Below are positions 1 through 64,000 of a stretch of DNA of 64,000 nucleotides, one piece after another (the first letter of the stretch is position 1; each line of letters opens with the position of its first letter). Below the pieces are notes generated by a model, which worked only from the letters and a program-made list of their open reading frames with translations, was not told the origin of the DNA and did no database searches. The position numbers and the translations under genes were made by a program. The stretch lies in NCBI GenBank assembly GCA_950295325.1, contig OX485804.1, positions 8,806,001-8,870,000 on the forward strand, read 5' to 3'. The DNA is from Polytrichum commune (taxonomy: Eukaryota > Streptophyta > Polytrichopsida > Polytrichales > Polytrichaceae).

Positions 1-12
1 GCTTCTCTGTAG

Positions 13-3000
13 ATTCGTTTGTGCCACTTCTGGTAGGCCTGCTCAATCATGAGTACAGTCCAGATATGATGTTGCTGGCGGCCAGGGCTTTGACGCATTT
101 GTGTGACGTCCTTCCATCTTCTTGTGCGGCAGTGGTACATTATGGTGCTGTCCCTTGCTTTTGTGCCCGCCTGCTCACCATTGAGTATATCGACCTTGCA
201 GAACAGGTAACTCATGGTGTTGACTGACGGGCCTGGTGCATTGCCAAGTTTTTCGTGTGATGGAAAGCTGCATCGTATCTCTTGGTCTGTGTGTGTTGTC
301 GGTGGATTGCCTGCTATTTGGAACATGTGTTAGGTGCTTAATAAGATGCGCGGCATAAGAAACTTCAATGAAAAGTTGTAGTTATCTCCAGCTTTCCCTC
401 TTTTCAGGGCAATGCCGCAGCAGGCTCTCTCTGATTCTTCTCTTGGTGAATGGCATTCGCTAGTTGCGCCACAATGTGAGTTGTATTCTTTCTCTTGAGA
501 AGTATTGGGTATCAGCTAGAAGGTCGTGGGATGCCACCTTTATGTCTGCGATGCCTGGACAAATCTCATATACAAATTGTTTATGTCATGTGCCCTTTGT
601 TTGACTTCTGGGTCGTTTGGATTTGTTGCAGTCTTTGCAGGCTCTGGAGAAGATCTCTCATGAGCATCCAACTGCTTGCCTTCGTGCAGGAGCACTAATG
701 GCAGTCTTGTCCTATCTGGATTTCTTTTCCACGGGTGTCCAGGTGAGGATGGACCTTTTAGTTTGTATCTATTTGCTGTAGGTCGGAAACAATAATGTTT
801 TCTTCGTGCTACATTCCTACCTGCAGCCTGAAAGTCCTGACTGAAGTCGAAGCTTATTATTTGTGTGTGGTCTCGCACTTTGCTGGCACTGTTCTGTGCG
901 ATGACTATATTTGTCATGAATAGGGTTCGTCAAATCAACAAGTGGAAAGTAGGTGAGTTCTGCGCTTAAAAGCTCCACCTGCTTTTGACAGTTTTTGTGA
1001 TTCTTCCCTATTTCTGCAGAGAGTAGCTGTTTCCACTGCTGCAAATATATGTCGGCAGCTTCCTTCAGATGCGGCAGACTTTGTTACGGACGCTGTTCCC
1101 TTGCTTACTAACCTATTACAGTATCAAGATTCAAAGGTAGAGTTCTTAATTATGACGCTGTTCCTTTTCAGGTCCTGATTTGCCAACAAGCTCACTTTGG
1201 TACTCAATACATCCTGTGTCATTTTTCAATTAATTCGATTTCTTGAAATGTATACAGTTGGTGGAGCATGCCTCAGTATGTCTCACACGCATTGCAGAGG
1301 CATTTGCAAGTTCACCTGAAAAACTTGACATGCTCTGTTCTCATGGCTTAATTGAACAAGCTGCCCGCCTTATTACTGTCAGTAACTTGACTGGTACTTC
1401 AGTCCCACAGGCATCCCTCAGCAATTCAACATATACGGTATGTGGCAGCCTTGGTGGTTTCTTGTAAAATGTAAGCAAATTATCTAAATACTATATAGCT
1501 CTTTCCCAAGTCTCATATGGTTTGTGCTCTTATGTAGGGCTTGATCCGGCTGCTTTCCACCTGTGCCAGTGGATCAGCAGCCGCAGCAGAGAGCTTGTTA
1601 TTGCTCCGGATAAGCAAAATTCTTAAGGATGTCTTGGCAGGATCTGGACTCATCTCAAGTACCTCTGTATCTCCTTCATCTGTCAACAGGCCTCAAGACC
1701 AGGTTCATCTCGACACTCCCTTAGCCTTTGTTGTGTAGAGGATTACTTAAATGAGCATTTGCAACAGTTGAGAGGAGCAAAATTAGAGACATTAGAAGAT
1801 GAAGTTTATTGGATGAGAATGTATAGGAACTTTGTATTGCAGAAGACTGAATTTTATGTGCTTATGTTTGCAATGCACCAGTATGGTTTACTAGGAAATA
1901 TCATACTAGGAAATGATTTTGATGGATAGAAGTCAGTACTTAGTCTCTACCTTTTATATTCACCTTGGAAGTTCTCAAGGACCTCATCAATATTAGGTGT
2001 ATGGTATACTAGTCATTGAACTATCCTTGAGGAACACGAGGTCATCTTATTCGCAGTGTCTTCTAAAGAACCGTTTTTGTAAGTTGAATCATCCCTGGAA
2101 GCATAAATGACAAATTTCCTTTGTGGAGGACTTTGCATCTTTAGTTTTTGAAAATTTGGGGTGGTTGGAGTTACTCAATTCTCGATCTGCTCAAGGAACA
2201 AATTCCCGAATTCCTCCTAATGTAGTTGGTGTCTCAAGTATTGATTCCCATATTTGTCTTCTTGAGATGAATATAAATTGATGTCAAGGGACTTGATATC
2301 AAATATCTGAAGGTTTTAGATAATGTGGTTCTGATTGTTGCTTGTTGAGTTATCCATTTTCCCGGGTACCCTTGTTGACAAAGAGAGGCTTCTGGAATAT
2401 TTTTGAGGACAATGTGAATGTTGCCCTGGATCCTTGTTGAGGCCCTGGATTTCTCGATTGGCTAGATTTCTTTGCTGAGGAGATCACTGGTATTTGATTA
2501 GAATTTTGCAACTTCATTCTTTTGATTTTACTTTTTGTGAAAAGCATATGAAGCTCATGCATGCCATGAATTATAATTGTGCTCATGGAGTGATTTTCAG
2601 TCATACTGCTCCTGTTTTGTATTCTTATCCACTTTTAATGGTCCACTTGAATGGTTCACTCGTCTATTTTTATCTTGTTGCTAGCCTTTGGTGTCACTAC
2701 TACCTTGATTGTGAAGCGTGCAGAAGTATATGCGCTCTAGTTGGTTGCTCTGCACTTGTACTACACCGTTTATGAGTAGGGAAGACACCTGTGAATGTAT
2801 ACATGTGGCCCAATTTGCAGAAGAGGTGGTGATATTATTGGCTTTGAGGTGTTCTTTAATTGTTGATACCTGTTGAATCTGTGCAGTTGTATGAGATAGT
2901 GAACTTGGTGAATGAGCTTCTACCACCAATGCCAGATACTCAGGGTGTCCATGCGGCCTCATCATCGAATGGTGCATTATCATCAAGAGGTTCAGCGCGG

Positions 3001-6000
3001 AAGCATCCTGGGATCACAATTGCAAGCAAGGTGGAGGATGGACAAGGGGTGGTTGCTGAAGAGTCACCTCGTGAAATATTGCTGCGTCATCAACCTGAGC
3101 TTCTTGTCCAGTTTGGAAGTGATCTTTTTCCAGTACTTGTCCAGGTGAGGTTCTCAGTTGCAAATCAGCTTTTCAGTGTTGAAAACTAGAGTCTGTTAGC
3201 CATATTTTGTATATTTGGCTTTTAAGTACTTGGGTGGAAGGTCTGAAGTCTTTATGGATTGTGCATGGAATCAGGTTCATGGATCAAGCGTGAATCCTCC
3301 AGTGCGCCACAAGTGTTTGGCTGCTATCAACAAACTCATACACTTCAGTACAGCAGACATTTTGCGGTCCTTGCTTAATGAGTCTAATATATCCAGGTAA
3401 AGTCTTGTCATTGACATTAGAATCATCATTGAGATACATTTTAAATAATGTGATGCTGATTGGAACCCATTTTGTGGTTGCAGCTTCTTGGCAGGTGTGC
3501 TGGCATCCAAGGACACATCCATGTTGATTATGGCCTTGCAAATCTCAGAAATGCTCATGCAGAAGTTGCCTGATATTTTTGCCAAGATGTTTATAAAAGA
3601 GGGAGTTGTACATGCCCTTGATACACTAATTGCCTCAGACCAAGTCGGGCCTGCATCTCCTCCACAGCCGTCAAGGTCAGCAGATGCAGCGCCTAGTGCT
3701 GCTGGGGGAATGCTCCCTCCGCCAAGGCCTCGAAGAGGAGGAGGGGGTAGACGAAAGTTGACTGGGAACTACGATGAAGAGTTGGGGCTGATTAGTAGTA
3801 CTCTGCCACCTATGGGAGTGTCACCTCCTTCTGCGGTAGCAGCAGTTCGTCCAATTCGCTCTTCATTGCGCGCAAGTGCTATTGCACAAGCCAAGAGGGT
3901 TAGGGAGACATATTTTCCTGGTGATGCGGGTGCTTCTGGTGAGGGTATAACTGAGAGCCTGCGTAGGTTGAAAAGTTTGTGTGCACGACTGAATGGTGAT
4001 AATGCAGCTGAGGTGAAGGGCAAAGGCAAGGGCAAGGCCAAAGGCAAGGTTGCAGGGACAGAGGGACTAAGTGAGGAGCAGCTAGTGTCTCTGATGGTAG
4101 ACTTGCTCGCGGAACTCAGTGGTGGAGAGGGGGTGTCCACTTTTGAGTTCATTGGGAGTGGAGTGGTGGGGACATTACTAAATTTTTTCTCTTGTGGAAA
4201 CACTGGTAAGGAGAGCATAGGTGATACAATTCTGAGGCAGCAAACACTGAAGAGATTGAAGAAATTTAGTGAAGTGGCACTGCCTGCAAATTCTGGTATC
4301 AGTGGTGAATTAACACCTCTGACTCTACTTGTACGGAAGTTGCAGGATGCACTTGCATCATTGGAAGGCTTCCCAGTGCGATTTAGCCATGCTCCTCGCG
4401 CCTCCAGCAGTTCTGCTAGCATTAGCAATGGCATGAACGCACTTACACAGCCTTTTAAGCTGCGACTCTGTAGATCTTCTGGAGAGAAAATGCTGCGGGA
4501 TTACTCCACCAACATTGTGCTGATTGAGCCACTAGCAAATCTGATTGCTGTGGAAGACTTCTTGTGGCCTCGAGTGAAGCGCCATGAAGCATCAACTGCA
4601 GTTGCAGCAAGTACATCTGAGGCAAGTCCACCAATTGCAGCTCCGACATCTGAGGTTCGACAATCAACACGATCTAGATCAGCAGCTGTCGCAGTTGAAG
4701 GTGGCAGGAACTGTCAATCATCCTTGAATGCAAATGCCTCTAAAGGAAAGGGAAAAGCTGTTGGCCGCTCATTTGGCAGTTCTAGCAGTGGGGATGAAGG
4801 ATGGGGTCCTGAAACTCGTCATACTGCTGCTTGTAGACGAGCAGCAGCTTGGAGTGCATCAGCTCCCAAGGCCAGTCCTGAAGGTGAAAGCGAGGTTAGT
4901 GATGAGGTACAAATGAAATGCAAGAATTTGATATTTATTAAAGCATTGGATGTAGTGTTGTGAGACCAGAATGGTGTTTTATCTGTTTACGTGGAATTGA
5001 TCAGTTGCTGTTAATCTGGTCATTGCCAGTTGCATCAAGTTACTTCTGTATGCTGTTGTGGGCTTTGTCTCTATGCTAATCTGAATCTTTCCAACTCCTT
5101 TTTGCATTGGAAGAAGGTAAACTTCAATCATTGAACTGGAAGTTAATCCTTATTGTGTGACTAATTAGGAAGAACGTCCAGTTCTGCAAGTTAATCCTGC
5201 AGTTTGAAGTCTCTGATTAGTTGAAGCAGATTACTTGTAAGGGATTGTAGATTGAGGGGTTAATCCCTATGTGGAACATAATTATGAAAAGTCTATCATG
5301 TGCCCTGTACAGGATGAGGATGTGGATGCATCACCTGTTGAGCTTGAGGAGGCTGTTACCATGGATGAAGATGACCTTTCAGAGGATGAAGAGGAAGAGG
5401 ATGACGATGAACATGACGTAAGTGATGTCAGGCACCTTTTGTGTCTTCACCACTCGCTGTTTTGTTCGTCATTTGTTACGTTTATCCTATATTGTATCTC
5501 TTGTTACTAAACACTTCATACTTGCAAGATTCTTAGGATGTTCCTTTATCAAAGTGTTCTTTCCATACAATATGACACCAATGAAAACTGCACAGGTTTT
5601 TGGGGAGGATCCGGCACCTGTCTGCAAAGACCATGTTCATGATGTCCAGCTGGGTGATGGGGGAGAGGGTGGGGCCCTTCCTTCCACAAGTGAGATGGTG
5701 GTGCAACCTGCTGGAGCTATCAATTTTCTGAGCCGGTCTGCTATTTTGACACTGGGACCTGATTCTACTGGAATAAGGGCTATTGGAGCCAGAGGTTCAT
5801 TGTCATTTGCTGCAGCAGCCATGGCTGGAGCCAGTCTGAGTGGAATAAGGTCTAGTTCTCGCGATCGAAGATCTTCAACAAGTGCTAATGTTCCTGCCAA
5901 ATTGATATTTTCTCTAGGTGGAAAACCTTTAAATAGATCACTAACTATACTTCAAGCTATTCAACGCCACTCTGCTGCTGATGAGGAAGACGAAGAGCGG

Positions 6001-9000
6001 TATGGTGTGCCAGACCATCCATCAGGGAGCAACCGCAGATTGTGGGATGAAGTTCACACAATCACTTATCAAAGGGCAGATGAAAATGGTGACCCTGCGA
6101 CACCCATGTCCACCAAGGCTGGTGCTGCAAGCTCAAGCAGTAATGTTGGCAGTGGCCCTGGTGTGGAGGGTTCTTGGCAGCAGGCATCCCTCCTGGACAG
6201 CATGCTACGAAAAGAACTTCCCTGTGATCTAGACAAAACAAACAACACATATGACATTCTCTTGCTGCTTAGAATGTTGGAGGGCTTGAATAGGTTAGCA
6301 CCACGACTTCGTGTTCAATGTGCATCTGATGCTATGGCTCAGGGGGATGTAATTGATCTAAATAAAATCCAAGTGACAGAACCATTAGTACCAAAGGAGG
6401 AATTTCTGAGTAGCAAGTTGACTCCAAAACTAGCTCGACAAATGCAAGATGCATTAGCCCTATGTAGTGGCAGTTTACCTTCTTGGTGTCATCAGCTCAC
6501 TCGAGCTTGCCCGTTTCTGTTTCCTTTTGAGACGAGGAGGCAATATTTTCATTCAACAGCATTTGGGTTACCTCGAGCATTACGAAAACTGCAACAACAG
6601 CAAAGTGCTGATGGTTCAGCTGCTTTTAATGACCGTGAGCTGCGGATGGCAAGGCTACAGCGTCAGAAGGTTCGAGTCTCTAGAAACCGTATTTTGGACT
6701 CAGCTACAAGGGTTATGGAGCTTTATTCTGCCCATAAAGCAGTTCTTGAAGTTGAGTACTTTGGGGAGGTTGGCACTGGTCTAGGTCCTACTCTTGAGTT
6801 CTATACCTTGGTCAGCCATGAATTACAAAAACAAACCTTAGATTTGTGGAGAACGGAGTCAAATGCAGGTATCGAGGTGGATGCTCAATCACTGGATGTG
6901 GAGATGATGGAGGTGACTGCTGACGAAACACTATCTACTGTTGACTCCCACAGCAGAGAACCATCAAACAGCGAAGCCTATGTAAATGCACCTTATGGTC
7001 TGTTCCCACGTCCTTGGCATCCTGGTACACAAGTAGCTAGCAATAAGAAATATGCAAAAGTTTTGGAGCACTTCTGCTTACTTGGGCGTGTTATGGCGAA
7101 AGCCCTTCAAGATGGACGTCTGCTGGACCTGCCACTGTCCACAGCATTCTACAAGATTGTTCTTGGTCAGGTTAGTTGTACGTCTGAGCACTTGAAATGT
7201 GTTCATATGTCGTCATCCTTTGTGATGCATTACTTCCTCTTACATATGATGTTTATTTTCAGGGGTTCTGAGTTGTACAATGATTTGGGTGTCTGGTTTG
7301 CGCAGGAGCTGGATGTGTATGATATTCAGTCTGTAGAGCCAGATCTGGGGGCAACACTGCTTGAACTGCAAGTCCTGGTGTGCAGGAAGCAGCATTTAGA
7401 GAGAAATCACAGAAATCACAAAGATATTGCTGCACTGAACTTCAGGGGCTCCAAGCTTGAGGATCTTTCCTTGGACTTCACACTTCCTGGATATCCTGAT
7501 TATGAGTTGAAGACAAATGGAGGGGAAATTGTGGTAAGTGCTTCACGCATAGATGGTTGGGCTGTTTACATTATGGTTGGCTGTTATAAATACCATTGCT
7601 CTTGATCTCTGGGCTGACATCACAATTTCTTTTCAGGTGGGATTGGACAACCTAGAAGAGTATATCTCCCTTGTTGTTGATTCAACAGTAAAGACTGGAA
7701 TTAGACCACAAATTGAGTCATTTCGGGCTGGCTTCAACCAGGTGCTATTGCTAGTGATTTCTTTTTGGGATGGAATTGCAGGAGTTTAAGAAGTTCCTTT
7801 CCAATGCATTTGGTACTCTACATGTTTTTAATACTAGAGTACAGTGGGGGGTCTCTAAGGTCATTGAATTGCTCAATGTATGGATCACCAGGGTCGTGAA
7901 ACCAGGAGTTCAGCAAATGCTTAAAATTTCTTTTTTTGGGGTTCACTTTCTCAAATGCAGAGCATGAATCTCACACATAGAAATCGAATGTGCAGGTTTT
8001 CCAGCTGTCTGCTTTACAGATTTTTAGTGAGAATGAACTTGAATATCTGCTCTGCGGTCGGCGAGAATTATGGCTGGTAAGTTGACACTGATGTTACACT
8101 AAGACAACCTGTTTACTGGACTTTGTACTCATATATCCTGTTTCTCAGTGTCAACAAATGTTTTGTAGTTCTTACATCCTATCACCTATTGAAATTGTTG
8201 TAACTGGCTGCTTTTCTCATGCAGCCGGAGTCACTACCAGACCTCCTGAAATTTGATCATGGTTATACTGCGATGAGTCCTCCTATACGGAATGTAAGTT
8301 ATTGCTCCTTTCTTGATTTGTGGATTTGGTTTTTTATGCTTGTACTTAAGAGGACAGGAATCTTAGAGGTTTCTCATGACAAGTGGTTTACTTTCAGATG
8401 TTGGATATCATGAGTGAATTCACACCTGATGAACAACGAGCATTTCTGCGGTTTGTTACTGGAGCACCACACCTTCCACCTGGTGGACTTGCAGCGCTGA
8501 CTCCAAAGCTTACAATAGTGCGGAAGGTACTTTTTGTTCTGATAGGTTCATGGCATTTCATTAATCTTTGAATGCCTTAGCTGGAGGTTTTGATATGGCA
8601 ATTGATGTAACAAGATGGACCTTGAATTTGATGAGTTAATCTGGTGGATAATGTCAAACAGCATCCTACAGGTGGGGCTGGGACAACGCTTGGGACAACC
8701 CTTCCAGGAGCTGCAATAGGCATGGGCACCACATTAGCTGACAGGGACCTGCCAAGTGTGATGACCTGTGCCAATTATCTAAAGCTTCCTCCCTACTCCT
8801 GCAAGGTATTTTAAAGTAGACATTATTGGGTGGAAGGTGTACCTTGTGCTGGCCGATGTAAAAATCGTTCCCTGGACTGTCACCTTTCCAAGGCAGACAT
8901 CCTCAAGGTGTGGAGTTTTTAATATGAAGTTGAATTCTTGCTTGAGAATAGTCATCTTAAAGCGTGTCTGGGGGGATTTCTGGACATAATCAATTAAAAT

Positions 9001-9434
9001 CCTAGTGTTTCCAAGTCCAACCAGTTACTTGTTGTGATCTTGCTTGAGAATAGTCATCCTTAAACAATGTCTGGGGAGATTTCTGGACATAATCAATAAA
9101 AATACTAGTGTTTCCAAGTCCAACCGGTTACTTGTTGTGATCTTTTGGTTCTTCTTTATTAATTTGAGGTGTATTATATAGATTCTTGTAAAATAAGTTG
9201 TAGTTTTCCTGAAGTTTTGAGCTTCAACTGGTTATTTCTTAAATACAACCAGTTCATCTGTAACTAGCGGTCGGTTCTACCTGTTCATTGATCTCAAAAT
9301 CCTACCTTTCAGAACTATTTAAGCAAGCAATGGAGTCTTACATATTTTCTTTGCTTTCATATGTGCAGGAAGTCATGAAGGAAAGATTGCTATATGCAAT
9401 TCATGAGGGCCAAGGGTCATTTGATCTATCTTAG
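13..9434 (+). CDS. UPL3: HECT-type E3 ubiquitin ligase, UPL3/UPL4-like (5' partial)
   Basis: Transfers ubiquitin to substrate proteins through a HECT-domain cysteine; plant UPL3 acts in trichome, seed and immune regulation (family knowledge). Exons read as 13-206, 632-742, 1020-1136, 1258-1437, 1538-1702, 2887-3144, 3275-3396, 3484-4906, 5313-5417, 5596-7170, 7306-7533, 7637-7741, 7996-8076, 8225-8293, 8398-8526, 8662-8805 and 9369-9434, all GT..AG, giving 1,689 codons in one frame and a TAG stop. The N-terminal armadillo-type helices (LLAARALTHLCDVLPSS) match UPL3 closely. An acidic low-complexity segment follows (exon 9), then the HECT domain, with VEYFGEVGTGLGPTLEFY, LLCGRRELW and the catalytic cysteine in LPSVMTCANYLKLPPYS; the protein ends EGQGSFDLS. 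About 200 N-terminal residues lie left of the window. Exons 10-11: an upstream AG at 7259-7260 would give an immediate stop, so the acceptor at 7305 is preferred. UPL4 is the alternative name. Confidence 0.95.
8936..9143 (+). repeat. 102-bp tandem duplication in the last UPL3 intron
   Basis: Two adjacent copies of a 102-bp segment, starting near TCTTGCTTGAGAATAGTCAT and ending in the CCGGTTACTTGTTGTGATC region, differ by only a few bases. They lie in the intron between the exons ending at 8805 and starting at 9369, so the coding sequence is untouched. The copies look recent. Confidence 0.85.
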
Positions 9435-12400
9435 ATCTTTCGTCAAAGTTTGACAGCAAATAATCTGCTTTTCCCTGACATTAAAGTGGTGGAAGAGCTG
9501 GTGAGGTGAAGCTGCTAAACGTGGAATTATCCAGGAAATCTCTCAATACAAATAGAATTGATATCATAGAGCATATTTTTCAACTCGATTCATATTATTT
9601 ACGGCCATGTTCCATTTTTTGTAAATTCACAAGTATAGCCGAGCTAGCTTAGAGGAAAGTAAGATGCAATGCGAGAATCTAACACCTTCAACTTTGTAGT
9701 CGTCGGTTACTTAGTCATGGGTACGACATCGGCTTGCCGCATGTTGAAGCAGTCGGGCAGATTCCTGGTTGTAGGTGGCACCCATTCCAGTGTTCAGCAG
9801 GTAAACTGAGCAACCATGTGCCACTGGAAGAAGCAATCTTGGTTTCTCAGTGCAGGGAGGCATTGCCACGTGAGCTCAGAGCTCAGCTTAGCTTCCCATT
9901 ATATAGTCAAATCAGACAGGAAAGTCAGGTGACAGAGTCAATTGTAGCTAAAAGGACATGATTGTTTCCTGCTGTACAGTACAAACTCCAACCTCATTCA
10001 TTGAGGATCATTTTGGTTTTCCCACTGTTGGATGATTGCCTTGCCTTCTGTTGTATGAAGTTTATCCTAAATTACTTTCATCTGACCTTTGAGTTGAGAA
10101 AGTCATTTCTGTATGTGTTACTGTAATTGGTCATAATCTGAACCTTCTAAATAAGGGAATTGATATATTTGCTAGAGTTCATTATCGACAATTCTGTGGT
10201 GTGACTCTCAAGTGTTAGCACAAATTTGTTGGAACTTAGTCCTCAGCCTTTGTGAGTTCCATTGCATAAGGTGAATGGGCTAATTTGGTTAGCTTTCTTA
10301 ATCAGACACTTCTTTTTGGCTCCTGATCTGCAGTACACTTGCTTTAATTCAGTGGGCAAGTAATATTTGGTGATTTAGCTGCCGCCTTGATGATATTTTG
10401 GGTCAGTCATCTTTGCAAAAGTCAAACTACACCCACCATCCTTCATAATGAAGTGTACTATCCACTGAGCTATGACATGCTTGAATTTTGTGCTTGAGCT
10501 AGGTAAATTAGGAGGCAACAACTTGGGCAAATTAGGAAGCAACATGTGGTTGTGAGGTGCCAACCAACTTGTATTGTGGGTATTCTATAATAAAAAAATA
10601 ATTTGGCAACATTTCATCTTACACTTTAGAGACACGACAACCAATATTGACATTAGACTTGGTTTTCCATTGGCAAATGACCCATGCAGAATTTGTTAAC
10701 AATGTTGTCCAGTTACACAACATTGAATGATAAAAGAGTTCCCCCCCTATAACACCACATTGGGAAGTGGCCAATCTTTAATTATGGTGTCTATATCAAC
10801 ACTTCCTCAACTCCCATTTCAATGATTTCAAACTCTTTGGACTTGATTCACAATTGTTAACATGCTCAAACTTCTAATGCTCGAATCCATCGGCTGGATG
10901 ATTCCACATAGCTGGAGGTGTCTACATTAGCTTCATCTACCTTAATAAAATTACTACACTAATGATGGGACGGGTTAGAAGGTGATCTTGGTGTCTTCAC
11001 AAAGAGTATGAGAAGCTCTACATGATAAATTGCTTGTTTGTGGAAAACAAGCAAGATTTGATAGAGATATTATCATTGGTTTCTTGGACCTATGATGTTG
11101 TGTAGTGTTAGTAAATAATATGCACCCATAGTAATATCCCGTATGTTTTTTGTGTGGATATTTCGCCAATAGTGTGGTCCATAATTGGTGTATTTGTTTG
11201 TACCTAGAGCAAGGCTATTATCAGCCATAACATAGCGATTTCCATTTCATATTCAACTTACTACTTGCTCCTACCTTCAACCATAGGCTACATTGATTAT
11301 CCCAATAAGTGAGGAAGGGCTAAAAACGAGAGGGAAATTCGTGAAGATAATACTACATTTCTTTATGCTTTAAGGTATGAAAAATGAACATGTATTCATG
11401 CGTTTAGTATCACTTAGTAGGAATGTCAACCCTCACTAATTTTCAGACGTGGCAAAATAGTGTGTGTTTCGGCAATTAGTACCACACACACTAATTGGGA
11501 TAATTAGTGTAGTCAATTTCTTAGACCTAAGCAACTTCTTGGCTATCTCAAACTATTACATAGTGACCATCCTACTTAGTATAGTTGCTCATACCTTAAG
11601 ACATACTCTTGTCATTTGTCTAGAATTACGTAATTTTCTCTTTGATTATTTATTTATTTCAATCTTATTTATTTAAAATTTTCTCATGAAGGAAGTGCTA
11701 ACATCTTCCAAAATTTGTAAGAGTGATATCTTGTAGACAAATACATTCTAGACAAATGTAAGATACACATATGTTCATCACATTGTTGGGGGATAGTTCT
11801 CTTGGCCCTCCCAAAACATTCGGGCCAAAGCACTTGGACTCTTGCCCTCGTGCTTTGACCCTAAAATTTTGGAAGGACCTTTGAGAGTAACCTTCATATT
11901 ATATACTACAGTTGACATGAGGTTTTTTGTTTTCTTTCTTGGAGTTCGTTATTACCAATTTTGAGGCATGGCTCTTGTGTGCTCACACCCTTCTGTTGAC
12001 ATCAGGTAGTTGCACCTATTCTTGACGTTTTGGTGAATTTGGTATTGAGAATCTCTTGTAACATTGTGCCGATTATTTTGTTGGATGAGCCTTTGAAAAT
12101 AATTTTGAAAGCCATGCAATTCATAATGTTTAAATCAATTTCCTATAGAAATTCTCAATCAAAATATTCAAAATTCATTGTAATCAAACATAGGCATCAT
12201 GTTGTGCTAGCAGTCTTCTTGGTCATGCCCCACCTTTTGCATGGGATAAAGTGCTTCTTGACTAAGTTACTATGAGCTTGTCTAAAACCACATGATTTTG
12301 AGAATATGGGACCACAAGTGACATACTTGCTTATAATGTCATACATAGATTCCATTGAAGCATAAAAGTGATTAATATGTGGGCTTATTTAAGTTGGAGC

Positions 12401-13291
12401 ATCTACTCACTGCTTATGTCAGTGTACTACATAGTGGACTTGTGTGTGCACATAGATTTAGGCTTCATTTTTTCAAAAACCAGAATAAGGCACATCTTCT
12501 TGGTCAACATAATTGATATTGTGCAAGTTACTTTCACCAAAGTGAAATTCCTTACGACATAACATTACTAAGCCTCATGCACCCTCACCCTCTCTAAACA
12601 AAGGGGATGTCATGTTCCATGGAGACCTTGCCGCCATTATTTTTTGATTGAAGCCATCATTTTTTCAAAATCACAATATGTTTATTCCCAACCTTTGGCT
12701 GAATGATTCTCCTACATAAGGGTAAGTGGCAGGTAGAGCTTCGCAATGTTATGGAACTACAGATGCCAGGTAGTATATCCATATGGAACCTATTATCAGC
12801 TGATTAAATAACAGCAAATATGCTCTCAGCTGCCCCTCGCGACTTTATCATGTGCAAATTCGTCAGCCATTGCTTCAACATTTGTTGCAATCTTGTCACC
12901 AGTAGACTCTCTCCCAAGATGGATCGACGGAATCCATAGATGTATAAATAGCTTGTACAACCTTGGCCTCCATTGCAAATCCTTGCATAGATCCCATCAC
13001 CACCTCCATATACTAAACCCAACTGTTTCGAATCTAACTACTCAACCCTGTTGTAATTTCGTTTCACAAACAACTCCTGATCCAGCTTCGACATTACGTC
13101 AAAGGCTCAATCCTTGAATGAATTCTATCACTACTAACACTCCATTTACTTCGAGAACGATCTAAATAATTACCCATGGAGACACATCATACCTGGCTCC
13201 AGAAAATGGTTGCCTAAAATCAGCTAATTCCATCACTTGTGATGCACTAAAAAGAGAAAGCAATTGCTATCAAAATAGTAGTGGTACATCC
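9435..13291. other. Intergenic: UPL3 3' flank and AT-rich spacer
   Basis: This is the 3' flank of UPL3, where a UTR is expected, followed by AT-rich DNA up to the EPSPS stop codon. The two genes converge here. I see no coding exon with plant-like codon use. The only structure I can support is an imperfect foldback of about 90 bp at 11797-11888. No tRNA was seen. Confidence 0.6.
11797..11888. repeat. Small foldback (hairpin) sequence
   Basis: The left arm (about 11798-11833, ending GGGCCAAAGCAC) and right arm (about 11850-11887, starting GTGCTTTGACCC) are imperfect reverse complements of about 36 bp around a 16-base loop. It may be a MITE remnant or a small-RNA precursor-like hairpin. Only the foldback itself is seen. 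Confidence 0.55.
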
Positions 13292-21213
<7,922 letters not shown>

Positions 21214-23938
21214 CCTTCTTGCTGGAGATTGAAAGCTCCTCAATCAATCAATTATGGTGGTGTAGGTAACCTGTGGGGCAAAGCAGGTGGACAAATTATT
21301 AATTACAAATATTTTCTTCAACATATCTCTCACTGTTTAGAATGTTACGAAGCAACAGCACCACATTCAATTCAATTGCATTGCACTCTAGCCTTAACCC
21401 TACGAACTCTAAAACTGAATGCAACGAACAGGGGTATATTAGAATCTCTAGTAAACTCAGTGGACCGCAAAGATACAGCTCCCAATTGCCAAGTTTTGCA
21501 CCCAACCTTCAGATTACATACATAGAATTGTCAGAACTCGAATTCCCAAAAAGAGCTTCTTACGGATACATTCGCAATCACAACAATGCCCGAAATAGAG
21601 CCAAATAGGCCAAGCTAGACATTCGTCACACATGCTTCCTTCTTCGCGTCGACATTCTCAAGCCCAGATTCTTGCAACAAGAATACTGTGAGCTTGTACA
21701 CCTACTCAGACCTTCATTTTGTCTGACTTCTTACAGAGGAAGACCAACCGACTGACCGGACAACAATTCCTCAGGTTCTTCAACCCTGCAAAAAACACAG
21801 CAATGCTGGAAAAAGAAGCAAACACAATTCCTCTGCTCACCAAAAACTCCTCCGCTACTCACCTCTAAACAAGATTGGCACCTCCTCCAAACTCTTATTT
21901 CGTTTTCTCTTCAGTCCAAGCTTCTACTTGCTGCAAAAGAAGCACGCCAAGACACCAACTACGGTTTTAAGAGGCTCAAAGTTGCACATAAGCAAAAACC
22001 CACAAAAATGGGTCAACCGAGCAGCCCCCACAACATAACCTACCAACCGAAAACTCACAAAAGTAGACTGCTCCCTTTGATCACTCAACTCCTCTAGTCA
22101 AACCAAAAGGAAACCCAAAAAGAGGGGAAAAACCAAAAAAAAAAGAAACGCCGCACTTCAAGTTTCCCATGTGCTTCTATCATCCCTACCTTCACCTTTT
22201 CCAGGCTCTCATCACATTCTTTATCAATAAGATCATTGCCAACCACAATGATGAGGAAACCCAACACCCTAATCTCAATTACCGAGTAACTTAGATGATG
22301 ATGTTTCTGGTCATCTGAGGACCCCTTCTGCTTTTGTCTAATTCTGGTGATAATGATGATGATGATGATGATGATGAAATGAGACGAGACTCCTTGCAAT
22401 TGATGTAGCTTACTTAAAGTTTAGTGCAACAAACAAATTGTCTTTGCTAATTTATTACAAGAACAGTAAGTATGTGTTACAAGGGTCCAAAAATTTGAGA
22501 CTGATTTCTGTGCGGGCTGATTTGGGATAAGTCAGTGGATGTAAATTGGAATTTTGGATTAGTTTCTATTTGAGAAAGGTAAAAGGGTAAGTAGCCCTGA
22601 GGGGAGGGAGTCGCTTGTTGGGGTCAGAAAGTGGACAGTGCTTGTCAAGTAGTCAAGTCAAGTAGCCTTGGCACCATTTTTGCCTTTCAGACCTGGGTCT
22701 TCTTCTTCCCATGTCAACGCCCATTTTAGTAGACCACAAAAAAACTGGTACACTGGGACCTTAGTAAAGCAAAATGCACTCGAAATAATGTGCAGAAAAC
22801 TAGATAGTCATTTGTGAAAATATTTCGTGAAATGCATAACATTTGAATCAACTTGAATGATATGGTTTCTATTTGAGAATGTCAAATGTCATATTAATAC
22901 ATAAGAGCATAAGGCAGAGGAGCCCACTAAGGTAGAAATATCATAACCCGTGAAAATAAGGTGATTCGCATTGAAGATTTGGTCTGACAATCATGAGATA
23001 ATTTTCCAAGATAGACGAGAAGGATTCATGAAGAATGCAAGTCGTTTCATGTTTTTCTGTCCTATACAAAAAATGCTACAATTTTTCAAAGTGGAAAGTT
23101 GTCCAAACCCCTACTCGTTCACTAGATTCTCCCTACACTGAACACGGTAATCCGCATCTCCATACAGAATGTCGCTTAAATCGGTTACCTCATGAGTACA
23201 TTAACACTTGACTCCCATTGGCTACACTAAGTGTACACGCATTGAAGTTGCCGCCAAGCCATGATCAGTTTTAGAAATGGCACTTCACCATTATGACGGC
23301 GGTCTAGTGCACGACTAGAGGGTGGTTAACAGGTTATGGTGTTTCCACCTTATGGTTCCAAGAAATTTGGCCTCTTGTGATGTGTAACAATTGTAGGCAA
23401 AAGAATCTAATTGATTTCATTTAGTATGAATCCAACACCATAGGAATGAGATCAAGCTGACTAAACCTCAACTAATATTGAATTTTCAAACAACATACAT
23501 GTGACCTTCTTAAGTGCACAAAGTGGTTCAATGTTGAGCTTGTGTTGGACATTGGCTTTTTTTGGCTATTCCAACCCAATGATACATCGCATAGTCCTTA
23601 AAATAATACTAGAAGTAGTTTTTTTTTAAGGAGATTATTGAACTGTTTTACACCAATAAAGTAGGTGTTTGAATATGACATGAAGAGTTAGTAGGAGTTG
23701 GAGGATAAATGTCGTTACAATAAATAGTAGAAGATGTAATAAATGCATGATATCTCACATACAAGAGATGTTATGTATGTCTTGGTTTGGTTGAAGGTGG
23801 TACTCTTGTAACCCAATTAAAAACTTTTGGGAAAGCTACATCTAGAATTAAAACCCCTAAATTTATGTTTAGAATTAACTTATTTCCCCTTTTTGTGTGT
23901 TCGTGATAGCTTAGTTTTACATGCCTCTATCCTACATG
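21214..23938. other. EPSPS upstream region and spacer
   Basis: Holds the EPSPS 5' UTR and promoter, which I cannot delimit: no unambiguous TATA or start site was identified. A (GAT)n microsatellite lies at about 22349-22379. The rest is unique-looking AT-rich spacer with no supportable exon. Confidence 0.5.
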
Positions 23939-25216
23939 TGGGGGCAAGCATGGTAAAGTGGACCAAAAAAGTGCTTCGGAATACTAAAACCATCATTTTT
24001 TTGGTCAAAGGCCTAAAAGTAGGAGCAAAGTGTTATTTAAATTGGATTTTTTTTTTAATGATGACCTCTAGTGTTGTGTTAAATACTCAAATATAGAATA
24101 TGAAGTTGAGATCTTCAATACTTAGCATCAAATGTGATGCTTAAAAGCAAATGGTTGAGTCTAGTTTTGGACGTAGATTTCATGACCTTAACTATTTTGA
24201 AGTTAGAATTTTTTTGAATATATTCCTTGAATTCATTATCTACTTGAGGGCATCGTCACAAAACTTTGTAGAAAACCAAATAATTTAATGTTATTTTATT
24301 TTATTTCAAAAAAAATTTAGACAATCACTTGTTCAATATGACTACTTGCACACTACTTGCACTGTCTTCTTTAATATGTAGACTTTTCTTGGATTTTTTT
24401 TGGTCATCATAAATTGTTTGGCTTTGTAGATTAATGTGTTTTTAAGTGTCTATGTTTTTTCTCTTCAAAAAATTCAAAGTTAGTACATAAAATTGAATCA
24501 CTTTCATTTAACACTAGGCAAGGATCAAGAGTTGTCCACTTTACCGTATGTGCACCCAAATACTAGTCATGCATAGGATTGTAATGAATCATGGATTAAA
24601 ATAGGTGGATTGACAACTTTGTATGATGAGGGTTAGTTGTTGCTCTGTATACATAAATGGTTTCCTTTGTTAAAAGCCTCTTATCAAATTAAAATTTTTG
24701 TCCATTGATTTATTGATTCATCCTCAGCTGTTCCACCATATTTAGATATAGTTTGATCATAAGACAACTCATGAAAGGATTCTCATTGCATCGTAAAGCA
24801 TTCATATAGTAATGGTGGTGAGATTGAACAAATGACTGTTTATTCTATTTTTAAACATGATAAAATTACATTAAATTAATTGGTTTTCTACAAAGTTTTG
24901 TGATGATGCCCTCAAGTAGATAATAAATTCAAGGAATATATTCAAAATTTCTAACTTCAAAAAACTTAAGGTCGTGAAATCTACGTCCAAAACCAGACTC
25001 AACCATTTGTTTTTGAGCATCATGTTTGATGCTAAGTATTGAAGATCTCAACTTCATATTCTAAATTTGAGTATTTAACACAACAATAGAGGTCATCATT
25101 AAAAAAATTCCACTTTAAATAACGCTTTGCTACTACTTTTAAGCCTTTGACCAAAAAAATGATGGTTTTAGTATACCGGAGCAATTTTTTGGTCCACTTT
25201 ACCATGCTTGCCCCCA
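23939..25216. mobile_element. DNA element with ~350-bp terminal inverted repeats
   Basis: The left arm, 23939 to about 24290, begins TGGGGGCAAGCATGGTAAAG. The right arm, about 24873-25216, is its reverse complement at high identity, sharing the CCATCATTTTTTTGGTC and TACTTGAGGGCAT stretches. The roughly 580-bp centre is AT-rich with no open gene. Long TIRs of this kind are typical of MULE-type or foldback elements (family knowledge). No 9-bp target duplication was evident at the ends I chose. Short ORFs in the two arms are mirror images of each other and not genes. Confidence 0.8.
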
Positions 25217-26047
25217 TCTGAGTTCTTGGTTCATTTATCAACAGCTTGAGGGCATTGCCCAATGCTTTGGGGACGTGCTTGGTTATGCGTCAATGCTGGC
25301 ATTGAAAACCACATCTTCCACATTTTGCCTGGATTGAGGCCTACCTGTATGCCTACCTGTCTCCCAAGGCTTCTGATGATCATTGTTTGGAATTTCAACT
25401 GACAAATATCCTTGAAAGGACTACATACAGTGGCACCGTTCTTTCATTTGAGCTAGATATAGTCTCCCAAGTTTGACAAGTACAATGCCAAAGGAGAGCC
25501 ATAGGGTGCTATCTGTCAGTTCGCCACAAAACAAGCATTTTGGAAGGAAGTTGACAAATGTCATTCACATTGATCAAGACCCATTAAATCCTACATGGAA
25601 ATCACATTTAAGTACACAAAGTGTTCAACCAGACATCAACCTACACTAACAAATTCCTCAACCAAGAGAAGCCTATTTGAGCTATCAGCCAAGCGATGAA
25701 GCTGATATTGTAGTCCTTAAGATGGTCAAGGCCTGATTAGTTGAGCTTCAATTCCACCTGGACAAAGTTTATCATTATTGTCACCCTGTCATCTCTTGCC
25801 AGCTGGAAGTTTGTCATCCTGCATGTGAACATGTTTGGAGTAAAAATAGATATCATGCTGACATAGTGGAGGGCATTCAATGCATCTCCAATACAGTTTT
25901 AACTTGACTATAACATCGAACAAAGATGTGGATGTCCACATCCAGACATCACCTTAATAGAACTGCCTTCCACACCACATTACAATCATAATATCACTAA
26001 GGAAATAAAGTAACAACAACAATTAGAGACATCAATATGCTAACACT
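25217..26047. other. Intergenic spacer
   Basis: Non-coding DNA between the long-TIR element and the second F1 foldback copy. I see no supportable gene, repeat or RNA. Confidence 0.5.
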
Positions 26048-26412
26048 TAAGTTATCCTTGGACTCAGCAGGACTATTCATCAAGAATCGGTCCCTTCTGA
26101 TTTTCCATTGGTTGTTTTGCATACAATATCAATCATTTCTTTCCACTTGTGGTGCATGCTCGGAGGCAGTCTTTAAATCTGAATGAAGAGCAGACTATTT
26201 TGGTTCATTGAGGGCCAAAACACATTTTAACACCTCTTTAGCATGCCAAAATAAGAGTTTAGCCCTCAATGACCCAATTAGACTGTTCTTTGTTTCACCT
26301 GCCACACTACCTCCAAGCATGCACCAAAAACTTACTAAACATGGAAGGTGTTGTATGCACAACAACCCACTCCCAACCAGAAGTCATAGTGACTTAGAGG
26401 ATAAACTCTACT
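26048..26412. mobile_element. Foldback MITE family 'F1', copy 2
   Basis: Same family as 16611-16962. It has CTTGTGGTGCATGCTCGGAG on the left, the CATTTTAACACCTCTTTAGC centre and CTACCTCCAAGCATGCACC on the right, followed by the shared AACTTACTAAACATGGAAGG tail. It lies just downstream of the NAA40 stop codon, so it may fall in the 3' UTR. Confidence 0.78.
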
Positions 26413-26535
26413 ATTTCAAAACATTAACTCATAAGACGTTTTGTTTCCAAGCCCTTGCAGTTCAACTACTAAATGCTCCTGGGAGAAGAATATGTATTCC
26501 CAAAAGATGTTCATTAGATGCAATGAGGAAACTGT

Positions 26536-29500
26536 TCATACCTCCAAAATAGACTTGGCATCAGCATCAAATGTTTTGCAAAGGATCTCATAGGTCATAT
26601 CGGCTCCAACCTGGTTAGAGCAAGCAACACATTCACTATGAGACATTTGAAAGATGTTCTTGCAAGTTCAATACATATGAAATGTGATCCTATCATCTAG
26701 TTACTTTGCAATAATTAAGTAGCTTGCAAGTTGCAAAGGCAAGGATTAGACCAAGATTTGTACCAGAGTGTTGTCCCATCTTGAAGGTGAAATGGTTGCA
26801 ATCTTGTACCTGCCAAAATATAATCAAGGAGACTTCAAAACATGAAAAGACCCACTCTAAAGCATCAGAAAGTCATGTTTTGCAAGACTTGGGGTGAGAT
26901 AACAACTAACATGATAGAGTTATCCATAAAGCAAAGCAGATGATACAATGGATTTAGTCCAAACCCCGAGTTTATGAAAATCAACACAAAGTCACCCAAG
27001 TTTCTTAATGCTTCAATTATCATACATAAAGAATGGTGTTGGGCTATGCTTTCTAGGTTGTCCTACTAGAATGGGTGGGCCAAGCTAGCCTTGCATAGGC
27101 AGATCCAGGATTTAGGACAGTGGATCGCATGCACATGCCCTAGTTTAGATCTTAAATCCTCTCAAAGTTTGAGAGGTGGAAAGAGGAGGTCCCAAAAGAT
27201 TCACCCAACTTTCAAAATAGGCTCCGATACACAACACGCTAACAAGCCCTTATAGAAAGTCCTCTCAAAAAAAGATCAAATCCACGGTTTCATCCCTCTT
27301 TTGAGAGACTTTATGGATTACTCTGATGGCCCTGTAAACACACTTGCAAGACAGAGACGAGCCTCAACCACTTGGCTTAGTGATAAGAGTTCACAACTTC
27401 AAAATTTACAGAAATCGGAACCCAAACTGTCAAAATATTAGGATGACAGAAAGGCATGGCAGTGGGTAGAAGATGGACATGTGTTTGAGAATATGTACAT
27501 CTGCCCTTGTCCTTCACATGTATATATAGTTGCCCCTTATAGATTGATGATAGAAAATAAGGAATTTATTAAAATAGGCTCCTTACCTTAGTTTGCTAGT
27601 GTAGAAAGCCAAAGCCCTGGTATTCCTCTTCTGCACAGTTAGAATGACAGCTTTCATGTCGTTCTGCGAGTCAGCCAACAAGGTCCACCTTAGAGATTGC
27701 AATCTCCCTCCTATACTACTTTCATCCCCTCAATCCCCCACCAAGGCAGCAAAAACAATTCTTTACAATATTGTAATAATAGAGTTATCATATCACTTAA
27801 TGGAACTTTCCGTTGAGACTTGATCCCCTAGGGTTTCCATTGGTTGTGTTACGTAAAAGATCAGTAATTATTTTCCACTTGTGGTGCATACTTGGAGATA
27901 GTTTTTGATTTAAAATGAAGAGTAACTTATTTTGGTTCATTGAGAGCCAAACTCATTTAAGCACCTCTTTGCATGCCAATATATTGCCCCTCAATGAATC
28001 AATATAAAATGTTCTTCGTTCAAACCTCCACACTACCTTCAAGCATGCACCGAAAACTTACAGAACATGGAAGATGATATGGGCAAAACAACCAGCACCC
28101 GACCAAAAGTCATGTTGAGTAAGAAGATAACTCAAATATTGACCAAATCAATTGCCTTGCTGTATGCGCTATCACATCTGTCAAGGCCTCACATGGATGC
28201 AATAACACACCTTGCGGGCAACCAACTCAAGCATTTGCATCAAAAACTTGCCAAGCCCCTTCCCTTGCAGAGGGCCTTCGAGCTGAATTTCGTAGACATA
28301 TAATGCAGGCACGTCGTGCTCCACTACAAATCTGTAGTGAACAAATGCGACCATTGGATCACCTTCACTTCTCCACAGCCCTTTATTGTTGCTTGCGCCC
28401 ACATCAGCGTTGTTAGTGGAACTAAGTTTATTTCTGACAAAAATGTACCTTGCATCAGGAGAGACCATTTCACGGCGCTTCAGCTTCTCTTCAGCTGGCC
28501 ACTTGTCAGGCCCGTATGGCACTTCCATGTTTACCTGCTCTGCACAAAAAGAGCTCCAAAGATAGCTTTAGCATGTCTGGCAAATAGAAACTTGCGGTGG
28601 CAAGAATATTAATGTAACTCCATCCATCAGAACTTGAAAAGAAGTATGACCTTTAGCAGCTCTTGAAGATATTGTTTCACGGGAGCGGACAAAGTATCAC
28701 CACTCCCTGCTTCCAGTGTCAGGTTCAAACCTGCCGCACAACAAATGAGTGGAAGTTGTACAAAACAGGGATTGTGATTGCCAAAAAGAGAGTTTACAGG
28801 GCATAAAGTGGTACAAACCGGTGTTGCTCTGGTATCGTCTTTTTTTTAAAACCATTCGGTTATCTATAATGAGGATTTCACAATTTTTGTTACCAGTAGG
28901 TAAGGGTATTTGACAGTACTTTTGTTTTCCATACCATTTGGATCTATGTAAGAACTTTCGTACCTAGGCAAAATTGCCCTAGTATCAATATGGTTTAGAA
29001 TGGTATTGATCTAAATGATAACTCGAGTATACAAAGATTCTTTCGCCTTGACATACTCACCAAATATCAATATTTGACTAGTATTACAATTTTGATACCC
29101 ATGGGTAGGTTCTTTGATACCATTATTAATGATGATTATTGATAGCATGCATTACCAATACACCAGATCAACACAGGTACAAACCAACATTGGATTAGTA
29201 AAAGGTGCATGCATGGTATCAATACACAATATCAATGATGGTAACAAATAACCTACCCAACTGGTATCAGAATTGTTATACCAGTCAGGTATTCATTTTT
29301 GGTGGATATTATAAGACGACAGAATCTTTGTATACCTGAGTTTCTATTTAGATCAATAACATCCTAATACCATATTGATACTAGGGTAATTTTACCTAGG
29401 TATAAGGTTCTTGCATGGAACATAGACCCCAATAGTATCAAAATAAAAAATATCCTCAAATATCCATACCCTACCAATATCAAAAATTGTGAATTCCACA

Positions 29501-31110
29501 TAATATATACTCAAGTGGTAACAAAGAAAAATGATGCCAGTCCAACAACCATGCTTAAGGGGTGCTCAGTAATTGTCCTATACAAGGATGGGCTTTAGCA
29601 GAAGTCCCACATCTATCACAAGTTGTTTCAACCTCACACAGTTCGGCTGTAACATTGCAGTTTTGCACACCCAGGTTATCATTAGTGTTGCCCGGTTATA
29701 CAAATTGTGGCTGGTTATCAGTCCGGTTATGGTATCTATGGATTCCAAAAAATTAAATGACCTAATTGCGGATATCTGTCACATAGAAAATTTGAAACAA
29801 AATGTGTTATTGATAAGCTTTTAGTTGTGGAGATGCAGGATTCCATAGTAAATACCTATGTTGTTAAAAGTCAAAATAGTGTTAAATATGATACTATAAG
29901 TTGCATTCTTTTGAGATATCATTTTAGAAAGATGTTTTAAAATACAATGGCTTAAATTAAATTAAAACAACAATAGACCATGGTTATAAATTAAATATTT
30001 TTCTGACAAAATCCAGAACCTAGAAGTATTGACTTCTCCTTATTTTTCACAATGTATAACCATGATTGATATAGAAACTTGATAATTGCCCAACACTGTT
30101 TATCACTCTAGGTTGGAAACTTCTCCACAGTCAGCAAGTAGGAACAAGCAACTGAGATATTCACTCACCATTTCGATCATACTTGAGGAAAGAGGGAAAC
30201 TCCTCAATTGGGGCTACCTTAGCAGCTGCAGCCTTGACAGAATCATCGATACTTTGCTTCTTCGCCAGCTCCTACAGGGAACACAAAATACACACAACCA
30301 CATGCTATCAGAACTCCACTGCACTCTGAAGAACACAAATGTGCAATCAGATCTGAAAACGTACACCATATTTTATATTTGCTTCAAAAAGCCCTTAATC
30401 ACATGAAAGGGGTCATATTGACAGGACCCAAAATCTCTCACAGGCCAACGGTAGTCTAACCGAACCACTGATATGTTACAGACAAGTAACCACGAGAATA
30501 AAGAAAATGCATAAACCCTGATGCCAAAGGAGGATTGAAAAATCACAACTTGCTCCAAAAAGTCCATGATCACATGAAAGGGGTCATATTGGTTGAACCC
30601 AAAATCTCTCAGAGGCCAAGGATAGTCATAAGCAAGCACGGATTTCTTCCAAGCAAGCAACCACAAGAATCAAGGAAACGCATAACCCTGGTGCCAAATA
30701 AGTATTGAATTACAGCAATTTGCTCCAAATAGCCCTTGATCAAATGCAAGGGGTCATACTGATTGAACCCAAAATCTCCCACAGGCCAAGGGTACTTGAT
30801 CGACCACTAATTTCTTACAAACAAGCAACCACAAGAATTAAGAAAATGCATAAACCCTTGTGCCAAAGGAGTATTGGAAAACCACCATTTGCTCCATAAG
30901 TTCCATACTCACTTAAAAGGGGCCATGTTGACTGGACCCAAAATCTGTCACAGGCCAAGGATAGTGATACGCAAGTAATAATTCGCAGCAACTCCAAAAC
31001 TACTGAAAACCCCTAAATCCTGGTGTGAAAAGAGAAATGGATTGCAACAGACTCACCTCCTTGCGTTTTGTTTTTTTTTCTTTGCTGTTGGTCGGCTTCT
31101 TGCGATCCAT
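26536..31110 (-). CDS. NAA40: N-alpha-acetyltransferase 40 (NatD) homologue
   Basis: GNAT-fold enzyme that acetylates the N-termini of histones H4 and H2A (family knowledge). Seven exons: 31110-31057, 30271-30169, 28730-28651, 28534-28211, 27663-27587, 26809-26764 and 26610-26536. All have GT..AG junctions and sum to 759 nt, or 252 aa. The protein starts with a lysine-rich tail (MDRKKPTNSKEKKTKRKE). It continues with the NatD-specific stretch around VNMEVPYGPDKW and KRREMVSPDARYIFV, the acetyl-CoA loop LQGKGLGKFLMQ, then AVILTVQKRN, FYTSKLRYKIATISPSRWD and YEILCKTFDADAKSILE. Introns are large and full of repeats, including R1, F1, a 630-bp foldback and a 170-bp tandem array. The final exon could splice differently at GAG|GTATGA, changing only the last residues. 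Confidence 0.93.
27050..27322. repeat. Dispersed repeat 'R1', copy in NAA40 intron
   Basis: Second copy of the R1 repeat at 15605-15868, with GGTGGGCCAAGCTAGCCTTG and CACCCAACTTTCAAAATAGG in the same order and orientation. Confidence 0.7.
27795..28140. mobile_element. Foldback MITE family 'F1', copy 3 (NAA40 intron)
   Basis: Third F1 copy, with CTTGTGGTGCATACTTGGAG on the left, CTACCTTCAAGCATGCACC on the right and the shared AACTTACAGAACATGGAAGA tail. It sits inside the intron between NAA40 exons 4 and 5. An ORF on the plus strand at 28067-28303 is a by-product of this element and exon 4. Confidence 0.78.
28876..29505. mobile_element. Foldback element with ~300-bp arms (NAA40 intron 2)
   Basis: The left arm (from about 28876, ATTTCACAATTTTTGTTACC) and right arm (ending about 29505, GTGAATT preceded by CAAAAATT) are imperfect reverse complements. 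Paired landmarks are GCCCTAGTATCAATATGG with CCATATTGATACTAGGG, and TATACAAAGATTCT with AGAATCTTTGTATA. The hinge is near 29190. It is non-coding, a different family from F1, and diverged enough to be old. Confidence 0.75.
30380..30990. repeat. ~170-bp tandem repeat, 3.6 copies, in NAA40 intron 1
   Basis: Units begin near 30380, 30551, 30721 and 30890 with TTGCTCCAAAAAGCCC-like sequence. They continue with AAAGGGGTCATATTGA, ACCCAAAATCTCTCACAGGC and CAAGCAACCACAAGAAT. The period is about 170 bp and the last unit is partial. It lies entirely between NAA40 exons 1 and 2. Confidence 0.88.
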
Positions 31111-34100
31111 GGCTCCTTCCTCCACGATCCCGGATCCGTAATGAAGACTCTATATCGGAAAGGAATGGGAAGGGAGCGGAAGGGAAGGGAAAGGGAAAGC
31201 ACGGAAGAGGGATCAAAAATTTGGAGATTCTGTTTGCAGACCTATCCGAAAACCATATTGCCACCTCAGCTTTAATGTTTAGTTCCACTGTCCTACTTGG
31301 CATACCACGTGTCAAGCTCTGGGGATTATCGGCTCTTGTGTAGAGGTGTTGCCACCATAAGATATCATAAGATTTGTGCTTGTTATTTGGTTCTTTTTCA
31401 TGTTCTCCAACTTCTACCAATTAGACTTACACAACAAAACTCGTGTTCCATTAGCAATCTACAATGAAATATTTGTAAAAACCAGAGTGAAAATTGAATC
31501 TCCCCTAATTAGTTATGTTTATCATAAGTGTGATCAAGGGCTACTTGGAGTATGTGTTAACTAGATACATAAGTCCTCCAAATTGTGTTCATTATTGAAT
31601 GTAGAGTAGTTATTAATATTTGAAGACGCGATCTAGTCTCTTTTAAACATGTGTCGTTAAGAGGTTTGCTCTTTGATCCTCACTTAACCACATACAAATG
31701 AAAACTAGAGGTTCATTTAACAAAACAAGCCACTTAAGACCCATCTACCTTAATTTTGAGGGTTCTAGGTTTTGTTCATCCGGGTGTTATTCTTTTGCTA
31801 TATGGTTGCTAAAGGCCCGACCCCACTTGACTTTAGACATCATTGTTTTAAATTGCTAAAACTAGTTGGGTTTGTAGGACTAAGCACGTTCGCACATTTT
31901 GTGCCTTTGTTTCAAGCTTTTTAGGTAGTTGAGGATTATGGTAGGTTTTATTTTAATCTCCTTTCCTACTTGTGTGCAGTGTTTTAGGAAGATCATGCCA
32001 CATCCCGCGTGAAATGGACCAACTCCACCCAACCCTCTTAATAGGCAGTGGATGATGCCCAAGGGAGTGGCCATTATGTGTGTACGGGCCTGGATAAAGT
32101 CACTGCAATTTTTTCTCGCCATTGGATCTCCATAAGATCATGCCCACCTATAATATTTCGTTGGAAATCATGGTGGAAATTTCCATTTGTAATTGGTCCA
32201 CCCATATAGAAAGAAAAAAGTTGCAAGGGTTTTACAATCAACTTTTATCGAAACTGACAGTGTCTTTGTGAAGATTGTTCGCTCTATCCACCTCAACTTC
32301 TTTGACATGGGATACAAACCTTGTGAATTGAAGCTTGAGATTTATGATCCGGCTTGACATTCTCCAGCACTTGCGGCTAATGTCAAGTATAGGGGAAACC
32401 CATGAAGGGAGGGCTTTTTGAAAATGAAGAATCGTCCCCCATGGACAAGGGCCCAAAAAAAGTGTTGATATTTTTGGAAAGCCCTAACACGAAGGACTTT
32501 CCCCTACTTGAATTGTGAAGAAATTTTGGATTCTATGTGGACTAATACATTTCACATCATTGAAATGCCCCCCCCCCTCTTTTGTCTTAACAATGTCATG
32601 CCCTAAGTATGACGAGCATTATAGCAAACTTATAAGCGTCTTGAGTTATAGTAATAACTCGGTCCAAGTGTTCTCATATGGGATCCTACATTTCAAATTC
32701 ACTAGGATGAGTGTATACACTACACTAGAGTATCCTTATGATGCATATGTAAGGGTCTTGTATTGTGCATTCGTGCATGTAAACAACTTGGATGATTTAT
32801 TTACTTTCAATCATTGGATTCATTCTACATATGGACACATCCAAAATTTGGATGAACCCAAGTCATTGGCCACATGATGCGTGTCCATCTCAACAAAAGG
32901 TGCATTATGAACGTGCATAATGCAACTATGTTGTTTTATGTCTCGAGATGGATTCAAAATGGGATGAGGACTATAAGAAAATATTCAAGTGATAAGCTTC
33001 ATTAGTCCTTAGTACATTATGAATCTATCTTAAACTTAACTAATTGCTCGTCCAAGAGCATAAAGGTTATGTACTAGATAATGTCCAAGAGGGTAGTTGC
33101 TGCAGTCAATAGTCGGAGCGAGCTACTTGCTACTTACAATAGCCATTATATATCCTCCTCCACGCTACCAAGCATACCATTCAAGACATGTGATGAGCCC
33201 AGGTTTATATGGCGTTGAATACCATATTCTTGGTACGTAGATAGGATAGGAACAAGGACATGTGTTATGGCTCCTAGCCGAGTTGTCATGTAAATAGCGA
33301 TTGTGTGTCACTGCAGCTCGAGTATCAACCACCACTAACAAATACAACTAAAACATGGCAAAAGCACACATAAACAACACACCTAAATGCCAATCATGTT
33401 TTGGCTATCTCGCAAGCAACCTTGTCTTGATTGCTATAAGAACCTATCACAATGTTTAATCCATTTAGGCACGAATCCATTTAGGCACGATATCATCCAT
33501 AATTCCTAGATTATGTCCATGAGTTGATCAATTATGTGTGATAAACAACTTGAAGAGGTGGATGGTTGTCATCCACTCTCCTCCTAATGATTGTCTAGAT
33601 TATAAAACATTCATACATTCTTCAATTGTAATTTGAAATTGCCTAATATTCTCTTACATTAGTAGCTTTTGATGCTTGCATCAAAGTGCCTTTATCATCC
33701 CCCTCTCGCACAATGCATTCTACCCTTATTTGTTAGAACGTGATTAGAATGTGAATGTAATTTGCCCTTAAACAATCACACGGGTTCACGAAGTGAACTA
33801 TTACGGTACATTCCACCCTCGATATATGTTAACACTTCGGAGCAAGGAAACTTGTAACACTTATGTGGTGTTAACACTTTAACAATTATAAATTGTAGCA
33901 TAGAACACTAAATTCGGTAATTGGAGACTTTTTGTTGATCATGAGACTATTTAAGGATGCACTTTTCAAAATTGGACCAGTAATGACGACCAAAAATCCC
34001 ATATGTATAATTTGGACACTATTATTAGACATAAAGGCATGAAAGTGAACAAAAATGTGAGGCATACATGAAAATAGTTGCGTATGAAATGAGAGATCGT

Positions 34101-34288
34101 TATGAATGGATGGGAAGATGCAGAGAATGATTGGAAGTTGAATGAATTCAATCAGATTGAAATACAATTATAATGGAAATACCATCAATGTCTTGAGTAA
34201 CTTGAAATAGAATAGAAAGTAAGCACTAATATGTTCTACACCTAAGCGCATTTAGGGAGTCCGTCCCACTAGTACGTTTCTAGTCCCA
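31111..34288. other. NAA40 upstream region and spacer
   Basis: Contains the NAA40 5' flank (GC-richer near 31120-31340) and then AT-rich spacer. A plus-strand reading frame at 32515-32877 (120 codons) matches nothing I recognise and has no splice or codon-use support. No RNA gene was seen. Confidence 0.5.
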
Positions 34289-35160
34289 CTAGTTCGTCCC
34301 ACTATTTTTTTTCACGGCCTTGGCCTTGTTTTTGGCAGCCTCCATGGCTCTGAAAATCTCCGGCCCACGGCTATAACCATTTTTGTTGACGGACCCGGAA
34401 TACGTGTCATTCTTCCAAATTTCCGGACGCGCTCCCGAATTGTACGGAGTGGTATTGTGAGTGGAATACGAGTGCGTTTGCGAGAGGGAGTGTCTTGCGC
34501 TACGGCAGAGGGCCAAACAACGATTGGACTCGGATGTTGCGGCCTTGAGGGCGTGCCTATCCAAGGAAGACGTGGAGGAGGGCCGGGCACCAAGCGAGTG
34601 GGTAGCCACCTGCGAAACAACGTCATAGGAAGATAAGAATAAGAATGGAGTGGGGAAAATAATGAGGGCGGTTGGGGGGGGGGGGGGGGCTCCTAAAGAT
34701 AACGGCACGCTTACGCAATACAAGGAAAGCAAATGCGGGAAAGGGGTTCGGGGTTGAAGAGGGCACCTTGGCTTTGGGGACGTCCATGCGGGGGACGGTG
34801 GGCACGAGGGGGGCGTCGACGGGAGCATCTGGAGCCGATTGAACTATTGCATTGTTGAATGGCGGGGGGGGGGGGGGGAGTCAAGGCGTGGAGGGCCCAC
34901 GATTGCGGAGGACGTTGCGGGGGGAGGAACGGAGTCCACGGGGGAGGTGTGACACGGGGGGGCTTCCATGCGTAGGTGCGGGCGACAAGTGCAGGGGGCG
35001 GGCTGTTGACGACGCCGTCGTCGATTCCGACGTCCCGGGAGTAATCCACGGCCGAAGCCGCGTCCACCGCTGAGAACTGGTAGAGGGATGGCATTTGGAA
35101 GTACGTCACGTCGCGGGAAGGGGAGCCACGGGCCGAGTCGGGACGGGAAGGGCCGTCCAT
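34289..35160 (-). CDS. Proline-rich protein of unknown function, two exons, frame broken by poly-C
   Basis: I do not recognise this protein. The ATG at 35160 opens MDGPSRPDSARGSPSRDV, then a proline-rich segment. A run of about 16 C (plus-strand G at about 34863-34879) then throws the frame. In the shifted frame it reads QSAPDAPVDAPLVPTVPR up to a donor after MDVPKAK. The second exon starts at 34609 (CAG acceptor), reads VATHSLGARPSSTSSLDRH, and ends in a basic tail (AMEAAKNKAKAVKKN) with a stop at about 34289. The homopolymer break may be an assembly error rather than a real mutation. It lies about 150 bp downstream of the HAD gene on the same strand. The promoter and N-terminal boundary are uncertain. 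Confidence 0.45.
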
Positions 35161-35308
35161 GATAGGGGCGTCGCATATAGGGGCAGACTAAGGGGGCAAC
35201 AACCACAACCACAACCACAACAAAAACAACAACAAAAATACATCCAAAAACGGAGCAAGCATTAGTAAATGTGAACCACATGATAACAAGCACAGACATG
35301 GAGGCATT

Positions 35309-36076
35309 TCAAATCAATTTATTGAGTTTGGCGAGCCTCATGATGTTCTTAAATACATTATCACGGGGGCTTAGCCCCACATTGCCGATGGGGTTGGACC
35401 TAACAAAAAATGGTATGCTACTGACGTGGAGAACAAGCCTTCTAAGGTAAGGCGCTAGCGTATCAACCAAAAACGTGTCGTTCCTATCGCCAGTCCAAGT
35501 GGCGGGGAAGATGATGTTGCCCCGGGGGTTCAAGACGCTCTTGGCGGGGCTGTCGTCGATGAGGACGGTGTTCTCAGGAGTCGGCCACCACCCGTGGGGT
35601 ACCCCCTGCAGCGGGGGGATGCCCCGCCACAATCTTGACCTCAGGACCTTGAGGAATTGTTGTCCTCCGTCACGACCGCCGAAATTTGGAACCGGCAGAT
35701 CCTTTTCGTCGAGCAATTCATCGCAATCCTCTTGGCCGAGGACGAGGCAAGGGCTCGGAAGATCGCGGAAGAGGAAGTCGACGATTGGCTCGGTGTTCTC
35801 CATGACCATGAAGCTCCACACAATGACGTGAGCTAAGTCGAGCACCTCTCGAAGGAAGTCATGCACACCGGGACGGGCGCGGACATCCTTGCGGTTAATG
35901 AGGGTGTCGAGCTCTTCGTCGTAGTCCCTTTCGTCGGGGTGACGGAAGGGACGCGTGGGGACCCTGGGGATGTGTTGGGTGTGGCACAACACCCCGTTCA
36001 GGTCAAACACGACGAACGGTTTGTTTCGGGTCTGACGTCCACTGGTCGAGAGGTTGCGACCTATCTCCGGGGTGTC
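35309..36076 (-). CDS. FCP1/NIF-like HAD-superfamily protein (5' exon not found)
   Basis: HAD-fold protein of the NLI-interacting-factor/FCP1 phosphatase family, which typically dephosphorylates phospho-Ser/Thr such as in the Pol II tail. One open exon of about 255 codons begins at a CAG acceptor (36077-36079) and ends with TGA at 35311-35309. Motif I is FDLNGVLC, so the second catalytic Asp (the general acid/base of DxDxT/V) is Asn. Motif II region is VIVWSFM; motif III/IV is TVLIDDSPAKSVLNP. The substitution of Asp by Asn also occurs in a plant HAD subfamily with LDLNG-type motifs, so activity is doubtful. No in-frame ATG is visible before motif I (GTG at 36010), which implies an upstream exon. 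The frame itself is intact, unlike the neighbouring methyltransferase-like genes. Confidence 0.7.
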   Translation of the reverse strand, partial: DTPEIGRNLSTSGRQTRNKPFVVFDLNGVLCHTQHIPRVPTRPFRHPDERDYDEELDTLINRKDVRARPGVHDFLREVLDLAHVIVWSFMVMENTEPIVDFLFRDLPSPCLVLGQEDCDELLDEKDLPVPNFGGRDGGQQFLKVLRSRLWRGIPPLQGVPHGWWPTPENTVLIDDSPAKSVLNPRGNIIFPATWTGDRNDTFLVDTLAPYLRRLVLHVSSIPFFVRSNPIGNVGLSPRDNVFKNIMRLAKLNKLI

Positions 36077-36212
36077 CTGTGATTAACAACTCGACTAGTT
36101 TAATTCTATGATCCAATAAATAAGATTACATTAAGGGAAATGACGATGCATTATGGAAAAAGACGGGGATGCGAGGAAAATAGTGCAAGGAGAATGTGGT
36201 CAAGTGCATTTG

Positions 36213-36356
36213 CGAACGAGCGTTCGTGAATGCAGGCTACGGGTGGCGCATCATTTACGAACGTTTGTTCGTGAGCGCGGATACAAGCACATGTACGAAC
36301 GCTCGTTCGTGAAGGAGGTGGACAGAGGGTCGCACCCTTTTACGAACAAGCGCTCG
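36213..36356. repeat. Palindrome family I, cluster of four
   Basis: Four short dyads with arms CGAACG/CGTTCG and a free 2-nt centre: 36213-36226 (centre AG), 36258-36271 (TT, one arm changed), 36296-36309 (CT) and 36343-36356 (degenerate). Flanks often extend the symmetry to TTTA..TAAA-like ends. They lie just upstream of the HAD exon. Confidence 0.85.
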
Positions 36357-36906
36357 TCAATGAGGTGGGTGTAAAAGTGTAATGATGCGCATGAACATAC
36401 ATAATACAAGATGCGATACGATACAACAAGTTGGGGGGATGCGACGCAGAGATCATCTACTCATATATTAATTCGATGAATATTTACAATTGTCTCACGT
36501 GATAATCTATCACAATTTCCTAAGGCAACTACATGTCGTATATGAGCCCAAAATGGTTGCTCATATTTGTTTTATGCTTAGAATTTATTTAGAATTGCAT
36601 TTGGAGTGTGTTGAAACAATCAAAAGTATAAAAAGAGTGAGGCTTGGTGTGGTTTATGTTTTAGGCCTTAAGCCTATTTTGTGTGGTTAATTAGAAGCTT
36701 AGTGGCATTAGGGGGTGTGTTGGTTAAGTGAGTAGTGTTTGATGAAGCAAGGGGAAGGGCCTTGGGTTTAAACGTTTGATTTAGAACATGTTCTTGTTGG
36801 TTTAGGGGGTGAGGATTTAGTGGATAGGATAAGGTCCTACTAAGTAGGAGAAGGTTAAGGGGTTGTGGTCTTGGGTGCCCTCTCCTCCTCTTCCTTTCTC
36901 TCATCT

Positions 36907-36941
36907 CCTCTTCTCTCTCTCTCTCTCTCCCTCTTCTCTAG
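36907..36941. repeat. (CT)n microsatellite
   Basis: Pyrimidine tract dominated by CT dinucleotides, embedded in a longer CTCCTCTTC-rich stretch from about 36877. No gene was found around it. Confidence 0.85.
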
Positions 36942-37061
36942 GAATTTGAGCTCGTAGAGCTAGGAAAAAATGTGGGAATTAGGTAGGGGCTTAGTGGAAA
37001 TAGTGGGCTTAGGTGGGGTAATTAGGTAGGGGTCTTGGTAGAATCAGGTAGATAGTTAAGC

Positions 37062-37590
37062 TGTTGGTTTGGAGACTGGGCAGTTTAAGCCTGCTGGTTT
37101 GGAGACTGGGCAACTAAGCCTGTTGTTTGGAGACTGGGCAGTTTAAGCCTGTTGTTTGGAGACTGGGCAGCTAAACCCGTTGTTCGGAGACTGGGCAGTT
37201 TAAGCCTGCTGGTGTGGAGACTGTGCAGCAAGCCTGCTGGTTTGGAGACTGGGCAGTTTAAGCCTGTTGGTTTGGAGACTGGGCAGTTTAAGCCTATTGG
37301 TTTGGAGACTGGGCAGCTAAGCCTGCTGTTCGGAGACTGGGCAGTTTAAGCATGTTGGTTTGGAGAATGGGTAGCTAAGCTTGTTGTTCGGAGACTGGGC
37401 AGTTTAAGCCTGCTGGTTTGGAGACTGGGCAGCTAAGCCTGATGTTCGGAGACTGGGCAGTTTAAGCCTGTTGGTTTGGAGAATGGGTAGCTAAGCCTGA
37501 TGTTCGGAGACTGGGCAGTTTAAGCCTGCTGGTTTGGAGACTGGGCAACAAGCCTGCTGGTGTGGAGACTGGGCAGTTTAAACCTGCTGT
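37062..37590. repeat. ~30-bp minisatellite, about 18 units
   Basis: Tandem units each carry GGAGACTGGGCAG. Two unit types largely alternate: one with CAGTTTAAGCCTG then TTGGTTT, and one with CAGCTAAGCCTG then TTGTTCG. Unit length varies from about 27 to 31 bp, so a reading frame through the array is not maintained, although open stretches occur on both strands. Confidence 0.9.
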
Positions 37591-38091
37591 AATTGGTGGC
37601 CGGGTAGGAGGCCGGGTATGGACCCTTGATGGGCCCAGTCGCGAGCTCGATTGGATGTGGCAAGGTCCAAGGGCCACGGGCCTAAGACACTAGGGGAATT
37701 TAGCTTCACATGAATAAGAAAGGGCATGAGGGAATAAGTCTTAGTAAGGATTTGATTGTGGGGATGTGAATTAGTGTAGGAGGAAGGGGATAAACAAAAA
37801 AGAGCATTTTTCAATGCTTGTATTCTTATTATGGAATAAATTGGTTTGCAAGAATTGGTGGGAATTGAAATGGAGTTTTATGAAGTTGGTAAGAGGGAGC
37901 TATGTGAACTTGAATGTGATACCCATTCCCTCACCCGGACTAGGACGCTTAAGGGTGGGTGGTTTGGCCTCACACCGTGTCCTACAAAATTTATCGGCCT
38001 AAGGGTCCACGTAGAAAAGGGACCTCGCAGGCCTCGTGATGCCGATGGAGAGGAACCACTAAGAACACAACGCGGCATGGGTTAGTGGTTA

Positions 38092-38602
38092 CGAACGCGC
38101 GTCCGTCAAATGAGTGGTATTCTCAGAGGAGAGTTACCTCGTCATCGGGGGGAGGGGCAGCGGCGCTGGACCGAGCATTTCCCTCCTCTTCGATCAACGA
38201 ACGCGCGTTCGTAATCCCCATTGGGCCAGCCGCCTCTGTCTCCATGGCCTCTGTAGCACGCTCCTCCTGAGACGCCTGGGTTTGACGTATGAGCTCCGCG
38301 TTGTCGCTCTCTCCGCCCAGATCGAGAGCCTCCATTCGGACATCCTCCATCTGCACGGAGGTATGCCGTCCCTGCTCAAGGCTCTCCATGTCCATTCCTT
38401 GGGCACCTGTCGCGTCATTGGGGCTCCCTTGCGTTTCCTCCACAATGACCATGTCAGTGTGTTGCGCAGAGTCATCGCCCTGCCTATCCAGTACCCTCGG
38501 GACGACTGTGAAAGAGATGGTGTCAGTGACTGAGGCCAGTCCTACCCTTGGAAGGGGAGGGGTGAGGACTGCCGGACCTGAAGATTCACGAACGTGCATT
38601 CG
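38092..38602. repeat. Palindrome family I, three sites in and beside an ORF
   Basis: Sites at 38092-38105 (centre CG, one arm mutated), 38198-38211 (CG, perfect) and 38589-38602 (TG). The last extends with GAAGATT/AATCTTC flanks into a near-perfect 32-bp symmetry. The second and third lie inside the open reading frame at 38123-38740, where they read as ITNARS and RMHVRE. Confidence 0.85.
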
Positions 38603-40236
38603 TAAATCTTCGTCCTCGCGTATTGCCGCCCTTATCGCATCGTGGGAGGTGGCGGCGGTGGCAGTCACTTGAGGGGGCGAAGGACTTCCCGCTGGCGTCG
38701 GGTGTGGAGCTGCTGGGTGGGAAGGTCCTCCGGGGAACATGCCTGGCGGGGGGGACTAGGAGGGGTATCCTCCGGGGAAGGGGTAAGGTTGCTATGCGGG
38801 TGCCGACAAGCTTTGCATATTTCTCAGCATCTCAAAAATGGCGTCGGTCTTTGCTGCTGAGGCCCGCACCGCCTCCTGCATGCGGGCCATATTTCTCGCA
38901 CTCTCCTCTGCGGCAACCGCCATTTCCTCTTTCATCTTCTGCTCTAGCTTGGCATTCAGCTCGGCAACGGTCAGCGCCTCCTCCTTCACCGGCTTGTTCT
39001 TGTCGTAATCCACCCCAAGCTCTGCCATGATGTCCATGTCTGTCGCAACCCTTGCTAGGTCCCTTAATAATCTTGCCAATTTTCGTTTCTAGCAAAGGTT
39101 ACGAGCGCTAACCCTTCGCATTCCGCCATGCTAATGGATAGCTCCTCTTACCCCGGACCAATAGTTCATAGGAGGGAACCAACCCTCCTACTTTGCTTTC
39201 GGGACTCACCCCTTAATCGGTAACCCATTTCCCCAATGTGGACTTCCATCCATGGAAGTCCAATCCTATGTTGATCATCGCGTTGCCGGAGCAACACTAC
39301 AACAACCCGAAGCATACTAGGCAACTATGGCCTCACAATAGGCCAAAGCCCATGGAGGCCTTGCCGTTCGGCCTCGGGTGGGTGAGGCCACACCACCTCA
39401 CCCATATAAGCCTCTAGGACTTCACGCGGGGCCCCTACCCCACCGTCAACCAACCTCTTGTCTCTCTACCAAGAGTTGGGGCCAAGTGGACATTTTCCTT
39501 TAGCTGCTGGGCCTAGAACCCCCCAGCAGCTTCAGACCATCATAACTTCCTTGTATGATGTCTGATCATAACAACCAACCACTCCATCTTCATCTACGCT
39601 TCACGTAGATGCCGATGGACTCCTCACTTGCCCCATTCGGGCAAGTATTGAGGAAGTTATGCCTGTTTGAACCTTGGCAGTCCCGGGAATCACTCCCAGG
39701 CACTGCTGTAGCAGGGCGCTGTCCTGGGACAGCGCCCCACTCAAATGGCCATAACTCCTAGCTCACACCTCCGATTGAGGTGTTCTTGGGCTTTCTAGAA
39801 TCACCACGCCGTGAGCTACGCATAACTCATGGCCTTACCCTTGTGCCTCCTAGTCTTTGTGGATGGGAGGCGTTCCCAACGCCCGGGGCCCTCACCCACA
39901 CTAGGATCACTTGGGCCCTCTCACCAACGGCGCCACAAGTCCCGGGTGTCACTCCGGGGTCCCCCTTGTGCCCATGGTGTTTCGGGCACTCCTCATGGAG
40001 AGGTGCGCGACAATGTCCCCCTCGTCCTCGTCGGACACCTCGATGATTGCTCCCTCCGGCAACTCCACGTACGGCATCTTCTTCATCCTCCTCCTCGTGT
40101 TCCGGAAGAGGTCCAAGGATGGACGCGAGCGTTGGTCGAGAAGGTCGAGGGTCTCCATCCTCAGAACCACAACGGGCCTGGGAGACACTGACGTCGAACA
40201 GCCGCCAGGCGTGCCGAAGGGTTCCGCACCAGACAT
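38123..40236 (-). CDS. Unrecognised ORF series with coiled coil, downstream of copy B
   Basis: I do not recognise this protein. Open segments, 5' to 3': 40236-39949 starts MSGAEPFGTPGG and is acidic near its end (EVSDEDEGD). About 39046-38792 starts MDIMAELGVDYDKNKPVKEE, then an Ala/Glu/Lys-rich stretch (NAKLEQKMKEEMAVAAEE) typical of a coiled coil. 38740-38123 is Pro/Ser/Glu-rich and contains two family I palindromes in frame. The segments are not in one frame without splicing, and I could not fix the junctions. The hairpin repeat at 39041-39856 fills the gap between the first two, like an insertion in an intron. The first ATG is only about 18 bp beyond the stop of copy B. It could be a separate gene or a 3' extension of copy B. 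Confidence 0.4.
39041..39856 (-). repeat. Hairpin-chain repeat, copy 1 (full)
   Basis: Shares its sequence with 53607-54076 in inverted orientation. Relative to its own sense it starts AGACTAGGAGGCACAAGG and ends GTTGCGACA. It contains consecutive stem-loops: 39591-39611 (CATCTACG/CGTAGATG, loop CTTCA), 39626-39646 (ACTTGCCC/GGGCAAGT, loop CATTC), 39714-39737 (GGGCGCTGTCC/GGACAGCGCCC, loop TG) and 39765-39783 (ACACCTC/GAGGTGT, loop CGATT). CATAACTTCCT/AGGAAGTTATG encloses two of them. About 370 bp at 39160-39530 is absent from copy 2. No coding frame was found. It may be a solo LTR or a structured non-autonomous element. Confidence 0.8.
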
Positions 40237-40254
40237 TCTAGCGGGGAGGACATC

Positions 40255-43200
40255 CTAGGTTGTCCCAACCGACGATCCTGTATAGCCTCCCGGTGTCCCT
40301 TGGGGGTCAGAAGGATGCCCCGTTGGCGCCAACATCCGTAAAGGAGCGATGTTAAACGACTGCAGAATGGCGTCCACGTTCACGGAGGGGGCGGGCTTGT
40401 CATCGTCTGTCTCCAAGCCCGGCATGCCCTCGTCGACGGGCATGCTGAAGTCCTCCCTAGGGACACACATGTCATCCAGGTCCATTGTGGACGTCTTCGT
40501 CCTGTGGACCAGGTATTCCTCCTCGTCTTGGGCGTCAACGTAGCTATTGACCCACAACCCTAGCATCCTGTAGCAACGATTGCAAACATGTCAGAATATA
40601 CAAACGTGCGTTCGTAAACATCAACATTGAAACAAGACCAGATGAACCCATTGAGAAAAATAGTGCCAAAACTATAAAACAGCTGAATCATTGAACATTA
40701 CGAACGAGCGTTCGCAAATCAAAGAATGAGAGCTTACCATGGCCGCGTACATGAACTTGCTACCTCCAAAGACGTTGTACAGCGTCTCTCCACTGATTGC
40801 CAAACTCTGCAACACGGACACGTAGAACTCCAACCTGAGCTCCAACGCGGGGAAAACCGTGTACAATGTCTCCTGCAACAGTTCCTTGGGAGGGGGGTAC
40901 GGTGAAGGATGCCGTATATCTTCTTGAAAGTATTGTTTGCCTTCACAGGCGCTCTCCCTTGCCTGAGTGCATTGTATGTCAAGAAGATTAGGCTGACAAC
41001 TCCCACCTGCTTGTTGCCCCTGGCCTCGTTGATGGCCACGATCCCTTCTGTTTTTGCGGGCACGTAGGTGTTGTGGTAAATGTTGTATTCAAACTTGATT
41101 GTCTGTTCGTACAACTCCGTGACAATGGATAGTTTATCTTGTTCCACTATGCAAAGCCATACGTGAGGCTCCCTCATGGTAGGCGATTTGTATTCCATGA
41201 ACTTTGCCATGAAAGGGTTGTAAAAGGGCAAATCCTTTGCCCCATGCCTCGCACCTCCCGGGATCCCCCTGAAATCAATCAGGGCAAATGGGCAACCCCT
41301 TCGGTCCTCCCTCACCTCGGCCCTGCTGATGGTGCCGTCCCACTTAGAAAATGTGGTCCTCTCCAGCCCGGTTGTGACCAAACAAAATCTCGCCACTCCC
41401 TCGAACGTGGCCCTCCTCTTCCTCTCCAAAAACTTTATATACAACTCCACCTCCTGGGGATCCGTCTCTGTTTTCTCGGTCCTTTTGTTCCCCTTCAGTT
41501 TCAAAATGGAGGCGTGTTCCTTTACTAGACTACGCATCAAGGAGCCGTTGATGTTGTACCCGACCTTGAACTCCTTCCATCCAGCCCAATTGACGTCTCC
41601 GTCGGCCTGAAAGAGTTTGTACTCTGGGACGAGTGCGCCCAACTCCCTCATTGCGTTAGTCTTCAACTTTCGATGGTCGCACCACTCCTTGATGGAGTAC
41701 GTTCTGGGCCTGTGCTTTGGTCTTTTCAAAAATATCTTCGGGTAAGGGATTGTTCTCCCGACGGTGTTCCCAAGAGCATGCACTGCACACCGCTGCAACT
41801 CCAACTCCGTCAACCCCTGAAGGGGCCTAAAAAATTCCCTCAACAGCGGAGGGGCCTCTCTAGTCTTCTCCTGGTTATATTTTTCTTCAATGTCGGGGTT
41901 GATGAGATCCCCCAAATTGTGAGCATCAAAAAACTGGGTCCACAAATCCCACGTGTCTTTGTTGCAACAGATAAGACGGAGCTCACCCTTCAGCTCCAGC
42001 ACCGACTTCATTGATGTGGACTTCATGTCGATGGAAGAGAATTTGTCTACCATCGCATCGCAAAATGCCTGCATTACAAAAGAAATATCAATGATGAATC
42101 AAATACGAACGCACGTTCGTAAATGAAATGTTCAAGAATATTAATAAGGAACCTGAGAATTACGAACGCTCGTTCGTAAACTCACCTTCCATTGTGGAGA
42201 CTGGTTTTTGGCGTTCTCTCTCTCCTTCGGTGGGCAACCGTGTGCCACCCACACGTCTCTCGCAGCCACTATGTTAGCTGCCCACGACGCCTCAAACGCC
42301 TTTATTTTATTCCCGGAATTTAGAAATGTCAAAATTTTCCAGAGCTTGTCCCAGTCGTCCGACCACACCAAGAACGCTTTCCAGTAGCGCAGGTCCCCCT
42401 TGAGCTCGTGCTGGAAGTTGTCGTCCTTGAGGATGATTTGCGACGCCTCCAAGCTGTGTTGTCCATCAATAATCCATAACTCTCCGTTCTGGATTCGTGC
42501 CCAATCCTTTTCCGTGGGACGGGAAGTGAAACCCTTTGGCATAACACACACAGTTTGCCTATCCCACTTCCCGTTGTTCATCAAGTTGTTTATTTGCCAC
42601 TTCACACCTCCGCTTTCACGTGACCTCACCACCCACTTGTTGGGGGATTTCTTGCATTTGAAGCAATCCACGTTGAATGTGAAATGCCGTCCCATGGGCC
42701 TGCAATCCTTTGAATAATTGTTGAAGTCTCGAAGGATACGCGTCGCCTTTGCAGCATCAGGGTTTTCTCCCTTTTTCAACGGAGTCGGCATGAGAGATGG
42801 CGAGTTGACCTTTGCGGTCTCGGTTACACCAGACTTCTCCATGTCATCCCTTGTTCTTTTTGATGGCGTGGAGTGTCTACTTGGCCCTTCTGTCAATCTG
42901 CTAGCTGAAGGGACTGGCCACGGTGCACACTTGGAACCGCCTGCTCCCGATGCAGTAGGTTTTTTTAAACTTTTTTTCTTCTTGTTGGCTTCGGCGACGG
43001 CACTGTTGTACTTGGACATGTTTAGGGCCAGTGCAGTCAGCTTCCTGGCTGTCCAATGTTGGCTGAGGCTGTACTTCGAAAAAAGATTTACCAGGTCGAA
43101 ATGCTTTGCATCCTCTGCAACATTTATCTGTGCGTATGTATGGGAGAAAGCGTGCCTCCTGTAGTCTAGCAGGAGGTTGATATGGTCTTTCTTGTTTTTC

Positions 43201-43485
43201 ATGTCTAAAATAACAAAATCTCCATGCATGTGCCTCTATGGACTCTATCTCCCATGTCTTCATCTGCACCCACTGCTCCGGTTGGTCCGGCCGTGTCTCC
43301 AACTCGTATGTGAACCTCAGGATGAACAATCCGCCATCGGTTTTGTCCGGCAACGCCGTCCACTCCCCCATGAAGTCCTCTTTAGGGACGTAGTTGTAGT
43401 TCCCATTGTCATCTGTCACCGACTCCGGAAGGCGATCCAACTGAACCGCGAACATCTCTATTGCACTCCTCCCTGGTCTAGCCAT
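40255..43485 (-). pseudogene. Copy B: ParB/DGQHR-like + degenerate class beta methyltransferase-like protein
   Basis: Exons: 43485-42186, 42068-40738 and 40567-40255 (TAG). Reads MARPGRSAIEMFAVQ (an ATG at 43509 is also possible), a Lys-rich linker near 42.97 kb, then a ParB/DGQHR-like core ELWIIDGQHSLEAS (about 42.46 kb) and a helical region. In exon 2, CPFALIDFRGIP stands where motif IV (DPPY) of a class beta amino-methyltransferase would be. LAISGETLYNVFGGSKFMY resembles motif X/I (AdoMet binding, FxGxG-like), followed in exon 3 by LGLWVNSYVDAQDEEEYL, as in the motif II region. Lesions: frame changes near 43225 and near 40905 (a C run), and exons 2 and 3 do not join in phase as I placed them. 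Family I palindromes lie in both introns and 5' of the gene. Target and activity are unknown; the domain names rest on motif reading only. Confidence 0.6.
40601..42176. repeat. Palindrome family I, four intronic sites of copy B
   Basis: Intron 2 holds 40601-40614 (arm changed to CAAACG, centre TG) and 40701-40714 (AG). Intron 1, only about 117 bp long, holds two: 42106-42119 (CA) and 42163-42176 (CT). Both introns of the gene therefore carry pairs of sites close to the exon edges. Confidence 0.88.
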
Positions 43486-43520
43486 CTGCAATATAATAGA
43501 CACATTCATAATTGCATTTA

Positions 43521-43949
43521 CGAACGAGCGTTCGTTACTGACGTTTACTGGCCGTCATGAAATCATTTATTATTGGCAAAACAGTTGTTGTTTCTTATTT
43601 ATGAACGATCGTTCGCAAATTTGGTATGATTTCCATGGTGATTTTCATTTCAATGTCTACAAACGCACGTTCGTAATTGTGTGATATGAGGTTCATTTTG
43701 CGTAATCAAAAGGTTTAAGGTTCATTTTTTAGGTTCATTTTTTGAGGTTCGTTCTTTGTGGTTCGTTCTTTGAGGTTCGTTCTTTGAGGTTCATTTTTGT
43801 TTGGTTTTGGGGTATACATATTTATGTCGTTGCCTTAGTTAGATTTACAAACGCGCGTTTGTAAATCTAGGATATGTACTGTATATTCACGAACGTGCGT
43901 TCGCAAATATATGGTGTTCCTTATTTAGTCAATTACGAACGCACGTTCT
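43521..43949. repeat. Palindrome family I, six sites 5' of copy B
   Basis: Sites at 43521-43534 (AG), 43602-43615 (AT), 43660-43673 (CA), 43848-43861 (CG), 43890-43903 (TG) and 43936-43949 (CA, one end base changed). The site at 43848 is the centre of a perfect 30-bp palindrome at 43840-43869. Between 43690 and 43800 lies a short GGTTC(A/G)TT-rich tandem stretch. The remaining DNA to 44385 is non-coding and AT-rich, with no recognised gene. Confidence 0.88.
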
Positions 43950-46540
43950 TAAAAGTAGAGGGTGTGGTATACAGGAATGCTACGATGAGAGCGGTGAGCG
44001 ATGAGCAGATCTCGTGAGCAAAAAATGTTAATTTAAAACTCAATTTAACGAAAGTTGGGACCCTTATGACCATGGATTTAGCACATATTTGAAATTTAAT
44101 TTGTAATTATAAGGCCCATTTTTTTGGAGTGCCCATTTTCCATAACTAAAAAGTTTCTTAAATGTACCAACGACGCCCTATGACCGTGGGAAAATTCTCT
44201 ATGGTTGAGAAGATGGTGGACTAAATTCTCTTTGGAGTATGACGACCACCAAGTGTAGTGTGATTTGAGAACAACGAAAAGTTGCATTCAATGAGATAAT
44301 TGGAATATTGATAACCACGCCACACTTTATAAATCCAAATACCGATCAATCAAACCAAAAACCAATCAAACCAAAATTCAATCAACCATGAGGTTGTCAC
44401 TACTAGATTCCCTACTTCCAAAGATACTACCCTCATGGCCGCCCTCATCTGAAGTGGAATCTAAGCTATGGCACTCATTATCCACCTCCGCAGAATGCTT
44501 GAAGAAGTCTAAGGCACGGGGGTCATAACGTGGAGACGGGGTACTAGCTTCGGTAGGAGAAGGTTGTGCCGCTAATACCATCGCCATATCATGGGCATAG
44601 ATAGGAAAAGTTAAACCCATGGTGGGAGTACCAAACACATCCGCTCCAAGGCCAAGTCTGAAAAAAACCACAAGAATTGTAAGAAAGAGTATGGAAAGTG
44701 TAAAATTTGAATGGACAAGGAAAATAAGCGAAGAAGGTCATCATACTCACTTACTGCGAGGGCTCTGGCCTCGATCGCTTCAAGGCCGGCGGCCTCTTCT
44801 GCGTGCCTTGTGAAGCCTGCGTGGAAGCAACAACTATGGATGAAGCCTTCACCACAGGCTTAACACTCTTAAGAGGCTTAAGGACTCGGTTGAAGGTGTC
44901 CTCGTCCTCCTCAAGAGCAACGATATGGCGCCCAAGCTGCCTGCATGCATGGATAGAAGTCCCTGTTGCGGAGGAAATATTAGCAAACGGAAAAAAAAAA
45001 AAACTTAGAAATTGAAAACTAGGATATGTTGGCAAGTGAATTAGGACATACCAACGCCTGCATTAACGTCCACCACAACCTCTCCAATGTCCGTAGTGGC
45101 CATGATCAAGGAGGACATGAAAAAAATATCTTTCTCCCGGGGACCACGCCAAGCTTTGGAGCCGTCCATGAGAGGAGTTGCGGTATAATTCATAATGGCA
45201 CCCTCCATGTCGAGCTCAATGCCAAGAGCCTTGAGCTCATTGGCATCGCGAAGGCGAAATGACGAGTGTCGGGGCCGCTTATCAAGGTCGGATCCAATTG
45301 TTTTCGTGGCACGAACAAGTAGTACAACTTGGAAGAGGTTGGTGGTCTTGTCCTTATGCTTAGCTGAATGTAGGCGAAGGCGGTTGACTCCCAACCACTC
45401 CTTGAAGATGGTGAACCCAAAAGCAGCGAAATGTCCTCAATGCTCTCCCTGAAGTCACCATTGTCATCTGGATGAAAGAGGAGGAGAGCTCCATCGTCAT
45501 GCAGGATCTCGTCCGCGAAATCGAAGAGTTCACCAATAAAATCGGGATCTAATGCATTCCAGGAAGGTACACTATAGGAAGGATCGGAGACATTGGGCAC
45601 GGGCAGGTTCTCAGGGATGTCAGCAATGACAAGATCAGCCATGCCCACATCTGACCTCGTGACGCCTAGAGCTCTCTTAGGATGGGAGGGTGGAAGAGAA
45701 AGAATGAACTCCGAAACCTCCTGAAAATGACGACGTTGATGGACAATGGAGGCATTCAAGATGCATTCTAAAACAATAGGAGGACGCCTAGTAGATGAAA
45801 GAACGGGCAGTGGAGGCGGCCTGGACAGAGTAGGTACTTGACTAAGAGTTGCAGTGGATGCAACAACCGCCTCAGGTGAAGCAGGAGGATCATCCTCCAC
45901 AGTCTTGAGCTTCCTCGCGCGCTTCTTCAGTGAAGACTCGTCTTGAGTCGCACGCTTCCTCCTCTTGGACTTCTGAGTGTTGGCCTCATCGACAGTCGCA
46001 ACAACCTCATCCGCCTCCGGAAGCTGACTGACGAGGAGAACAACCTCATCGCTTTGACAAGGAGGCTCTCCACCGGAGAGCCGAATCTTCAAGGCCGCCT
46101 CCTCATCCGGTTGCCACGTCCTCTTACATTCCAAGAACCAGCAACACTCGCGGAGATGCGGGAGGGAGAAGTAGCGCTTTTGAAGCGGGGAAAAAACGAA
46201 GGTGGGCGAAGAGGAATCTGACCATGCGTCTAGAAATGGAGGGAGCTTCTTCAAAGCCTTCTTCTTGAATAGCTCGTGCTTGATGTACCTTCACAACCAA
46301 GTAAGGCCAATTAGCAACTTAGAAAACATATGGGTTGATATGAATGAAGAAAACAATAGATGTGTTAACTAACGTACCAAAAAATTAAGCGTTTGACAAT
46401 GTTGTCACCGCCTTTGACATCCTTCCACCACGTCCCTTTGCCGTATATATCTGACCCTGAAAAGTGACCAAAGAACGCCTTATCCCATAGACAGATTCGC
46501 CACTTCTCCAAGTAGTCCGGTGTCGTGATGTGGACGGTCT

Positions 46541-47778
46541 ATTAGTTAGAATTTAGATATTTTATTTGTTTTCGTTATTTTTAAGTTGATCTTAGTTAGG
46601 TAAAAACCGGTCTTAAGTTGAAGATCGAATGAATTGGTAGATGGATGTGGTAGGTAGAATTGGATTTACCGGCGGGCCAATAGCTAACCACCTAGGAGTT
46701 CTAGAAGGTTTTTACTTTAAATTCCTATTGGCTTGCCGAATTAGCCTTTAGTCCCAAACTTCCTATTTCTAGCGAGATAAAGGTTCTAGAAACCTTTAAC
46801 CCCATATCTTTTCTATTTCTAGTAGGATAAGGATTCTAAAAACCTTTAACCCCAAAGGTCACCCATTAGCAAGCCACTTGGAGGGGTTCTAGAGGACCTT
46901 ACCTCGATGGTTTCCTATTGGCCGAAGGGGGGCAAGGTGGAAAACTATTTAAGGGGTGTTAGAAGAGTGGTTAAGGGGGGACCATTAGTATTTTGAAGTT
47001 GATACTTGTGTAGGATCGAGGGAGCTTAGAGCATTTTGAGAGGAATAAATGCTTAGAAGGCTCATCTACACAAAAGGGTGTGGAGGTGTAGCATTTAGAG
47101 TGACTAGATTGCACTAGGTGCACTACTTGTTGAGTTTTATTGGTTATGAACTTGAGCAGAACTTTATAGTAAAAGATTTGTCAATTATGGATGATCGGAG
47201 TGTTCAATGGATATGAAAATTTGAGGGATTGTTTATTATGAGTTATGGAAGATATGGTAAAAATTTGAGAGCTTCAGTCATTGGCATAAAAAAGTTATTA
47301 AGAGTTGAAGGGAAGGGTGTCTAGGAACAAAGCCAACTAAACTAGCAAGGTTTGAAAATATGTATCTTTTAGAGGGTTATAGATATGGATACCAAAATTT
47401 GAGACCACCTTTTGAACTTACACATCTATCTTGTGTATAAATCTGAGATTTATTAGACATAAGAGTAGGAAGTTATTAAAGTTTTAGTGACCGGGTGTTT
47501 TATCACAGGATTCATGCTAGGTAGTTAGATATAGAATATAATGCATAACTTTTGTATATGAACTCTGATTGTGCTCAAATTTGATGGGAATGTTTTTGAT
47601 AAGGTACTTAATAAGTGTACCAAATTTCACTTGAAGAAGATGAGTTGGTTTTGAGTTATACTATTATGAAGTTTAGAGGGATCACATTGAGAGAGATTTA
47701 CATCAAGAGTATAGGAGAAGGAAAACTACTATATTTTTTTTAAATACTACCATAAAATAGAAGCCCGGCGCTTACCGG
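46541..47778. other. ~1.2-kb AT-rich intron or insertion splitting an exon of copy A
   Basis: Copy C has one exon (62283-62042) where copy A has its coding match split: LEEAAVKELSDILNALGG lies at 47892-47775 and LEKWRICLWDKAFF at 46536-46370. The intervening DNA has no open frame. It contains an internal ~60-bp duplication (CCTATTTCTAG..GATAA..TTCTA) at about 46751-46860. A donor-like CCG|GTAAGC is present at its 5' side, so it may be spliced as an intron. No target duplication is visible. Confidence 0.5.
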
Positions 47779-48649
47779 ATAGTGCACATTTTCCTTGACA
47801 CCGGCAATGAATCAACTTCCACGTCTCCGTCAAGCCCACCCAATGCATTTAGTATATCGGATAACTCCTTGACCGCGGCCTCTTCTAGCTGTGGATAAAT
47901 TCAATGCTAAGATAAGAATTGGCACAAAATGAAGAGTTGAAAGGTAAAGAATGATAAGGAATATACATGTACTCCCGCCCAGAACGCTGTTTTATTGAGC
48001 CAAGGTTTCAAGGTGTCCTCGCTTGCTGGACTTTTGGGAAACCGGATAGCTTCACGATTGAAACTTCCACTATTCCACCACTTTAGCCAACGGACTTTAT
48101 AATCTGGCTCCACAGCAGTTGTGGCAATGAGTTGCAATTTCTCCAATGTCATCTCAATCTTCTGAGAATGGTGGGCGCTATAATGCCTAGTAATCTGAAA
48201 CAAATGCAATCAAAATAGAAGGCGGATTAAATTTAAGAATATATACCGAGAAAATGCTGAAAAGTATGCGAGCAATACGGAAGGTATAATTCCAAGGGTG
48301 AAGACACAGAAATTACCTCATCTTGGAACATCAGACCTTTCAATCAACGCCGTCCACCTAGAAATCCAGCAATTGAAACCTTTCATCCTCCTCTCATCAG
48401 ACCATAAACCACCACTAACTAACCTAGGTAGACCTCAGGGCCTCTCTCCCTACTACCTATAGAGCATACAACCACATATTACACATTCAAGCCTTCACAT
48501 CAGACCTCTATTCAGACCTCCCTAGCCAAGCCGAACAGCCATAAACCACCACTAACTATCCTAGTTGGCCCTCAATTACTCGATTCCCTGAGCACCAAAA
48601 AAATAAAAATAAAAATAAAAATAAAAAAATCTGAAGGAGGCACCCAAAG

Positions 48650-49389
48650 GGTCTGTCGGATCCGACAGACCATTTAGGCCCCCCCACCAGACCTCGCAAG
48701 CATCCACCTATGGATTTTATATCCACCAATCTAACCTTACCCCCCTCTATTCAGACCTATGACGATCCTACCTCTAGAGCATACAATCAAATATTAATCA
48801 TTCAGACCCTCACATCAGACCCCTCAAGCTACTACATTTCCAGCATACTAGCAAAAATTAAACCGTACAGCCCTCATTTCAGACCACTCAAGCTACTACC
48901 ATTCCAGCATATTAGCAAAAATTAAACCTCACAGCCTTCATTTCAGACCACTCAAGCTACTACCATTCCAGCATATTAGCAAAAATTAAACCTCTCAGCC
49001 CTCATTTCAGACCACTCAAGCTACTACCATTCCAGCATATTAGCAAAAATTAAACCTCACAACCCTCATTTCAGACCATTAGGGCCCTCACATCAGACCT
49101 CTATTCAGACCTCACTAGCCAAGCTGAAAAACCATAAACCACCACTAACTAGCCTAGTTGGCCCTAGTTTACTCAATTCCATGTGCACCTAGAAATCCAG
49201 CAATTGAAACGTTTCACCCCCCTCTCATCAGACCCTCAAACAAAACATTTCAACCATAAAACACCACTAACTAACCTAGTTGGACCTTAGTTTACACGAT
49301 TCCCTGAGCACCCAGACCTCAGAAATTAAAAAAAAACATATGTGAGCTTCTGTGGGAGGCACCCAATGGTCTATCGGATACGGCAGACC
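48650..49389. repeat. Palindrome family II sites and 64-bp tandem array
   Basis: 48650-48671 is a perfect 22-bp palindrome centred on CTGTCGGATCCGACAG; 49368-49389 is a degenerate copy. Between them, about 48806-49080 is a tandem array with a 64-bp period (CAGACCACTCAAGCTACTAC, then CCAGCATATTAGCAAAAATT), about four units. A (AAAAAT)n tract lies at about 48598-48630. All are inside a large intron of copy A. Confidence 0.85.
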
Positions 49390-49399
49390 AAGAGAAATT

Positions 49400-52330
49400 A
49401 CCTCCTCTAGGAACTGTTTTCCGAGGGCCGGGTTTGCTGTAGTTAGTTTTTTGGTTACAAACAAAACCCAGGGAAACACTCAGGGAAGACTTAAAAGGTG
49501 ATTTCTATATCATCTAGGTGTCTTAGATAAGGTTCATTAGAGAAAACATAAGGTTATATCACCTCTTTTCAGATTAAAATAGACAATTAGTTTAGGGGTA
49601 AGGGATAAAAAACATTTAAAAGATCACTCCGTTTCAGTACATGCAAAGGTGACAGTCCCTCACCTCACTCTACTTTCCCAGTCAATTGTCTGGCAGTGAG
49701 TTCATTTTAATTGGACCAAGTGCGGTGCAAAATCATAGGCATAGCCATAGTCAATAGTCTTGCGATAGTATCCCATTTATGTCTCTTTACCAAAGCCAAG
49801 GGCACTCTGGTGTAGACCATAGTCTTTCATTGATTAAACCCTTTTAATGTAACTTGGAAAAAGACAGTGCCGTAATCCCTTCGGGATAGTCAGTATCCTT
49901 TAATTAGATTCCATTTTAATTAAACAGTCCGACAATCGTCTTTTACCTGGTATCGGCCAAAGCAATCAACATCTCTTTCCTCAAGGCCATAAGTCCAAAA
50001 CCACGTAGGCGCGTTAACATATTCTCACATCACTCCTGAACTGATTTTAGTTATTTAAAATTCCAATTCAATATTCTTAAATCACCAGACAATTGATTCA
50101 ACAACTCATCTCATTATTATAAACAAGGTTAAGCAATTCAATTATTAGAGATGGTAAAAGTTCAATTTAACCTTAGTTCCTTCAAGATTTTAGTAAGCAA
50201 TCAATTCTTACCGATATAGTAAGCAGCACGTCCTGTTGTTCTCACCGCATCGAGCTAATCCTTCGCAGACCATAGTCTCAACATATTATCCGTTCAACTT
50301 CCACCATAGACTTGAACAGTTTCTCCATTTACACGAAGAAGACGATAGTCTGACTCTTCGCTCAATTGGATTGTACACTAGAATCCGGGCTACAACCTCC
50401 CAACATTTTCACATATTACCATGACATTACTCCCTTCACCCAAATTACTTTGGAGAATGAAATCACATCAATGACAATTGACTTGGTGTGTACTCCACTT
50501 TAGAGGCACTTTAAGAATCAGTAAGAACAAAGGTGGAAAGTCTATGGCCTCTTAACTATTTCATACACACGAGCAAAAGAGTGATACATTAAAATACTTA
50601 TGCTTTGTCATTCAACCTTAAACTGAGGATTATTCATAAATTAACTGTAAGATCTCTCTTGAAGCAACATACTTCATACACTTTTAAGGTATTGGAGAAT
50701 ATTAAAACATAGACATGTCCTCATAACTTAACTCATTATGACCATTGTCATCACAGAACTTAAGTATCAGGGATTATATTCCAAATTAATATCACAGTAA
50801 TGGTCCCCTAATCAACCAAGTTATATTCATGCACCAATCTTTTGTGCAGTCTCGATGATATATTATCGGTCAACTGTATAGTCGGATCTATCTATGATGA
50901 GGGAGAACTAACAGTGAGTCACAGATGAACCGGATAAGTTGGAGAATTAACCGGTTGAAGTTCAATACTACGAGAGAATTACCGATCACTTTTAAAGGAA
51001 TTTATAGAATATACTTCAAATTAATATAGAGAAACCGAAGGATGTCCACATGTAACCGGTTCAACCTGCAAACACTGGGAACTCAACCGAGGATGCCCAA
51101 AAATTCTCTCCGATCACTCGAGTCCCGAAGCAAATCGGTTGAATTAACAGTAGGTAGGGAACGAAAGTAAGACTATAGCCTGGTTTCAATCCGCAACCAC
51201 AGATAACCAAGACAATGGACTGTTTACATGCATTGGCTAATAACTACATTTTCGAGTGCAATCAGAATGTTAATTAACTGCAGAGATTCCCAGATTACTT
51301 ATTACTGCATCCGTATCCCTGAACTGTAATTCCATAATCCCACTCACTGATAATCACAAGTATTCCCAAATTTGACACTGATGGGCGAAAGTTGTTTGCA
51401 GCATTAATTTGACATATCAACGATCATCACAAACTTCACATTCACCGAACGGTTATCCTTGCATGAGGTATTAATCCAAATTATATTACTAAACTCATTT
51501 TGATACATCCTAATCGGACACAGACCATAGACTGAATCTGATTTATTTCACGCTTACAGAACACGAAATAATTGAGTTACTGACCCCTCAGCCTCTACGA
51601 ATTAACTGAAATCACGGTGTTCTATCAACCTTCTAATTTAAGCGCAAGATAAACAAGGATAATGCCAACATAAACAGACTATTGACATTGCCTAACTCAA
51701 TATCTGAAGTTCGCATTAACACAATATTGAAATTAGACAATGGCCTGAAATAAAATCACTGCAGAACTCCGTACACCGTCTGCTCATAATTCACAAAGAC
51801 AGGAAATGCGTATATAATTTCTTACTCCATTGAAAACAACCGGTAATTGCAATACAGATTGCAAGTACACAATCAATGCAGTTCAACAACTTTATAATAA
51901 TTCTCAAAATTAAGATAGTTCAACTCTGCTCAAAAGTCAAAGGTAAACAGGCTATGGTCCGGCCCTAGAGGAATCACTCCCCTCGGCCAAAGCGAATCTT
52001 CACACCATTTGTTTTAAACTCTTTTGGCTCAAAAAAAGAGCTTCATTCCCTTTTAGTTTCAAATTGCACTAACTAGGCTCAAAAATAGCTACCACATTTG
52101 CGATCGATTGTTGCTTATTAAACTTGTGTCCAAGTTCCTCAATCGTCTTCTTTATCACAACGTCCAATACTTCATCCAACCCATTTCATGACTGCTCCTC
52201 AAGAGGCACTTCCTCTTTGTAGATTTGGGCTGCCTCATCTACCGCATCGGCTATCTCTTGCTGAACATGTATGCTCAATTGTTAGATCATGACTAAGAGT
52301 AATGAATGCGAATTAGAAGGTTGAGGAATT
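49400..52330. other. Large gene-free intronic stretch of copy A
   Basis: About 2.9 kb of AT-rich DNA without a supportable exon. Short AACCGGTT-containing segments recur near 50930-51070 and elsewhere, suggesting transposon remains, but I found no terminal repeats or protein domain. A short open stretch at about 52190-52330 (QEIADAVDEAAQIYKEEVPL on the minus strand) could be an exon of copy A. Confidence 0.45.
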
Positions 52331-53606
52331 TGGAGTGACTTACATTGAATATGAAGGATACCATAAGATCATGGGTCAGCAAGTACTAAGGGCTCTTAGG
52401 GCCTCTGCTCTTGCACGCTTGGAATTGCGACTCGGTCAATAATGGTTGGTAGTAGCTAAGATCATACGAACCGTATTTTTGAATGCAGTGTAGAGTGTGT
52501 ACGAGGCTAGTTTTAACGTGCGCGGTTTGGTTAGCCCTGTTGCGGTTGAGAAAAATGCCATTAGATGCCAATCATAAAATGAAAGAAACTAAAATTTGAA
52601 AAAATATAATACTTACTTATTGATGTCATACATTGCGTTAAGAACATCCCCACGTCCACCCGTTATGTCAAGGACGACACATTCTGGGCAACCATGCTTC
52701 TCGTACCATACAACATCGTCCTTGTGCTCTGATTCGATACACTCCTTTCATGCAAGTAAGCGATGATTACCATCATAGACAAATAATATACATCCACTGA
52801 GGCTCATCAAGTCTTTATCCGCGTGCAAAAAAAATTCAAACTTATCATTTTTTGCACCCCATAGCTCTCCCCATTCACGCCTGTCTTTCGCCGAAATGAA
52901 TCGATTATTTCCAGACTCATTTGTAGTAGACACATACAAAGTGGAAGACCCAGCTCGGTATCCAAATTGAAATGCCGCCATGAGCTTTGTAACGTCGCTG
53001 CGGAGGGTTAGGCGAACCAATGGCATGTGAACCAACCTGCAAAGGGGGATTCTCATGGAGGATTTTTCCACCGGTTGTATCCTCATGCCCTCAACAACTG
53101 AGAAGCTATCTTTCTTTAAATTGTGGCGAATCCGATACTCCATTGCACGAACACCCACATCCGACTCTGCAGGAAATTTGCAAAGGGGCTTCCCAGGTGT
53201 CTGGGGTTCGCTATTACCGGGTGTAAGCCTAGTAGTTTCAGCACATGACAACGGAGACACTTGTTCTTTATGCTCCTCAATACTAAGGGATGACCCACCG
53301 CCAATGCGAACTCCAACATCCAATGACTCTCCATCCTCAACCATCTCGACGATCTGCTGACAAGAAATTTCTTGCACACATGAAAAACAATCAAGTGAAC
53401 AAAGGCTGCATCAGACCTCGCAAACATCCACCTATGGATTTTATATCCAGAAATCTAACCTTACCCCCCTCTACCTATAGAGCTAACAACCTTCTCCTTC
53501 TCCTTCTGGTGGGTTTGAAGCAAGGGTTATGGGTTCACCGCTCACATACTTCGCCGCTCCGCTCACACAAACTTCGCCGCCTACAGACGTCGCCGCTCAC
53601 CCTCTG

Positions 53607-54076
53607 AGACTAGGAGGCACAAGGATAAGGCCATGAGCTATGCGTAGCTCATGGCGTGGTGATTCTAGAAAGCTCAAGAATACCTCAATCGGAGGTGTGA
53701 GCTAGGAGTTATGGCCATTTGAGTGGGGCGCTGTCGCGGGACAGCGCCCTGGTCCAGCAGTGCCTGGGAGTGATTCCCAGGACTGCCAAGGTTCAAACAG
53801 GCATAACGTTGTCAATACTTGCCTGAATGGGTCAAGTGAGGGGTCCATCGGCATCTACGTGAAGCGTAGATGAAGATGGAGTGGTTGGTTGTTGGAATCA
53901 AACATCATACAAGAAAATTATGATGGTCTGAAGCTGCCTATGAACTATGAACTATATGGTCCGGGGTAGGAGGAGCTAACCATTAGCATGGCGGTATGCG
54001 AAGGGTTAGTACTCGTAACTTTTGCTAGAAATGGAAATTGGCAAGATTTTTAAGGGAATTAGCAAGGGTTGCGACA
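53607..54076 (+). repeat. Hairpin-chain repeat, copy 2 (internally deleted)
   Basis: Second copy of the repeat at 39041-39856. Stem-loops seen here: 53631-53654 (CCATGAGCTA/TAGCTCATGG, loop TGCG), the GGGCGCTGTC/GACAGCGCCC stem near 53726-53749, 53763-53781 (CCTGGGA/TCCCAGG, loop GTGAT) and 53852-53872 (CATCTACG/CGTAGATG, loop TGAAG). The left edge abuts a segment repeated at about 54790-54875, and the right edge abuts the 142-bp array. These junctions define both ends of the element. Confidence 0.8.
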
Positions 54077-54084
54077 ATCCAGCC

Positions 54085-54625
54085 ACACTAGGAAGCCACC
54101 AAAAATCAGATAATAACCCCACATTTCTGCCCCCAGTTCTCACCTTGAACCTCCCGGAAATCAAAAGCAAGGTGCTCATATCTGCTCCTAGCTCTAACCT
54201 CTAATCTCACTAAGGACCATCCAACCACCCTAGGAAGCCACCAAAAATCAAATAATAACCTCACATTTCTACCCCTAGCTCTCACCTTGAACCTCCCGGA
54301 AATCAAAAGCGAGGTGCCCATATCTGCCCCTAGCTCTAACCTCTAACCTCACTAAGGACCATCCAACCACCCTAGGAAGCCACCAAAAATCAAATAATAA
54401 CCTCACATTTCTACCCCCAGCTCTCACCTTAAACCTCCCGGAAATCAAAAGCGAGGTGCCCATATCTGCCCCTAGCTCTAACCTCTAACCTCACTAAGGA
54501 CCATCCAACCACCCTAGGAAGCCACCAAAAATCAAATAATAACCTCACATTTCTGCCCCCAGCTCTCACCTTGAACCTCCCGAAAATAAAAAACGATGTG
54601 CACATATATGCCCCTAGGGGTCTGT
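54085..54625. repeat. 142-bp tandem repeat, about 3.8 units
   Basis: Units share CACCCTAGGAAGCCACCAAA, CAAATAATAACCTCACATTT and CCTCCCGGAAATCAAAAGC. The last landmark falls at about 54157, 54299, 54441 and 54583. Several similar ORFs on both strands come from this periodicity and are not genes. Confidence 0.9.
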
Positions 54626-55197
54626 CGGATCCGACAGTGCCTCTAACTCTAAATTCAAAGAAAAAGAAAGCTGAAGAAAGAAAGAAACGAAACGAACGAA
54701 CGAACCGAACCGCACCGCACCGCACCGCACGGCCTGGCCCGCGCCCGCTCTAGCTCCTTCTCCTTCTCCGTCTTTTTCTTTATTTAAGGATGCCTAGTGG
54801 GTTTGAAGCAAGGGTTATGGATTCGCCGCTCCACTCACACAGACTTCGCCGCCTATAGATGTCGCCGCTCACACAAGTTTCTCCGCTCACAAGTATCACA
54901 ACTCACAGATTTCACAACTCAGAGAGGCCGGCTCCCTCACAAATCGCACAGGTACTACGACGACACAACAATTCTCTCACAGAAGTAACAACAAATTTAG
55001 GGTCCAAGTGTTTGTTTGTAAAACCAACAACGAAAATGGAACCTCCACTACTACGGAGTCAAAGCTGGTTTAGGGAAGTAATGGGAGCCCTAAACCACAA
55101 GCCACTCTAAGTGAGCATTTATCCACCCTAAGAGGCCATCAAAAATCAATTAGCGAGGTGCACATATCTGCCCCCAGGGGTCTGTCGGATCCGACAG
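54622..55197. repeat. Palindrome family II, two further perfect cores
   Basis: CTGTCGGATCCGACAG occurs exactly at 54622-54637 and 55182-55197. Both are preceded by CACATAT(A/C)TGCCCC and AGGGGT, so a longer repeat unit carries them. The DNA between includes CGAAC and CGCAC microsatellite runs near 54690-54730. Confidence 0.85.
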
Positions 55198-55651
55198 TGC
55201 CCCTAGGCTCCCACTTCGAACCTCACTATGACCATCCAGCCACCGAAATTCATATGATCACCTCTCATCTCTGGCCCCCAAGCTATCACATCGAACCACA
55301 CTAAGAGCATCCAGCCACCCTACAAAGCCACCAAAATTTTTGCCCCCCCCCCCCAGCTTTCACCTTGAACCTCACTAAGGATCATCCAGCTCTCACCTCA
55401 AACCTCACTAAGGAGCCCTTTGCCAACCCTAAACCAGCCATCTAAAGTCATTTGCGAGGTTCAAATTTCATCCCCCAGGGCTCTCACCTCAAACCTCTCC
55501 ACGGGGTGACCACTGCCCTTCCCTCGAGCCACTCCCCCGCTCCAAATCGTGGCTGCAACCCTGCAAGCCTAGTTCAGAGGTCTGTTGTAATGCGGGGAAC
55601 AATGGTAGGCTACTGCCGCGGCAGTCTTGTTCCCTTCCACTTGTGACGGTC

Positions 55652-56063
55652 TCATTGTGATGTCGAGTGCTTCGACAGGCCCACACTTGTTGCCTTCTCT
55701 AGCTCACGAATACAACCCCTAATTTCTAGTGCATATATGTTAACATCGACTTGAGGTTCATACCTGGGTCTCGCAAATTCTCGATAGATCATGTGATATC
55801 TCCACTTGTCTGGTCGTACCCACTCCAGCTTCCTTGCTAGCAATGTCTTCACCACTGTGAGTCTGGCTTCTCCGTATACGAGACCTTGACCGTATACGGT
55901 CTGGGGAGAATTCCAATGCCTTGACTGTGCTGTTTAAGCTATCATATCGTTGTTTCGGTGGTCTCATCCTAGATGCCCTTAATTGCTTCCTGCTTGAGAA
56001 AAGTGCCTTCCTCCTCCTCTTCGCCTTTGGTTTCACTAACTCTATCGGCGAGGACCTTGTCAT
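55652..56063 (-). CDS. Possible 5' exon(s) of copy A, basic N-terminus
   Basis: From the ATG at 56063 the frame reads MTRSSPIELVKPKAKRRRK, a very basic, nuclear-signal-like stretch, to about 55860. There the better-looking frame changes to VKTLLARKLEWVRPDKWRYH ... VDVNIYALEIRGCIRELEK, ending near a possible donor at about 55690. The overlap means either a frameshift or a short intron with acceptor CACAG at about 55860. Orientation and position fit the start of copy A, but I could not demonstrate splicing to the exon at 53377. Confidence 0.35.
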
Positions 56064-57121
56064 GTAACTAAACCGGCTTCACAAATTCTACACTTCCCCC
56101 CTCTGTGAACATCACTCTATCAATGTATGTGTCTCGCCTATATTACATCCACACTAATATTCCATCCCATAATCTCGTTCACATAATGTCGATATGTTTT
56201 GATTACAGTCAAGTTGCTATAAACATATAAGGAATCATAGAAAGGAACATTAAAAGAATGAACACGGATGTCTAATAACATTTATAGAAATAATCCAGAA
56301 GTAATCTAAAAATGAAGAATATCATGTTTTATAAAAATAAAATTGATAGTACAAATGATAATACATAATTCAAACTAAACTAATTGAAAGAAATATTCTG
56401 TATAGCCATACCTTGACGATACTCTTCCAACTAAACTAACCTATTCTAGCTTCTCCTTAAAGGTTAATGCTCTTCCCTTGCCCATTTCAATCCTCCACTC
56501 CAAAAGAAACACTTTACTTTAGGGTGTCCCTTATATCCACTAAATGGTTCACGTGGTCTCTGGTGTATTTATAAGTACGTCACTCGGCATCCAGCCTCAT
56601 GTTTGTTATTAATATATCTATTTTGGATTGGCATATGATCATGACTAACTTAAGTAATTGCTCCACTGCATTTTCAATTTTAATTCAAATTGCTCAATAA
56701 ACATGACGGTGACAAATATGGCAAAGGGCCCCAGAAGCGTATTCGTTGTTAATACCAATGTTGCATTCTAATGTTTGGCATTTTCTATTCCTGAGCTACT
56801 ATCATGTTTAGTATGTATGCCTGTTATTGGATTCTATTATTTTTAAACAAATACTATTTTGTCTAGTAGAATGTCTACCATGACTTGGCTGATATAATTT
56901 GGAGTATCGTGACCTACTTACCGCTCTCTTTCAGACTCCTTGGTTTAGGGTGTTACACATTTAGAAGTATCATTCATGCTTTCCTTCATGGATCATCCGT
57001 CATTTGGATCATGTCCATCATCGTTGTCTTTGGCAATGCATTTCTAATAAATAGGTATCCCACAATGTTGAGAAACCTCTTCCATATTTCCGTCATCGCG
57101 CAAGTCCTCATTCCCCTCATC
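56064..57121. other. Spacer between copy A and the transposase
   Basis: AT-rich, non-coding in appearance. The transposase frame is open back to about 56885 without a convincing start. No terminal inverted repeat of the transposon was found here by eye. Confidence 0.45.
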
Positions 57122-59233
57122 ATGGCTCATGTGCCTGCTAACGGAGAAGTGGGGATGGCAATCCTTTATGCTGATGGACAGAGAGTCCCACTTACCTTTC
57201 GGATGGAGGACAGCGGACTAGCTTACGTGACGTCCCAACGTTTGAGTAGTCGGTTCGGTTTCAGAGAGGACACTATTGTTGTTGACGAGGATATATTCGA
57301 TGTTGTCACGTCAGAACTTATACACACCCTTGGTCGCATTTCGCATCGAGATGAGAACAATAACATGTTTTGGACTCTTCATCCAGGTAGTTACCGAGTC
57401 TATGGCCTCACTGAATCTCAGATGGCTGCTTCTACTGAGATCCTCACTCCTCGCTCTTCCTCTACCTGCACCATTCAAACTCCTCTGCCACGTGATGTGA
57501 AGGTCAAGCTCGAGCCCGGTCTCGAGACGCCTATTGTAGAGAACTCTAGAGTAGAATCTGTAATTACACTTTCTTCAGATGATGAGGTCAGTCCCACCAA
57601 GCCCCCGCCTCAGGTTATAGTTGGTGGGGACGCTCCTAAAGTATATCCTTTGTCGCAAGAAATTGTTAGCATAGTACCATTATTAAAACAACTTGCAACA
57701 ATGCCGGGAAAAAAAAATATTCTTAAAAAAATAGACTACTCGGTGATTAGACACGACATGGTAGAGTACCTTCCTGCTCTGTTCGATGGTGTTGTCATCT
57801 TCGAGTTGCCACCTGCTAGTCACACGGCCGCACGGTCACAGGCCAAGTCTATGCAGGGAATGGACAAGCGTTACGACGGCCATGTGTGGACGAAGACCAT
57901 CACCACCAACATCACAAACGACTTTGGTTTGTCCTTCCGTTCTTCCGCCTGCGTTGGACACATGCGTTGCAACAACAAGGAGTGCGAATATCTGATCCGC
58001 CGACCTCGTATTTTCCAAGTCAACGAGACAGAGTTTGAAGGTTGTTCCCTACAAGCCTTTGTAGTGGATCAAACACCACCAACAGAGTCCACTCTTGTTT
58101 GCAAGGTATGTAAAGAACCCCCGGCATGTATTGCTACATGTGGAGCAAAGATTTATTATGTGGCTGGCAAAATCAACCATACAAGAGCGTGTATCCACCT
58201 AGGAACTCACGATCACCCAGTCAAGGTGGGCGACTACAGAGACACTAAGGCTGAGATCAATGGCTTAATTGAAGAACAAATCGAGAAGACTCCCCAGGCT
58301 ACCAAGAGTGCAGTGGTGCTGGAGGCTAGCAAAGTTCTAATTGGCAACTATCTTCTTCAATTCGATGGCGTGCCGCCAAAGAAGCTCACTCTAGAGGAAC
58401 TTGTTCATGTCTTTGACCAATGCAAGGACATGGCTTCCCCAAACATCCGCAACAAGGTTATGAACTTCCGTTTCCTCAGAAGGTATGGTGTCATGGACTC
58501 TATCACCAAACTCCGTGGAATCAATTTATGGGCCTTTGTTCAGGAGAACAAATTTCCAGGTCAAGGGGCTGATCTTGACAAGGTTTTTGTCTTCAAGATG
58601 TCGGAAGTCGGTCCTGGTAGTGGTGTGGACTTGGTGAAGCGTATGCAGCCCGGCGAAGATCTGGAGAATGCCTGGATGATGTTCAACCATGTCAAACGTG
58701 TAAGACAATGGACCACAATGGCATGCCACGTGTATGACTCCACATATTGTCGTGTCATGACCATTGCAAGTTGTGACATGCAATCTGAGGGCTCTGATGC
58801 CCAGATCGTTTTCTGGAAAAATCTCAATGCTATCATAGAAAGAAATGGCGTTGTCAAGCCCAACTTCAAGGGTTTCATGGCCGACAGCGCCCAGGCCAAC
58901 TGGAATGCAGTTCGGATCATATATGGCAACGGGAAGAAGGAGGACTGCATGGACGACCGGGAGAGAACCTGTCAGTTTCACTGGACCCAGTCTATGGTCA
59001 AATATACTGAGAAGTACATTCCCGAAGAACTCTGGGAGCAACACAAGAAGATGTGCCACCAATATAGGACGGCGAGGACCATGGACGAAGCTGAGAGTCT
59101 ATACCATGGGCTACGTGCATGGTGGGTGTCCGCTGGGGCAGTGACAGAGAAGGCCCTAAACAAACTAGAGCTCTGGATTACATTCTGGCACTACCGTTAT
59201 CGCCAATGGGGAGGGGGAAACTCAAGTATGTGA
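57122..59233 (+). CDS. MULE-type transposase-like protein, probably C-terminally truncated
   Basis: Cut-and-paste DNA transposase of the Mutator-like group. From the ATG at 57122 (MAHVPANGEVGM; the frame is open further upstream) the protein runs about 703 aa. Its first 270 residues are an unrecognised N-terminal region. Next come Cys pairs (CVGHMRCNNKEC, CKVCKEPPAC) and a WRKY/FLYWCH-like CxxH..HxH (ACIHLGTHDHP). The catalytic region shows candidate acidic residues in VYDSTYC, FMADSAQANWNAV and DEAESLYHG, with the MULE-typical CxxH (CQFHWTQ) between the second Asp and the Glu. It stops at 59233, soon after KLELWITFWHYRY, where related proteins usually continue, so it is probably cut off. It is a single long open frame without introns, on the strand opposite to copies A and C. 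Confidence 0.75.
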   Translation: MAHVPANGEVGMAILYADGQRVPLTFRMEDSGLAYVTSQRLSSRFGFREDTIVVDEDIFDVVTSELIHTLGRISHRDENNNMFWTLHPGSYRVYGLTESQMAASTEILTPRSSSTCTIQTPLPRDVKVKLEPGLETPIVENSRVESVITLSSDDEVSPTKPPPQVIVGGDAPKVYPLSQEIVSIVPLLKQLATMPGKKNILKKIDYSVIRHDMVEYLPALFDGVVIFELPPASHTAARSQAKSMQGMDKRYDGHVWTKTITTNITNDFGLSFRSSACVGHMRCNNKECEYLIRRPRIFQVNETEFEGCSLQAFVVDQTPPTESTLVCKVCKEPPACIATCGAKIYYVAGKINHTRACIHLGTHDHPVKVGDYRDTKAEINGLIEEQIEKTPQATKSAVVLEASKVLIGNYLLQFDGVPPKKLTLEELVHVFDQCKDMASPNIRNKVMNFRFLRRYGVMDSITKLRGINLWAFVQENKFPGQGADLDKVFVFKMSEVGPGSGVDLVKRMQPGEDLENAWMMFNHVKRVRQWTTMACHVYDSTYCRVMTIASCDMQSEGSDAQIVFWKNLNAIIERNGVVKPNFKGFMADSAQANWNAVRIIYGNGKKEDCMDDRERTCQFHWTQSMVKYTEKYIPEELWEQHKKMCHQYRTARTMDEAESLYHGLRAWWVSAGAVTEKALNKLELWITFWHYRYRQWGGGNSSM

Positions 59234-59834
59234 GCGTAGAGCGGAGAGCGGAGAATGGAGATCGGAAATTTTAAAATTTGTTGGGTTATTTAAGGAGAAA
59301 CAATGCCTAATTCCGTGGATTTTATAGATAGTATGTCTTCAATTTGGGGGAAATGCACCCCATTCCCGTGGAGATAATAATCGAACATTGTGAGAAGAAC
59401 AAACGAAACCTATAGGCGTGGAAGATTGTAGATGTTATCAAACATTTTATAGTCTAGATTTCAAATAGTTTCATATCAAATTAGGGTTGACGTCATCAAT
59501 TGAAAACAAATCAACATATGATGAACATATGAGGTAAACCTTAACACAAAGCATTCAAACCTCAACACAAAAAATTCAACCTTATCACAAACCATTCAAA
59601 AACACTCACAACCTTAGGTTATCTCAAGTACAACTAAACTAGGCAACCTCCAAAGAATATTCAACCCGCACACCCGAACATATCAAAAGAATTGAAACCA
59701 AATACAAACCTAAACTGAATTAGGAATTACACAAGGTTTGGAAAAGGAACATGGAAATCCAACAAACAAACTTATAAATATTTATAGCAAAAACAAAACA
59801 TATGGTAGGGAGGTCCGATACACACGAGGAGTAG
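59234..59834. other. Spacer between transposase and copy C
   Basis: Starts with a short purine-rich GAGCGGAGA tandem stretch at about 59230-59265, then AT-rich DNA with CAAACCTTAACACAAA-like short repeats (59520-59600). No gene seen. Confidence 0.5.
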
Positions 59835-62800
59835 TCAACAACTAGGACTACCATGTCTATCACTATCCTCGCCCTCCTCGGCCTCTATGTCTAGATAATC
59901 TAATACTAGGTTATTGAAAGGGCGGATGCGAAGAGGAGGTGGGGACGGTGCTTCCGCCAAGAGATTGGCAAGCCCAGCCACATAGGAAGGGAGCTCGAAC
60001 GTCGTCGAAGGCGAGGAAAACATGTCGGCGGTAAGGACACGAATTGGGCTAAGAAATGGAGCTCTGAACAAACATGACAAGAAAAAAATTACATTAGACA
60101 ATGACAACAACTTCAAAGCGAGAAGGAAAGAAATGAAAAGAAGAAGTTCGAAGCCAACAACGAACTTACGCACACAACAAATCAAAGTTGCGCTTCGCCA
60201 TCTTGCGGGGGGGAGGAACAAAAACCGATCCCCGTTGTGGGGCCACGTATTGTGAGGTGTGTTCTTGCTCTGCCTCACGCATGGGGAGGAGGAGTGACTT
60301 GAAGATGTCGATGTCCGACTCTAAAGCCACAATATGGCGTTGAATGGAGCGGCATGCAAGGACGGAACCTCCTAATACAACCAATTGCGGAAATGTAAGG
60401 AGACGGGAATGAAAGGAAAATTAAACAAGTAAAAAAAAATTAAAAAAAATTAAAAAATGAAAATGAAAAACAAGGAGATTAAGGACATACCAACGCCACA
60501 TTGCCAATCTAATATAATGTCGTCCTTGTCCGTGAGTGCGGAAAAAAGAATAGAAAAAAAATCGGCTCGTTTTTCACGAGCATCTTTCCATGGCACTCCG
60601 CCTTCCCTCATAGATTGGTTATTAGCATCAACGAAGCTGTTGAGCCATCCATCTCTCTTAAGATTGTACCCCTTATCATCAACCTCCGAAGTGCGGACTC
60701 TCAAAACTGACTCATTACGAACGAGGACCTTGATGAAAAACTTGCGAGTCTGGAAGAAATCCGAACCTTGGAATTAGGAATTCTGAAAAACAAGGAAAAA
60801 ACAAAAAAAAACCCAAATGTGAGGAAAGAAAGGAATTACCAATTCGGATGAAGAAGTGGGCGACTGAAGATCGAGGTCATTCATTCCGAACCAGTCTTCG
60901 GCGACGTAGAACTCCTCTGTGTATGCCTAGTTATGAATCGACCTAGATACTTCAGGATCTGCGGCGTGTGCAAAGACTAGGACGCCGTCGTCATGCATGT
61001 TAGCACTAGCAAAGGCAAACAAAACCTCGAAGTAAGAAGGAGATCGAGTGTTCCACTTAGGAACCTCTAAAGGAGAGGCATATATGTTAGGGACACGGAG
61101 GTTCTCGGGGACATCTGCAAAGAGAAGATCAATCCCTGTGTGAACCTTAGGCTTCGTATTAGGACGAATACGGCCCCCTCCAACTTGCGAGGCAAAAATT
61201 GAAAGAAATTAAAAAAAAACATAGATCAAGAATGTGGATTAAACGAAAAAAACATTGAATGTTACACTGACCTTTGTAATGAATTCTTGGATGCGACGGC
61301 AGGCCGGAGGTTGAACCTTAGTTCGCATGAGGTCCTCTATCATCTCCCCCATGTCGACATTCTCAATCAAAAGGAGAGAAGACGACTTCTCTGAAGAAGT
61401 TGCGGAGGTATCAGGCGCGACGGCCTTCCTCTTGCGAGGAACGGAGGCTAGGGGAGGGTCACACCGCTATGGGAAGGCGCAGGAACAAGGTCTGGAGCTA
61501 TGGCAGAAGGAGTTGCAGATGGACTACCGACAACAGTTGTGGTTGGAGCAGCCGTACGCTGAACGGAGGCCTTAATGTAAGAACGAGTGGACACCTGACT
61601 GGAGGCCACCCTCTTACCTTTCCCCTTACCCTTTGCAGACCCAACCTCTTTCACAATGGGGGGAGGAGGAGGAATGGGGTCTTCTTCCGGCTCCTCCTCC
61701 AGTTCAATTACCTCCGGGGAAGAGGACACCAAGCTGCTGTAAAGGGATTCCTTTGGTTCGGGAACGAAACCACGTGAACAATCCAAGTACTAGCCACCTG
61801 CGACCAAGTGCGGGTGGGGGAATTTGGTAATCTGCATGAGAGTGTATACACACTGACTGTACCTCGTATCGAACCATTCTTGGAGGAATGACGGCAAAGA
61901 AGAAGAAGGAAAAGCATTCTTGACGACAAGCTCACGATGAATGTACTTGCATAATATAGGGTATGAGAATACGAAAAATGAAGCAAAAAAAAGAATGGAA
62001 TGAAATAAGGTAAAACAAATCAATATCAAAAAAGGGATTACCGATAAGCAACGCGCTTGATAGCAATGGGGCCTTCTTCAAATTCCAAGAGATCAAGGCC
62101 TTTGACAAATTTTAAATCTCCCTTGTCGTCAAAATAAACCAAAAATGCCTTGTCCCACAAAATCAGCCTCCAATGCTCAACGTAATTGGCAGGTTGGAGA
62201 ATATCCTCCGAGGAACCCCAGTCAATGTCAACATCCGCCTCATTCTCAAATGAAGCAATCTCAGCCTCAACCCCCTTCTCCAACTATGAAAAGAATGAAA
62301 AATAGTTTAGAAACCAGATTCCAAAAGTCATTAAAGAAATCTAAAACTAGGCATTGAAAATACACATATACCAAGCACATTGAGGTTATTGATTTCCACA
62401 TATCAGTTCTAGTAAGCTTGAAAACAGATTCTAGGATTGACTTCATAATTCATTAACCAGCCCCCTGAGGTTCCTGATTTGCACATAGTAGTTCTAGGAA
62501 GCCCGAACCTAGACTCTAGGATTGACTTCATAATTAATGAAACAACCATTGAGGTTCCCGATTTCCACATATTAGTTGTAGTAAGCCTGAAACTAGACTC
62601 TAGGATTGACTACATAATCAAATATCAAGCCCCTTGAGGTCCCTGATTTCCACATATTAGTTCTAGTAAGCCTGAAAACAGACTATAGGATTGACTTCAT
62701 AATTCATTAACCAGCCCCTTGAGGTTCTTGATTTCCACATATTTGTTCTAGTAAGCCCGAAACTAGAGTCTAGGATTGACTTAATTATTCATTAACCAAC

Positions 62801-64000
62801 CACTTGAGTAGCATGATTTCCACATATTAGTTCTAATAAGCATGAAACATGACACAAGGCATGACTTCAAAATTCATTAACGAGCCCCTAGGGGTTCCTG
62901 ATTTCCCCACCATAGTCCAATATTGGGCCTAGACACCACACATTCTAACACCCTCTCAGAACCGAGAGGGTGGCCAACTATGTATAAACCAGAATCCATA
63001 TTCTAAAACTCATTCTAAAAATCTAAGACGAGTCCTTCAAAGTCCACATTAACAAGCACATGGAGGTTCCTGATTTACACATATTAGTTATAGTAAGCAT
63101 GAAACTAGACTCTAGGAGTGACTTTATAATCAAATATCAAGCCCCTTGAGGTCCCTGATTTCCACATTATTAGCTCTTATAGGCCAGAAACTTTACTCAA
63201 GGCTTGAATTCAAAACTCCTAGACCAGCCCCTTGGGGTTCCTCATTTCCAAATACTAGTTCTAATTGGCCAGAAACTTGACTCAATGCTTGACTTCATAA
63301 TCAAATATCAAGCCCCTTAAGGTCCTTGATTTCCATATATTAGCTCTTATAGGCCAGAAACTTTACTCAAGGCTTGAATTAAAAACTCCTAGACCAACCC
63401 CTTGGGTTCCTGATTTCCCCACCATTTTCCTATATTGGGCCTAGGCACTCCACTTTCTGACACCCTCTCGGAACTGAGAGGGTGCCGAGCTATGTATAAA
63501 CCTGATACACTTTTCTAAATCTCATTCCAGCATTCTTATACTAGTCCTACAAAGTCCACATTTTGACACCCTCTCGAAACCGAGAGGGTGCCCAACTATG
63601 GATAATCCTTATACCATATTCTAAATCTCAATCCACAAATTCAATACTAGTCTTTCAAAGTCCACATTTTGACAAGCTCTCGGAACCGAGAGGGTGCCCA
63701 ACTATGTGTAAACCTGAAACCATATTCTAAAACTCCTTACAGAAATCTAAAATTTGAAATAAAAAACAAAGAACAAACATCATTTCGGAAACCTCGAAAA
63801 GAGAAAGGATCAAAGAGAGGAAAAAAAATTGTAGATGCACCTGAGCCCAGAATGAAGCTTTGTTGAGCCAGTTTTCGAGGACTTTCTCCCTAAGAGGGAG
63901 AGACGATGGAAATCTATTCTTATTTTTGACATCGGCAGGGGAGTTCCACCAACGAAGCCACTTGGCCTTGAAGTGGGCATCGACATGTGCAGTGGCCACC
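59835..64000 (-). pseudogene. Copy C: class beta methyltransferase-like part of the ParB-fusion family (N-terminus outside window)
   Basis: Exons, 5' to 3': about 63999-63850 (KAKWLRWWNSPADVKN ... WLNKASFWAQ); 62283-62042 (WRLILWDKAFLVYF); 61945-61272 (YIHRELVVKNAF, proline and basic linker, frame change near 61449); 61183-60840 (DLLFADVPENLRVPN as motif IV position, HDDGVLVFAH, then an in-frame TAG near 60928 before AYTEEFYVAEDWFGMND); about 60756-60491 (FFIKVLVRNES, WKDAREKRADFFSILFSAL, DWQCGVG); 60371-60170 (GSVLACRSIQRHIVALESD); and 60063-59835 with an acidic tail. Every block has a counterpart in copy A in the same order, including a phase-1 intron that splits motif I. The ParB-like part would lie to the right of the window. 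Activity is doubtful because of the lesions and the missing DPPY. Confidence 0.6.
62350..63720. repeat. Intron of copy C filled by two tandem families, with palindrome family III
   Basis: From about 62350 to 62880 and again to about 63400, units of about 85 bp carry CTGATTTCCACATATTAG, CTAGTAAGCC, GACTCTAGGATTGACTTC and AAGCCCCTTGAGG. From about 62940, and tandemly after 63460, a ~106-bp unit brings a hairpin with arms CACCCTCTC and GAGAGGGTG at 62949-62972, 63461-63484, 63567-63590 and 63673-63696 (the last with one arm mutated), followed by CAACTATGTATAAACC. Confidence 0.85.

Follow-up and report, generated by a model that had tools for sequence, protein, structure and literature searches.

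Transposon-encoded proteins that combine a ParB-like segment with a DNA methyltransferase have been described in algae: the passages of PMC12477816 considered here report that the Ectocarpus element Sola1-1_Ec32 encodes an accessory protein with ParB-like and N4C/N6A methyltransferase parts, point to relatives in green and red algae, and suggest active self-methylation for Ectocarpus. Phages have ParB-N6_N4 methyltransferase fusions as well (PMC12704722, in the passages considered), and VANC of the Arabidopsis VANDAL elements, which are MULEs, is likewise a transposon-encoded accessory protein (PMC5735166, likewise in passages). We have analyzed a 64,000-nt stretch of Polytrichum commune DNA (GCA_950295325.1, contig OX485804.1, 8,806,001-8,870,000; hereafter the window), in which a first-pass annotation had read three co-oriented copies, B, A and C, of a ParB-like/class-beta methyltransferase fusion, taken as decaying copies of a plant gene. 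The reading frames and motifs are indeed present in the window ORF list, on the minus strand throughout. The host-gene reading was nevertheless rejected: each of the three is a fragment of a DNA transposon present in many copies, and many other copies of these transposon genes have open frames.

Searches with exons from A and B gave matches throughout the genome, with non-self E-values down to 1e-231, far beyond chance, and at least 112, 119 and 150 genome matches among those listed for three exon queries (112, 112 and 150 scored out of 1,018, 1,570 and 995 first-look candidates). The elements have inverted repeats at their ends, and near-identical copies lie in separate places. Those of the A family are 15.8-16.4 kb long (reference A1, G000:C7:11383094-11399475) and have 10-bp target duplications in three of three cases; MULE target duplications are typically 8-11 bp. 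On the basis of this duplication and of a partner ORF in A1 with a SWIM match under the cut-off (E 0.14), we regard the A transposase as MULE-like; a Pfam scan of the A1 ORFs gave no MULE-domain match. Copy C is a diverged relative of this family, and B is an element separate from it: the full-length B element has 16,066 bp (reference B1, G000:C4:4663324-4679389), ends reading AACACTATATTCG..., 4-bp target duplications in seven of the nine elements with both ends, as judged by eye from the printed ends, and a DUF7869 transposase (4e-40), with no DUF7869 match in A. The proposed membership of B in one gene family with A and C found no support in profile comparisons of A with B, which were not significant for either half, the top alignments falling on DGNH/DGQH and near motif I.

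Window copies A and B are damaged. Copy B is the right-hand part of a B-family element (33904-43542, minus strand), matched by B1 in blastn at 76-87% identity in blocks at 33904-36528, 37975-39040 and 40013-43542; the left, transposase-bearing part of B1 has no blastn match in this copy, into which an A-type fragment of 833 bp has been inserted (39041-39873, plus strand; A1 9010-9842, blastn 91.7%). Exon 1 of its gene (42144-43235, minus strand, at least 112 own-genome matches) contains DGQH within a ParB-superfamily-like segment and has its N-terminus in a different frame (42901-43554), while exon 2 (40737-42098, minus strand) aligns DFRG at the motif-IV position, being methyltransferase-like by motif only. 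A further accessory ORF (35312-36082, minus strand) encodes a NIF/FCP1-like phosphatase (PF03031, 5.8e-16), also present in the intact B element (2.9e-16), and strandless sites of the B palindrome type ACGAACGnnCGTTCGT lie at 36295, 38197, 42104, 42160 and 43520 (range 36295-43535).

Copy A comprises most of a MULE-like A-family element (44206-59214, minus strand), with blastn blocks 87-97% identical to A1 2163-15385, lower in the tandem array, and other sequence intervening. Its gene, on the minus strand, begins with a ParB-like exon containing DGNHRLLA (52751-53410; sub-threshold phrog_1033 in relatives), followed by the RWLKWWNS exon (47910-48209), which matches exon 4 of the A copy L009, and by an exon with the KxHEL block and motif IV, ADIPENLPVP (45193-46290; ORF list and alignment). 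The frame of this last exon is broken after FRESIED and continues in another one (45044-45436), where WRGPREK represents the motif X region and DVNAGVG motif I; the exon at 44754-45062, with TSIHACRQLGRHIVALEED, holds the end of motif I and the GRHIVALE-type motif II. A transposase-like ORF on the plus strand (56870-59230; 88.9% to A1 2163-4525), without a transposase match in Pfam, is divergent to the ParB-methyltransferase gene. Strandless tandem repeats extend over 54073-55297, with A palindromes at 54622 and 55182 and a third at 48650. Copy C, cut by the window edge, covers part of a third gene from the A superfamily, a diverged one (60169-63999, minus strand), with frames at 63730-63999 (WLRWWN), 62041-62283, 61451-61789, 61242-61466, 60930-61208 (motif IV, DVPEN), 60453-60773 (motif X/I) and 60169-60420 (motif II, here RHIVALESD). 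The W-R-x-x-LWDKAF block, attributed earlier to both A and C, was located in C, in the 62041-62283 exon, and the 60930-61208 frame matches the L061 methyltransferase in BLASTP (3e-4, 11-sequence set).

Judged from profiles and alignments, the C-terminal half in the A superfamily is a class-beta N6/N4 methyltransferase homologue. Indeed, the class-beta order, with motif IV before X-I-II, holds in the A type both in our alignments and in the HMMER alignment to CcrM, and a PDB search with a family profile including copy C exons retrieves CcrM and HpyAVI (E 3e-5). The exon-wise Pfam check that had been proposed gave a divided outcome: single exons of the window copies have no match to N6_N4_Mtase (PF01555), but the domain of a spliced A-family relative passes (1.7e-6, 28.6 bits against a cut-off of 26.7), splicing being needed because the single-exon scans yielded nothing usable. 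A relative with a single-exon methyltransferase domain reaches 1.1e-7, and L061 (32.4 bits) and L062 (35.3 bits) pass too. Foldseek with a weak model of the domain (mean pLDDT 44; TM-scores 0.13-0.21 by query) returned 101 matches at E ≤ 1e-3, the best being CcrM (2.2e-5), and the best 50 of the 101 are all DNA or RNA N6-adenine methyltransferases. Our first methyltransferase alignment had placed an ornithine decarboxylase antizyme (0.0033) ahead of DpnA (0.13), and CcrM emerged with the improved alignment.

The catalytic motif IV of these enzymes has the form (D/N/S)PP(Y/F/W). It is degenerate in all 13 A-type rows (DxPE or DILE) and all three B-type rows (DFRG/DFRA); in family F one copy, which passes Pfam, has DIPYG and a second has DIPD. 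Motif I looks intact in the spliced A gene (DINAGVGTS), and an intact B relative has GGSKF at that position. For B, the claim of a methyltransferase second half found no profile support: profile searches of relatives gave no methyltransferase match, leaving a resemblance in motifs, and an apparent A-B methyltransferase link vanished with the improved A profile.

The ParB assignment fared less well than that of the A-type methyltransferase half, with weak ParB-superfamily matches below the curated cut-offs and none above them. The core had been read correctly, being DGNH in 12 of 12 A rows and DGQH in three of three B rows. Sub-threshold matches in relatives (phrog_1033, 0.017-0.4; TIGR03187, 0.47; GmrSD_N, 0.061; DUF6551, 0.13), with weak DGQHR, GmrSD_N and phrog_1033 matches on relatives of B, stand beside unrelated models at similar E-values (thymidylate synthase, 0.23; HTH_metalloreg, 0.034), and weakly support a ParB-like N-terminal half in the A superfamily. 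PF02195 stayed below its cut-off in scans of plant exons, relatives and the spliced gene; PDB profile searches of the ParB-like parts gave chance rows only (0.96 and 0.3), the hhalign comparison with phage ParB profiles was blank, and the AlphaFold model of the ParB-like exon (mean pLDDT 41.7) retrieved nothing in a fold search. Across the genome, PF02195 matches only the small contigs C10, C12 and C23, which are probably bacterial or phage contaminants.

That the two parts form one protein is seen in one intact A copy, L009, where they lie in the predicted order in a continuous 1,013-aa frame of 7 GT-AG exons. Three of its six introns have a single donor-acceptor choice and for the others the choice, out of 2-10, was the one giving the longest frame, which makes continuity at those introns partly a matter of construction; the start codon and last exon are provisional. 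The B gene encodes 1,355-1,361 aa in 3 exons. Most computable comparisons indicate purifying selection: among 48 pairs tried, saturation left 28 without a ratio, and 19 of the 20 computable ones have dN/dS of 0.03-0.41 by Nei-Gojobori on columns selected for local identity, a choice that pushes the ratio down, several of the 20 having dS of about 2 or more and sequences being shared between pairs. The remaining pair, two near-identical copies, gave 1.12.

The new part of the system, ParB-methyltransferase transposon proteins having already been reported from algae, is its family-specific palindromes. Seven element families have seven different repeated palindromes of 16-24 bp, located in noncoding DNA, introns and upstream arrays; two of the seven turned up on searching upstream of genes without an earlier one. 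Five of them have 374, 4,680, 997, 53 and 1,382 perfect sites genome-wide, against 0 for each reversed control. There are 16 palindromes in A1 (within 6.7-10.8 kb of the 16.4-kb element), 25 in B1 (within 3.9-13.2 kb of the 16.1-kb element; four are inside accessory-gene introns) and 9 in 6.6 kb of D. In B1, where the search itself fixes 16 bases and the central pair is free, the next three bases on each side are 84-96% conserved, and those beyond 28-56%. Four A-superfamily palindromes keep the core TCGGnnCCGA and differ in their outer arms, and those of B and D differ by one base per half-site. A later search upstream of three genes that showed no repeated palindrome in the stretch first examined gave six copies of GTGGTGGTCGGGTCCGACCACCAC, TGTTTGTGCGCTGGCGCACAAACA twice plus variants, and one GTGTCTCGG-type site, respectively. 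In the 5 kb first examined, 4 of 10 divergent loci had no repeated palindrome and a fifth had only an A/T-rich one, and two family F loci had none in 6-7 kb; the upstream side of L045, L047, L049 and L062 lay outside the search. Tandem units measure 170 bp in A1, 49-50 bp and 179 bp in B1, and about 322 bp upstream of L044.

On contig C1, 46 of 50 A sites lie near A genes and 0 of 50 near divergent-group or B genes, whereas all 50 GTGTCTCGG sites lie near divergent-group genes and 0 of 50 near A or B genes, with a by-chance expectation of 0.5-1%. These counts, with coordinates transferred by hand, concern the listed sites (50 of 374, 50 of 997 and 50 of 53) and scored gene matches, leaving room for misses, and the B and D palindromes are outside them; they separate A, B and the divergent group but not the families within the latter, because that group holds several. 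For four A-palindrome sites the closest A gene among those listed is 36 kb away, and for 6 of 50 TGTTTCGGGCCCGAAACA sites the distance is 25-26 kb. Taken together, the family-specific palindromes suggest a VANC-like self-recognition system.

We favor, at a probability of roughly 55%, a reading in which several large plant DNA transposon families (the A family, its diverged relatives, B and D, with DUF7869 and 4-bp duplications demonstrated for B) carry, beside the transposase, a gene whose product, an accessory protein of about 1,000-1,360 aa, would recognize its own element. The protein would bind the palindrome of its own family as a dimer, assemble over the palindrome array and so recognize copies of the element, where it would counteract host silencing or set expression and transposition, as VANC does for VANDAL. 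We infer that catalysis has been lost in most families, in which the methyltransferase module, without the usual motif IV, is probably a DNA- or SAM-binding module.

An active enzyme that binds the palindrome and methylates its own element DNA (4mC or 6mA) seems unlikely to us, even though algal relatives share the architecture, the passages of PMC12477816 print this suggestion for Ectocarpus Sola1, the spliced A motif I is good and family F keeps a DIPYG that passes Pfam: motif IV departs from the catalytic form in every A-type and B-type row, and the second F copy is DIPD. Similarly doubtful is that the sites serve the transposase or a host factor, e.g. a replication or chromatin protein, with the ParB-like protein doing another job. 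The palindromes vary with the whole element, which confounds transposase and accessory protein so that the transposase or a host factor could be the binder, and DNA transposons often carry subterminal transposase sites. However, neither A1 nor B1 has its sites clustered at the ends, four of the 25 in B1 are intronic, and palindromes occur in two element types with different-looking transposases (DUF7869 in B).

Passive by-products of tandem-repeat expansion would account for the many sites within tandem units, but we hold this to be improbable, as the B1 palindrome occurs in many contexts with conserved adjoining bases that then give way to background, and as each of the seven families has a different palindrome. 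Least credible of all is an intron-rich host gene with decaying local copies: the introns and the plant nature of the genome (LEAFY is present) would agree with it, but not terminal repeats, target duplications and more than 100 dispersed copies, including near-identical ones.

Returning to the self-recognition reading, a more specific and rather tentative form of it, which we think has about one chance in four, would make the system a eukaryotic counterpart of ParB-parS. Each family would have a private protein-palindrome pair, with the protein loading at arrays, spreading and keeping silencing off, the mostly dead methyltransferase module acting as a DNA or SAM reader, and new families arising through palindrome change. 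The likeness to ParB-parS would consist in a palindromic site and a ParB-type protein; TGTTTCGGGCCCGAAACA, the site of one family, resembles the parS consensus, which may be chance. The phage-type fusion L063 (contig C12) has the domain order and methyltransferase class of the plant proteins, but it passes PF02195 and PF01555 and has DPPY, whereas the plant proteins fail PF02195, have a long central region and come from genes with introns.

As far as the passages of PMC5735166 go, VANC shares with our system a short motif, specific to the family and changing with it, that occurs in introns, in tandem repeats and in noncoding DNA upstream. In contrast, VANC is not described there as having a ParB-methyltransferase make-up, the motif of VANC21 is a 9-mer with an orientation and not a perfect palindrome, and anti-silencing has been demonstrated for VANC, while here we infer it, together with palindrome binding. 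With respect to Sola1-1_Ec32, the present host is a streptophyte, the catalytic motif is mostly degenerate, the carriers are a MULE-like element with 10-bp duplications plus a DUF7869 element with 4-bp duplications, and each family examined has a palindrome of its own; the main text of PMC12477816 contains neither palindrom nor binding site, and, Iyer 2011 and Petroll 2025 aside, none of the literature matches listed concerned such palindromes or land-plant cases. A Sola1/CACTA-like nature of B was considered, but its ends and duplications did not connect DUF7869 with any named superfamily. The occurrence of the system in a streptophyte and in two transposon kinds suggests repeated recruitment. 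ParB-methyltransferase proteins in algal transposons had so far been a curiosity for which a role was suggested. Here such a protein is accompanied by a candidate target readable from the sequence: each family examined has one palindrome, with up to thousands of perfect copies, which changes with the protein. How a transposon recognizes itself against host silencing thus becomes testable with a protein and an oligonucleotide.

The reading frames and motifs that the first-pass annotation had named in the three minus-strand ParB-like/methyltransferase-like genes (copies A, B and C) are indeed found in the window, but the search of its own genome indicates that their bearers are many-copy transposon elements. 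The exon of copy B yielded at least 112 matches (1,018 candidates), the methyltransferase exon of copy A at least 119 (1,570 candidates) and its ParB-like exon at least 150 (995 candidates), and in these lists one E-value is common to many rows, which is the pattern expected of identical copies. The window (G000:C2:8806001-8870000) belongs to an assembly that comprises 408 Mb with seven large contigs, and pieces of host genes lie to the left of the copies, namely a HECT ligase (5422-7605, 8.8e-12) and an EPSP synthase exon (20812-21243, 1.4e-6). The label "plant" is right, as four host loci (G000:C1:40569930, C7:8639033, C1:62297762 and C7:14030880) are LEAFY-like (SAM_LFY, 7e-33), with none in 14 control genomes; since this family is not known outside streptophytes, the host is a streptophyte.

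Complete elements were obtained by comparing, and then extending, 10-kb pieces around the copies. The A element was recovered in three copies of 15.8, 16.2 and 16.4 kb with shared ends that are imperfect inverted repeats of one another (GGACGAGACTTGTATGTGAGCGG / GGGGAAAGTTAGTATGCGAGCGG); all three have 10-bp target duplications (aggtccaagg, ggcgtggggt, atggtcacgc). One strand encodes two transposase-like ORFs of 762 and 548 amino acids, and the opposite strand the accessory gene, as we call the transposon-borne ParB-like and methyltransferase gene. The transposase is not recognized by Pfam, a SWIM finger match being under the cut-off (E 0.14), and the A element fits a MULE-like transposon. Window copy A corresponds to element positions 2163-15385. 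The element also contains a satellite-like array of 170-bp units (L009:1-2106; L017), with 14.3, 11.4 and 13.3 units in the three copies and one palindrome in most units. The B element has 16,066 bp and the ends AACACTATATTCG..., and it encodes a transposase matching DUF7869 (4e-40). Ends were fetched for ten copies, of which seven yielded both, and together with the full copies B1 and B2 these show 4-bp duplications in seven of nine elements: six of the fetched copies (ATGT, TCTT, CTAA, ACCT, ATAA, CAAG) and B2 (AGTG), B1 being without one. Window copy B is the right-hand part of this element (33904-43542), split by an A-type fragment, and it retains, at 35312-36082, the NIF/FCP1-like phosphatase ORF that lies near the right end of the element (L013:9098-9883; NIF match 2.9e-16 in an intact element). 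To the right of one B copy lies a related family, D; its proteins share 43% and 53% identity with those of B.

In the A copy L009, seven exons with GT/AG borders join the ParB-like and methyltransferase segments into one open frame of 1,013 amino acids; the accessory protein has 1,355-1,361 residues in family B, from three exons, and 1,257 in family D. Searching the whole genome with PF01555 gave at least 118 matches at E ≤ 10, five of them above the cut-off, and dozens of the sub-cut-off rows cover profile positions ~163-194, many adjoining motif-IV exons. Three of the five lie on C10 and C12. These two and C23 are small contigs (here loci L063 and L064) on which ParB_N and N6_N4_Mtase are matched; in C10 and C12 both occur within a single frame with the motif DPPY, and the protein of C12 shares 70% identity with one encoded on a viral contig. 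These contigs are probably bacterial or phage contamination of the plant assembly. The other two belong to the related family F (L061, G000:C1:9658500-9665500; L062, G000:C4:44108900-44114900), which has the entire methyltransferase domain in one single-exon frame of 577 amino acids (1.1e-7 and 1.5e-8); BLASTP shows its protein to be a homologue of that of A (2.5e-13, 11-sequence set). The spliced A domain itself matches PF01555 above the cut-off (1.7e-6) and a phage methyltransferase family (8.6e-8). In the PDB, a joint methyltransferase profile retrieves CcrM (3.2e-5) and M1.HpyAVI (4.7e-5); it also aligns with fusions of ParB and methyltransferase from phages (8.9e-5, probability 60%). Foldseek, run with a weak AlphaFold model, places CcrM on top (2.2e-5), all 50 listed matches being N6-adenine methyltransferases. 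The class-beta order read earlier from motifs is supported in the A superfamily (family A and its diverged relatives), with motif IV ahead of X, I and II, and the evidence there for a methyltransferase is of several kinds. Family A has a good motif I (DINAGVGTS). Motif IV reads DLPE, DIPE, DVPE, DQPE or DILE in all 13 A-type rows and DFRG or DFRA in all three B-type rows, and because of these forms catalysis is doubtful in most families seen. Family F, with DIPY in one copy and DIPD in the other, offers the best candidate for a member with catalytic activity.

The N-terminal part is probably ParB-like. All 12 A rows have DGNH, and all three B rows have DGQH. The weak matches include the ParB-like phrog_1033 (two A exons and D), DGQHR and GmrSD_N (B), which belong to the ParB superfamily, and DUF6551 and DUF1015 (D). 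The last two are named in a ParB-fold survey. No library gave a match at its threshold and the comparison with phage ParB was blank; unrelated models (thymidylate synthase, HTH_metalloreg, Vac_ImportDeg) also appear at like E-values, and the predicted structure is poor and without fold match. With the caveat that trimming to alignable columns biases the ratio down, the accessory protein looks constrained though transposon-borne: dN/dS between exon pairs was 0.03-0.41 in 19 of 20 computable comparisons (1.12 in one near-identical pair), with 28 of 48 pairs saturated.

The families examined also carry private palindromes: CTGTCGGATCCGACAG occurs 16 times in the A element, TTTACGAACGnnCGTTCGTAAA 25 times in B1 and TTTACGGACGnnCGTCCGTAAA (family D) nine times in 6.6 kb, and within the A superfamily TGTTTCGGGCCCGAAACA is found at L051 and at G000:C1:53276795-53283188 and GTGTCTCGGnnCCGAGACAC at L048, L050, L052 and L053. 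Among ten loci of the divergent group (gene matches holding several A-superfamily families), 5 kb each, a repeated palindrome was absent in four (L044, L045, L046, L049), and the sole one at L047 is A/T-rich; it was likewise absent from the two family F loci (6-7 kb each). A further 4 kb upstream was examined for L044, L046 and L061, and contained six copies of GTGGTGGTCGGGTCCGACCACCAC spaced ~322 bp at L044 (L071, G000:C7:22081001-22085000), two of TGTTTGTGCGCTGGCGCACAAACA with three shorter or changed forms at L061 (L072, G000:C1:9654501-9658500), and a single GTGTCTCGG-type site at L046; L049 likewise has one. With those new upstream of L044 and F, seven families therefore show seven repeated palindromes. 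Four A-superfamily palindromes have TCGGnnCCGA as their common core and diverge only outside it, in the outer arms; between B and D a single base changes in each half-site, and the palindrome of F is unlike the others. TGTTTCGGGCCCGAAACA resembles the bacterial parS site (TGTTTC...GAAACA), a likeness that may be due to chance.

Noncoding DNA holds 18 of the 25 sites in B1, introns hold four and ORFs three. The 16 searched bases being constant by construction of the search, conservation is 84-96% at the next three positions per side, 72% at the fourth and 28-56% in the flanks, and the central pair is free; flanks of the A1 sites are alike because most lie within one array. Genome-wide there are 374 (A), 4,680 (B), 1,382 (D) and, for two other A-superfamily palindromes, 53 and 997 sites, the reversed control of each giving none. 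For TGTTTCGGGCCCGAAACA, 44 of 50 listed sites are near divergent-group genes and the remaining six lie 25-26 kb off. Among the 50 A sites listed on contig C1, 46 have a listed A gene at a distance of 12 kb or less and none has a listed divergent-group or B gene nearby, and all 50 listed GTGTCTCGG sites are near divergent-group genes, none near A or B genes.

These results make it very likely that the anatomy of the A superfamily is that of transposon-borne, putatively self-recognizing DNA-binding proteins with a methyltransferase-derived domain, and moderately likely that self-recognition is the mechanism. ParB-methyltransferase transposon proteins are as a kind already known; in the paper on the algal transposon Sola1 (PMC12477816), "palindrom" and "binding site" are absent from the main text. 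Within the literature searched, the private palindromes are the chief novelty, along with the host lineage, the two transposon kinds and the degenerate form of the catalytic motif. The work on VANC in Arabidopsis (PMC5735166) gives a working parallel, to which the accessory protein and its palindromes would, by analogy, correspond.
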